The notes beneath the pieces were generated by a model, which saw only the letters and a list, made by a program, of their open reading frames with translations, ran no database searches and was not told the origin of the DNA. Position numbers and translations under genes: made by a program. From Asterochloris sp. CNOR1 (taxonomy: Eukaryota; Chlorophyta; Trebouxiophyceae; Trebouxiales; Trebouxiaceae), in contig OZ017752.1 of assembly GCA_963969365.1 (NCBI GenBank), positions 2,976,001 through 3,040,000 on the forward strand: a DNA stretch of 64,000 bases, read 5' to 3'. Of the stretch, positions 1 to 64,000 are shown piece by piece; position 1 is the stretch's first letter, and each line of letters starts with the position of its first letter.

Positions 1-3000
1 GCTGGCAGAGCCTGGGCTGCTGGTCGGCCTCTCCCCTGGCGCTCCTGAAGCAGCATAGAATCCTCTTGTCGTGCAGATTAGTGTGGCAGGATGACACAGC
101 TGGATGCTGATGTCAAGGGCAGGGCATCAACAGCCTGGCTGCTGTTGCTTGCTCTTGGCTAAGCGGTACTAACCAAGAAGTTACTGCCAAAACGACAGGC
201 TTGCATGGTGCTCAGCTCACCAGCTGCCCTCAAACAAGCCTGTCCAAGCCTACTGGCTGCTTTGAGTTCCTTGCCCGCCAGAGTGCTGTGTGGCAGTCCC
301 ATCTGACTCTGTCCCTGCCGACTGCAAGCAGCTCACATCAGCGGCGCGACACCCACCTGGCTGCTGCCTCCTTTTCTCCTCTTCTTGCTGTTGTCGAGCC
401 TGTTCATATGCTCTGTGCAGCGTCTCCACCTCACTGGGGCCAAGTCCTGCTGCCGCCAGCTCTGCCAAAGCCTGCAGCTTATGGGTGACGGAACCCAGCT
501 GAAGACCAGATGCTTCACTGAAGCTATCTGCTGGCCAGGCGTTTTGCAGAAGAGGCTGTTCACCACGATGTGATGGGCACAGGTTAGAAATCTGAGGTGC
601 TGGTGTTCAGTAAATCAGTATCCAGAGGCAGTGTCGCCTAGACTAGGTGAGGACTCTAGTAGAAGGTGGCAAATGCACAGCAACAGCACTGCTCGGCGCA
701 GCTCAATGAGTCCCATGCTGACCTGCTTGCCCGCCCAGACCCCCTCAAAGCGCTGCGCTCCTGCCGGCTGCAGAGCCTGGCTGTTGGCTTTGTGCTGGAG
801 CCAGTGCTGCATGCGCCCCACACCGCCAGCCAAAGTGAGGTAGATGTCATTGCCAGCTCCTGCATCATGGTTTGGGGAACTGAGTTGCTGCAGCATGGGT
901 ATGAACGGCAGGGAGTCCCTTCTTGATTGAGACCATAGGGTAGGCGGCATGCTCTGGCGGAGCTGATTTGTCAAGCTCAACCTTGCTGGCTGAGCTGCTT
1001 CCTGCCTCTGCTGCATTACACTGCCGGGCTGAGCAGCACACACTACCCCTTGGTGCTGCTTGCATACGCAGCAGGATATAGACACCTGAGGTCATGAGGT
1101 CCAGCTTCTGCAAGGCCATCAGCACCTCCTGCAGCAGCGAGTGTTCCAGCTCTGCAGAAGCCGCCTCCCTGCAGGCCATGGAAGCGACTTGTTTGCCTGA
1201 ATCCCCCACGGTGCACTGTTAGAAAACCCAGGATGCAGCAGTGGTTGCCGTCTGCAAGCTTTGATATAGAGTAAGAACACTTAGCTTGGCACCATCAGAT
1301 GCTGACAGCCAACGTGACTGCTAACATTGCAAGCTGCGACCCCTGGAGCCTGCCTCAGGCAGCCCAGATGCTGACAGCTAGCAAGCAAGCTGCACAGCAC
1401 CAGGTAAGAGCCATCTCAACAGCATTACAGCAGCTGGCTTGGGGAAGGGATGGGGGAGGGGGTTTTGAATTAGATGTGACCACAGCACCCCCAGAGGCTG
1501 GTAGCAAGCACGCACGTGGTGCAGCACCAAAGCTCCTGCATGTGCATGGAGGCCAAGCTCACCTGCACACGTCCTCGATGTTGTGGGCCTCATCAAAGAT
1601 GAGGACTGCCTCTTTCAGGTCAACATCCATGGCCTGGCGGATGACTGGGTCCTGCAGAGTCAAAGCACCTCTGACAGCACTTGAGGAGAGCTGGGAGCTT
1701 GTTCATGTCAAGCACCATCCAATGCCATCTAGGTTAGCTAGCGACAGAGGCAGTTGCTCTGGTGCTGATACAGACTGGCAGCCATGTGTGGCTTTACAAC
1801 CAAGACAGGGCTGGCCATGGGTCACGACAGAGCAGCAGCGGGCTCACCAGAAGGTATGTGTACGGACAGAAGATGAGCTCAGCGCTTTCTGCATATGGGC
1901 ATGCGGATGTCAAACAGGGCATGCACTTCACTTCTGCTATTATCAGCAACAGCGCCAGTGCCGATGCTGCTGGCATTGTGGAGGACCCATTGAGGCTGCA
2001 TGCTGTGCAGGCTGTAGCATGACACCAGTGCACAGCTTGAGCTCGCCTGCAAAGTGGCGGGCTGCAAAGTAAGGGCATGCTTTGAGCTGCTGCCCAACCC
2101 TGGCCAGGTCCTCGATGTCATGCACCTGTAGACAGAAGACAATTTGCACTGCCTATGGAAGGGCGCTGAGCATCTTGGCATGAGACGCATGCACATGCGT
2201 CACAAGCATCAGGCCGATAAGCTATGAGCCTGCCAGCAGCACATGGACAAAGACTTTGCTGATAAGCTGCATGCAGGTGCTGCAAGCAGGTGCTGCAAGC
2301 AGGGACCAGCTCTGCCAGCCTCACATTGAGTGCTGAGGAGGTCTGCATGGGATAGAGACGGGTGACGTTCTTGAAGTATTTGCAGCTGCAGCCAGACTCC
2401 TCCTTGATCAGCTTGTCGCACTCCTCATCCTTGTTGGACTTGCGCGAGACGGTGGGGTGGATGCAGTACTGCTCGCGGGAAGCCTACGAGTGGACACGTG
2501 GGGGGTTTATGGCTGTGAGCAGTGCCCTGAGACGCTTGCAGGTGAGGCAGCGTGCAAATGCATCACCTGACCTACAGTCCTGGCAGTGCAGCCTATGAGG
2601 CTGATTCTATGTTGCTGACATCAGCTTACAAAGGCAAAGCTTGCTGGGACATGCCAGATTCAGCAAGGAGGAGGCATGAGGACGCGACAAGTGTTTTGCC
2701 TTAGTCTGAGGCTTCCATTCAAGCAGGAAGGCAAAACCCACCAGAACAGCCATCCTAGGCCTGTAGATGGTACGCTTGAGCTCCCTGATGACCTGAAGGT
2801 ACGCCAACACAGCGTTGAGCAGCTGACAGGCGCAGCAGCACAAGATGAAGCAGGCATTTGTTGGGCCATAAGCGGCATTGCACACCAGCTGCAGCCAAGT
2901 TTGGGGCCACGATTCTCTTGTGCATGCTGCTGTCTGCTGAGGATGTCAAAGTCTGCAAACCCAGTTCGGTCCCTTAAAAAGCAGCAAATGCCTCCCTGCC

Positions 3001-4154
3001 ACTCACAGCAGGGACCAGCCTGCACGTCATGCCCATGACTGTCTTGTGCCAACCACAACGGGCCCTCATGTATGCTGCACTGTCTTGAGAAGTCACAACA
3101 GGCTAGATCACCTGGCATCTGGCACTCAGGCCATCCCCTGCCAGCATTGCACTCTGCACACCTTTCAAACAGCATGAGCATTGTCTCACCTGTGCAATCT
3201 GGGAGTGCGTCCGTGTGGCGTAGAACACCTTGGGCAACTTGTAATTCTTCTCCTTCTCCCTGGCGATGCGCCTGGCTTCTGCCTCCTGCTGCTGTGCCTC
3301 TGCTGCAGTCAGCCTGTGCCGATTGTGCATCTGCAGTGGCATGTCCTCTGCTGTCTGGCCACTTTGTGAGCATCAGACATAGCTGGCTGCCATTGGTGAC
3401 ACTCTTTGCAAAGAGCAGGGCTTGCCATGCAATGCAGATTGGAGCTGGGTATAAGGCCAGCTGATGGCAGATCTAACAACTCAGTTGCAAGCTTGCTGAG
3501 TTGTCTCCAGTGTGCAAGTGGCTGCCAGTGGTCAGCAGGCTGAGCTTCTGAAACAGTATCAGCAAGGTCGCGAGAGGGTGGTACCTGAACTTCGCCTGCC
3601 AGCTGCTGAGACGGGTCAGCAAAGCTGCTGTCGCTGCTGTACCGGTGCTCTGAGGAGCCGGGCGTTGCAGTAGGGGGCTGCGACTCTGCACCAGGCTCCT
3701 GCTTGATCCCACAAGCAGCAGCTGTGCAATCAGGGGACCGATCGGGCTTGACGAGAGCTGCATCCTTCCGAGCAGCAGCCTTTTCGGTGGCAGCAGCTAG
3801 AGCCTCCTCTTCCTCCCTGTCAGCCTCGCGCTTGGCAGCCAGCTCAATCTTCTGCTGGTGCTGCCAGGCCAGGGCTGCACACAGCAGCGACAGCGTCTTG
3901 CCGCTGCCAGTTGGCGCCTCCAGAAGGGCGTTGGCCTTGGTGCTGAGGCTGCGCAGCACGCGCTCCATGAAGGTGAGCTGCAGGGAGCACATGAGGGCAG
4001 ATCAGGCCTCTGGCGATCTGTGCAGCAATGTGCATGACAGAACACGTCAGCGCCTCTCCACTGCAGGCAACCCGTGATTGCTGCTTACCTGCGTGCCATA
4101 GGCCTTGTGTGGGAAGGTGACGCTGTGCCCTGCTATCCTGTAGGTGTTAGCCAT
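1..4154 (-). CDS. BRIP1: FANCJ/BRIP1-like Fe-S DEAH-box DNA helicase (C-terminus outside window)
   Basis: XPD-family superfamily 2 helicase, 5'-3', acting in the nucleus in cross-link repair and G-quadruplex unwinding (known of the family). Exons I can phase: 4154-4089, 3977-3585, 3330-3190, 2792-2742, 2483-2325, 2125-2047, 1888-1848, 1651-1563, 1168-1086, 859-723, 471-357, then probably 44 to the left edge. The start ATG at 4154 lies in a GCCGATGG context and opens [20 protein letters not shown], which leads into the Q-like motif. Seen in order: Walker [10 protein letters not shown]; a charged Glu/Ala/Lys insert; motif Ia ([11 protein letters not shown]); four Fe-S cysteines spread over YCIHP, DEEC, GCSC and CPYF; the FCPYTYLL segment; the DEAH box [10 protein letters not shown]. 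The 2047/1888 intron starts GC (2046-2045), which is needed to join ARHFA to [10 protein letters not shown] in frame. The C-terminal helicase lobe is beyond the left edge. FANCJ fits better than RTEL1 or XPD because of the region before the DEAH box. Confidence 0.9.
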
Positions 4155-4589
4155 CGGCTACCTTTAGGCAGAGCAGATCAGGGGATCGGGGCCGATACTT
4201 TCACTGCATGCTGCGTTGGAGCTCCTGTCAGCGGACAAGTACAGATGCTGGGAAGGCTGCTGCAATGACCCTGCTGGAACAGCCAGGACAGCTACGCAAA
4301 GCACTGGCTGCGCGATTCTGAGAAGACCAGTCAACAGCGGTGGATCTATGCAGGCGTTTACCTCGAAGTCGAGTTGTCATCGCAGCTGCGTCATCCTTCC
4401 TGATGTGGGCCTGGGTTTGCATTGTCTGATATCCAGGAGACAACAGCTCCATGTTGCTCACAGCCAATGCCAGGGCAGCAAGGGTCAGGACTTTGGATGA
4501 GGAGGAGTCTGCAGGTGGCCTTCTGACATCGAAGTGCTGCATTGCTGCAGTCTGTTGTGCCCCTTGCTGAAGCCCAAAATGCCTTGCAG
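4155..4589. promoter_or_regulatory. Divergent intergenic region between the helicase and LRRC9 genes
   Basis: About 435 bp separate the helicase start codon (4154, minus) from the first LRRC9 exon I can support (4590, plus). The LRRC9 start codon must lie in here: the 4590 exon opens behind a TTGCAG acceptor with two bases of a split codon, and its frame meets a stop just upstream (4568-4570). I could not pick the initiating exon; ATGs near 4452 are candidates only. No TATA box or other element is obvious. Confidence 0.45.
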
Positions 4590-7500
4590 CCTTCCGGGAG
4601 ATCTGCCTCAGCTGTGGCCTTACAGAGGACCAGGTTGTCCTGCAGCCAGAACAGTGCACAGAACTGGAGCTGTTCCTCTACACATTCCCCAGGGTCAGAA
4701 GCAACTTATCTGGGGCTATCTCTGCGACGTGGTGATCTTCTGCCAATCATGTGCAGCTGCTGCTGCAGATGCTGTGCTTGGACCTCTTCCCAAGTCTCAC
4801 CAGCCTCACAATAGCACAGCAGGTACGCTGTCTAATTTGCCACGGGTGGCCCTTGTCTTGCCCAAGCAGCAACTTGCTGCCCAGCCTCACAGTATGCCCT
4901 CTACCTGCAGAACGTGGTGCACATAGAGGGGCTGCAGCACTGCCCACAGCTGCAGCAGCTCTGGCTGTTTGAGAACAAGATCTCCAGCATGTGGGGCCTG
5001 CAAGGGTGCAGCCAGCTGGAGCGCCTGTTCCTGTACAGTAACAGCATCTCACAGATTGAGGGGCTAGAGACTCTGACCAAGCTGCAGGTCAGCGTCCACA
5101 AGCACGTCACAGCAGCACTGCTGATGCCTGGCTTTGGAGCCCATGAGGGCTCCTGAGGCAGTGCTTGCTGCACAAGCGCAGTCCAATTGTGTCGGCCCAT
5201 TAGCTGGTGGTCCCAAGGCCCTGAAATGTGGCTGTGGCTGTGGCAACGCACTGCAGCATGAGGTGCATAGCTGCAGGACTATACAGGGGCTGCATGTGGC
5301 CAATACTAGCACATCAGCACTGGCGGCTGCCGTGCTGCAGGTGTTGTGGCTGGCTGACAACCAGATACGGCAGGTGGGCGGGCTGGCCACCCTGCTTGCC
5401 TTGCGAGAGCTGAACCTGGCAGCCAACCCCATTGCCACAGTGGGCAATGCATTTGTGGCCAACACCTCCCTGCAGCAGCTCAACTTGGCAGACACCCACA
5501 TCAGCAGCTTCAAGCAGGTGGGAGTCAACCTTCAGGGACCTGGTGCTGCCGGTGTAATGCTGGAGTGAACCTTGTATGCTGCTCACTTACCTGTGCTGTA
5601 ATTCAGCTAGACTCCTGCAAGCTTCTGGTGAGACTCCCAGCAGCATGCTTGTGCTCACCCTTTGGCACTGTATACAATGTCAAATATCTGTCGAAGCCTG
5701 TGCAGCATGCAAGGACAGCTGCCTACAAGCAAGCAACCGGGAGGACAAGCATGATGATGCAAAGCGGCCCGCTTGCAGGTGTGGCACCTGGCGGCCCTGA
5801 CATCGCTGCAGGACCTGTGCTTTAGTCATCCTGACTACGCGCCGAGCCCCATCGCACGGCTGTGCAACTATGCCACATATGCAGCTGTCAACCTGCCCCA
5901 TCTGACAAGCCTGGATGGGCTCACCCTGACAGCCTCCTCGGCAGCTGTGGCTGAAGCCACATACCTCAAGAAAAAGGTGCAACTCTTGCTGCGTGTATGG
6001 AATTTTGCCCCTGAAAGGTTTGCCGGGCTCCTGGCATGGTCGCCTTGATGCTGGTTGATGCGCTGGCAGTTCCTGGGGGTGCAGCCAGCCCACAGACGCC
6101 TCATGTGTACCAACATGGGCTTCTTGGTGCTGATGGCTGCAGCGTTCATCTTGATCTCCTGGCTCAGGCCAGGACGGCAGCAGTTGGGACGCACGCGGGT
6201 TGTGGGGCGGCAGTGCTGTCTGTGCTGTGCAGAAGAAATTTGCAAGAGGCCTGCTGGCCTGCTAGGCCCACAGGTATGACGAATGAGTCCCTGTCTTTGC
6301 CTGCAGATGTACTATAACATGCGCATCAAGACGCTGCAGCAAGAAGCGAGGGCCGTCATTCAACAGGCAGAGGCCACACTCAAGGCAAGAGCTATGCCAT
6401 CCCTCTGTCACTGTTTGTGACACTTGGAAAGTGGTGTCGCCTTCAAACTGTCCCATGCCAATACGTCATGTGCTCACCCTTGCTTGGTGCCAGGCACAGA
6501 TGTCTGACACGCCTGTAACATGATTGGGTTATGCTGATTACCTGCCTGCGTCGAACTGGGTCTGGCCTGCAGGCAGCTCTGCAGCCTATCAATGATGCAG
6601 AGGAGCAGCTCATCAGGAATCTGAAGGCTGTGGAGCGTGACCTGCACGCCAGTCCTGGCAGCAGCCAGGCGCAGGCACTGCAGCAGAAGGCTCGAGGGCT
6701 GCAGGAGGCTATCAATGCTCATGTGGAGCATGTGAGTGCTTGCGCCTCTAGGGAGGCTGCCCTGCATGCTGCCATGCAATGCTTGTCAAGACCGCTGAAC
6801 AAGCGCCAGCCGCCAGGTTGTTGCGCTCTCCTCAAGGATCCACATGTTCAGTGGGCGCTGATGCTGCCGGCCAGCTGTGTCAGCCCTGCATGGCACCCCT
6901 CATCATGTGGTGCTCCGCTCTGCAGGGCGTGCATCGGGCAGCAGCCCTGGCGGTGTCACCCAATGTCATCTAGGAGGCTTTCTCTCCAGTGCCCACAAAG
7001 CTTCGGCGCCAAGTCCACTGCCCTGCATGCAGTGCAGCAAGCAGCAGCTGTAGCCATTGGTGACCACAGCCAGCCAAGCTGTGGCAGCCCTTGCCGACAG
7101 GCCTCCTGTTGGAGTCTACTGCCTTGTGGCCCACTGCCATGTGGCGCGGCCCAACTGGGAAGCCGTGCTTGGCATGGACCCCTGAGTCCACACTGCCCTG
7201 CAGGCGGCTCAGCAAGCAGCCGCTCTAGCCATGGCCGCCACAGCCAGCCGGACTGTGGCAGCGCTTGCAGACAGCCCTCCTGGGCATAGCGCGGTGCCAT
7301 GCGGCGCAGCCTGACTGTGAAGCTGCGCTCTGCAAGGAGCCCCAGGTTTGCACTGCCCTGCAGGCGGCGCAGCAAGCAGCCGCTCTAGCCACGGCTGCCA
7401 CAGCCAGCCGGGCTGTGGCAGCCCTTGCAGAGCGGCGCCTGCAGGTGGAGCTGGAGACAGGAGGGAACATCCGCCTGGAGCAGGGCGGGCAGGGGGACCA

Positions 7501-10500
7501 GTGGAGCGAGAGCTGCAAGGAGCTGCTGATGGCGCGGTGCCCGGCGGAGCAGCTGGCGCGGGTAGGGCTGGCCGCCGTGGCTGTGCAGGGGACCATGCGG
7601 GTGCACAACCGCTGCCTGCGTAATAGGTGAGCCTATGGGGTGACATATGTACCTGCGCTGGGGTTTAGATGTTGGGATTTAGGGCTTTAGAGCCCTTGCT
7701 GGTGGGGACTATCTGCAGATCTTTAGAGACACTGAGGGGCTGCCCGGCCAGTGAGCAATCACTGTTTGCAGAGTAACAGGGAGGGCTCCCATGCTTGCGG
7801 GCAGTGCTGGCCGCCGCGGCTGTGCAGGGGACCATGGGGGTGCGCAACCTCTGCATGCGCAACAGGTGAGCCTGCAGAACAGGCTGTACATGCCTCGCCA
7901 GCGGGGACCACCTGCAGATCTGAGGCAACGTGAGGGGCTGCGTGATTAGTGAATCATAACTGCTGCGCAACTGTCAGTGGAAAGGTTTCGTGCATTGCTG
8001 ATGACCCGTTTGTCTCTGGTCCTTGTCAAAGCAGTTGCACAGGACGGCAGTGAGCGCCTGGCTACATTCAGCCAGCCAGGTCCACAACAGCTGTCATCAT
8101 TCCCTTTGGTGCTTTTCCTTGATGTACGGTCTATACATCCTGCAGCTGTGCAAAGCGAGGGCAAGCTGCGGCCAACAACGTGAAGAAAGTTTACGTCCAC
8201 TGCCTCAGGGGTCTATGACCTGCAAGTGCAGCCTTAACTGTCTAGAAGCCGCCATTACATTCCCACATGCCATCAACAGCCGTGCAGCATGCCACCTGCA
8301 GGATGGACCTGCTGCTGCGAGAGGCTGTTTGCCAGACTGATCCTCCAGAGTCGTTTGACTACTTTATAGTCATGGGCTCCTCAGTGGAGCAGCTGCAGCG
8401 TACAGTGGAGGAGGGATTTCCACCTGTGCAGGTGTGAGCTGATCTGTATAATACCACCCTGCGAAGAAGCATGGCGAAATGGGCAGACCTGCCTGCTTTG
8501 AGTCAGCAGCTGAGCAGCCGCTGGGCATTGCACCAGGCCCAGACTTCTTTGGCATTACATGTGAGGCAATTTGATGTGTATCATGGTGGCTGCTCGAGGC
8601 CACTGGCGGTAGCATCACTGCCAGGTCTGACTCCTTCTGCACAGCTCCCAGTGCTGCCCATGACCCGGCAGTCAGGTCCACGCTATGCACTGCAGGCAGC
8701 GGCGCCTCTGTTGGCAAGCACCCCACTGCTGTTGGTTGCGCCGCTGGCCAGGCAGGCTGCCCTGTCGCGGCAGTGCACCAGTGGCGTATGCCATATGCTG
8801 GTGGTCAAGGCGCTGCTGGGTGCAACCATCAAGGTGAATGACTGCCCCATGGCGCTCCTGATGAGAGCTTTTTTGGAGATGCTCTGCGCTCTGAGACTAC
8901 ACGGAGTCATCATGGCTGGGCAGGACACGAGGCCCTCTGCCACTGCAAGGTCATATCACTTGCTGTGGCACAGCGCATGCTGCATCTAAGCTCAGGACGG
9001 GGGTCAAACCTGCTGAGGAAGTCGTGAGCTGCAAAACGTGCAGGGGCAGGACGAGTGGCGACATGCAGACAAGAGACGTTCAACATGAGGGCAGCAAGCC
9101 TGGCCTTCCACAGCATCGCCAGCAAGACCCTTGACCTGCACCCACTTGGCCAGGCGCTGCGAGATACTTGCGTGTGCAGTCTGGCAAAGGGGTTCGCTGG
9201 TGCAGGAGCAGCAGGGGACACTTGCAGCCGGATTCCATGTTGCAAAACTTCCGGTTGTGGGCTGCAGGTACCCTCCCTACCCCCACTGGGCACCCCAGCT
9301 GCCATTCACCCTGCAGCTTGAGTCAGTGCCCTCGTTGGTAAGCAAGCGTTCCTACTCACATCAGCCCTGCAGCTCCATGTGGCATCCTCTGCAGGTGCCC
9401 TCCCCTCTGGGTGTCCCCACTACCATCAGCCCTGCAGCGTACCCCGAGTACACTGCAGCCTACCAGTGCGCCGCTGAGGACCCCAGGCAGCGCATATGGC
9501 ATGTCTTCGACACCAACCGCCTGGTGCCAGAGTACCTGGTGGAGCTACGGTGGACCCTGCAGTCAGGTGAGCTTCACGGCATGACATGTCATGTGTGCAA
9601 TGACACTGCAGCATGGACCTGCCGATTCTCAACCATGCAGGTGCTGCATGGAGCACAAGGACTCACGAAAAGCACGGTGACCATGCTGTTTGTGGAAGTG
9701 GTGACCTTCTTTCCCGTCAGCTGCAGTATGCATCACATTTCCTGCAGAAGACTCCAACACTGCTGTGGATGCCCCCTGGACCGGGGCTGCAGCTAAGCAG
9801 CCAGCCATAGCAGCACCCCTGCGGGGTTTCCTTGACCCCTCAGCGCTGACCAAGTCCCTGTACTGGCAGCACCATCAGCTAGATGCCGGCAGGGCAGCTG
9901 CCCTTGACATGCCGCCTCCTCTGGTGCAGCCAGTAAAGGTGTATCAGATGAAACAGCTGGTGCAGACAGCCACTGCCAGCCAGCTGACCCATCTCAACCT
10001 CCATGGCCATGGACTTCGCAAAATCGAGGTGGGTTCAAGCTAAGAGCGTGTCTGCTTGGGTATTGCACATACTCCACACAGTGCTGCAGCATGGCATGCA
10101 GGACATGAAAGCTGCCTACTGCAATCACTGTGACCTCTGCAGGCTTTCTGGGTTACTGGATGCTCCGCATACTGCTGCAGCATGGCATGCAGGACACAGG
10201 CTGTCTTCTGCTGTCACTGCGTGAGGTTTGCTCTGCAGATGTGGGTGCCGGTCCCTGCCTATATTCCCAGTCAAATCTTCAACAGCCTGGAACTCTCTAA
10301 CAGTGGGCTGCCCGGTGGTCAGATTGAGACCTGGCTGAAAAAGATGCACTTCTTGCTGCAGGGTGTGGACGCCCTCAAGCTGCTGCAAGTGCTGGTGCTG
10401 AGCTGCAACGAGCTGCAGCGCATGGAAGGCCTGTCAGGGCTGACCAACCTGCAGCACTTGGACCTCGCCTTCAATGCCATCAAGCGCATTGAGGGCATCA

Positions 10501-13500
10501 GAGTGAGCCCCTGCTGCCTACAGACTGCCATCTGTTGCACTTTGTAAGCAAGGAACTGTAGGATGCTTTGCATGGTCAGATGGGGTTTGCACAGACTTGC
10601 AACTGCTGCCTTTAGCAACTCTGCAGAGGGCCAGACTGAAGCATCTCAACTGCTTGCAAAGCTGTTGTGCAAAGCACATCATGTGAGTGCTGAGGAGCCA
10701 ACATTCTCATATTGAACTGGCTGCATGGTCTGTGACAAATCATGTGAAAAGGATATGCTGTCCTGCGCAAACGAGCTAGACGCCTGCATCTTTTCTGGCC
10801 GTCTCAGACAGCATTTTCTGGCTGGGCCAACTGCCACTGCCAGATTCCAAGCATGAGCACCTCCAGAGCTGGTTGACTTCAGGCGCAACCCGCATGATCA
10901 GCCACTGTGGTCGCCACGTGGCTGCAGCGCATGTCCCGTGCCTTGTGGAGCCTGCCCTCCAGGCCCCAGTTTGAGCTGCAGCCTCCTTGGTGGGTCCTGA
11001 TGCTGCTCTGTGCTGCCTTGCAGTGCTAGGGCCGCAGGCACAGCGGGGCTCCAAATTTTTCTGATGGGTCCTGTTTGTGCTGTGCAGGGCAGTCCTGCCT
11101 TATGCAGCTGGACCTGTGGAACAAACTCTCTGGCCAGGTCGAGGTGTCCCTGACATGGCTGCCGTGTGCTGTGCAGGGCATGTCGAGCCTCATGGAGCTC
11201 CTTGTGCTGACCCACAAACTGGCTCCAACATTTCTGACGGTTCTTGTGTGTCCTGTGCAGGGCAGTGCTGCCTCGTGCCCGAGCTGCCCCATTCAGGAAA
11301 CAACGGCACTCTCACATATGTCATGCATGTCCTGTGCAGGGGATGTCCTGCCTGACGGAGCTGGACCTGCAGGGCAACGCCCTGACCAGGCTGGAGGACA
11401 TCAACCTGCTGCGCAAGCACACCCCCCGCCTGACGCTGCTCAACCTGCGCGGTACCCCCCTGGCCAGCCAGCGGGGGCAGCGCCTGCTGGCCCTGCGCAG
11501 GCTGCCACAGGTAGGAGCACAGCTGTCCATGCCTGCACATGAGATGCTGGCCCGCTGGCCCTGCGCAGGCTACCACCGTTAGGTTTGGGCAGTTCATGCC
11601 GGCTTACGCAATCTTGGCCTGCTGCCGGAGACAGAGGTGCTGATGTTGCTGCTACTGCGTGATCATGGGGGGCGCTTGGGTCACACTTTCCATGCAACAT
11701 GGGTGGTGTGCTTTGGTTGCACCTTTGCTTGCTTAAGAGCGCGCCAGACTGGTGTTTGTGGCGCAGATGCTTCTGTTTGTGCCCCAATGGGCCGGCCACG
11801 GACTGAAGCACAATTGGGGTCAGCCCCTAGGGCAGGTTTCAGATGCTGCTCAGCCACAAAACACCTCAAGCCACTCATTGCTGGCAAGTCGACCTCTAAT
11901 GATGTCAGGGTGCTGCTGCAGTGCAGGACTGAAGTCTCGCTGCTGAAGTGGCCTCCTTTGTGATGCAGTGTAGAGCCACACACTGCTGAAGTTGGCTGCA
12001 CTGAGATGCAGCATGGAACAACACTGTTGCTTAAGTGGGCTCTCAAAGCACACCACCTTTTTTTCAAAGAGCTGCTCTTTGATGCAGCTGCGCCACCTGA
12101 ACGGGCTGCCAGTGTCCACCCAGGATGCAGCCATGGCAGCAGAGGGGTATGGCGTGCTGACGGCCCAGTTCATCCGCACCCATGCTCGCCCCTCCAGGCG
12201 AAGCATCTGGGAGGGTGAAGGTAGGTCAAACAAACATGCACAGAGGCAGTGCATCAAGCAGTATATGAGATGTTCCAGGTACGCCAGACTCCCATGGACA
12301 AGAACAGAGGCAGTGCGTCATGTTGCATCTGGGAGAGTGAAGGGTTCAGCTGACCCTGCAGCCAGACAATCCTGATGGACCCGTAGTCCTGCGCCATGAG
12401 AACTCACATCGGCCAGATGCAGTTGCACTCCAGGGACAGAGTGGATGCCTTGCTGTAGCCCCAGCCTTCCAGCAACCAACTGGCCTGCATGCCATTTTCT
12501 TGGGGCTGCCAGGGGACTACAGCAGCAGGAAGCTGCCCGTTCCTGCCCCAGCTGCATGTCAGGCCCAGCAGACTGCCTCAACAGCACCTTCTGCAGTCCG
12601 CAAGAGGCGCTTCATTGGTGCTGTCTATGACTGCTACCTCAGGTTATCTACCTGTCTGACCAGGGATTTTGCATCCTGCTGAATATGCTTGCAGCTGGCC
12701 TGACCAGCCCTTCCCTGGCTGCCAGGGGACTGCCCCAGCCAGGAGCTGCGGGACTGGGGCCCCGACTGGTGGGCTCACGTAGTGGACCTGCAGTGTCTGG
12801 CTCTGGGCATCCGGCGCCTGCAGAATTTGGAGCGGCTGACTCGCCTGGAGGTGGCTTCCTTTGCTGGAAACCACATCAGCCGTATTCAGCACCTGGATGG
12901 GTGCATAGCCCTGCAGGACCTGCAGCTACAGGTGGGCGTGCAACAATGATCTGGGCCCGTCTCACAGCAAGCCTTCCGTCTGAAACAGGCAGCTGCCAAG
13001 GCATGCTACCCCTAAGAGCAGCCACACACCCCACCGCTGCCTGCAGTCCTGGGTCCCTGAAACAGCAGCTGTGCATTGCAGATCTGCCAAGCCAGGTGCC
13101 TTATCAGAGAATTTTCATACAGGAGCTTTTCCTTTGAACAGATGCTGTGTCGGCAAGCATGACGGAGCTACTTTCTGTCCTTTCCCGCCCACATGGCTGC
13201 CATTGTCTGCGGTGCAGGATAACAGCCTCTCTTCCGTCACTGGGCTGTCAAAGCTGACAGGGCTGCGCAAGCTGGACCTGGCACGCAACTGCCTCACCAG
13301 CCTGGGCCAGCTGAGCGCCCTGCACTCGCTTGCCCACCTCAGCATTGAGGGCAACCGGCTCACCACCCTTGCGGGTACGCTATGCACTTCAAGGCAGTAA
13401 AGGAGCCTCTCTTCACCTCTGACCATGCTGTGGGTGATGGCTGCAAAGGCAGCTGAGCAGCTGCAGTCAACCTGCCGGGAGCTCAAGGCAGCACTGTCAT

Positions 13501-16500
13501 CCTATGGTGTGCATGTCAGTGGTGCTTGCCTGGTTAAGCGCTTACTCATGCCCCTGGCAGGAGTGCACTCCTGCATGCTGCCAGGTCTGAAGCAGCTGAT
13601 GCAAGTGGGTGATGCACATAATAGTAAGCTGGATACACCACGACTGCAGGCCTGGAACGCTTGGAGCAGCTGATGGAGCTGTATGCCGGGCACAACCAGG
13701 TGGAGGAGGTGCGGGAGGTGGGGAATCTGCGGGGGCTGCCCAAGCTCATCATCCTGGACATCGCTGGAAACCCAGCCGCGCAGGATGCGGACTGCCGCTT
13801 GTTCACGGTGTACCATCTGCGGCGCCTCAAGGCAAGGCTGGCTTTGCATATCTGCTGCAAGACATGCTGGTGAGCGGCATTCCTGATGCTTAGCAGATGG
13901 GCTGAGAAGCTGTTCTAAGGATGAATTGTCCTGTTATCTGACCGCTGCGCACGTTTTTGGTGACCTGGTTGTAGGTCAATGGTAGGGCTCCGGAAGCCAC
14001 CCTTTGGTGGTGGTTCCCAAAACATCTGCCAGTGAACGTTTCCCAGCAGGCAGCCAGCTGCACCAAGCATGCAGCTTGCCTGATGCCAGATCCCCCAGCC
14101 TGTGTCTTTGCAGGTGCTCATCAGCCAGCCTGCGGAGGCTGCAGAGCTGGCCACCAGCATGTCAACCAAGTCCCAGTCAGCCCATCCCACCTGCCCCCTT
14201 GCAGGTGCTCAACAGCCAGCCTGTGGAGGCCGCTGAGCAGGCTGCCAGCCGTTCCAAGTATGCTGGACACCTCATGCTGGACTTCCTGACCGAGCGCACA
14301 GGGTGCACCACCTTTGAGTCTCTGCAGGAGCTGGACCTGAGTGGCCTGGGCATCCGCGATGTGGGCAATGTGTTTGGGCGGGAAGACCTCGCAGGGTTAC
14401 GCCAGCTCAGCCTGGACAACAATGAGCTGTCTGAGGTGCAGACCAGAGCGTGAAAGCCTGTGCAGGGCTTGTTGACGGGGCGGCAATAGTTTGCTCAAGC
14501 ACGGACACTGACGAGGGTCTCTCAGAAGGCGCAGGCGCAGTGCCTCCTCCTCTGGGATGTGTCATTTGCCTGGACAGGACCTGTGTCAGCTTGGGCTGGA
14601 TAACAAGGAGCTGTCGCATGTGGAGAGGGCGGGGCACTTGCTTGAGAGAGGTTGCACACAGCATACTGAGCGTGGTGGCCGCGGACCTCCCTGACTGCAG
14701 ATTGGCCCAAGGCCGGCATGGCGCATGCATGATGTTGTCGCCTCATCTGACAAGGCACTGGCTGTGCTAGCCTGGCGTCTCTGAGCGCACACGGCAACAC
14801 CCAACCTGCAGCACAAGTTCAGTGCAGCTCGGTGGCCTGCAGGTTGCCGGCCTGACCTGTCTATCCAACCTGGCAGTCCTCAGCCTGAACAGCAATCGTC
14901 TGCTGCCAGAGTTCTGTTTCAGCAGCCCCGCGCTGCTGGAGCCGCAGGTGGAGGAGGGGGCAGCCGCTGCCTCGCTGTTTGGGCCCCTGCCCTCACCCTG
15001 CAGCGCTCCTGCGCCACCCTTCCCCCAGCTGCAGGCAAGTCTGTTGGCCACCTTGCTGTGGTGGGTGGTTGGTGTGAGAGCATGACAAGCCTCCTGGCCT
15101 CAAATGCACACAGGGCTCTTGCTTGGCGACACTGCTTAGGTTGCTTGGTCTGAGCCTTTTGGTCCCTAGCTCAGTTGTTTAGAGAACCCGCTCGTTGCAC
15201 AGGAGATCGCAGATTCACAACCCAGTGTTGTTGCAGAAGTAACGCCGGTGCCCAAAGCTTCAAGGCAGTCACAGTGCTGCTGCTGACCAGCCAGCCTTGC
15301 CCCCCCAATGCCACCAAGCTGTGGCTTGCGATGCTGGCCCTGCTACCAGGCAGAGGTTGCCCATAAGCTTTGCCGCTGCGTCTGGCTGCAGGTGCTGCGT
15401 CTGGGGAGCAATGGCCTTAGGAGCGTGGCAGGGCTGCAGCTGGCCTGTCTGTCAAGTGAGCCAGGCACCAGCCGCTCACAGAGCAAGAGCAAGAGGGCTG
15501 CCTCACAGCAACAGTGTTTGCCTGCAAGCTGAGCCTGCAGTACATGCTTGTAGCTAGTCGTCACACAAGGGTGAACCAATTGCGAAAGAAAACCTGTCAA
15601 AAGGTTCCCAGTAAACCTGTTGTCTGCGCGCAGGCAGGCGGCATGCTGTTAGCGGGCCTGTGCAGCCTGCACCTGCCAGGCGACAGGGCTTCCACACAAA
15701 CACACTCTTATATCGCACTGGACATGTGTGGCTGCACGGGAGTTGGATGTCAGATGTCAGCATGCTGCTTGCAGCCTGTGCCTGCCAGCCAAGAAAGCCG
15801 TCAGTTTGACATGATCTTGCGCCGCCTGCAGGCTTGCGCAGCCTGCACCTGCCGGGCAACAAGCTGAGCCGCTTGGAGGGCCTGGAGGAGCTGACCACCC
15901 TCAGGGAGCTGGTGCTGGACGGCAACCCCATCAAACACCTTGATCCTGCCTCCTTCTCAGGTGGGGGCAGCATGAGACTTGTCTGTAATGTTGACCGCTG
16001 CCCAAGTCATGCCATGGCAGACAAACAACCAAAGCTGCATGTACTGGTGCTGGATGATGTCCTCACCAAGCTTTACTTTTGCCACGTTTTCAGCTGGGGA
16101 CAGGACTGAACAAAGATTGTGTCTTGTGACGTGCGCTGTGGCAGCCAGGGTGTCGCTGTGGCAGCAATAGTGCTGCCAGAGGAGGAGGCCGATGTCCATG
16201 TCTCATGTCTCATGCAGGTGCAGGGGGTTGAGCTCTGGCTCTAGGGTGGCCGTCTAGGCTGAGCCCACCTTCAACGATCAGAGCTGTCATCTGACCGTGC
16301 AGGGCACAGCAATCCTTCAGCATCGCCACTAGCGCTGCGCTTGGCCCTCACTGCCTGCCTTTGCACAGCTGCAAGCTGCGTGTGGCTCCACCTGCCTGGC
16401 AGGCTACTGGCTGCGCCTAGTGCTGCCCACACAAATGCAGGATGCGGCCTGCCCACTGTGCTGCACCTGCCACTGATTAGTGCTGGTGCTACTGCAGGCT

Positions 16501-18093
16501 GCCGCCTGGGCATCTGTCCCTGGCACATGCAGATCTATGTACCATTGGTGACCAGCCCCCTCTAGCCATCAAGTCTTCAGCTGCTTTTCCTTTGCCCTGC
16601 AGGCTGTCATCAGCTGCGCCCACCACACTCAGTTGGTGCAAGGAGCGAGCCCGCAAGCTCTGCTGCGTCTGTCTTGCAGTCAAACTGCCTGCAGGTAATG
16701 GCCAGCTTCATGGGCCTTCACTACACCCCTCTAGAGAAACCAAAGCCCCTGCACTGCAGGCTGCCACAGGCTGCGCCATCTGAGCCTGGCACGCTGCGGC
16801 CTGCGCAGCCTGGCCCACCTGCACCAGCTGACGCGCCTGCAGTACCTCAGCATGGCCGGCAACAGGATCACAGACGTGGCTGACCTGGACAGGCTGTCCC
16901 AGCTGGTGTCCCTGCAGGAGCTGATGCTGGCAGGTGAGGGGGTGGCCTGAGTAACCAACTGGTGTGCCTGCAAGGGCAAACGGGTGTGGCCTGGCTGCTG
17001 TTGTTTCAGGCCTGCCGCCAGCGTGCATGCCAAACATCAAGAAACTTCACACACTTGTCGCACCGGAGTAGAGAAGGTACAAAGGACTTGCTTAATCTTT
17101 GCACACAATCTGATTTTCGAGGGAGGAGGGGTGACTTGTCCTACACGAGGGGTGGCTGGCAGTGTTACTGTGCCTCCTGCAGCTGCATGTACTGCTGGCA
17201 GCTTGATGCATGCAAGCCCAAAAGTAACTCAAGGGTGGTCGCACAGCTGCCTGAACTCTCAAGACGCATGGCTCTGCGCTGCCTTGCAGACAACCTGGTG
17301 GCCAAGAAGCAGTGGTACCGGGCTGTGGCCCTCAGCAAGTGCCCTGTCATGAAGGTGGGCGGGCTGCAGAGCCAGCAGTGCACTGCAGCGCGCTTGCTGC
17401 ATGTGTGCGAACTGGTGTTCGGTGACTGCATGGCCCTCAAGGTGTCATACCTCATCTGAGACCAGCTTGCTGTGGTGCATGTCGCACCTCGACTGGTGCT
17501 CTGTGACTGCATGGCCTTCAAGGTGTTGCACCTGAATTTGAGACCGGCTTGCTGTGGTGCATGACGCATTTCAATTGTCCTGTGGTCCCTGCTGAGACAG
17601 CACAGCCATACTGCCTTTACCAGCTGCCGCCCTCCCCTGGCTGCAGTGCCTGGACGGCCGCCCAGTTAATGACGAGGAGCGCTCTTTTGTGAGACGCATC
17701 ATGTCTGAGTCCATTGCTCAGGCTGCCCCACCTGAACCCGCCCCTCCGCCCCCACAGCCAGCCCAGACCGCTCTAGAAGCCAAGAACCTGAACTGCTACA
17801 ACATGACCTTTGACAACACAGCTGGCTTAGATAGCTCTGCAGATGCTGCACTCCCCTCCCCTAGCATTCAGCCGCCCTCAGCCATGCCCAAGCCTGCAGA
17901 CATCCTCTTGAAGTGGAATCGCGTGGAGGCGCAGCTCAGCAGCAAGGTCGCAGCCGCCACTGCAGACCGCGCCTCCATGCAGTACGGGATCAGCAGGGAC
18001 GCCCTCCTGCCAGGCAGCAGCGCCTGGGAGAACCTTCTGATCGGGCGCAACTCCCTTGCCCTCTCCTCGCGAGCCAGGCGAGGCACTCGTTGA
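4590..18093 (+). CDS. LRRC9: LRRC9-like leucine-rich repeat protein (cilium-associated family)
   Basis: Large LRR protein of a family found mainly in ciliated organisms. Supported exons: 4590-4693, 4769-4822, 4911-5087, 5341-5517, 5779-5976, 6307-6384, 6573-6731, 7364-7626, 8302-8431, 8696-8833, 9395-9566, 9748-10028, 10362-10502, 11340-11510, 12088-12220, 12726-12931, 13218-13374, 13650-13831, 14205-14435, 14843-15034, 15392-15455, 15832-15960, 16760-16933, 17290-17354, 17647-18093. Phases close throughout and give about 1408 residues (human LRRC9 is about 1450). Family landmarks: DLFPSLTSLTI near the N-terminus, two successive 177-nt LRR exons, MYYNMRIKTLQ, an ETGGN...W linker, VFDTNRLVPEYLVE, a second LRR block after DWGPDWW, and CLDGRPVNDEER before a Pro-rich tail. 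Introns after 6384, 13831 and 15034 appear to start GC. Many introns hold decayed copies of adjacent exon edges. The first coding exon is not resolved. Confidence 0.92.
7019..7440 (+). repeat. Three tandem copies of an LRRC9 exon 5' end
   Basis: Copies at about 7019-7096, 7193-7270 and 7350-7430 share the acceptor context CTGCCCTGCAG and sequence encoding QQAAALA..ATASRAVAALA. Only the last copy runs on into the long exon 7364-7626; the first two end without a usable continuation and look like intronic copies. Spacing is about 160-175 bp. Confidence 0.75.
7562..7960 (+). repeat. Tandem duplication of an LRRC9 exon end with its splice donor
   Basis: The 3' end of exon 7364-7626 (GLAAVAVQGTMRVHNRCLRN, donor GTGAGCCT) plus about 130 bp of intron recurs at about 7806-7960, where the same donor and the downstream CTGCAGATCT...GAGGGGCTG segment reappear. 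The second copy reads AAAVQGTMGVRNLCMRNR, so it could serve as an alternative exon or be a relic. Confidence 0.75.
11081..11365 (+). repeat. Four-copy tandem array of an LRR exon 5' end inside an LRRC9 intron
   Basis: Units of about 81-84 bp begin at roughly 11085, 11166, 11250 and 11329, each with TGTGCAGGG acceptor-like sequence followed by a version of SCLTELDL. The last copy is the real exon (11340-11510). Earlier copies read SCLMQLDL, SSLMELLV and a decayed version. Confidence 0.75.
15161..15230 (+). other. Degenerate tRNA-like sequence in an LRRC9 intron
   Basis: TAGCTCAGTTGTTTAGAG matches a tRNA D-arm/A-box, and the TCGCAGATTCACAACC that follows resembles a damaged T-arm/B-box at the right distance. 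The anticodon stem does not pair cleanly and the B-box lacks the usual GGTTCGA. It is therefore a tRNA pseudogene, or the head of a tRNA-derived SINE, rather than a working tRNA; alanine would be the closest guess. No poly-A tail or target-site duplication is evident. Confidence 0.4.
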
Positions 18094-18270
18094 AGCTGGG
18101 GGCATTGCCCATGTCTCCTTCAACACAGCCCCCAGCTGCACCCCCTTGCCTGTCCCTCATTTCACGTCTCGTAGCCCTGTTGCAGCATGGTCTGTTCAAG
18201 GGTGAGTTGCAACTTTTTGTGAGTGGGCTGTGATCATCATGGTTAGAGCTTTAACTGAAGCAAGTTGAGT

Positions 18271-18996
18271 CTAGGACTCCTCCTCTGGGTCGTCAGGCAT
18301 ACTGTCCTGAACCTCCTCCAGCAGCTCGTGGGCCTCAAACAGCATCTCAGTCAGGACGGCCTGCAGGGTGGTGGACAATGCTTGGTCGACTGCAAAGCAG
18401 ACATGAGCTGTGCGGGCAAGCAAGGTGTCCTGAGCCACAGCGTGCATGTGCAAAGCTGCTGCGTCTGGCGCGTGTGCTTCACCTGGCCGGCCAGCACCTC
18501 ATTGTCCACAACAAACTGCAGGGCAGGCAGGGGCGTGGTTGTGGGTGGAGACCAGGAGTCTGCTCTGCCACTTCAGCAAGTTGCACCTGCTGGGCTCTGA
18601 GGTGCGCAGGCAGGGACACGGGGCATCAGCCTCCTGCTGCTCACAACACAGGGTGCACAGAAAGACGCTGGGTAGGATGGCCAACATTCATGCACGCCGC
18701 CTCTTCTCACCGCGCTTCTGTCAGGGCTGTATTGCTCATCAATGGCCCTGCATCACAGAAGATGGCCGCTCAAAGACTGGTTACTGCAAGATCCTTCCTA
18801 GATTGCCAGCGAGATACTTCTTGGATTGCCCGGCCTCCAATGTCAAATCAACTGCTCACCTGAGAGACTCCTGGATAGGGGACAGCTGCTTGCTTGTTGG
18901 GCTCCCTGAGGCCTTCATAGATTTCAGGTCTGCAACCAGTTCATTCAGCCTGGTTTGGATTGGTCGCAGTTTAGCTGACACCTCGGAGTCTGTCAT
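18271..18996 (-). CDS. Small acidic coiled-coil protein, 98 aa, function unknown
   Basis: Not recognised. Four exons (18996-18860, 18747-18711, 18515-18483, 18360-18271) join in phase to 98 residues beginning MTDSEVSAKLRPIQTRLNEL and ending EVQDSMPDDPEEES. The N-terminal half looks like an amphipathic helix (RLNELVADLKSMK). The middle reads AIDEQYSPDRSAFVVDNEVL and the C-terminus is a second acidic helix. There is no signal peptide or membrane segment. The gene ends 178 bp from the LRRC9 stop (convergent), and its start codon lies 104 bp from that of the KCTD gene on the other strand, so the two probably share a promoter. An alternative internal exon near 18560-18610 (VQLAEVAEQ) was considered but has no clean donor. 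Confidence 0.65.
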
Positions 18997-19100
18997 GATG
19001 TGGTTGTCTGAGTGGTTGCTCTATTCCAAGTTGTTAGAAGCGGCAGGCAGGTCAACATCATTTGCTTTCTTTGAATAAGAAGACGCCACCAGACCTGCTC

Positions 19101-19919
19101 ATGCAGGTTGTAGAGCTCAATGTGGGCGGCACAATCTATGCCACGACAAGAAGCACGCTGTGCAGGGACCCTGACAGCATGTTGGCCAGGATGTTTGAGG
19201 GTGACCTCCAGCCTTCTCACCTGGACAGCCAGTTACATATGAGTGATTGATTTCCTGGTCTGCTGCCCATGCATAGCTGTTCATGCCCTCATTCTTGAAT
19301 GTGCGGCAGCTACTTCCTGGATCGAGATGGAGGCGCGTTCAAGCATGTCCTGGCATACCTGAGGGGAGAGCAGCACATCCTGGCCCGTATGCCGCTGCAA
19401 GGCCCTGAGCGTCTGCAGCTGATTGAAGAGGCAAGGTACTTCCAGGCGAGTCATGCCCAATCATGAGTCACTGCCTGAGTGTGCCCACCTCTCTATCAGT
19501 ATACAACCCATTCATGCATGCTGTTGCAGCTGCAAGGCTTGGAGCAGCAGCTGGCTGGCAGCTTGACAAGTGGCGGTGGCTCAGCGGGTAGCTGGAGCCA
19601 GATGCACAGCTCTGTGGCGCTGCCGCACAGGATGAGCCAGCTTAGAGGCCAGGATGGGCCTCGACTGCAGAAGCTACAAGACGCAATGCTGGACCTTTTC
19701 TGGTCGCAGTTTCATGCAGGAAAGTCATCTGGTCCAGGGACCGTTCACATTGCTTGCAGCAAGTATATAGGCGATTATCATCAATTGAACTCCATCACGT
19801 TAGGGGAGATATCTTACCTGACCAGCAAATATGACAATGTGCTGACATACGAGCTAAGAATGCTAGGCTATAGCTTCTATATTCAAGGTGGCGCGATGAC
19901 AGTGGCCATCATGACATGA
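19101..19919 (+). CDS. KCTD-type BTB (T1) domain protein
   Basis: Probable adaptor or oligomerising protein: KCTD/T1 BTB domains form homomeric rings and often recruit Cullin-3 (family knowledge). Exons 19101-19231, 19310-19445 and 19530-19919 encode 218 residues. The T1 fold spans about residues 3-90: VVELNVGGTIYATTRSTL, PDSMLARMFEGD, then YFLDRDGGAFKHVLAYLRGE and ARYFQ. The C-terminal 128 residues match no domain I recognise. Intron 2 appears to start GC (TTCCAG then GCGAGT at 19446), since no GT donor keeps the frame. The start at 19101 sits at the family's usual N-terminus, but the preceding CTCATGCAG also resembles an acceptor, so a short upstream exon is possible. A TGTAA hexamer-like signal lies at about 20075. 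Confidence 0.85.
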
Positions 19920-20266
19920 TGACCAAACAATTATTATTGGTTCAATTGATGCCATCTAATGACTGATTTGTTCAATGAACCCCAAGAGATGGCAGTTGCT
20001 TACCAGATCTTGCCAGGGCTGCATCAAGACCTGCCCATTCTCTGCCAATGCCCGGATGGTCCCTTGATGCTGTCTGTAACAAACAAACATGCACAGCCAT
20101 ACAGGGGAACTGTGGTACTGCAGGGCAGGAGGTTTCCTGATGGCGATAGCTTTTTAGGGACAAGACTGTTCCTCCAATGCAGCACCATCTTTGGGCCAGG
20201 TGTACATCCACCTCATGAATTTGCAAAACGCAATAAAAGGGGGGCACAATCAGGGGAGTTCTGTCA
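19920..20266. other. Convergent 3' region, no gene seen
   Basis: About 350 bp between the stop codons of the KCTD gene (plus) and the SET-domain gene (minus). Apart from a possible TGTAA polyadenylation signal for the KCTD transcript at about 20075, I see nothing coding or repeated. Confidence 0.5.
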
Positions 20267-23200
20267 TCAGTTCAGGCGGCCTCTGCAGATTCTGGCACCA
20301 CAGGTGCACTTGATGGGCTCAGCATCCTGCTCTATCTCAAACTGTAGGGGCAGGAGTGCAAGCATGAGGCATGATTTGGTAGGGACAGCGTCAGGCACGC
20401 ATGCATGAAGAGAGACATGCAGCAATCTGGGCTAAACAGCACAGCTGAGCGATTTCAAAAGCATTAGCTGTAGCTAGATTGCTGGTGCCTGGGCAGGCAA
20501 TGCATTGCCTGTGAGCTGCTTAGAGAGCAGCCATGCAATCAACCCATCAACAGCGGCCGTCTGATGCATGGGCCTCACCTTGTAATCATAAGACAGCTCC
20601 TCGCCTGGGGCGATGTGGCGTTTGGAGTAGATGACGATGTGCTTGTGGCCCTCAACAGTGATGATTTTGGTGTAGCAGTTGGGTTCACAAGAGTGATTGA
20701 TGAAGCGTGCCAGTCCCCCCTGCACAGCCGATGGAGCAGTGCAGTCAGCAGGGGTCAGCTACTCAGCGCCTTGGAGAAACGTCCGGCCTGAATGATGTTG
20801 CAGGCAGCGCTGCAGGTCCTCAGAAGCCACATGCACACTCTTAGCCTGCGCAAGTCAAGCTGATGTCATACGAGCTGCATGTCCACCCGTAGCAGTAGCC
20901 GTAACAGCCTTTGCCTGAAGTAGCGTCCCCAGAGATAAGGCCGACAAGCGGCCAGCAAGAGAGCCATGCCAGATGCTGTAAGATGCCTCTACCCTTCAGG
21001 AACCGGTAGGCGACACAGACCCCACTGGGGGGTCTCCACTGACCACTCCATGCCAAAGCTGGACATGCAGACCAAACCTCAAAGATGGCAGGCCCAGCCA
21101 CTTGGTGGCATCCATTGCTCACACCGATCGTTGACAGGCCTATGCAAGACAAGCACCCCGGGGCCCCCACAAACATGACAACCAGCCCAACGGTGTAAGT
21201 GGCGATTGCTCCCCACTCGATATCGCAGGCCAGGGTCCCTGCATGGCAGGACACCTCAAGCCCACCTTCTTAGTGGCATCCACCGCCCATTCCATGTCGA
21301 TTCTGAAAAGGTAGGACGACCCCAGGCCCTCCTGGTCATACTGGCGCTCGCGGGTGTCCAGCAGGCTAACCCGGATGAGCTGCAGGTATGATAAATGCTC
21401 TAGAGTCTTCAGCAGCAGGCCCGCGTTCCTGGCTGCTGAGCTAAGACAGTGCCGCCTGGCGGCTTGCCAGGTCGACTAGGCAAGCAGGGAAGGCAACCAC
21501 TGGACGGCAGACAAGTGCATATGTTGCAGTCTTTGCTGCAGCATCATGGCACTACAAGAGAGCTCTGCAGAATTGCATGTGGCAGCTCTGCTGTCTCCTG
21601 GAGCTTTGCATGTTGCAGCAGAACCTGTCCAAGAGTCCTCTCGAGTCACTGCTCGGCGCAGCCAGGGCAACTCAGGCAGGCTGCACAGTGGTGCTGGGCC
21701 CGCCTCAACCTCACCTGGCCGACATACTCAATGATGAAGGTCTCAGGCTCGATGGCCCGCTTGGCAAACAGGCCCCAGGCGTGCACGCGGCTGCGCCCAA
21801 AGCGCAGGTCTGCCGTCCGCCCCTGAAGGAGGCACACCGCACCTGAGCAGAGAAGCCTGACAGGCTGCATTGCTGAACATGGTGCGCCCCGCAGGGATGC
21901 TTCTCTGTACCCTCTGAGCGGGACAAAACCTCCCACAGAAGAGTGCCCTGTGCACAGCTTGTCCCAGCCAGCAGGCTCCAGACTGGAGAGCTCAGCCTGC
22001 CGCTGGCCAGGAAACGAGCAGCTGCAGCAGGCCCCTGAAGCCGAGCTGGCAAGTAGAGGCCACTTACCCCCAGGCTGTGCCCCATTGGCAGTGATAGCGC
22101 TTGAAACCTAGACCCAATGCACATGCTCTGCGCCAGCAGACAAATGCCGCTCCAGCCCGCTCACCTTGAGCTGCGCCCACTTGGCCGCGTCTGCATCCAT
22201 GGGAGTGTCTTTGGCCAGCTGGCGGTTGGAGTCTCGCCGCTTGCGATGCCCTGCTGCACTCCCAGAGCCAGGCCGGGGCAAGGCCTGAGCCGGAGCCTGC
22301 AGGCAGCAAGGCAGTCAAGTCTGCAGCTGGACCCCTGCCTGACTTGCCCTAACCCGTCCAGCACCAGCAGGGAGCTCCGCAGACAGGCTGTGCACAACCT
22401 AGCACAGCTCAGACGCTCTGCATGCAGGTGCGCATGCAGCCAAGGCATGCCAGCTCAAGGTGCTCCCTGCATGGGTGCACTGGCAGCTAAGGTGCTTCAA
22501 CTTTGGGTGCAAAGGAGCTTCGAGACATGCAGGCCCAACATGGTCAGTGTGTAGATGCACAGGCAGCCCAGGGATGCAAGAAATGGCACACTCTGGCATC
22601 CAGCACTGGACGAGTATGGTTGGACCCGTCAGATTGGCTAACCTGACTGTTGGTAGTCTCTGCGGCCACCCTGGAGGGTGCCGCCTGCAGACTCTGGCCC
22701 TGCTGCTGCAGGACGCACAGCTTGATAACCTGGAAGGCCTCATGGTCATGTGCGATGCCCCTCGCACAGCCAAATCTGCAGGAGCAGCACTGGTGACTCA
22801 TGCAGGCCCTGTACAACTTGTTGTGGTCTTGTCAGACTGACTTTGGGACTGACTTTTCATGCGGCCAAATTGGCAGCAATCAGGGACATCCACTGATGGA
22901 TTGTCCATGTCAGGAAGAGCTGCAGGTGCTGAAAATGCTGACTATGAAGCCTGAGCAACCCCAAGTGCTGCATGCATTTGCCTGATGGTAGACCGCTCTG
23001 GCTGCAGCAAGCGCGCAGCAGTGCAGGCAGGAAGGGCAGCGCAAGCAGAACGCACAGGCGTGCAGTAGACAGACATGCACACACAACCCTGGAAAAGGAA
23101 TATATGAAAGCTCACTCGTTAAGCACCGCCTCTTGCGACGCCCTGCGCGTGAGCCTGGCAGCTGGCTGCTGGCTGGCGCGGACTCCTGCTGACACGTTGC

Positions 23201-26200
23201 TCAACCGCGACTTGCCCAGGGCTTGGCTCGGCAGGTGAGGCCCCTCTGCCTCTGAGATCTCAGGGTCAGCCGAGCTGGAGCCCGCAGCAGGGCTCCCCTC
23301 ATGGGAGCTCAGTGAGCCCTGCTGCTGGCGCCGACCCCAGCCCTTGGAGGGTTTTGCACCCCGCCTGGGGCGCTGGGCCTGCTGCCCTCGGACTGCGCCG
23401 CGCCTGCTGCGGGCTGCGGCAGGCATGAACTGCCCCTCTGCCGCGCTGCCAGGGCCAGCAGCGGCCATAACATCCTCAGAAACCTTCTCCCAGGGAGGCG
23501 CCTTCCTGCGCTTGCCCTGTCTCAAGGGCTGCTGCCCACTGCTGCGAGCACGCTTCCCCTTACTAGGAGGCTGCTCAGAGCGTTGTACCGAATGCTGCGC
23601 TGCTGGCCGCCTGCGCTGGCGCCCGGGACCGGATTCCTCTGTGGGGAAAGTGAAGTCAGGGTCGGCAGCAGGAGCGGCCTGCTCTTGCTGAGACTGCAGC
23701 TGCCTGCGGGAGGCCTGGCGCTTGATGCGCCCTGCGATGCCGCCCACTAAACCCTCAGGGTGCATCCAGGTGGCCCAATCAAAGTTGTCACTCCCAAGGG
23801 CAGCTGGAGCAGCCGACGCAGCAGCATCAGCCTTGCTGTGAGGCGGCTGTGGCTCTGCCAGAGGGGCCTGAGGGGGCATGCCGCACTGGCCTTGCTCAGC
23901 CAACCTTGGGCCAGGAGCCAGAGGACTGGCTTGGGCAGCGTGCAGGGCACCAGCTGTGGGCTCAGCCAGAGGTTGACTTGGGGCAGCCAATACAACGGAA
24001 GGCAGCGTCTGTCTGCCTTGGCTCCTGACTGCCGCCAGGGCGGCTGCCAGAGCAGTTTGGTTGCCCTGTGCTGAGACTGGGCTCATGAAAGAGCCACCAG
24101 AGGCTCCACAAGCCAGCTGCGCTTGTAGCTGCGCCAGCAGCAGCAGCTGCTGCTGATGGTGCAGAGCCAGCTGAGGCTGCTGGACGTGCCCGTTGGCAAG
24201 GCCCAGCTGTTGAGCCCACTGGGTTCCTGGCTGAAGCCCCTGATGCTGCTGGGGAGCCCACAGGCCGCCAGGCTCTGCTCCCTGGGGCTGCCGGGCCACC
24301 AGCCAGGCAGCAGGTGACTCCGCTGCCTGCCACTGTGACTGCAGGGCCGAATTTTGACGCTCATTCTGGGAGAGCAGCTGAGCTAAAGCCTGAACCTGCA
24401 GCTGCTCCGTAGGGCTTGCCCAGGGGAGCAGCTGCTGGTGCTGAGCAGTGGCAGGCTCAGCTGGCAAGCCAACAGGCTTCTGTGCCTGGTCCTGAGCCTT
24501 CAAATGCTCCGCTGTTCCTGCCTGGGCGGGAGCCTGTTGGCTCTGGGCATCAGTGAGCCCAGATAGCCGGTTCTGCAGCAGGCTCCCCTTCAAAACCATG
24601 GAGGGTGGCAGCTGCTGCTGCTGCTGCTGTGCGTGTGCAGCCTGCTCCTTCTCAGCAGCACCCTGGCTCTGCAGCATGGCCTTGCGGCCCGCTGCCTGTG
24701 CCACCCGCGATTCAGCAGCAGTGGTGGCTCCACTCCTCTGCTTGTGCTCAGCATGCCTGCCCCTGGCTGCTTGCGCCTGCTGCCCTACAGGGGGCTCAGC
24801 AACCACCTTGCCTTCATGCAAGCCCTGTGGCGGCTCTGCCTCTATGGCAGGCCCTGCAAGGGCCCCAACACGTCCCTGAGCCTGCTGCGGCTTGCCCTCC
24901 TGCTGTTGCTGAGCAGTCTGCTGGACAGGTTCTGAGGCACACTTCTCCTTTGACTGCCGGCGCAGCTGCTGGGCACGTGCCCTGGCATCCCGCTCCTTGT
25001 GCTGCTGGTGCTGCCCTGTAGGCTCAGCAGCCAGGCGATCCCTGCCCAGCTGCTTGCCAGAATGTTTTGCGCCGGCAGAGATGCGAGCCATCTTTGCAGC
25101 GGCCCTGCTGGCTGCCTCCTGCTGCTGCCTGCTCTCTTCAGCCTCCCTCCTGCAGTAGAGGGCAGCACATGCTGGGAAGCTTGATCAAAGAGCCTTCAAA
25201 GTGTCACCGGCTTCGTAACAGGGCTGAGACCAGGCTTCAAGGGAGCCACAAAACAAGCCACACGTCTCTTCGTCAGGCGTACAGCAGGTGCTGCGTCACG
25301 CATCTCAAAACAATGTCTCGCCACAATGACCTTCTAAGCTTGTTGCAATGGTAGGTGTCTGTCTCACCAGCCCAGAGGAGCCCCCACCAGCCCACCCTAC
25401 CCCTCTGCAATGGCCACAAGCGCCCACAGTGGCTTCACCCCATTCGACACGCCAGGCGACAGCTGCTTGACGTGTGCAAATGCTTGAGGACAGCCTCAGT
25501 CAGGTCCAGCCCCCAAGACTGCCTCATTGACCTGCACATGGGCCTGGCAGCCTCCCACATGACCTTGGCCGCCGCCGATGCTGCCCTGGACTGGCGACCG
25601 CACCTGCACCTGTCCTCTTCAGCCTTGACGGCATCTGCTCCACAGCACATGCTAGCACTGCCCACACAGCAAACAGGGCAAAGCAGGGATGCTACATGGA
25701 CCTCTGCCTGCCCGGGCAGCCTCCCTCTTGGCCTTGGCAGCTGCCGATCCTGCCCTGGACAGCCCACCACACCTGCACCTGTCCTTTTCAGCCTTGGTGG
25801 CTTCAGTCAAGCTCATGATCACATGCTACCACTACCCACACAAAGCGTCGCAGGGGTACTACACGGACCTGCGCCTGTCCTCCACAGCGCGGGCAGCCTC
25901 CCGCTTGGCCTTGGCAGCGGCAGTCGCCGCCCTGGTGGCAGCTGCTTGGTCCCTGCGCTCCTGCTCGGCCTGCGCCTTCCTGTCAGCCTCGGCCTGGCGC
26001 TGGCGCTCTGCAGCCTCGCGGCTCTGTCGCTGCCTCTCACTGCAGGCAGATGTCGCTTTTGGTACTGGGCGGCATGCAGCTGGGCACTAGACTGGTGAGC
26101 AGAGGCACACAGCATCTTATGCAGCCCCAAGGGTCTGCAGCTGCCTTTCCCTGCAGGCAGACAGGGTCTTTGCTGCTGGGCAGCAAGCCGCTGTGGACTG

Positions 26201-29200
26201 ACTTGGCAACCAGCAGCGCCCAGTAACATATGCGGCGGTGCAGCAGCAGAGCAACTCTGCTACTAGCCACTACAGGCACCAGGGGTTCAGCTCATGCAGA
26301 CAGTTGCAGATGACATGCACGACATGCGAGCGCTTCTTACAGACATGCTTGAACACTCATGGGATGCTGCTGAGCAGCACGGCACAGCAGACACCGGCAG
26401 GAGCAGCACTTGGCTAAATGTGCAGTGTAGAGACAATTGCAGCGGATGGGACCTACAGATGGGTGGCGTGCAAGGCTTCAGCTTAGCATGACCAGTTCTC
26501 AGCATGGTTGTCTCAGCATAGTAAGGATTGAGAAGTTGGATTGCTGTCATCCTGAGCCAACAAGCAGTGCGACCATACATTGCTTAGCCTCTGCAAGTCG
26601 TGGGTCTTTGCAGCTCCAGGCCTTAGGGCAATGCAAAACTTGGTGCATACCCTTGCACACTGAGAGTGATGCAAAATAGTATGACCTCTGCATCTCCTGG
26701 CCTCTGACCCATGCAGAATGTCTTGAGGCCCTTCCTTGCATTCAGAGAGTGAGCCACAGACGTAACACGCAAATAGCAGCCTTTGGGTGCTCGGATGAGT
26801 CTCTTGCACCCACCGTGCAGACGCCAGAGCTGCCTTCACATCCATGACTCCTGGCGCCGCCTGCTGGCCCCTGGAGGCTGCAGTTTGGCCGACTTGAGCA
26901 CCCTGGGGTTGCTGGTGCTGCTGGGATTCCGGAGCAGGCTTTGCAGGCACACGCCCCAGCCCTGGTGGGCGAGAGCCCCTGGAGGCTGCAGGTTGGCCGC
27001 CCTCAGCGCCCTGGGGTTGCTGGTGCTGCTGGGATCCCGGAGCAGGCTTTGCAGGCACATGCCCCAGCCCTGGTGGGCGAGAGGCACTGGAGGCTGCAGT
27101 TTGAACGCCCTCAGCGCCCTGGGGTTGCTGGTGCTGCTGAGGCCCTGGGGCAGGCTTTACAATAGGATACCCCAGCCCTGATGGGCGGGAGGCCTGTTGC
27201 TTCTCAGCTGCTCCCCGAAGCCCATTGAGTGGTACCTGAACAGGTGCGCAGGTACCGCAGGGCTCTGTCGGCTCAGCCGAGCCGTTCTGCTGCTGGGCCA
27301 GGTGGCTGCTCAAGTGCTCCAGATCGTCTGGTCTGACCAGAGCGTGGCCATCGGCAGGCTGGGCAGGCCCATGCAGCCCCTGCTGAGCCAGACTGTTGGC
27401 AGCAACTGCCTTCCCAGGCAGGCCCTCTGCCTGCTGGCCCCCCTCTGCTGTCAGCCCGTTCCTCACATGCCCATTTGCAAGCTGCGGCTGCTGTGGCGGC
27501 GACACCTGCTGCGGCATCTGCTCCTCTGGTGCAGCAGCCAAGCTTGCCTGTTGGCCTGGCCCCTGTCGCTCTGGCTGCTGCTCAGCATGGTCAAGCAGCT
27601 GGTGCAGGGAGTACAACACCTCCGTGGAGGCCGCCAAGTGGTAAAGCTGCAGGTCACGGGAAACATGGCCAGCTGACAGGCCCTGTGCCAGGTCTTGCAG
27701 CGAGAATGGGCCCTGCAGCGGCAAAAGGAGGGAGTGGTTGTGGGCCACGCTGCTTGAAAGAGGCATTTGGCCTCAAGCATATGGTCGGATATGGTGAGCC
27801 TCTTTTAGACTACAAGGCCACTTGTTGATGCCTCAGGCTCATGGCAAGGTTGACAAGGGCAGTATGGAAGCGCGTGCAGGTGCCCTGTATGCCTGCAAGT
27901 CTGATGCGATAGCAATACTGCCCAGTGTGAGGGGTTGAGCATGCTGCAGCGCTGCTCGCCTGAGTTTGAGTGCCGTCCCAGTATCCCCAGCACATCGCCT
28001 CCATGTTGCAGGCTGGCAATGCATTGGTTTTCAGGGCAGGCAGGGTGATGGCGGCGGGGGCCTCCATCGCTGCTGCACACACAGCAGGGGCCAAAAGCAT
28101 CAGCTAGGGTTGACAGTCTGATTCAGGCGGCAGGCATGCAGGACAGGTTGTGAGTTTGTGCTGAAGCAAAGCAGGGCTGACTGCAGCAGGGCAAAGGGTT
28201 GATGGCCTGGCAGTTTTGTGCAGGCTGCAGAGACTCAGGGGTGCATCCAGCAGGCAACGAACCAAGTGATGTCAAGGGAGTGTTGAGTGCTGCGCACACA
28301 CCTGCGCTGTGCTGCTGCATGGCCTTGAGCTTTCTGTGGATGTTGAGGACCATGACCTGGGCAGGACAGGGTGCTGAGGCATGGCCCACAGGGGTCAGCA
28401 TCTGCCCAGCCTGCACAACATGCAGCACAGGTGAGGAGGCAGGACTCTCATAGAAGTTGCAGGCCGTGCTTCTTGGCTAGCCTCTGTGTTCCTTTACAGG
28501 CATCAGATGCCCTGGACAGTGCTGCAGTACAGCATTTCTTAAGGAGACCAGGGTTCAGCCAAGCTGTAGTGCCAGGCAGCACAACCGCTGCACCTGTAGG
28601 GAGCCAGAGAAGAGCGTCTGAGCCACTTGCGCCGCGCTGGCAGAGCTGCCCTCCCGCCAGGACCATTGGGCATCCGCAGCCTGCCTGGCAGCCACGGCAT
28701 CGTTAGCCAGAGCCCGTGCTGCTGCTGCCTGCTCTGCCTGCAGGGGCCCGGAGTCACACTGCATGACGGTGTTGTCTCCAAGGATGGCGTGTCATTCCTC
28801 AGGTGTCATAGGTGGACACTGGAGCCTAGACGCGACACAGATCTGGCAAGAAGCAGCACAGCTCAAGAGGGAGCCCCCTCAAGGCCGTTCTGGCCAACAC
28901 ATGCTCGTGCGTACTCATTGCGGAGATGCAAGTGGTTTGTATGCTACTGACACCATCTTAAGGTGCTCTGCAGGTGGGCACCTTGTGGTAAAGGTCAGCA
29001 GCTTGCAGGCCGCCTTGCTCTGCAGCAATCTAACATCATGAGCATGCGTGTGGTGCTTCAGGGTCACCTGCTGGTGGGCTTGTGCAGCCTCGCTCCGTGT
29101 GCGGGCCTCAAAACCCGCAGCCTGCTGCAACGAGGTCTGTGCCTCCGCTAGCAGCCCCAAATGCGCAAGCTTGGCCTGCATGTTGACCACCACGCTGCCA

Positions 29201-30870
29201 GAGCTGTTGTACATGAGGATGCGGCTGCCGTCAAGGGTCCTCCTCACTGTATATCAGAACAACAGGAGTGGGGGCTGTGCTGCCGTCCAGGGCCGCCCTC
29301 AATGCTCAGCAAACACTTGCGTCCTGCGCCTACGTTGCAAACAAGCCAGGACAGGCAGGGCCTCTACATTCAGGACCTGTGCATGCCTAGGCAGTTTGGC
29401 AGAGACTAACGCCTGCCAGCTACAATTTGGTCCTACAAACACAAAGACTATCTACAGCATCCTGCATGTGCACCAGCAAGCATCTGCTGGCTTGAAGCAC
29501 TGCACAGGGCTCATATGCATGTGCCCCGGCCACAGCACCCTGCACAAGCATGCCGGCCACACAGATGCTCATGTGCTAGGCTGTGTGCCCCACCTTGCAC
29601 ACGATCAAACAGCTCTGCCAGGCTGAAGGGGCCATGTGAAGTGCCCTGCTCCCTCCAGCTCCACTCCCGGCGAGAGAAGGCTTCGCTGCCAGACACGAGC
29701 GCTCTCTGCTGCCGGCAGGCTGCCAGATGCCCCTGCAGCCAGACAGTCAGACTCCTGGACTGCCACATTGGCTTTCTATTCAGAGCTCAGGCCCGCCCAA
29801 TGTATAGTGCACCCTTGGGTGGTTTGCTCAAGAGACGTGACAGGTGGTCCATCTGCAGATGTGTCTGTAGGTGTGGCTGAGCACTCACTGCATTGGCGGG
29901 GCACTTTAGGGTGAGCATGTGGAGCCGCTGCCAGCCAAACTGCCCCACCTGTGCCTCGTGGTGCTTCAGGATGGCTGCGCGAGCTGCTGCCTGCAGCAGC
30001 GCCTGTGCCTTCGCCCTCTCAGCCAGCTCTGCTCTGGCCTGCAGCAGCTGTGCGCTCTCCATATGCCCTGCAGCAGGCGCCCATCTGAGGGTAAGCCAGG
30101 CAGTGTCAGCAGGGGCAGCGCTGAGAGGCCCCGGCCACATTGCAGTCTGTCAGAGGTGCTTTGCTCGGCAGGAGAATGCAGATGCAGCAGGGTCAGCAGT
30201 GAGAAGTGCCGCATGGCAGTCAGGGCATTCCCGCCCTGGGGCACACCATGACGTCAGTGGCAGCACTGCAGCTGCAGCCAGGCAGTCGCCTCGAATGAGT
30301 TTCCAACTGTCCGCAGACATTGCACACCTGTGAGCAATGGGTCGGCAGCTGCAGCAGCGCTAAGCTGGGCTGACAGCTCTGCCGCCTGCCCATGTGCAGC
30401 AGCTGCAGCAGCAGGGGTGGTTGGCCGCACAGGCAGATGTCGATGCTGGGCCTGGTGCGGCTGCAGCTGCTCGTTGAGTGCCTGAGACGCCGGCGCTGTC
30501 CTGTCGCCACTGTGTGTGGGCAGCTGCAGACAGCGCTCCCCTGCTGCGGAATCATCTGCAACACGAGAGCAACTCTTCACGCAGGTTGCAAAGCACTGCA
30601 TTGTGCATGGCAAAAGCCCCTTCCAGCGCCATGGATATGCCCTTGATGGCATGGCAACCCTGCCGCAATGCGTACAGCAGCTTGATTGGACAAGTCAAGC
30701 GCCGGGGTGCAATGCAGCTCGTGTCGGGCTAGAAGGCACTGGGGTGCTGCAGGCTCACCAAAGAGAGCTGCAAATCGCCTCTTGCGAGACTTTAAGTGGT
30801 CTGCATCTGCCGAGGGAGCTGCATTGCCAGCAACTGCAGGTCTGTGATTAGGGGCAGCCCTCTGGTCCAT
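20267..30870 (-). CDS. SET1/ATXR7-like histone H3K4 methyltransferase with GYF-like modules
   Basis: Nuclear lysine methyltransferase, presumably H3K4. Exons: 30870-30759, 30555-30328, 30067-29889, 29732-29594, 29246-29068, 28737-28594, 28356-28302, 28072-27960, 27712-26814, 26039-25869, 25149-23116, 22775-22730, 22296-22165, 21822-21715, 21379-21266, 20719-20579, 20341-20267; 1622 residues, all phases closing. Seen: SRKRRFAAL near the N-terminus; a GYF-like module ([17 protein letters not shown], about residues 195-219); a clearer GYF domain ([18 protein letters not shown], about 373-405); a Pro/Gln repeat block; a charged coiled coil; a very long Gln/Ala-rich exon; an n-SET-like [11 protein letters not shown] from about 1480 ([28 protein letters not shown] at about 1559, GEELSYDY); post-[16 protein letters not shown] at the C-terminus. 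GYF plus SET points to ATXR7 rather than trithorax-type ATX. The intron after 27960 appears to be GC-AG. Confidence 0.88.
20960..21300 (-). repeat. Decayed copies of a SET exon end within the following intron
   Basis: The end of exon 21379-21266 ([14 protein letters not shown] and its GTGGGC donor) is echoed in the next intron. One echo, near 21190-21230, reads [14 protein letters not shown]; weaker ones near 21030-21120 keep the GCATGGAGTGG and GATGCCACCAAG cores. These look like tandem-duplication relics rather than exons: none can replace the real exon and keep the SET fold. Confidence 0.5.
24600..24640 (-). repeat. CTG/CAG microsatellite encoding a glutamine run
   Basis: About six perfect GCT/CTG-type triplets inside the large Gln/Ala-rich exon of the SET-domain gene encode a short polyGln stretch (read on the minus strand). 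It is a slippage-prone site. Confidence 0.8.
25500..25990 (-). repeat. Three-copy tandem array of a coiled-coil exon end (SET gene)
   Basis: The end of exon 26039-25869 ([16 protein letters not shown]) recurs twice downstream in the intron, near 25690-25810 ([14 protein letters not shown]) and 25525-25640 ([13 protein letters not shown]). Unit length is about 165 bp and includes a CACATGCTA.CACT.CCCACA core, most visible on the plus strand. The copies retain part of the donor context. Confidence 0.75.
26860..27190 (-). repeat. In-frame tandem repeat, about 34 residues, in the SET protein
   Basis: Three to four units of roughly 100 bp lie inside exon 27712-26814. Each encodes a variant of [20 protein letters not shown] followed by QQPQGAEG and a spacer. 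Units stay in frame and differ at scattered positions, so they are probably still expanding or contracting. The region is predicted to be disordered and joins the GYF module to the coiled coil. Confidence 0.85.
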
Positions 30871-31436
30871 GCTGAGGCATTAGCAGGCCAGATGCGCCTT
30901 GGCAGCACAAATTTGCATGGTCCAGTGAAGCTGCTAAGCCACTTGCTCATGCCTTCTGTAGTCGGGCCCCTCGCCCTCTCATGGCCCTCTCAGCCCCACC
31001 GATGGCAGCAGCTGCTCATCTCATTTCAGCTTGACCGTGGCTTGGAAGGACGTCGCGCTGCGAGTTCGCTTCAGCCCACTGCTTCAGCCCAAGGGGACAG
31101 AGGTTTCTAACTCAGCTGATCTTGCATGTGTCCTCCCAGATTTGCATGCACAGGTATGAGGCTCAGCCCTGCTTCCAAGGAGTGCTGTTGCTTCCAGAGT
31201 GGGTGTGTGTGGCCAGCCTGTTCAGAATGCCTGCTCCAGGCACAGTCAAAAATTTCAATAGCTGCGGGACATGTCGCTATTGCTGCACGCAGAGCAGCAC
31301 GTCAAAGGACTGGTTTCTCAAGTGCTTGGTAGCCCACAGACAGGCTAGACCAGAGTGCTAATTGGTGTGCATGGGGGAGTCTGCAAGGGGCAGGGCTGGC
31401 ATATGCCACATGCCTTCCCACTTGCTGGCCGCTAGT
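30871..31436. other. Intergenic region upstream of the SET gene, downstream of FNR
   Basis: About 570 bp that should contain the SET-gene promoter and the FNR 3' UTR, both genes being on the minus strand. A poorly conserved plus-strand frame at 31122-31361 has no recognisable protein signature. I see no repeat or RNA gene. Confidence 0.5.
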
Positions 31437-34400
31437 CTAGTACACCTCCACATGCCACTGGTTGTTCTTCTTGAGCTTCGCTAGGAAGTCCTCAAATTTC
31501 ATGCCCTTCTCGCCAGCCACACGCTCAAGCATCTCGTTGATGCCTGCAGCAATAGATAAAGCTGAGCTGCACAGGTTCAGCCTCTGATGGTTCAGCCTCA
31601 ATGCTAGGGCCTTCAGGTGCATGTTCAAGCTTGCTCAGTCATTTGTGGCAGCCCCTAATTCCCTCAGGTGGCAGTAGGGGAGGTCAATGCACTAGCAAGC
31701 CTGCACAACTTGCTTGTTGCCCAGCCCAGGCTTTGTGGCAGCTTGCTAATGTCTGCAAGTGAAGGACCATGCAAATCTGGCAGCAGAGCTGCCTTGAGAG
31801 GCAGGCCTGGCCATCTGACCCTTACAGACACCTCTGGGTGGTTTGGAAGGGGTCCCAAGGATGCATTCAACAGAGCAGCAGGGCATGGTGGTCTGCAGCC
31901 ATGCTGTTGCCACATTCCCCTTTATAACCTGCTGGAATGCACTGGCACTCACAAAGCCACCCCGACATGCAGAGCTGCCATGGCCCTGCCAAGCGCAGCT
32001 TTTAGGCTTCCCAGCCCATGCTGCTCTCTGCGCCGCTCGGAAGTCACCAGGCCCACCTGGCATCATGCCTTTGAGCCCGCAGAAGTAGATGTGAGCCCCA
32101 TTGTCCAGCAGGTCAAACACCTCATCGGCATACTCCTCCACCTTGTCCTGAATGTACATCTTGCCGCCCCGCTTGTTCTGCTGCTCCCGAGACAGAGCGT
32201 AGTCCAGGCGGAACCTGCAGTTAGGGAAGGCATGCAAACTCAGGACTCCGTGGACTGCGGGGCAATGTCTCACAAGCAGGCTCGGCTTGTTCTGCTTGTG
32301 CCTGAACAGTGTGCTGCCTAAGGGAACCTGCAGGCAGGGCTTCATTCTTGTGAGAGGGGGCCCACCCCAGCAGCAAAGCTTGCTCAGCTGTTGCTGGAAA
32401 GAGGTGTTTTCCCGCCTGATCCTGCAGCTGAGGAGGCCTGTAATGTCACTGCTGGGCATTGTCTTCCAAGGTGACAGTGCTTGTTCTGCTGCAGCACTGC
32501 ATGTTCTGCTGCTCGCGTGCTCCAGTGATGCCTGTCATGTACGGGCCAGGGCAGGACTTGATCCGGGTGTCATAGGTGTCAGCAGCAGAGCGACTTTCGC
32601 CAGGTTCCCATCGAAATTGAGAGCAGTCACTCTGGCTAGTCTTGGCGCCGGGCGTCAGCCAGGATTTGCTGCTGATCTGTTGCCTCCATGTCCCCACCCT
32701 CCATGTACTCGCGGCTGCCAGCCCCCCGCTGGCTCAACACTCAGCAGCCACGACAGCGCCCTTCACCCCATACACATGGGCAGGGACAGCAACAGCGGCC
32801 CATGCTTGGGGTCACAGGCCTCCTGCGCTGCTTCAGTCAGGCAACAGCGCCCCCCTCTCTGACTCAAGGACTACAGGAACCCACAACCGGCAGACAGTCT
32901 GAGCTAAAGGCCAGGCAGCACTGCCTGCTGCAGCGTCAGCACGCATCCACCCCAATTGCCAACAGCATAAGCATTGGCCAGGGTACTGCCCGTGGCAACA
33001 CCGCAGCTTCAGACGCCGCTCTGCGGCACAAAGCCTGGCCTGCTGCTGCTCTGTCATGCTTGATGCTGCCTACAGGAGGCAGCACGCACAGCCTCCACTC
33101 ACTGCTTGGGGTAGGTGGCCAGAATCTTCTGCAGCTCGTCATCATACAGCTTGGCATCCGAGTTGGCCACGCCCATGAACAGCCAGGACAGGCCGGTGAA
33201 CTTGTAGCTCGGCAGGTCCTCCATGAACTGTCGCCGCCAGAAGGCACGGTAGGGGGCAATGCCGGTGCCGGTGGCCACCATGATGAACACTGCGTTGGGG
33301 TCCTCAGGCATCAGCAGGACCTTGCCGGTGGGGCCTGCAGAGCAGGATTCAGGAGTAACAAACATGGCCGCACACAAGCAAGACCTTGCTGCTGTGGCCG
33401 TCATCGGCCAGCTCTGGGAGCCCTCGGGCATGAGCAGTGACGTGAAGGACAAAAGCTTAAGCGCTTGGATACGCTGCACGCACCATGCCGGTGGGGCGTG
33501 CAGATTTGCAGACTTGGCAGACAGCAGCTGGATTTGGAGGTGCTGACTTCTACACCAGGTAGAGGCATGCTGCAGGCCTGCCAGACACTGTCCCTGTTGC
33601 AATGTGCATTCCAAGCACATGCAGGGCTGCCGGGGTGGCACAGCAATGCAGATGCACACCAGCAGCCTGGGAGTCCCAGGGCAGACAGACCTGTCATGGT
33701 GATCTCATCGCCTGGCTTGGCGTCACACAGGAAGTTGGAACAGATGCCCTTCTTCGCTGGGTCCTCAGCGTTCTTCTCAGAGTCCCAGAATGTGGCACGG
33801 CGGACACACAGGCTGGTGGTCTTGCCATCGTAGTTGTCACCGTATCTGCTGGCAGCAATGGAGTACAAGCGTGTGCCATGGGGCATCTCCTTGCCCTTGC
33901 TGTTAATCTTTGTGCCCTGCAGGGCGGCGGCAGGGGCTGGCCAATTGAGTCACCAACCTCAGGCAGCTCAAGTCAGGCAGGGGTGCCTTCTGCCTGGGAA
34001 AACTAGCGAGATGCAGCACGACCGAAAATTCGGACCGATCCCCCTTCTGTTGCTTGGGGCAACAGGCCATCTCACTGAAGGCCGGCTGGGGAGGCCGAGT
34101 TCGGGCCCAGTGCCAGCCGAGGGGATACGAGCCAGAAAGTCAGCCAGTTGCCACAGGTAGGACACAATCTGCAAGCGCACCGGAGGAATGACTCCATAAG
34201 ACTGGCCCTCCCAGAAGGGGATCTCCCCTTTCGTGTCAATGATAATGTGACAGGTCTCCCCAGTGGCCTTGGGCCCAGTGATGCGCTCCACAGACTTGAT
34301 TTTGGCCTTGAACGGCTTCTTGGGGCTGAAGGTGTTCAGGGGCAGGTCTCCCTCCTCCAGCTCCAGAGGCACCTTGGTCTTGGTGACTGTCTCCACAGCT

Positions 34401-34516
34401 GCAGCCTGAGCCCTGACCTTGCACTGCCTCCTGCTGGCCAAACGGGGGCATGCTGCAGATCTGGTGGTGCAGGGCAGACCAGTGGGGCGTGTAGAGGTAG
34501 GCAGCATGGCAGTCAT
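31437..34516 (-). CDS. petH: Chloroplast ferredoxin-NADP(+) reductase
   Basis: Catalyses electron transfer from reduced ferredoxin to NADP+ at the end of the photosynthetic chain, in the chloroplast stroma or at the thylakoid surface. Exons 34516-34181, 33916-33691, 33334-33103, 32214-32057 and 31543-31437 join in phase to 352 residues. The first 40-45 residues ([20 protein letters not shown]...) are Ser/Thr/Arg-rich and poor in acid, as in a plastid transit peptide. Motifs: [13 protein letters not shown]-binding [12 protein letters not shown] at about residue 128; [16 protein letters not shown]-binding [13 protein letters not shown] at 210; [12 protein letters not shown]-terminal WHVEVY with the conserved terminal tyrosine. 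The start at 34516 is preferred over a GTG further upstream. Photosynthetic rather than root-type FNR is likely. The gene symbol follows the cyanobacterial/algal name. Confidence 0.96.
33417..33500 (-). repeat. Relic copy of the FNR exon 3 start within intron 2
   Basis: The start of exon 33334-33103 ([11 protein letters not shown]) with its TGCAG acceptor is echoed about 150 bp upstream in the intron, where the minus strand reads HAPPAW after a CTGCACG stretch and then SLLMPEGSQ. The two halves of the motif have been pulled apart by an insertion, so it is not a usable exon. Confidence 0.6.
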
Positions 34517-34947
34517 GTTTGTCGAACACTTCCGCTGCACCACAGAGTTTGACCTAACCAGGACCTAGGTCTGATCTCTCTGACACATGTGCAAAACTGC
34601 TACGCAGCCTGCCTTCAGCCTTGTCACTGGATCAAAGGAGGCCAGCACTCCTGAGGCATACTTGCAGCATAGCCAGAACCGAGCAAAGCAGCCCTTGAGG
34701 AGATCTGCCCCTCTGAGGTTCAACGCACTTGCTGGATTTAAGGGTGCTAGCGCTCCTGAGGCACCTGCAGTAGAGCCAGGGCCCAGCAAAACAGGCCTTG
34801 TGACCTCTGAGACACCACCCATGGCATGGTGCTGCTGCACATACCTAGCACACTCCGCCCATGGGCATGAGAGTGCAAGGATCACAGGTGATTTCGAGGG
34901 TTCTGCAATGTCAGAGCAGCATGCATCTGGATTGGCTTCCATTCATA
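34517..34947. promoter_or_regulatory. Divergent promoter region, FNR and ankyrin-like gene A
   Basis: 431 bp between the start codons of FNR (minus) and the ankyrin-like gene (plus). It holds two copies (about 34638-34720 and 34741-34815) of an element also found upstream of the two ankyrin-like paralogues. The core reads CTCCTGAGGCAT..CTGCAGCATAGCC on the gene's strand, and GAGAGTGCAAGGATCA follows at 34868. Confidence 0.6.
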
Positions 34948-35883
34948 ATGGCTAACTTCAACAACTTTGTGGCAGTAAATCCTTGCTATGGTGCAGCAGC
35001 CATATTCAACAACAAACAAGGTAAGCACCGCAGTAGTTGCCAAGCGTAATGAGTTGTCAAGCATGGGTCTGAAGCACTGCCCTGTCATGCACAATGTTTT
35101 CGTTGTACCTGCGGTATTTGGAAAGATATGCATGGCTGCCAGGAATGGTCATTTGGAAAGGGTGAAGGAGCTGAACAACTCCTTACCCGCAGACAAGAAG
35201 ACAGGTGCGATTCCTTGATGACTTGCTCACATCATGATCAGAGGCTCTGATCAGGGGCATGACTCTACTTTGTCATGACTTTTGCAGATGAGGATTATTG
35301 GCGTAGTAGCCAGGTAGCCAGCGCAGCTGCAGCACGAGGGCACCTGCACATCTTACAAAGGCTCAGGGTGCAGGATCCTAAGCTTTGGAATCACAGCTAC
35401 ATAGTCTATCCTGCTACAAAAGCAGGACACCTGCACATCCTGCAATGGCTTCAACAACAGCCCTCTGTCGAGGTCCGAAGCACTCCATTGATGTTAGAAC
35501 GCGAAAATGCTTTCATTGCAGCTGCGGCGTGCGGTCATCTTCACATCATGAGGTGGCTCTATGAAAATGGCTTTCCTTGGAAGCAACAGTATGGCACTCA
35601 GTACATGCAGACTGCAGCTGGTACGGGTGACCTCAGGGCCCTAGAGTGGGCGCAGTGTCAGCATCCTCCATTTGTCATGAATGAGACTATCTGTGGTGCC
35701 AGCGTGTATCTCAGTGTGTTCAAATGGCTGCGCACACGAGATCCTTCTTGTCCTTGGGACGATGTTGTCCGCGACCTTGCACAGAGAGCCATTTTCCTCC
35801 AGGAACATTTGCCTCGTTGCGGACTAACAGGAGATGTGGCTGTCATAGTCGCAGACATGGTCTCTGAAAGTGAAGCGCCTTAG
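34948..35883 (+). CDS. Ankyrin-like repeat protein A (intact copy of a local family)
   Basis: Repeat protein with HLHILQWLQQQ-type units of about 33 residues, a divergent ankyrin-like pattern common in algae and giant-virus hosts; no catalytic domain. Exons 34948-35020, 35115-35204 and 35288-35883 give 252 residues. Seen: MAARNGHLERVKELNNSL, ARGHLHILQRL, AGHLHILQWL, CGHLHIMRWLYENGFPW, TGDLRALEWAQ, and a C-terminus ending VADMVSESEAP. By comparison with two inverted paralogues at 45.3-48.3 kb, the exon 2 acceptor should be CTGCAG; here it is CTGCGG (35109-35114). The intron is open in the exon 2 frame from an ATG at 34988, so an unspliced start is possible. Function unknown. Confidence 0.75.
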
Positions 35884-37145
35884 ATTTAGATTGCCACCAG
35901 CCTTGGTTGCACTTAAGCGTCGCAGGCTGCCGCCCTGCCTTTAATCGAGGTTACCCATTTACATGTGTAAATCTGAGTTCAGCTTGAAAGGACTCTCAAC
36001 TGCAATGAAAACCTACCCAGTGCAAAGCAGCTCACCAACCAATGGCTGTTTGCATGCATATCAGATGTTGTGTCACAGGGTCCCTCGCCGTCCCCCTGTG
36101 CAGGCAATAGGTAGTGAGGGAGCTGCACTTGACTGCAAAGTCAGCATTATCTGTGGAGCTGCTTTCTGCAGGAGGCTGAACCATGCGAAGATGGCAGCAA
36201 TTCCAGCATGTCACATGTCCAACGTTTCACATGGACCTCAGCACGGCATGAACGGGGGGTTCTGCCTTTGCAGCAACAACAGAATCATGAGTGCTGATGA
36301 TGGGTGCAGGGAATGTTGGGCACACTGACTCAACCTACATTTGAGTTATCAGAGGCACTGCAGCATATGCATGGCCCATGCTGCTGGCCCAATATGGGCC
36401 AGACCTCGCTTATGGTGGCGTCCTGTTTCACGCCTATAGTTAGGACCAGCGCATGCCGCCTCACTGCCAGGAGCACCCACGATTGGGTTGATGGGCCCAT
36501 CAGCACCAGCCATACCAGAATTTTTACAAAAGGTGATCCAATAAGACAGACGTGCTGGCACCAGCAGCATTTGGTGTCACAGGCAGCAGCAGCAGCCACA
36601 ACAGAGGGAAGAAATGCAGCACCCGAAGTTATGCAAGCCCTTGATCTGTAGTCATTTGTATCACCTCAAGGGGACATTGCCAGGCAAACATGACAGACGA
36701 CTCCAGCAGCCCTCACTCCTTAAGCCGCTTCAGAATCCCCCTGTGCTTTGACCAGTGAGATTCGCGTAACAGGAGGCGCGTGCGTGTCAGAGTTGGCAAT
36801 CGCAGCACAAGCCGTTCAAAGGGCCGTTCCATTGTTTTTTCAAGGTGGGGCCAAGTCCAAGTCCTCTCACCCACGGCAGGCTTGGGCATCTTAGAGCCTT
36901 TCGAATGCTGGAAGGATGACGAAGCCACAGAGCCCGTACTTTCTGCTGACCCTCATGCAAAGATGCCACAGAAGCTGCATGCATCTGGATCCATGGCTGC
37001 AGCGCTTTCTACAGCCTGTCTACATTGTGCCGCAGTATTCTCTTGCTTGATCAAGTGTACAGTTGGCCTTGCAATTGAGCCACCCACAGATCTGGCCTGC
37101 AGGGGCAACCACATCTTCACCCTCCACAGCTGAGCAGCCAGGATC
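35884..37145. other. Intergenic region between ankyrin-like gene A and the phosphatase
   Basis: About 1.26 kb. The only coding hint is a short minus-strand frame near 36713-36984 (listed separately). Otherwise I see no repeat, RNA gene or clear promoter element. The phosphatase promoter should be at the right end. Confidence 0.45.
36713..36984 (-). CDS. Possible small basic protein (doubtful)
   Basis: A minus-strand frame ends LLLRESHWSKHRGILKRLKE and is unusually Arg/Lys/Trp-rich, with a plausible stop at 36713. It could start at 36928, or begin near 36984 (MHAASVASLHEGQQK) and cross a very short GT-AG interval of about 32 bp. Not recognised; it would be divergent from the phosphatase. The length and unusual intron keep this weak. 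Confidence 0.25.
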
Positions 37146-40100
37146 ATGGCCAGGAACAGCAGAGCTAGCCCACTGGTCCTCCTTGCTAGCCTGGCTTTGT
37201 GCATAGTGCACACTGCAGATGCCCAAGTTGCGGCGCCCGCTCCTTCGCCGAATCTCAACCCTGCCGTCCAGCTGACCACAAACCTCTCCAGCTTTGCCAA
37301 TGGCGTGAACGTCCTTGTCTCCTGGACTGGCGTGCAAAATCCAGGTGGGGCTGAGTGAGGGCTGAGAGCACCTGGCTGATAGGTCACTCTGCAGTGAGAT
37401 GCCTGTGCCTTCAGAATCATCCTGGACACCTTGTGCTGCAGGCCCAGCCGATGCCATTGGACTCATCATGCCCCCAGGTACAATGCTCATGCAGACATGA
37501 TCTTGTGGCTGTACCAACATGGGTGCAGACCTGCCTCCAGAAGCTCAAAAGCTCTGCTTTTGCAGGTGTCCCCCTGAACACAGTTGCTGTGCCCCTCAAG
37601 TACCGCTTCTGTGCCCAGGCAGCCCCCAGCTACCTGACAACAGGCAATGGCACGGCCACGTGAGTGGAGGATGCTGATCTACCCACTCTCAAAAGATGCC
37701 GGCACCAGCTGGCACGGATTACAGCACCCAGGGATGCTTCCAGCAGGGCTGACAGCTGCAGCTGCTGGAGGGTCCTGCAAGCGCGCAGTACACACAGCCT
37801 GCCTCTCTCAGACATCACCCTGCTGGTGCAGTCAGCTAGCTCCATCTGTGCCCCGCCAATTTTGTGCCTGTCTGCACAGCTTGTTGACATAATCTGTGCT
37901 TTGCAGCTTCCGTCTCTTAAACCAGCGGCAAGACGTCCAGTTCTACCTGTTCAGCAATATCACCGCGGCAGGCAACTTCACAGACGGCGCGGTCATTGCA
38001 AAATCTCCAGTGCTTACCCTGACGAACCCCAATGAGCCCACAGGCGGCCACCTGGCGTACACTAACATTAGCGGGTGAGCAACTAATGTTGTGCTTTGCA
38101 TGAAAACCTCCCAAATTATGCAGGAGACAGGCCAGATGAGGCTGACTTAGACGGCAGGGTGCACTGCTGCTGGCTGCTGCTGCTGATGCCCCAGGCGGGT
38201 CCTATGCTGTGATGACACTGTGGAAGGGGGCTTATGGTTTGCTGCATGCACTGCCACCTGACAGTGCCCTGCTTGCCAAGGGGTGCAGCTCCTGGAAAAG
38301 AGCCTGGCGCCTGCAGATGCTCAGAAGAGCATGCTCAGAAGAGCAGGGCCAGCTGTGTCCTGCTCAGAGAGGTGCACTGACTGCAGGGCAAAAGGTCATG
38401 GCAGCCAATGCTTGCCGCCACATGTGCTCTAGTTCGCTATATGCACTTCTATCCTCACCCTGCCAGCCTGTCAGGCAGTTGGGCATGTCTGCAGGCAGAT
38501 CTCTGTGCAGTGGAACAGCAGGGACGCTGGTACACCCACAGTCCAGTACGGCACCACGCCGGCCCTGGGCCAGAGTGCCACTGGGAAGACCTCCAGCTAT
38601 GGTAAGCACTTGGCCTGGTGTACCTCACCAGGCCACAGCCGCTAGGCTGTTCAAAGCATGCATCAGTGGCATGCTGCTCCTGCATGTACTGTTATGCACT
38701 TGACGAGCCTGGCATGGCACACTCCATATTGCAATGTACTAGGCTGACATCATCCGCACTGGTGAGCAGCAGGCCGTCACCCCCCTCTTCTCCAGTCCTG
38801 TGCAGATGTGCTGCAGGCATCTCTGACATGTGTGGCGCCCCCGCAAACACTCACGGCTGGATCAACAGCGGAACTCAGAACAACGTGATCCTGAGCAACC
38901 TGCCGCCCAACACCCTTTTCTACTACAGATTTGGGAGCCCTGGGAAGGTGAGCCTGCAGAGCTTCGTCAGGAAAAGCATTGAGCAGTTGAGCCCACATGA
39001 GATTTTGGATACAGCACGTGCTGGGGGCAAGTTGGGGGAGGGAGCAGATTACAAGGCTATCGCGGTTAATGAACCGCTTATAAGGCTTGCAGCGGAGAAT
39101 GGGGCAAAGCTGAGTGGGGAAAGTTTGTATCCTGCTGCAAAGACATTGACAGCCCGTAATGCTGGCCACCACACTTGGTGCATAGCAAGGCGTCCTTGAA
39201 TGCAAGGGCTGGGACAGGATATACAAATGCATGGCAGCTGCACAGCGCCTCCTGACTGGTCACGCAGGAGTGCTGGTCCTTCATCTTGTCTGGTAGCTGA
39301 AGGCTCAGGCAGCAGCAGGTGCAGGTTCCATGTGTGCGGGACCATGCTGCATGAAGCTGCTTACAAACAGCCCCCTGATGGCTGCAGCCAGAGCAGCAGC
39401 TGCCCTCGCTGTAGGGCTCTGATGTCGCTGCAGAGGCTGGCATGCATGTCTGCCACTGTCTGCCTGAATGCAGCATTGCGGCAGCACAAGAATGCATGGT
39501 GTGCACGTCCTGCCTGCAGAACTTCAGCTTCAGCGCAAATCAGACCTTCACCACGCCCCCACCAGTGGGTCCTACCAGCACCGTGTATGTGCTCGACACT
39601 GCCGACATGGGGCATGCAGAAGTGGACGGCTCCAATGAATGGGAGGATGACCGCCCCCAGAGGTGAGCTGCAGCCATTGCGACTAGGCCAAACCCAAGCT
39701 TGGCTCTTGAGGCTGCTGGTTATGCTTTAGGGACGGCTGCACCCAGAGTGCGCCCGCAGCTGAGGCTGTTGCAGCTGTTGCTGGTGGGCTCTTGACAGCA
39801 ATCAGTGTCGTGCCCCTCTTGAGTGCACACCACGGACTGTCTGCAGAGAACTTCCATTGTCCTTCATCAGGCTGGGCCCCTCCCCAGGCACTGTGAGCCC
39901 TCTTCTGTAGCAGTTCTAGGTATCGAGTAGCGTTGACAGTGCTTTGCGCTTGCTGCTCAGCACCGCTTTGCTGCAGCCGCACTTTGTCTCAGATTTAAAT
40001 GACTCAGTCAGCTCAATAGGATGACTTGGACTGCTGCAGGCTGTACTATGCCCCAGGCAGCATTGGTGGCATCGAGTCCAGTATTGTGAACATGTATGGG

Positions 40101-43100
40101 CAGAATGGCCTTGAGCAAGGAGTTTCTGTGGACATCAATGCCCAGCTCATCAAGGAGCTCACCCACAACCCTCCTCCCAGCCTGCTGTGGATGAATGGCG
40201 ACATCTGCTATGCTGTGAGTTTGTTCTGGGAACAGCTGCAGCATCACTGCACACTAGATTGTTGTCAGTATGACAGTGGGGCAGCTGTACCTGCAGACAG
40301 CGGCTACCTGCTTAGTGCCTGTGATGCCCAGAGCGCTGTGTACGCATTTTGATGTCCCTGCGCATTGGTCTCAAGTAGCACACAGCTGCCAGCCCTTTGA
40401 TTGCTCACGAAGAGGCTGCTGCTCTGCTCAAGGCTGCCAGCCCGGCCACCACAGCTGTGTGCAGTCACTGTGTTTCCTGCTGCATGCAGAGGGGCTTTGA
40501 GACCCAGTGGGACGTCATGCAGGTGTGCACCCCGCTGTTCTCCAGCCTGTGTCCATGTTAGCTTCTGATTGGCATCGCCATGTTTTGCACAAGGCCTGCA
40601 ACCGCAGTACACATGTGTGCGCCTTGCTTCAATGAGGTGCTGTGCGCATCCTGTGTGGGGTGATCACCCTTGGAATCTTGGGTGGAGGCAATTTGAAAGC
40701 TTTCCTGGCGTCTGTTCACCAGAACACACCTGCAGCACATAGCATGTAGTGTTTACTGCCCTAATCACGACACTTGCTGCAGGATGAGTACTCCACAGTC
40801 AGCATGCAAGTCCCCACAATGACAACAGAAGTGAGCTTTGCGGTGCCTGAAGGGCTTTGTGTTGGGAAGAGAATGTGCTTCGAGCAGCCCTCTCCTTGTG
40901 AGTCTCCTCCTCTTACTTGTCCATGACCTGCTCTGCAGGGGAACCATGAGGTGTGCTCTGGCTTTGAAAGGGGCCCACACTCACCCGTGTCTTTCAAGGG
41001 GGCCATACTCTTCCAGACTTTCAGATGGGCTTACTTGTGCCAACAATGCGCTTCAGTGCCAAGCACTCTGCACACCTGCTGGGCGCGCTGTACAGCCTGT
41101 GCTGGCAGCCTTTGTGCCCACTGTGCTGGCAGGCGCACCATGCTTGAGCAGCAGTAATTGCAGGTGCAGTCTTTCTGCCTGCGTGTCACAGCTCAAGAAT
41201 GCCTGCAGACGGACTGGCCCGGCCTGCGCCCTGCTGGCGCCTCTGACCGCTTCAAGAACACAGCCACTGACTCAGGTGCGCGTGTAAAACAGAGGAAGAA
41301 TGAGTGCACCATGTCCAGCCGCAAACTGGGCTAGAACCAACCTGCAAGCCTGCTGAGCCTACCTCGCCCCTGATGTGGATTCTCGAGCTTTGCTGATGCT
41401 GGCAGGCACAGCACACCACCTGAGGAGGTGCCCCCTGTGGCACACACCTGCTGCTTCTGTACCAACCAGGCCTGGGAGGTGCTGCTGTACCTGTCACAGA
41501 AGTTGTCCTTGGACGGTTGCCATCATCTTCGCACTGTGCTGCTACAGGCGGCGAGTGTGGCATCCCCACCTACTCGCGTTTCCAGATGCCCACGTCTACA
41601 TTCCTTGGCTACTGGTACAGCTTCAATCTGGTGGGTCTGTGACGCTGTACCCACTCAACTGGTCTACCTGATGTAGCTGCGATCTGGTGGGGTTTGCAGT
41701 GCATGCCCGTTCGCCTGTCTAGCTGATTGCATCTCGTCTTCCAGGTGGAATGCATTGCTGCCAGAGGCAGCACTCAAGGACTCCTCAGAGAACTGTGTGT
41801 CAGCTTCCTTTCGCTGCCATGCAAATGAATGGTACTGCAGCTTGACAGCATGACCTCTGCTTGCAGGGCCCCATCCACAACATCGCCATCAGCAGCGAGC
41901 TTGACTTCACTGCGGGCTCCCCCCAATTTGACTTTGTCTTTGCCGTGAGTCCCAGCAGCACAGCAATGCACCTGCACCTGAGCCTCAAAAGGGTGCTGGG
42001 GGAGGCACAGCGTGGGGAAGCATTAAGCACTGGCGGTCTGCATGCCTGCTCTGTTGTGTGCAAAGCGGCTGCTGCGTCCTGTGAGAAGCCAGTGCGGCGC
42101 GCCCGACTACTCGATGGCCAGCACCTGCTGCATCTGAAGCCGTACCAGCATGTGGCCCTTCCCTACCTGTATCTATGTGAGCAGTATGTCTGCAGCAATC
42201 AAGGTGCCTCATAAGACATCCTGCTCTGCCCTGCAGGACCTAAAGGCTGTGAACCGCTCTGTGACCCCCTGGTGAGTCATAATTTGTGGAGAAGTTCTGT
42301 ACCTGCAAAGTCTGCTGGATGCTCTGCGCGAATGGCTGGTTTGTGTGACGCCGGAAGCAGCTCCCTGCAAGTGCTGCGCGCATGCTGTGATACCTGCACT
42401 GCTGCAACCAGTAGCAGCTTGCACCACATCTGCCTGGGTCATCAGAGCCTGAGGCATGTAGACCTATGCTGCTGTGCTGCCATCAGCCTGCCAGGCCTCC
42501 CAGCCTGAAGGGCTGATGCACCTGCCACCTGCTGAGGCCCGAAGGCATGCTGCCTGCAGGGTCATTGTGCACTTCCACCGCCCCGCTTACACTTCCACTC
42601 TCGGCTCTGGGGACGTTCAGGAGGCGTCTGACCTGCGCTCAGCCTACGAAGACGTCTTTGTGGAGTACCAGGTCTGGGAACAGAGCTGCTGGGGTCTGAC
42701 ATAGGGCATGCTTGACAGCATGGCATGCATGGCAGCCAGCCTGGCCTCTTCCTGCCTTGACCTGGCATGGCACAGCTGAAGGAATGTCTGTCAACGGTGA
42801 GGCAGCAAAAAAAAAAGAGCTGAGCCCAGCTGGCATGCAATCAGGTTGGCTGCTGTTCAGCCGTCATGCAGGCTGCCTCGCTTCAAGTGCTGGAGGCAGA
42901 CCATACCATGTCCATCTGCTATGCAGGTGGACATGGTGCTGTCAGGACACGTGCACGCCTACCAGCGCACATGTGAGCTGGTTGTCTTGCGGCGCTGCTT
43001 GCGCTCACGCAGTCTGCCAAGCCTTGGCTGCTGGTGTGTGGTGCGAGTGTGTGCCACACCCTCAGCATGGCTGCTGCAGTGATGTGGTCCCATGTCAGGT

Positions 43101-44873
43101 GGTCGTCTGGCAAATTTGCCTGGGGTTATGCCGACTTTCAAGCCTTGGTATGCCGCCCGCCCAGCTTTTGCAGAGATGGGGTCCCCGCCTGATGTCTCGT
43201 GACTTCAGAAACTGCTTGAAGGGGATGCTGCACATTTTTCATGTGCCAGAGGGGTCTGCTCACATCCATACATTCATCTGGCAGCAGCTCAATCTGGCCT
43301 GGTGTGTGAGAGCACACGCTCTTCTTGTCCTGCAGGCCCTGTGTACAAGTCGACGTGCATCCCAGCGGCAGCAGACGGCAGCCAGCGTGCCCCTATCTAC
43401 ATCACCAACGGCAATGCAGGTGAGCAGCCTGTCCTTGCTCAGCGTCACTGAGACGTTGCTCTGAAGCAGGGTTGCCACCATGGTGTTCCAAGCAGCATGG
43501 TTGACGGTATTTTGCCTGCAGCATGGGCAGCTGAGGTGGAGGTCACCAGTCAGGGCCTGACATCACTGCTGTGCTCTACAGTGCCTGCTGTGCATGGCAT
43601 CTGCCCTTTTACGGGACGGACAGGTCGTTTTCCTGCTGTGCTCAAGACTCCTTTTCAAGGGGCAGACAACTGAGGCCTTCTTCCCCTGTGGCGCAGGGCA
43701 GTGGCTGACCTACACTCTGCAGCCCAAGCTGCAGCCATTCATGATGGCCACCTCTCTGGCCCATGGCTACCTTAGGTACACCGTCAACCAGACCACCCTT
43801 GTAGCTCAGGTGAGACACCTTGCCCACCTGTTGACCTGCGCGCCTTGTAGCTCCGGACATGTCCAATGCTCACATATGTCCCATTATGGCAACTAATCAG
43901 CTGGTGGTGGTGCAGCAGCCTGAGCCCAGATTGCATACAGGCAACACACCTGCACAGAGTCAGTGAGCACCTGTCTGGGCTACCTAGACCAGGGTTCCAG
44001 CGGACACTGCTCAAGTGTTCCAGGGCAGTGTCAGTCCCTGGCACTGCTCCTGAGGGACTACCAAAAGGGTGGCTAGCTCAGACACGTTCCTCTGCTATGC
44101 AGATGGTGTCCGAGACAGGCAAAATTTTTGACACATTCCAGCTGACCAAGCCTGTGGGATGGACAAACAATGTGACGAACCAAACTACCTTTGCCACCAA
44201 CTTCCAGTCCACCTATGTCCCGTCAGCAGCTGAGCTGTACGGCTACACAGGCTCCACTGAGGCCGTTGCTGCCATCCTGGCGGTGGTGGCTGCCAACCCT
44301 TCCAACTACACCAGTCTTCAGGTGAGTTGTCTCATTTAGAGGCATGCAACCACGGGAAACAGCAGTCAGGCATGGGCTTTGGATGCCATTGCAGCTGCAT
44401 TGTGAGGCACACGGCATATCCTGCCGCCCATGCATGATCTGGAGCAGGAGCTGTCTCTGTGCTTCGAAGCTGTGGTGTCATTGCTGAACTCACTGTGAAG
44501 CAAAGGTAAAGCCTCCAAATCTGCACTGCAGAATGCGACTTTGGTCCAGGATATCAATGTGCCAGACAACCTTGCCAACACCATCCAGGTGTGCTACCTG
44601 CATTGGCAACCCGCCTGACACCTGCCCTGTCATTGCTTAGGCTGAGCAGCGCTCAACTGGCAGCCACAGCCTGACTTGGGCCTGTGGTGTGTGCAGGTGC
44701 TGGCTCCCACCTTCCCTATCTTCAGCCAGCTGGCCAACAGCAGCAGCCTCACGTCAGAAGCCAAGCTCTTCATAAACCAGGTCCTCATCCCACTTTCCAC
44801 ACTGCTGCCCCAGGTCAATGCAGCCAGCACTACAGCCAACCTGATAGCCCCAGGGCCTGTCTCCTCTGCCTGA
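37146..44873 (+). CDS. Secreted purple acid phosphatase / nucleotide phosphodiesterase-like (plant PAP type)
   Basis: Binuclear metallophosphoesterase, probably secreted or vacuolar, releasing phosphate from organic esters. Exons: 37146-37344, 37442-37477, 37566-37659, 37907-38074, 38495-38601, 38817-38947, 39520-39662, 40040-40214, 40490-40522, 40783-40830, 40939-40950, 41209-41275, 41548-41630, 41867-41944, 42237-42271, 42560-42671, 42927-42972, 43336-43419, 43697-43809, 44103-44321, 44532-44588, 44697-44873; 738 residues, all phases closing. An N-terminal signal peptide (PLVLLASLALCIV then AQV) precedes a fibronectin-like N-domain. All five metal motifs are present: DTADMGH (271-277), GDICY (346-350), GNHE (379-382), VIVHFH (471-476), GHVH (514-517). 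Several N-glycosylation sequons are visible. About 150 extra C-terminal residues, beginning near MVSETGKIFDTF, include a segment rich in Asn/Thr/Ser. The GNHE exon is 12 nt. Confidence 0.93.
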
Positions 44874-45284
44874 TTTCAATTCTTTACACATTGCACAGCC
44901 AAACCAAGGCCTCCACCGTAAAGTATTGCTTGTGATAACCTTTGTGATTGTGCAACATGAAGTACACTCAGTCTACTGACAGTTGTGCCACCATGTGCAA
45001 AGCCTGGTCCCAGATCATGCCAGCAGCATGGCCATGCTGCATGGCCTCAGGGCGCCCTACTCCCCACATGTGCACTTGTCTTCAGCAGCACCTACAGGTG
45101 GCATATGGAAGGCATGCATCGATCATCCTTCATAGAGGCTCTTTATAGAGACCGAGGAGCATCCTTCAAAATGAAGCAAGCTGATTTCAGACCCGCATAT
45201 GTGATATGGTAATCTCAAGGGAAGGGCAGGCCAGCAGCGTTGCAACACTCAAATGAAGCCAAGGCTGATGGCAATCTATATATT
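44874..45284. other. Convergent 3' region, phosphatase and ankyrin-like B
   Basis: About 410 bp after the phosphatase stop. There is one AT-richer stretch (GTAAAGTATTGC near 44918) and no coding signature. Confidence 0.45.
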
Positions 45285-46447
45285 CATGTCTTTCAAGCTC
45301 GCAGACCATGTCTGTAATTAAAAACAGCCAATTCACCTGTCAGCCCGCGACGCATCAGATGTTGCTGAATGAAGATGGCTCCCTGAGCAAAGTTCCAGTC
45401 AACAGCAGTCCAAGGACAAGGAGGATCTCGTGTGCGCAGCCTTTAGAACACACCAAGATACACGCTGGCTGCACAGATAGTCTCATGACATGACGAATGG
45501 AGGATGCTGACACTGTACCCTGAGGTCACCCACTTCAGCTGCAACCCGCATGTACTAAGCGCCATACTGTTGCTTCCAGTGAAAGCCATTCTCGTGAAGC
45601 CACTCATGATGTGAAGATGACGAGAGTCCGCAGCTGCACAGAAGGGATCAATTGCCTTATATGGCGGCGGGTCCCAAGGGCATGGCGGATCTTGCTCCCT
45701 GAGCCACTGTATGATGTGCAAGTGGCCACTGCTTGCAGCCTGCATGTACGCCTTAATGGACCATTTGCATTGCGGGTCTTGCTCCCTCAGCCACTGTATG
45801 ATGTGCAAGTGACCATTGCCCGCACCGTCTTCCAAGGTAAAAGACCAAGTGCCACTCGAAAGCATGCTCATCATCTGCAAACAGAGACTTCTCAGGCGAG
45901 GCACAACACCAGTGTGTTTCAAGACCAACGCAGTGCCTCGCACCTTGAAAGAGGGCTGTTGTTGAAGCCATTGCAGGATGTGCAATTGTCCTGCGGTTCC
46001 AGCACAATAGAGTATGTATTCGTCATCCAAACACTCAGACTTCTGCTCCCTGATCCATTTGAAAACGTGCAGGTGTCCTAAAGCTGCAGCTTCGCTGCCT
46101 ACTTGCATAGCATAATCCTCACCTGCAGAGTCATGCGAAAGCAGAGTCATGCCTCAGAAGTGAGCATGCCATCAAGACATCAAGCACCTGTCTCCTCGTC
46201 TGCAAGCAAGGAGCTGTACAGCTCCTCCATCCTTTCCAGCTGACCCTCCATGGCGGCCTTCTCCATCTGTCTGAACACTGCAGGTACAGTTGAATCGATG
46301 TGCGTGACAGGGTGGTGCTTCAAATTCATGCCTGACAACTACTTGGCAACTGCTGCGGTGCTTACCTTGTTCATTGATCTCACTGGTGGCTTCGTCACTC
46401 ATGGCTTTACTGCACAGCAACAGAGCTGCTGTGAAGTTTGCCAACAT
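45285..46447 (-). pseudogene. Ankyrin-like repeat paralogue B (decayed)
   Basis: Inverted paralogue of gene A. Exon 1 (46447-46366, MLANFTAALLLCSKAMSDEA), exon 2 (46277-46188, VFRQMEKAAMEGQLERMEEL) and the first part of exon 3 (46122 onward) are intact, with good TGCAG acceptors and units such as GHLHVFKWIREQ, GQLHILQWLQQQ and GHLHIIQWLREQ. After HLHIM the frame slips by one base relative to gene A, and the encoded sequence turns into SGFTRMAFTGSNSM. Homology to gene A continues in another frame to about 45285. It might encode a truncated protein ending near 45443. Confidence 0.7.
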
Positions 46448-47196
46448 GTATAGCAGCCAAAAATCAAGCTGTGATCCTTGCAATCTCTCGCAGGTGGGCA
46501 GAGTGTGCTGGGTACGTGTAGCAGCACCGTGCAATAGGAGATGTCTCAGAGGTACAGGGCCTCTTTCGGCTGGGCTCTGGCCATGCTGCAGGTCAATGCC
46601 TCAGGAGTGCTGGCACCCTTAGATCTGATGACTGCATGAGTTCTCCGAGGAGCAGGTCCTCACAAAGCCTCTTTTGCTGGGCTCTGGCCATGCTGCAGGT
46701 CAATGCCTCAGGAGTGCTGGCATCTCTAGAATCTAGCAGATGCATGGACGCAGGCTAAGTAGCAGGTGTTCGGGTCAGGCAAATAATGAAAACAAAGCTT
46801 AGAAAGGAAAGCTGTGACAGCAGCCTTTATTCCCTGAGGCCAAATGCTTGGTGGGTCCGACCTCTTCTGTAGCAGCGCAACCTATCAGGCACATGGGCCT
46901 GGTATGAGCCTTAAACATCATTTGGAGCACCACCCGGTAGCAGAGTGTGCAGTCTAGGGACCCTGTGATATAGCAGAATCTGTGCGTGCATGCAAGCAAA
47001 TGCTCGTTGGTGAGCTGTGTTGCACTGTGAGACAAAAGGTTAGGTACGCTTGACAATTAATTGTCAGGATGCTCAATATTGAGCATCCTGTCAAGCTGTT
47101 GTTTAAGAACTGCACGTTTGACACCGAAAGGGAATGGCAGGCCAGCAGCTTTGCAGCGCTGAGATGCAGCCAAGGCTCATCACAACTGTATAGTAG
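46448..47196. promoter_or_regulatory. Region between the two decayed ankyrin-like paralogues, with shared upstream element
   Basis: About 750 bp. Two copies of the family upstream element lie at about 46552-46625 and 46660-46735 (minus orientation, that is, upstream of B). The rest, up to the 3' end of paralogue C, shows no gene. An inverted repeat sits at about 47057-47093: CAGGATGCTCAATATTGAGCATCCTG is a near-perfect palindrome, possibly a terminator-like hairpin or recombination relic. Confidence 0.55.
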
Positions 47197-48340
47197 CTAT
47201 TCAAGTGCTTCAATTTCACAGACCTTGTCAGTGATCATGACAGCCAATTCTCCTGGCAGCCCGCGAAGAGTCAGAAAGCCCTGAATGAAGATGGCTCTCT
47301 GGGCATAGATCCGGTCAGCATTGGTTCAAGGACAAGGAGGATCTTGTGTGCGTAGCAACTTCAACACAGTGAGATACAAGCTTACTTCACAGCTGGTTTC
47401 ATCCATGACAAATGGAGGATGCTGACTCTGGGCCCATTCAAGTGCCTTGAGGTCACCCTGCGCAGCTGCAGCCCGCATGTACTCAGTGCCATACTGTTGC
47501 TTCCAAGGAAAGCCATTCTCATAGAGCCACCTCATGATGTGAAGCTGACCAGACTCCGCAGCTGCAGAGAAAATTTTGTTCACCTCGTATGGTGGCGGGT
47601 CCCAGGGGCATGGCGGATATTGCTCCCTGAGCCACTGTATGATGTGCAGGTGACCACGGCCTGCAGCCCACTCGTAAGCCAGATTAGAACAATTGCATGG
47701 CGGGTCCTGCACCCTGAGCCACTGTATGATGTGCAAGTGACCGTTGCCAGCAGCTTGGTTGAAGGCGTTGATCCCATCATCACAAACAAAAGTAACTGCC
47801 ATCTGCAGATAGAGACCTCTTGAATGAGACTCAAATACCAATGTGTTATCAAGTTCGACGAAACGCTTCACACCTCAAGAGAGGGCTGTTGTTGAAGCCA
47901 CTGCAGCATGTGCAGGTGTCCTACGCTTGCAGCAGAAATGTTAGCCGCTGTTGTCCACAAAGAACTTCCACAAAGAAATCTGATTCTGCTCCCAGAGCCA
48001 CTGTACAATTTGCAGGTGTCCTCCTCCTGCAGCCGCCGCGGCCACTGGGACATAGTCCTCCCAATCCTCATCTGCAGGGTCGCGCGTCAGCAAAGTCATG
48101 CCTCAGATGTGAGCATGCCAACAGTCAATCAAGCACCTGTCTCCTCGGCTGCCAGCAAGGAGTTGTACAGGTCCTTCACCCTTTCCAGCTGACCACTCAC
48201 AGCAGCCATCTTCATCTCGTTGAGCACTGCAGGTACACTTTTATTCTTGTGCGTGACAGGGCACTGCTTCATATCATGCCTGACAACTGCTGCTGTGCCT
48301 ACCTTGTTTGTTGTGAGCACATATTTATTTTGTCATCCAT
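47197..48340 (-). pseudogene. Ankyrin-like repeat paralogue C (decayed)
   Basis: Second inverted paralogue. Exon 2 (about 48230-48142, VLNEMKMAAVSGQLERVKDL) has a good CTGCAG acceptor. The putative first exon (ATG at 48340, MDDKINMCSQQT) joins it in the wrong phase. Exon 3 shows a frame slip near the second repeat unit, a TGA after QQQPSLEV (or the start of a short GTGTGA...CTGCAG intron), and a TGA where gene A has Trp after PPCP. Units retained: GHLHMLQWLQQQ, GHLHIIQWLRVQ, GQLHIMRWLYENGFPWKQ. Homology to the gene A C-terminus continues to the stop at 47197. Probably a pseudogene. Confidence 0.7.
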
Positions 48341-48701
48341 GGTTGCTGCACACTCAGCGAGAGATCACTGCAACAGAGTGGGTGTGGAATCAGCCAAATG
48401 TTTGAATGCCAACTAAAATGCATGCTGCGTTGACACTGCAGACCCCCAAGTCACCTGATCCTTGCACTCTCATGTCCGTGGATCAAGTCCACCGGGTACG
48501 TGCAGCATCATTGTGCTATAGGTAGCCTCAGAGGGGCAGGCTCTCACAATGGCCTGTTACGCTGGACCCTGGGCTAAGCTGCAGGTCAATGCCTCAGGAG
48601 TTGCGGCACTTACATCCAGTTGATACATTACATTTTGGTATTTGAAGTGTATCAAGTCAGACAAGCAAAGTCTGACCAGCTTTCTGTCTTTCCCTTTCAC
48701 C
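48341..48701. promoter_or_regulatory. Divergent region, ankyrin-like C and TFIIH p52
   Basis: 361 bp between divergent starts. It holds one copy of the ankyrin-family upstream element (about 48528-48610, minus orientation) and GAGAGTGCAAGGATCA in reverse at about 48450-48475. The Tfb2 promoter must lie at the right end; no TATA box is obvious. Confidence 0.5.
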
Positions 48702-51700
48702 ATGGACCTGGCCCGCTACATCGAGGGCCTCAGCGGGACCATGATGGATGAGCTGTACCAGAGCCAATACGTCTGCCAAGCTATCCTGCGTTGCCTGCCT
48801 CCCTTAGCCAAACAGTACCTGTTCAGGCTACTGCATTGCCCTGGAGTCCCTGCAGGTCAGTCAAGCTTGCTTTTTGGCACTCCCTTCAATGCTGGTAATC
48901 AGTAATGGACTGCGACTGGCTCTCCTCGCAGAGTATCTGCAATCATGGTGCACAGCAGAGGGCAGCAGTAAACACAAGACGGCCATGAGTCGTTTGGAGC
49001 AGCTGCGGCTCCTGAAACCCATCACTATCCAGCAAAGCAGGTGTGTTTCATGCAGTATTGCAGCTTGAATAATCAGCTTGAGCCTCCGCATGGCCACAGC
49101 TGTGAAAGCAGGCTCAAGCAAAAGCCCTTCTTGTGCAGGCAAGGAATGGCAGCCTATGCAATGCACGAGGGCTTCCAGCACCAGCTTCAGCTTGCTCAGT
49201 CCGGCGCTTCAAGTTTCATTGTTCAGGTGACACAGGGACTGCGTGCAAGGGACATGTCTGGCCTGTGGCATCCAGTGAGGTCCACTATATAAGCAGATCG
49301 ATTCTGGGAATGCTTTGGTGGCTTGTCGAGGAATTTGCATTACACATGTCATTTTCCTGCAGGTGCCCCCTGATCATGTGCTAGCTGCGGCTCCAGGCCC
49401 AGAGGATCTGGACAGGCATGCCACCTCCAGCTGGGAGGTGAGCAAAGCATGCAGATCCAGCCCACAGGCTAGCTCAAGAGTGCTGCTGAGCATATTGCGT
49501 GGCAAAGTGGATGTGCTGTGACTGGAATCTTGAGCCCTGGGTTCTCGCCTTGGTCTGCACCCCCCAGCCCAGCCTTTGCATGCTTCAGTAGGCGTCTTGA
49601 GTCCATCATGTGCTCCGTTGCAGGCCTTGCTACTGTACGTAGTGACCCCCACTGGAGTGCCACCTTCTGAGGCTGCCGCCAGGGAGCTCGACCAGAGGCC
49701 GCTTGCAGTTGACAAGCTGCTGCAGGGGGCGGGCCTCTCATCAGATGGCAAGCAGAGGCTGCGATAGCCAGCTGGCAAAGCATCTAGCCACGCTGCACCT
49801 GGCTGCTGCAACTAGCCAGGCACTTGAAGATTTCTCGAGGGTGGCCTTGGTTTGCACCGGTGTCATGTGCATAGCTGTGGCACCTGGCTGTGTTGCTGCA
49901 CACGCAGGGCCACTGCAGAGAAACTCTTTCCCTTTGAGCTGCTAGAGTCTTAAAGTCTGTTCCTGTTTGTTTTTGCTGCAGAGAGGACGGTGACCCAAAC
50001 AGGATTCCAGTTCCTGCTGCTGGACACATACAACCAGCTGTGGATTCTGCTGCGGGAGTACATTGACAGCGCAGCCCGACGCTCGGGTGGGCCTTTGGGT
50101 GTGCTCATGTCCCCAACCAACACATATCGTGTCTGCAGCATGTGGTAGTGAGCTGACAGCTTTGCTCAGTGCTCTGGGCAGCCTCTTGTTCTGATGCAGA
50201 TTTTGCCGCCAGTGAGGAGCGGTGTTGCCATGTGGTTGAGAGCTTGCAACATGAGCACCACCGCCAGCACAATCTGTGCTGCAGCTGCTAGGGCTGGCAG
50301 GCCCTGACTCCCCAACACAGGTTCTGCAGGCGAAATGCCAAGCCTACCTGCAATGCAGCCATGCTGCCAGACCTCTGGACAGGTAGCAATGCTCACAGTG
50401 ATGTGTTAGGTGCGAGGTGCCGGCCAGCACAACTTTGCAAGCGCGGCTAGCATGATAATTGTCATCTGGCTGCAGCTGTGGTCTTCCAAGAGTGCCTGCC
50501 CACTCTGCTGGGAGCTTTTCGAGTTGTCGTCAGGGTACTGCTGCATTGATTGCGGGGTCTGGAGCCTTGGCAAAGATGCTGCAGCTTCCCACGCCGCACT
50601 CACGACGTGGCATGTTACTCTACCTGCAGGCAGCGAGCTGTCTGCCCTGATGACCTTCATGCTCCAGCTGGGCTTCCGTCGCCCTGGGCAGCCCTTCCCG
50701 CTGCAGGACCTCTCCAGCTTCGAGGCAGGCATCGCAGCCCACCTCGCGCAGCTGGGCCTGTTACTGCCTTTCAGGTGGGCTGCAACGCTGGTCAGTCGCC
50801 AACCATACCAGCAGGAAGCTTGTTTTCACAAGCCCCATCAAGGAAGGGCATGCTGCTGGCCTCCAGCAACGGCGTCAGCCTGCGTGTGCACGACTGATCA
50901 GTCCCCACACTCTCACTCAGCCCTTGCAGGCAACGTGTCTGCCTCCCTAGTGCTGTTCCCTGACTCCACCAACTTTCTGAGGTGTCATGCTTTGCACTGT
51001 GCTTGCAGGGTTGATAACCAGGTGTGGCTGTGCCCTACACGCCTAGCGCTGGCACTGTCAGGCGGGCAGTCTGCTGAGGTCCAGAGGGAGGTGGCTGCAG
51101 GCTTTGTGGTGGTGGAGACCAATTTCAGGGTGGGTGCAAGCTTCTTTGCAGCACCCCCCCGACCTCTGCTTGCGGGCCCATGCACTGCAACACTGGGATT
51201 CTGGCTTGCACCTGCTGTTTGCCCTGCCAACCAAGAAAGCTCTTGTGGTCCAGGGCACCCAAGCCACTCCCCCCAGCACTGTCTTTTCCAGCCAGAATCG
51301 ACGAGCTAAACTGCTCCCGAGAGACTCTGCGAAGTGTCAGCGCTCATCAGGCAGACTGCCTGTGCAGCGGCTCTGGGCTGCCTGCAGGCACGTGGTCATG
51401 TCACTCCATCTACTTAGCCACGGCCAATCAGACTGGTCAGCTGCCTCACATCCCAAGTCTGGTGCTGCAGCACCAGGCACCACCATCAAAGCACTGCACC
51501 GACCTGCTACCCGCCCTGCAGGTGTATGCCTACACCACCTCCGATCTGCAGACGGCCGTGCTCAAGATGTTCACACGTGCAGAGTGCCGTCTGCCCAACC
51601 TGTATGTGGGCCTGCTGACGCGCGAGTCAGTCACCGGGGCCCTCAACTCGGGCATTACAGCAGACCAGGTGGTGCAATACCTGCGGCAGCACGCGCACCC

Positions 51701-52661
51701 TCAAGTGCAAGGGCGCTCGCCCATGGTTCCAGAGGTGGGGCCCGCCTGCAGTGCTATCGATTGTGGGTGGCTGTGTAGTGCTCGCGGCAGCACACACCTG
51801 CACACAGCTGCTGGGGTGCTTTCACAACACTCTGGTGCTGGGCAGGGACCGGGGTCAATAGGGTTTCTTGCAAGGAGCAGGCAGCAAGGGGTAGTACCTC
51901 CAGCAGCATGCACACCCCGAGGTGCAGGGGCGGCCGGTTACAGTACCACAGGTGGCACCACTGTAAGGGATGATTAAAGGGCTATTTTGCACCTCGGTGA
52001 ATGGGCGCTTGCCTAGGACGACAGAGGTGGGCAGGGCACCTTGAAAAGGAGAATTTTCTGCTCATACACGTGCAATGTGGGGCAGTGCCCCTGGCACCTG
52101 TAACTGCAGGGGTGCTTGTCTCTGGTTCAGGGGTGGGCGCTGGGTTGGATGCTGTAGTAGGGGTGCTCTACATCATTTTGCATCCTCAGGTGCAGTCACG
52201 CTCCGCCCCCTGGGTCCTATAGGTGAGCAGGCTCTTGTGCTCATGGCTACTCTGCCAACTGCATGGGCACAGTACCAGGCGCAGGGGCACAAGCCTCCAG
52301 CTGCCTGACAGTGACAGCTGTCCCTGCCACTGCACGTCTGTGAAGGAGCAGTTGGCCTGTGGAAGGCCCGGCCAAGGTGGTCCACAAGCCACAAGCTCTC
52401 AGCCACTTCCATCATGTTGTGTGCTGCATGCTGCAGAACGTGACAGAGCAGGTCAGCCTGTGGGAGGCTGAGAGCGACCGCGTGCAGCACCAGCGAGCCT
52501 ACCTGTACGGCAACTTCGCAAGCCCGGAAATGTTTGCTCTCACCCTGAAGTTTGCCACTAACTCAGGCTACATGCTGTGGTCAAACCCTGAGAAGCAGAT
52601 GGTGGCGTGCAAGCACGAGGCCCACCCCAGCATGAGGGAGTACATCAAGAGCATCAAGTGA
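48702..52661 (+). CDS. TFB2: TFIIH core subunit p52 (Tfb2/GTF2H4)
   Basis: Subunit of the TFIIH core that anchors and stimulates the XPB ATPase in transcription initiation and nucleotide excision repair; nuclear. Exons 48702-48855, 48932-49040, 49139-49226, 49363-49437, 49624-49747, 49982-50086, 50630-50774, 51009-51129, 51522-51734 and 52437-52661 join to 452 residues, the usual family length. Landmarks: N-terminal YIEGLSGTMMDELYQS; TGFQFLLLDTYNQLW; CPTRLALAL; GFVVVETNFRVYAYT; RLPNLYVGLLTRESV; GITADQVVQYLRQHAHP; C-terminal YMLWSNPEKQMV. The intron after 49747 appears to start GC (ATG then GCAAGC), since the frame otherwise runs into a stop. Intron 9 carries repeated copies of the preceding exon end. 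Confidence 0.95.
51690..52222 (+). repeat. Tandem copies of a Tfb2 exon end with splice donor
   Basis: The end of exon 51522-51734 (HPQVQGRSPMVPE, then GTGGGG) recurs in intron 9 at about 51917-51955 (HPEVQGRPVTVPQ then GTGGCA), about 51990-52030 (weaker, ends GTGGGC) and about 52180-52222 (HPQVQSRSAPWVL then GTGAGC). Each copy ends at a donor-like GTG. Confidence 0.75.
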
Positions 52662-53411
52662 CGCAGCCGACGGGCAGCTGTTCGTGATCTGATGGAGGTG
52701 GCGCTGCGGCTTTGGGCAGCTGGGCACAGCTGACGTGAGCAGTTCAACTGTGCTGCTTGCGACTGATGGTGTTACCTCAGGGGAGTAATATGGGCTGTGG
52801 AGGAGCTGTGAAATGCTGCTGTTTGATTGCTAGAACATGGACATGTCCTTGTGTCGTGGAAGGTCGTCTATGTGGGTGCATGCCGGCACAGCTAGGCTCC
52901 TGCTGGTGGGCAGCTTGAATGTTTGTGCAGCTTAATGAATGGGCCAACAATCAAAGCTGTCATGCACACAAATTACTTCACTCAATATTACAATGGAATG
53001 CCTGTCACTGGTATGCTGAGTTTAAGGGAGGCGTCAAGGGTGGGCTCTGTCATGTGCACATCTATTGGTGACAAAGCAAGAGCTTAATAGAAAGCATAGA
53101 AGAAAGCAGTCTGAAGGAAGGTATGGGGGCCAAGGCCATTCATTCTGCTGACCAATGTGTGAGGGGGCTCTCAGCAGGGTTGAAGTTCACATCAGGGCTT
53201 TGTACGTAGGCGGCTATCATGTAAGGGCAGTGGATGGCACTGCACCAAGGTACTGACATGTACTGCACGGGAGGGGGCTGCATTTGCAGGTGGTGGGTGT
53301 GAAGTCCTTCTGGTGCCAACGCCACCCCAATGAGTGGAGCACAGAAGGACACAGCATGGCTGGGTCAGACTTGTCAGGCATTGGCGTCATGAGGCCTAGC
53401 CAGAGCAGCCT
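52662..53411. other. Convergent 3' region, Tfb2 and AP2 gene
   Basis: About 750 bp between two stop codons facing each other, presumably two 3' UTRs. A 70-codon minus-strand frame (53140-53352) shows no family signature. The region is AT-richer than the genes and I see no repeat. Confidence 0.5.
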
Positions 53412-56221
53412 TCAGGCGTCCAGGTCCTGAAGTTTACAGGGCCAGGTGAAGGTGTGGCAGTTTTTCTTCAGCAGAACTGCCAAGTCGTGCTTGCTAATGC
53501 CAGCCAGCTCCTTGTTGATGTCCTCATAGTCAGCAGCATCGAACTGCAGCAGAAGGGCGGCTGCGGATGAGTGCAGCTGCTACCAGGTGCAGACGTTAGG
53601 GAGCAGTACTGCAGTACTAGGATGCAGACGCTGCAAACAAGCAAGACCTGAAATTGTTGCAATTCCAGGAGATGGCAGCATTTGTGCACGAGCTGGCCAT
53701 GGGATATTGATCAGCATGCAGTGGGTGCAAGCGGTAGCTACAGTGCAGGTGAGTGCTGCTGATGCCTTGCAAAGCATCAAGCAGCGTGCCAGCTTCATAG
53801 ATGCCATGGGCAACATGCAGTCTGGTGCAGGCAAGAGAGGCTGCTGATGTCAAGTGGTCAAAACAGAAAGCACCCACATTGAGGAATGTGTTGGGACCCA
53901 GGAAGACCCGCGCTGCAATGTCGTACACCCTGGCGGCCAGCTTCTCACACTTGAAGCTGCCCAGGTAGACCTGCTTGCCCTTCCTGCGCCCATTGGCATC
54001 CTGTGGATAGCAAGGGGCAGCTGGTCATGCAGTTTATCTAGCGTTTTGTGCAAGCGACTGCCCTTGCCGTCAATCAGCAATGGCAGCTGCATCTGAAGAT
54101 GCAGCTGCCCTATTACAAATTCCTCAGCCAACCCTCATGGAAGGGATTACTGTCAACAGCCACAGGATCACATGACAGGCCAGGGACCACAGTCAGGTGC
54201 ACCCATCATGTCCATTGCAGTCTCAAACGGTCAGCACACAGGGCAGAGCAAGAACTTAGCATGACTCCGGCAGCACCGCAGCCCTGAGTGCATGAGCCCT
54301 CACCAACTGGCCTGTGCGGATGACCTTATTGTCCCACAAGTGTGCCTCATACTTGCCCGTGTCCTTGTGCTTTGTCACACCTGCAGTGGCATGACACTCT
54401 CACAGACTGGACTACAGCTTAGACTGGGTAAGCAATTGCCTATGGAGCATGTATCTATCTATCAGCAGAAGCATAAATGGTGGCAGCAGTGTGTTGGTCA
54501 GACTCTGCAATACCCACAAGCGCATTGAGAGCCTGCAAACTGAGAGCCTGCAGACAGTGCGTCACCTTTGTACGTGGAGCTGAACTCCCCGGCCTTCTTG
54601 GGCCTGTTGGCGCGAGCCTGCGCAGACAGTGCCTTGGCTCTCGTGCCTGCCCCTGCAGGCCAGGAGCCACGGCTCATGAGATCTAGCAATAAAGTCGCAA
54701 AGGGCACAACAGCTGGCGCTCAGACTGTGCAGAGGGACTGGTGGCCAGGCAGCATGGACACGGCGCTCACAAGCCCTTGCGAGCCTGAGCCGACGCAGCA
54801 CAGCTGGCACATGTGGTGGGAGCGCAGCCCCCATGGCTGTTGCACAGTTCTGCAAAGACAAACTTATACAGGGTCCCTGGTCTGGCAGCAGCCTGTGCAG
54901 CTTTGGCGGCTTGACAAGGCTGATTGGGTGCTCGACCATTTGCAAACAGGGCACCGTGCAATCATGTTGCAAGGCTCAAATGGCTGCTACAGCCCTGCAC
55001 ACATGGTACTGTGCTGTCCCGGGACTGTGCCATCCCAGCAGGGCACTGTACAGGGCTCACCTGCCGCAGCCTTACGCCTGCGCCTGGTTGAGGCACTTCT
55101 GCCAACTACATGCCTCCTGCGCCTGGTGACGGCTTTTGCAGCAGGGGTGAACTCCACATCACTGATGGGCTCATCATCCGAGTCCTGCAGCACAAGACAC
55201 TCCAGTCAGATGCTTTGCAATGCACGGAGCCAGCAGCCTTCTCTGCAGTATGTGCATGTGCAGTGTGGCTGCTTGTGCAGAGGCCAGTGTTGCTGCTGGG
55301 GTCTGCATGAGCTCAAGTGCCCGCCCACACAGTGGCGTGCGAGACACAGACAGGCAACACCCAGGCATACAACTGCAGCAGCCCAGCAAATCATCTGAAC
55401 CTACATGCAGTCTGATGATGATATGCGTCATCAAAGCCTGCTATCACATTCTGGGACTCCAGCTGACAGGGTTTGCTGGAAAACCCCTGCTGGTCTCGTC
55501 ACAGGTGGACTTTCATGCATGCTGCAACAGGTGGCACAAGCACAACTGACCTCGAGGGTCCCGGTGCTGCCAAGGGAGTCAGGCGCCTGCTGCGCCTGCG
55601 CAGGCTTGATGCCCTCTGCTGGTCCGCCATGGACGCGTCGCAGGGGCTCTGCACAGGGGCTGGCATGCAGGCTTGGCAGGGGCACAGGTGTGGTGTCGAG
55701 AAGCATGCTGCCATGGCCAGCAGGGAGCCCCATGGGCATCCACGCGCTGAGTGACGCCTCCTGAGGGACGTAGAGGCTGGCCAGGGGCGTGAAGCTGGGG
55801 GCAGGGTGCAGCAGCATGTGGTTGCTGCAGGCGGCTGAATACGCCGCTGTGGGCATCAGGAGCTCTGGGGTGCTCCAGGGGATGAGGCCTGCAGTATGCA
55901 CCATCTGTCAGCAGCCAGACGTTACACCTGTATGACTCAAACAGTCACGATGCCTCCCAAGGCAAGCAGCCAGCCTGAAAAGGCACTTCCAGGCAATAGA
56001 TCGCATGCTGAGCCTCATGCAGTGTGCAGGAGCTGGGCAGGCTGCTGGGTCGACCTTTGGGGGCAGAGGCTCCGACTGCCCCAAAACAAATTCGTCACTG
56101 GGGGGGGCTGTCAATGCTCACCTGGGCTGTTCATGGAGTCTATGGCCTCATGGGCCTGCAGATACGCTCGGTAGGCGCTCTCCTGCTGTGCCGACGCTGC
56201 TGTGCCCTGTGGCGGGAGCAT
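53412..56221 (-). CDS. AP2-domain transcription factor (ANT/WRI1-like single AP2)
   Basis: Sequence-specific nuclear regulator of the AP2 subfamily. Exons 56221-56122, 55888-55551, 55184-55061, 54652-54566, 54380-54304, 54000-53878 and 53543-53412 join in phase to 326 residues. The start MLPPQGTAASAQQESAYRAY is Gln/Ala-rich, followed by a Pro/Ser-rich stretch with ASLYVPQEASL. DSDDEPISDVEF then leads into basic clusters (RRRRHVVGR, RRRRK), a probable nuclear signal. The AP2 domain spans about 212-282: SSTYKGVTKHKDTGKYEAHL, then GRRKGKQVYLGSFKCEKLAA and ARVYDIAARVFLG. The tail FDAADYEDINKELAGISKHD matches the linker following AP2 repeats of the ANT/WRI1 group, and the insertion inside the domain also fits AP2 rather than ERF. 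Only one AP2 repeat is present. Targets unknown. Confidence 0.92.
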
Positions 56222-56442
56222 GTCGTGAGTTTGGAGGAGGTTGGGCTGCTGTTGAATGGCTTGAGTGTCAATAGACAGCTGGGCCAGGTCTGGGACTTGT
56301 CCAAGGAGGTCATGTCAAGTTCAGAATCCCGCAGCTGTGGCACATATGGCTTTGTTTCTCATGCTTCTGTCACCTGTACCCGTCACAGCAGCAATTGCTC
56401 GATACAAATGCGGATCAGGTGACAGAGCATTTCTCTCCTGCC
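56222..56442. promoter_or_regulatory. Short divergent promoter, AP2 and TLDc genes
   Basis: 221 bp between divergent start codons (56221 minus, 56443 plus), so the two genes probably share control elements. No TATA box or named motif was seen. Confidence 0.5.
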
Positions 56443-59400
56443 ATGGGACCCATCAGCAATGCTCATGATGGACCCCCAGGGCCCAGCATGGCCCAGCTGC
56501 AGGACAGGCTTGAGCAGGTGGAGGACAGCCTGGCCACAGCGCTGGCCAGAATCGAGGCCCAGCGCAACAGGGACAAGCTGTTGACCAGAGAGAACCAGCT
56601 CCTGCGCAGGATGCTCAAGGAGGCTGGTGTACGCAATGTGCCAGGAACGCACCAGGGCAGCAGTCCTGGGCCCAGCCCCTCTGCTGCAGGCAAGTTGGTT
56701 GCTGCACGCATCTGTATTGGGGCATGTCTTGGCAGAATGTCATCCAGGTGATTCCTGCCATCGGTGCATGGGCAGAGCCCTGACCGCTGCATGTCTCCTA
56801 TGAGGAACAGGGGACAGCCACTGCACCTGGGCAATGTGCAGCGGCTGATTTGGATCAGACCTTTGCCCTGCCATGCTGCCAGCTTACCCTCATACTCAGA
56901 ACACTGTGGCTGCAGGGCGGCAAGGGCAAGACACTGCCAGCACAGTGCTGGCAGCCATGGCTGGAGAAGGGGAGGAGTCCAACCTGCTGGGCGGCGCTGT
57001 GGATGGGCACCCAATCTATGTGTGGACCCCAGAAGGCAAGGTCAGCATGCAAGGGGATGCTTTGAGGCCGCTGCTGGCCCTGCCAGCACTGGCAGCAGGA
57101 GACAGGTAGTGGGCAGTGAGTGGCCAGCAGGCGGCAGACAGCCTGAACCAGACGATGCATACGGTTGACTTCAGACCTATGCCGGCCAGCCCAGGGCCAA
57201 CAGGGATCTAGCAACAATCATTAGTCGCAGCACAATGCTGCCAAATGGGTCTGTAGGGACGTGCAGCAGACCTCTCACATGGAGCAGTGCTCATGGTCTC
57301 CCCCTCAGCCACTGCACTGCGGCCAAGGTCGGCCTGGCTGGCGCCCCTGCCCTTGCACCCAACGCTCTGGGTGTCCCTCTCAGCCACAGCACTGTGGCTG
57401 CGGTCTGCCTGCCCTGCACTCCTCAATCTGCACCCAGGAGACAGCCACAATGCCAAGCTGCAGCAACTGCCCTTGCCTTTTGCGGCTGACGCATGCACTT
57501 CTCCCTGGTGCCCTGCAGCTGCCGGGCTCCATCCTGGTCACACCCACCTCCCTCGAGTTTGTGGACCTGCGTGCCAAGGTGCTGCCCACAGAGTTCCTGG
57601 GCATCCGCACTGTCAAGCGGGATCAACTGGAGCAGCAGCAGCAGGTGAGCTGCCCATAAAGGCAGGTTGAGGCCCTGGGGAGGGGCCAGGCAGGGTGGTC
57701 TGCATGGCTGTGGCAGACGCCATGCCCGCCTGTACAAAATGCAAAGCCCAGCAACAGGGTACACCTGTGTCTTCAGCTCATGGCTGGCAGCAATGGCTAA
57801 CGCGCTCGTTGAGGCTGCTGTAGGGTGAGGGGAGGTCAACCCCTTTGGATGATGCAGCAGTCCACTACTCTGCTTGGGTGTCTTGATATCGAAGCTGTGC
57901 AAGCACATCCGTGTGGGACTGCAGCGACTGGCACCGACCTGCCAGCACAGGCCAAGTCTGCGACCATGTCTGAATTAGTCCTGTCATGGCTCCTTCTGAT
58001 GCAGGATGGGGGGTGGAGCAATGCCCACAGGCCGCCCGCGAGAGCCAAGTCTGCCACGACAGTGGTGGCGCGGCTGCCCGCGGGGGTGCAGGTATATTGT
58101 CTTCTTATTTGGTGGCCTGACCTGCCTGCTCCTGTTGGGTGGGCGGAGGCAATGTTGCATCTGGGCAGCAGCCGAGTCTGTTGGGAGCGCTGGGCCAGTC
58201 AAGATGCTAGCTTGCCCCGGTGCCTCGCAGAGCCGCATTGCCTGCGGCCTGGTGTACATGGTGGGCGTTGGAGGCACTGACAGCGGGCTGTTCCTTGTGT
58301 GTTGCTGTGGGGTGTCGGGTTGCTTTCAGACCTATGTTGCTGGACGCAATGAGATGGGGCTACTGCAGACCCACACCTGGCAGCCCCACGACCTACAAGA
58401 GCAGGGTTGTGCATACCGCTGCATAACGGGCTGCTTGCAGAGCTTGGAGGGGCCAGAGCCAAGCGGCCCCAGCGCAGACGCAGCCGGGGACCAGGCCGAG
58501 GGCGCGCTTCCGAAGCTGCGAAGCAGGTGAGAGGGCACCGTGGAAGTCCGCACAGCAGCTGGGAGGGCCGAAATGAAGCAGGGGAGACGGCACCGTCAAA
58601 GTAGGCAGAGCAGCTGGGAAGCCTGAGGGGTAGTGCAGCATCACGCTCTGTCCTGTACTCATTGCTCAAGTCAAGCTTCAAGGCCTGAGGGGAGTTGCAG
58701 CATCAGGCTCTGTCCTGCACTCATCGCCCAACCCACAGCATCCATGCCCATGTTACACCTGGGCAGGCAGTAGCAGCTGCTTGCAGGCCGCTGCTTGCTC
58801 ACCACTTGATATGCAGCCCGAAGCTGTGGGTGCAGACTGAGAACCCGCCTGCATTACACCTGCGCAGGCGGCAACAGCTGCTTGCAGGCCGCGGCACGCC
58901 CTCCATGCAAGACACGGCCTTGATTGATCGGTGCAGGCTGGAGACCTACCTGCGCCACTCCTGGACGGGCAGCGACAGCGCCCAGATGTTCACACCGCAG
59001 GAGGGAGCCGCAGTCCAGGGGGCCCTGCCACCAGAGTCAGGGGCTTGGGAGATCCTGTGGAAGGCTGGGGGCGGCAACGGCCCCCTGCGGCGGCTGACAT
59101 TTGAGGCCAGCACAGCCACGCGGACGTTCATTCACAGGTGGGGAGGCCCCTTGACACAGACTGGCCCAGGTCTGACCCTGGTCCAATGCAGCGCAGGCCC
59201 GTTCATTGTGGAGTTGCCAATCACTTGATGCCATACCCTGCAGAAGTATTCCTGCATGTACTGGGGCCGCATGGTGCTCAACCGTTGTCAAACAGGCAGG
59301 TGCGCTGGTCTTCCTTCCAAGGGCTTTGAGGGTTTGCAGACATTCTGGCTCACCTGACCTGAATTTGTCTCATTGAGAGATGGGTCTGTGCCAGGCAGCT

Positions 59401-61502
59401 TGGTGGAGGGTCACTGCAGCTTTGGGGTCTCAAAGAACCAAGCCAGATGCTAGCCAAGCTGGGCATCACAAAGCCAGAAACCTCAGCAAGAGCAGTAGAG
59501 GCTGGCTTTCTCTGACGCGGCCTTCAAGCCCAGCACCGCATGCAGACGGCCACTGCACCTCGCGGCCTGCAGGGTGGTGGAGACCTGGTCAGATGCTGCA
59601 GCAGCTGTGACCTCCACCCCTGCGGCCACTGCAGACCGGCAGCAGGTCGTGACCCAGGCCCGAGTGGTGCAGTTGCCCCGGCAGCCCTCAGCAGCAGCAG
59701 CAGCGCTGCCTGGAGACGCTGGCGCCCCACCAGAGGATGTCGCTGTGGCTGCGCCAACTCACATGGCCCCAGGGCGGTGAGTCCTTCTGAGTTCTGCCTT
59801 TTCTGTGGTCCTTGAGGGAGCCTGTGACTGCTGAATGAGCCTGTGTGCTGCAGCAGCTGTTGATGGCTGGCTGCTCTTGCACGCACCACGCCTATCCCTC
59901 CTACCCCCTTTGAGCAAAGCTGCAACGGCAGGACGAGCCTGTGTACCACAGAAGCTGTCAAAATCCTGCTGAGCTGGAGTGCACAACACTTGCGTGGGAG
60001 GCAAAGAGGGTCCCTGACAGCCCAGCCTCAGGCAAATTTTACTTCCATCCCCCACCTCTGTCCTGTGGGGGGTGGAGTTGATCTTGACTTTACTAGTTCC
60101 ATGGGGCCCTGCCGGCTTGTGGTGGCATTTCACAGGCTGGCAGGACCTGCCTTATAGTTGCCCCCTGGACTAGGCCCTGGGACTGCACGTGTGCTCCTCA
60201 GTCAGCCTATGTCGCATGCCCATGATGCTGCCCTTGCCCTGCAGGTTCATGCCTGACTTGACTGAGGCCTCCACCATCCTGAGCGACCTGCACATCCAGT
60301 CGCTGGCGGCCTCCGTTCCTGCCCGCTTCAGGCAGTCTCACTGGACGCTGGTGAGGCGGCCAGAGTTGCCCCAGGCTGTGTGCCGGAGGCTGAGGCCTTC
60401 TGGCGAACGATGTCAGTCTCCTCACAGGCCGCTGGCCCAGCTATTTCGTTGTGCGGTGCACAGGGCTTGGCTGCCGTGTCCAGGATCCATGTGCAGGGAG
60501 CGCTTGCACACAGCAAGGAGCTCCTGGCTGCTACATGCCATAGCCTGCCTGTGCAGCAGGCGCTCACGCCTCATGCTGCCCCTGCAGATGTACAGCACCA
60601 CACGTCATGGCATCAGCCTGCAGACGCTGTATCGGCGAGCGGCTGGTGAGCGCTGTGTGTCTGCTACCTGCCTGCAACCCATTGCAGCACCTGGTTGCCT
60701 TCCCATCTTGTTGACCGCCAGCCAGAAGATCTGCTGAATGTGGTGCACAGTGGCCACACCCAACAGGCGGCAATCAGGCCTGCCCACATATAGTACAGAG
60801 CCTCCTGTTCAGCTCAGGATGGGAGGGAGCATGCTGTGCATGGCTGTAGGGCACAGCCCAACCATCCTGGTCATGCGAGACAGCTCTGGCTTCGTCTTTG
60901 GCGCTTACTGCTCAGAGCACTGGCGAGTCGCCCCCAGGTACCAGTGGCTGCCCACGGCAGCCATCCTGCTCCCAGTGCTACAGCCTGACATGCCTGATGT
61001 ATCCACTGTCCATGCCCCTAACACACCTGTGCCCCTGCCACACTTGTCATGTATGCAGGTACTATGGGTCGGGTGAGACTTTTGTGTTCCAGTTAGAGGT
61101 GAGGGTGGGGCCCGGAACAGCTTTGCGGGGCAGGCACTTGGTGCAGCATGAGCTGTCGCACACCAGCCTACTGCTTTGGGAGCCTGCTGGTTCTCTAGAG
61201 GGGCCCTCAAGCACGCTGGTGGCCCTCTACTACCCGGCACCTCACCAACCCCAAACAACTGCCTGCAGCCGCATCTGGTGGCGTGGCACTGGCGGCGTCA
61301 GCCCAGCGCACCCCGCAATGAGTACTTTCAGTTCAGCTCCCCTGACAGTCTAGCCATTGGTGGAGGTGGGCACTTTGCCATCTGGCTGGACGCTGACCTC
61401 ATGTATGGCCACTCCGGCATCTGCGACACCTTCGGCAGCCCCACGCTGTCCAACAAGGATGAGTTTGCCATCCAGCGCCTGGAGCTGTGGTACTTGTCTT
61501 GA
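56443..61502 (+). CDS. OXR1/NCOA7-like TLDc-domain protein with coiled coil and GRAM-like segment
   Basis: TLDc proteins protect against oxidative stress and, in the OXR1/NCOA7 group, bind the V-ATPase (family knowledge). Exons 56443-56689, 56916-57105, 57204-57252, 57519-57644, 58005-58091, 58231-58260, 58441-58526, 58868-59137, 59573-59776, 60245-60350, 60588-60645, 60850-60937, 61059-61098 and 61269-61502 give 604 residues; the 57204 exon is the least certain but closes the phase. Order: N-terminal coiled coil (DRLEQVEDSLATALARIEAQ), GRAM-like LPGSILVTPTSLEFVDLRAK, Ala/Pro-rich linker, then TLDc (about 466-604): RHGISLQTLYRR, FGAYCSEHWR, YYGSGETFVFQL, AIGGGGHFAIWLDADL, IQRLELWYL. The first intron appears to start GC (GCAAGT at 56690). 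No LysM domain was seen, unlike full-length OXR1. Confidence 0.88.
57290..57440 (+). repeat. Two-copy tandem repeat in a TLDc-gene intron
   Basis: Units of about 75 bp share CTC.CAGCCAC.GCACTG.GGC followed by TC.GCCTG. Both lie in the intron before the GRAM-like exon and neither adds an obvious exon. Confidence 0.55.
58750..58900 (+). repeat. Duplicated exon start in the TLDc gene
   Basis: The start of exon 58868-59137 (TGCGCAGGCGGCAACAGCTG, then CTTGCAGGCCGC) is preceded about 100 bp upstream by a near copy at 58760-58795 with CTGGGCAGGCAGTAGCAGCTG and CTTGCAGGCCGC. The upstream copy contains an in-frame TAG, so the downstream acceptor is the one used. Confidence 0.7.
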
Positions 61503-61801
61503 CGCTGATTTGCACCACAGATCATGCTGAGATAGTGGACGCCCATCAATCTGATTTGACATGACCTGCCAATCAAGAGGCTGGTTTTGAAACAGCTTGA
61601 CCCGCCCTGGTGTCCATTGAATATGAATGCCTTGCTCACATCAACTTCTTGCAGCAGCGAAGCCAGGAAGCTGAAGTGCTCCACACTGGGCCACCAGATA
61701 CTGATTTCTCTCATTTGTGCCCTGGCTGGGCCTGGGATCTCGAGCTATCCAGGCACGAAGCTCTTGCTAGGGCACCTCTTCAGAGATAGAGATAGCAGAG
61801 C
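61503..61801. other. Intergenic region between TLDc and COX6B genes
   Basis: 299 bp between genes on the same strand; TLDc 3' UTR plus COX6B promoter. Nothing distinctive seen. Confidence 0.5.
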
Positions 61802-63256
61802 ATGGGCAACGCAATGGTGGCCTATGCCGAGGAGGCAAAGGACGCCCCAGGAGGAGTAGACCAGCAGGGACAAGCCGAGCTGCAAGCAAATAATGCTGTG
61901 AGTAGCCACACCTCTAGGGGTTTTTGTTGGGGTGGGGATATCAAGCCAATTGCACTGGGCTGGCTGCCTTGAGGAGAGGCTGTGTGATGGCTCCACAGTG
62001 GCAGTGAGTGCAGCAGCACAGAAAAAAGCGGGGCTCCCAGAGCAAAGGGCAAATCCAACAGTGCATGCGCTCTGTGATGCCCTTCTTGAATGTCCTGCTT
62101 CTGCCTGCCCCTGCAGCCCACAAAGAAGAAGGAATACAGCAACCCTGAGGATGCTGGTACCCAGCACAAGACGCCTGGCAAGACGTCGCACACCCCCGAG
62201 AAGCAGGAGGAGAGCAAGGACGATGAGTCAGGCAAGGATGGAGACGACAAGGAGGAAGGCGGCGACGAGGGAGAGCAGGAGGAGGAAGAGGAGAAGAAGC
62301 CTGAGATTGAGGCGAGGCCCCCGTGTCTGCATGACAGCACCGATGCAGTTGCGTCTGTCTGGACTTGAGCAAGCAGCCTGCAGTGATAGCCATGCTCTGG
62401 GGTTCTGCCCCACGCTGCTGCATCATTCAGGCTCAGGGAGGAAGCCATTTGTGGGGCCAGGAGGCTTGGGAGGTGCCATCTGTGATGCCTGGCAGCAACA
62501 ACTGCTGATTGAAAGGGCTGCTGTGCTGCACTGCATTTGATCTGACAGGAAGCCTCTGCCTGCTGATTGCAGCAGGCAGTGTGCAGGAATGCAGCAGGCA
62601 GTGTGCAGGAATGCTGTCCATGATAGCCCCGAGGTGCAGAATTTGGCAGCCTGTGTGAAATTGAGCAATATTGCCATCCAGCTGTCTTGCCCAGGGCACA
62701 GCTTGGTCACAGCTTGGGCACTTCTGGCCTTGGCAGCTGTGTGAAACAACTGGCCTCTCAACTGTTGCTGGTGCCTCTGAGGAGGAAGCCGGCTGCCTCA
62801 GCCTGCCAGGCTTTCTTTGCACTGCAGCCAGATCCCTGACCCCTGCTATCTGCTTTGCAGGTGAAGTCTGCGCCTTATGATCACCGTTTTCCTTCCACCA
62901 ACCAGGCCAGGCACTGCTACACCCGCTACAACGAGTTTCACAAGTGTGCAGCAGAGAAGTCTGAGGACGAGTGCCACTTCTACCAGAAGGCCTACCGCTC
63001 TGTCTGCCCCAACGACTGGGTGAGCGTGCCCGTGTTGTCTTGTGCATACCATGTTGAGAATTGTGTGTGTGGGCACATCAGCACATCTGCAGCAACTCAT
63101 AGCTTGACTCTGGTCAGAGCATGTGGGTGCGCATTGTTAAGCCTGGACTTGTGCAAGAAGAGCCTGTTGGCAGCTGCACTGACATGACATCTGCCGCTGC
63201 AGATTGAGAGGTGGAACGAGCAGCGCGATGCAGGCACATGGCCCGGCCGATACTGA
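61802..63256 (+). CDS. COX6B: Cytochrome c oxidase subunit 6b with acidic N-terminal extension
   Basis: Nuclear-encoded subunit of respiratory complex IV, on the intermembrane-space side, imported by the MIA40 disulfide relay. Exons 61802-61897, 62117-62311, 62861-63019 and 63203-63256 encode 167 residues. The C-terminal 70 residues are the conserved subunit: RFPSTNQARHCYTRYNEFHK with twin cysteine motifs C116-x9-C126 and C135-x10-C146, then IERWNEQRDAGTWPGRY. Residues 33-97 are an extreme Glu/Lys/Asp-rich low-complexity segment, comparable with the acidic extension of plant COX6B-1. Intron 2 appears to begin GC (GAG then GCGAGG, 62312), which keeps KKPEIE joined to VKSAPYDH. The start at 61802 is the first ATG in frame, with no presequence, as expected for a MIA40 client. 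Confidence 0.95.
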
Positions 63257-64000
63257 TCAGGTGATACTGATCAGACTGTGCCCTGCAGTTGCTGTGGACG
63301 CCTCATGAATTGCTTTGCACAACTGTTCACGTTGTCTGGGGGATAGATAAAATCAGGGCGTCTCAAGAAGAGGGTCCACCACAAGTCTGTGGTGGTCAGG
63401 CACTCAAAAGAAAAGGACTGGAGGTCGGGGACACACTAACTTTGCACGTCAGACTGGTGAACGGCGGCCGTTGAAGTCCCTGCTTGGGCTCTTTGTTTGC
63501 GACCTGGGTTGGGGATTGAGCGGGTCTGCTGGGGAGTCTGACAGTGATGTGGCGTTCAAGAGGTCCTCCTTGTCCGGCGCAAGTTTGTTTGAGAGCTTTG
63601 GGGGTGCCCTGCAAGCCAGCACTCAGCAGACTAGCCGCGCAGGGCTGACCTGGGAACCAGGCTGACACAATTGAACTGTCCAAGCACAGAGCATGGGGCC
63701 CCTGCTCACACACTGGGCTGCCAGGGCAATGGCCAGACAGAAAGGGCTGCCCTCATCCGGACTTGAAAGTGGCTGACATGTGGTGGGGGAGGCAACACAA
63801 ATGTTGTTTGGCAAGTAGGATGCCACAGCAGGCAGCTTGCAATACTACAGACCAGCATCTATTTGCATGACCAAACTCTACAGGCTGCAACGCCTGCTAC
63901 AGACTGCTCAAAGAGGCTGACAGTAGGTCTACAGCAGGAGCATGCACCACTGTACCCCTGGCTCAATTGATGACTGACTTGACAGAGCTGTACGCCTGCC
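63257..64000. other. Right-hand end of window, no supported gene
   Basis: About 740 bp downstream of COX6B. A 64-codon plus-strand frame ending at 63665 has Ser/Gly-rich composition (SLSGASLFESFGG) but no ATG in a good position and no acceptor. The rest is unremarkable and probably includes the COX6B 3' UTR. Confidence 0.4.

Follow-up and report, generated by a model that had tools for sequence, protein, structure and literature searches.

The window is a stretch of 64,000 nucleotides of Asterochloris sp. CNOR1 DNA (assembly GCA_963969365.1, contig OZ017752.1, positions 2,976,001-3,040,000, forward strand). Introns of five of its genes (LRRC9, a SET gene, FNR, Tfb2, and a TLDc gene) contain decayed copies of a neighboring exon edge, referred to here as echoes of a parent edge. 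The features in the window are the following.

7016-7436, + strand: LRRC9 acceptor-side unit of 160-175 bp in three tandem copies, at 7016, 7191, and 7351; exon start from the gene model only
7558-7634, + strand: LRRC9 exon end (7627) and donor, the donor-side parent; 88% identity to 7797-7873
7797-7873, + strand: LRRC9 donor-side echo in the intron; unit ∼240 bp, with a second block 7683-7764 versus 7882-7962
11047-11278, + strand: LRRC9 acceptor-side echoes 11076-11138, 11147-11199, and 11221-11278, upstream of exon start 11340 (homologue-backed exon)
11482-11624, + strand: LRRC9 donor-side tandem pair 11482-11557 and 11550-11624; spacing 68 bp, donor 11510
12504-12749, + strand: LRRC9-region acceptor-side pair, echo 12504-12536 and parent 12717-12749; exon start 12726
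14028-14277, + strand: LRRC9 acceptor-side echoes 14099-14158 and 14028-14086; exon start 14205, homologue-backed
14403-14626, + strand: LRRC9-region donor-side pair, parent 14403-14442 and echo 14587-14626; exon end 14435
15652-15861, + strand: LRRC9-region acceptor-side pair, echo 15652-15685 and parent 15828-15861; exon start 15832, homologue-backed
25520-25935, - strand: SET-gene exon edge with two donor-side echoes; donor 25868, spacing ∼170 bp, genome matches local only
26009-26236, - strand: acceptor-side tandem pair 26009-26125 and 26120-26236; acceptor 26039
32166-32339, - strand: FNR exon start with acceptor-side echo 32280-32339; acceptor 32214, weakest case
51671-51738, + strand: Tfb2 exon end and donor, the parent; exon 51519-51737 homologue-backed
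51888-51955, + strand: Tfb2 donor-side echo
58753-58905, + strand: TLDc-gene parent 58854-58905 with its acceptor-side echo 58753-58804, 101 bp apart; the parent's acceptor is probably the one in use

The gene models are ab initio predictions that label some echoes as exons (e.g. 7828-7865), and the final model merges adjacent genes, namely FNR with the SET gene and a purple acid phosphatase gene with Tfb2. Exons 7433-7627, 11340-11504, 51519-51737, and 52440-52658 are backed by homologous proteins. The FNR-labelled gene, which owes its name to an earlier sequence-only reading of the window, harbors an NAD-binding domain (PF00175), and the TLDc domain (PF07534) is present in the gene of that name. 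The motif TGCAG is strong at acceptors.

The sequence-only reading had described echoes in these five genes. They are recovered where it placed them in LRRC9, the SET gene, Tfb2, and the TLDc gene, while FNR, for which it gave no coordinates, fits 32166-32339. Its description of both donor-side and acceptor-side copies likewise holds, with both in LRRC9, donor-side copies in the SET gene and Tfb2, and an acceptor-side copy in the TLDc gene. The LRRC9 donor pair (7568-7634 and 7807-7873) scores 53, and the acceptor pair (11328-11390 and 11076-11138) scores 28; further acceptor matches join 11147-11199 to 11310-11362 and 11221-11278 to 11047-11105. In the SET gene, exon 25887-25935 matches 25710-25758 with a score of 33, and a second copy lies at 25541-25589. 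The Tfb2, TLDc, and FNR pairs score 28, 34, and 21, the last between 32166-32226 and 32280-32339; by eye alone, two weaker Tfb2 copies can be made out near 52.0 and 52.2 kb.

Homologous proteins match the LRRC9 exon 7433-7627 and leave its donor-side echo unmatched; of 79 LRRC9 homologues found, six were aligned, and no LRRC9 echo is matched by any of these six. Three of seven aligned Tfb2 proteins also match the Tfb2 echo, with residues of the real exon end.

Similarity above chance

Each case was compared with 2000 random intron stretches drawn from a pool that included the true copies. Their mean scores are 9.7-10.8, and the observed score is reached by none for either LRRC9 pair, by six each for the SET gene and Tfb2, by two for TLDc, and by five for FNR, where one control (22) exceeds the observed 21. 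The probe tests cover 314 kb of the Asterochloris sp. CNOR1 genome, including DNA outside the window. At a score of at least 14, copies in the adjoining intron turn up for 10-12% of exon-edge probes, compared with 0.6-0.7% in unrelated introns (0.0% at a score of at least 20) and 5% for intron-only probes. Exon-interior probes have a copy in 4/189 and 1/188 cases, with unrelated-intron controls at ≤0.5%. With probes of 35+35 bases, 40 of 603 junction probes and 20 of 1428 tiled intron probes have a copy, a ratio of 4.7. The sequence-only reading had named junction copies no commoner than copies of random intron segments, or similarity due to TGCAG-rich composition alone, as the outcomes that would overturn its claim; junction copies are the more frequent, and the rate in unrelated introns leaves composition insufficient.

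Junctions were also counted directly in the pairs, after removal of the 18 of 144 pairs that belong to the repeat of an ankyrin-type gene at 45.2-48.7 kb. One copy spans a predicted junction in 54 of the remaining 126 pairs, where circular shift leads one to expect 35.3 (p 0.0005), and in 35 of 81 against an expected 22.1 when one pair per cluster is kept (p 0.0025). Pairs in which both copies contain a junction are no commoner than expected (7 versus 7.2; per cluster, 3 versus 4.9). The echoes are real, common, and extend beyond the window, and composition alone does not explain them.

Geometry of the copies

The copies follow a side rule. At a score of at least 14, exon ends are copied into their own downstream intron in 10.1% of 465 cases and exon starts into their own upstream intron in 11.6% of 467. 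Introns on the wrong side are near background (0.6% of 325 cases and 0.9% of 340 cases, with controls at 0.3-0.4%), as is the next-but-one intron (0.7% of 436; control 0.5%). Elements of the introner type, or otherwise transposed, were considered and rejected on the low rates in unrelated and next-but-one introns.

Local hits at a score of at least 20 comprise 144 direct and 37 inverted matches, compared with 3.5 in remote segments. The median spacing is 111 bp (5-95% range 62-405; 81 clusters), and several alignments cross the junction with a length about equal to or above the spacing. The partner copy lies within the same intron in 31 cases against 12.4 expected under random placement, and elsewhere in 13 against 22.4. 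Mainly direct orientation, closeness, and a unit near the spacing fit local tandem duplication. The 7558-7634 query matches only itself and its echo 7797-7873 in the 56 Mb genome; none of four such queries matches outside its own locus, although two of the four missed even their own local echo, so the sensitivity of these look-ups is limited.

Whole-exon duplication is uncommon, since the 83 exon-touching pairs other than exon-exon pairs consist of 54 with a junction in one copy, 7 with junctions in both, and 22 with none. Among exon-exon pairs at most 400 bp apart, the spacing is divisible by three in 8/9 cases (5/6 loci); exon-noncoding spacings distribute 20/24/27 modulo 3, with no preference for multiples of three. 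Two observations count against duplications that run across the junction: similarity in acceptor-side intron flanks is near background more than 10 bp from the junction, and some young exon copies have little intron similarity (C10 36416-36453). Intron-only and exon-internal duplications of similar spacing are present.

Decay, age, and the junction excess

Mismatches at codon positions 1, 2, and 3 number 241/998, 176/997, and 291/990, a third-position excess of 1.4 that is consistent with a neutral copy paired with a constrained one. In-frame stops occur in 5 of 946 codons of the copies against 16 expected (95% range 9-25), which is below full neutrality; part of the deficit arises because some mismatches occurred on the exon side. 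Donor sites in the copies are retained at the rate of neighboring bases. Special retention of splice dinucleotides was thus not seen at donors, and acceptor counts are biased in that alignments must reach the junction. GT/AG is kept in 30/44 junction-spanning copies, and in 23/44 the score of the splice site is no lower than the 10th percentile for real sites. The codon-position mismatches, the spacing that ignores the frame, and the decay of donor sites suggest that the copies evolve almost neutrally and are mostly neutral relics.

The observed junction-to-intron ratio is 2.3-4.5 over score thresholds, with 2.3 at a score of at least 14; with 35+35-base probes it climbs to 5.7 (33/415 junction probes) at an exon coding score of at least 10 and to 9.3 at ≥20. 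Simulations of uniform duplication with uniform ages give 1.3-1.7, and two earlier runs gave 1.24-1.25 and 0.8-1.5, the latter against 2.75 observed. When ages are fitted to the junction copies, and so skewed old, the prediction spans 2.0-6.1 (five settings, five thresholds), and in four of the settings it is too high at a score of at least 14; an earlier age fit for the 35+35-base probes predicted 1.5-2.6 against the observed 4.7. The simulations disagree on the share of the junction excess that is explained. Identity of at least 90% is found in 4/33 junction pairs and 2/20 intron pairs, where uniform ages lead one to expect 37-52%, which suggests that ages are skewed old in both classes. Junctions may be mild hot spots.

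Origin of the echoes

The echoes are probably decayed head-to-tail tandem duplications of ∼60-250 bp that crossed an exon-intron junction by chance, through a mechanism that may be slippage or microhomology repair. For a unit that spans an exon end and intron start, the first donor would stay in use and the second copy would become intron. For one that spans an intron end and exon start, splicing would keep to the last acceptor, and the first copy would become intron. The protein would be unaltered either way, and the event therefore tolerated, while duplications within an exon would be removed unless they keep the frame, as the few exon-exon loci suggest. The copy would then decay near-neutrally, with selection keeping the exon half of the parent. 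Tandem duplication with purifying selection would thus produce the side rule. Exon-edge copies would remain recognizable longer than intron-only copies because the exon half is held by selection, and an excess at junctions can follow from exon conservation if ages are skewed old, as the data suggest.

A process aimed at junctions, through splicing, R-loops, or TGCAG-type splice motifs, could act atop ordinary tandem duplication. The ratio of 4.7 (5.7 for better-supported exons) exceeds both the earlier age-fitted range and that of uniform ages, and the breakpoints of one young pair (C1 112562-112729) share a GCTGCAnGGC-like stretch, as judged by eye. The ratio is nevertheless only 2.3 at a score of at least 14, the later age-fitted model covers such values, old ages are indicated by both classes, and duplications confined to introns or exons exist too, which makes targeting unlikely. 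Selection on the copies as functional alternative exons or splice sites is far less probable still: the retained GT/AG, the well-scoring sites, and the scarcity of stops would suit it, but codon-position bias is weak, spacing ignores the frame, donors are kept no better than their neighbors, and the aligned LRRC9 homologues match no echo.

In a known model of intron birth (PMC2891723, PMC4974935, as their passages describe it), duplication of an AGGT-containing exon stretch creates a new intron whose ends copy exon edges. The matching donor/acceptor signature is found in 0/570 introns by an ungapped test (±30 bp, ≥33/60) that sees only recent births, and the echoes lie within introns, away from the used site; this origin is very improbable here. 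Two further readings, a dispersed repeat family and resemblance by chance in TGCAG-rich DNA, might draw on the motif at acceptors and on the limited look-ups, yet they are hardly credible given the near-empty unrelated introns, 3.5 remote against 144 local hits, and queries without off-locus matches.

Comparison with known systems

Passages of PMC9013439 describe exons duplicated in tandem, with intronic copies that are missing from the annotation, and cite a 2002 study for the occurrence of tandem exon duplication in ∼10% of animal genes. Common to both systems is exon sequence copied locally within its own gene, with some copies intronic; here, the aligned part is often a partial exon with one junction, decayed and near-neutral. 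Relative to exonic bases, noncoding copies of at least 80% identity make up 1.16% here, compared with 0.08% in fly, 0.06% in worm, and ∼2% in human (PMC9013439), so that, with methods that differ, the echo density is more than 10-fold the fly and worm values and not above the human one.

A potato gene carries a tandem duplication across an intron-exon boundary that re-uses inherited splice signals (passages of PMC4974935); that single event made a new intron, whereas the many events here seem to lengthen existing ones. Novel intron positions in Drosophila, as outlined in PMC2891723, also start from short tandem duplicates of exonic sequence that bring splice sites with them, but those duplications lie inside coding sequence, and the ones here cross a junction that already existed. 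Small segmental duplications in Drosophila, according to passages of PMC6380325, are likewise mostly <500 bp, frequent, and eliminated at a high rate; those are polymorphism data with many interspersed copies and no analysis of junctions in the passages covered, in contrast with the old, decayed copies of one genome here. The 'inter-boundary' and 'intronic' classes of Exonize, as presented in PMC12343006, would catch intronic exon copies, including degenerate ones, with query-coverage cut-offs; neither a side rule nor a junction-versus-intron test was found in the passages covered, nor in any other paper in the literature searched, largely by abstracts and passages. The type of event is already known. 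'Unreported', as the sequence-only reading called this mode of intron growth, is too strong given the potato duplication and the intronic exon copies sought in animals (PMC9013439, PMC12343006).

Implications for intron growth

Echoes are present in 46 of 572 introns, which have a median length of 473 bp against 268 bp for the others, a difference that is partly trivial as long introns offer more room. These longer introns and the 23/44 copies with a well-scoring splice site support the earlier proposal of a genome-wide tandem duplication that feeds introns, for which a process aimed at junctions is not required; echoes recur in three regions. A wider reading is tentative: tandem duplication of 60-250 bp units might be unusually frequent in this algal lineage, with a detectable exon-edge echo in about one-fifth of introns of at least 120 bp and introns grown largely by absorbing units. 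Some echoes, a minority, might then be spliced in as a supply of ready-made alternative splice sites, and junctions would perhaps be mild hot spots.

Since echoes resemble exons, and an ab initio predictor named several of them exons, they call for caution in annotation. As conserved tags, exon edges still reveal old small tandem duplications at a stage when purely intronic ones have faded. Such tags let one count a normally erased class of mutation, gauge the resulting intron growth, and test whether alternative splicing draws on duplicated splice sites.

Gene models and homologous proteins

The window (G000:C7:2976001-3040000) belongs to a genome of 56.4 Mb in 21 contigs and has a GC content of 57.8%; the published genome of Asterochloris glomerata is described as 56 Mb in size, with 56-62% GC and ∼9 introns per gene (PMC6652019). 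Gene models were generated ab initio by a self-trained gene HMM from 314 kb, consisting of the window and parts of two other contigs, C1:1.0-1.2 Mb and C10:1.00-1.05 Mb. This set contains 621 exons and 572 introns, with splice preferences of ∼CAG/GTGAG at the donor and ∼TGCAG/G at the acceptor. The predicted proteins of the window make sense: NAD-binding (FNR), SET, TLDc, Tfb2, purple acid phosphatase, and DEAD_2 helicase, with an AP2 match that scores under its curated cut-off. The LRRC9 and Tfb2 exons are borne out by alignment of 13 homologous proteins (six LRRC9 and seven Tfb2). For both genes the top-scoring homologue comes from Trebouxia (LRRC9 41%, Tfb2 48%); one LRRC9 donor lies at 7627 according to the aligned proteins versus 7600 in the HMM model. 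One sequence, P0088, is 96% identical to the Tfb2 query over 22% of the query. It comes from public data on a close relative, as an open reading frame that seems to be unspliced, and matches window positions 50452-51890 at 84-94%.

The HMM gene model does not annotate the ankyrin-repeat genes of the window:
45200-48700 (-), ankyrin-repeat gene in two copies ∼1.93 kb apart, blocks 72-84% identical
35263-35883 (+), additional ankyrin-repeat reading frame, Pfam Ank_2/Ank_4

Echoes of exon edges in adjoining introns

The sequence-only reading described echoes, degenerate copies of exon-intron junctions within the neighbouring introns, in five genes and proposed that a duplication process acts genome-wide; copies are indeed present at the places it cited. 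In LRRC9, echoes of homology-supported exons occur in the adjoining introns at the donors 7627, 11510, and 14435 and at the exon starts 11340, 12726, 14205, and 15832; these are matched by none of the six LRRC9 homologues aligned to the window. The Tfb2 copy is not among the pairs listed at score ≥20, yet scores 28 in a targeted comparison, and three of the seven Tfb2 proteins match it with residues of the real exon end. The FNR echo (-) holds up weakly, one of 2000 controls outscoring it.

At score ≥20, 144 direct repeats are local (≤2.5 kb), whereas remote control segments give 3.5; inverted matches at local range (37) are likewise more frequent than remote ones. Circular shifts were applied to 126 pairs, the remaining 18 (window 45.2-48.7 kb) being left out because they are part of the duplicated ankyrin-type gene. 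Pairs with one copy over a predicted junction are enriched (54/126, 35.3 expected) and purely noncoding pairs are depleted (30/126, 48.7 expected). With one pair per cluster (n = 81), the counts are 35 versus 22.1 and 20 versus 32.3, and the junction enrichment persists when the window is removed (42/91, 25.0 expected). The comparison of junction and intron probes proposed by the earlier reading gives a copy for 40/603 junction probes versus 20/1428 tiled intron probes. By exon coding score, junction probes have a copy in 33/415 (≥10), 22/169 (≥20), and 3/43 (≥30) cases. Exon-interior probes have one in 4/189 and 1/188 cases. When the cut-off is lowered, a copy is present for 11.0% of the 954 edge probes versus 0.6% of controls. 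As each intron has two ends, this points to an echo in roughly one in five introns ≥120 bp.

Side rule and exon-internal repeats

Copies of exon ends lie downstream and copies of exon starts upstream, and the frequency of exon-edge copies in wrong-side or next-but-one introns is close to background. Copying of exons with insertion anywhere would not yield this rule. Head-to-tail duplication over a junction must do so, because the copy of a donor-crossing unit would end up 3′ of the donor in use and that of an acceptor-crossing unit 5′ of the acceptor in use. Units wholly within exons would alter the protein. Exon-exon pairs spaced ≤400 bp are in frame in 8/9 cases (5/6 loci), and spacing is divisible by three in 9/14 of all exon-exon pairs, the in-frame pairs including:
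26867-27190, three tandem 108-bp (36-codon) units
These repeats lie in a long reading frame of a gene model that also contains the SET domain.

Age of the copies and the junction excess

Junction copies exceed intron-only copies by a factor of 2.3 at score ≥14, and of 4.5 at ≥24. A preference of duplication for junctions would produce such an excess, as would unequal decay, which in an exon-intron pair would be mainly one-sided and in an intron-intron pair would affect both copies. Three models with uniform ages predict ratios of 1.3-1.7, 1.24-1.25, and 0.8-1.5. When the age density is fitted to the scores of the junction copies, the prediction is 2.0-6.1, varying with the constraint and indel rate assumed, and is too high at score ≥14 in four of five settings; an earlier age fit, which used the identities of 35+35-base probes, yielded 1.5-2.6 versus 4.7-5.7 observed. 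Pairs at ≥90% identity are few in both classes (junction 4/33, intron 2/20) versus the 37-52% that uniform ages would give, which supports ages skewed towards the old. Small duplications in Drosophila are reported to have a high elimination rate (PMC6380325). A junction hot spot is thus not required to explain the excess, and a mild one may exist.

Fate of the copies

Coding constraint on both copies is expected to cause strong third-position dominance; over 67 pairs, the mismatch rate is 0.241 for the first codon position, 0.177 for the second, and 0.294 for the third, and spacing modulo 3 is distributed 20/24/27. Donor sites are retained at the same rate as neighbouring bases. Stops occupy 5/946 codons of the copies versus 16 expected if every change fell on the copy, a deficit that speaks against full neutrality. 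Since GT or AG is kept in 30/44 junction-spanning copies and 23/44 have a splice site that scores no lower than the 10th percentile of real ones, these copies represent a potential supply of splice sites. Introns with an echo (46/572) are longer (median 473 bp versus 268 bp, p = 9e-10), which is partly trivial because longer introns offer more room.

Comparison with known systems

Tandem exon duplication (PMC9013439), intron gain via tandem duplication (PMC2891723), and a junction-crossing duplication in potato (PMC4974935) are already published. At C10:1023905-1024375 (L025; locus ∼3905-4375), two consecutive predicted exons begin alike (75%) and two further intronic copies lie close by, the alternatives being mis-annotation of echoes and gain of an intron through junction-crossing duplication, as in potato. 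At C10:1036416-1036577 (L026), the intron contains two young copies of an exon start (92% and 88%) at a distance of 48 bp from each other, and the intron sequence around them is barely similar; these copies least resemble a simple tandem unit that crosses a junction.

Here, noncoding copies at ≥80% identity contain the equivalent of 1.16% of exonic bases; the corresponding values reported for fly, worm, and human, the last with its long introns, are 0.08%, 0.06%, and about 2% (PMC9013439). The value is more than tenfold above fly and worm and not above human, and as the methods differ this gap is a lead rather than a measurement. The DNA behind P0088 could allow the echoes to be dated. The density in a small genome and the clear side rule seem to be new, as does the view that exon edges serve as conserved tags for a class of mutation that is otherwise erased.
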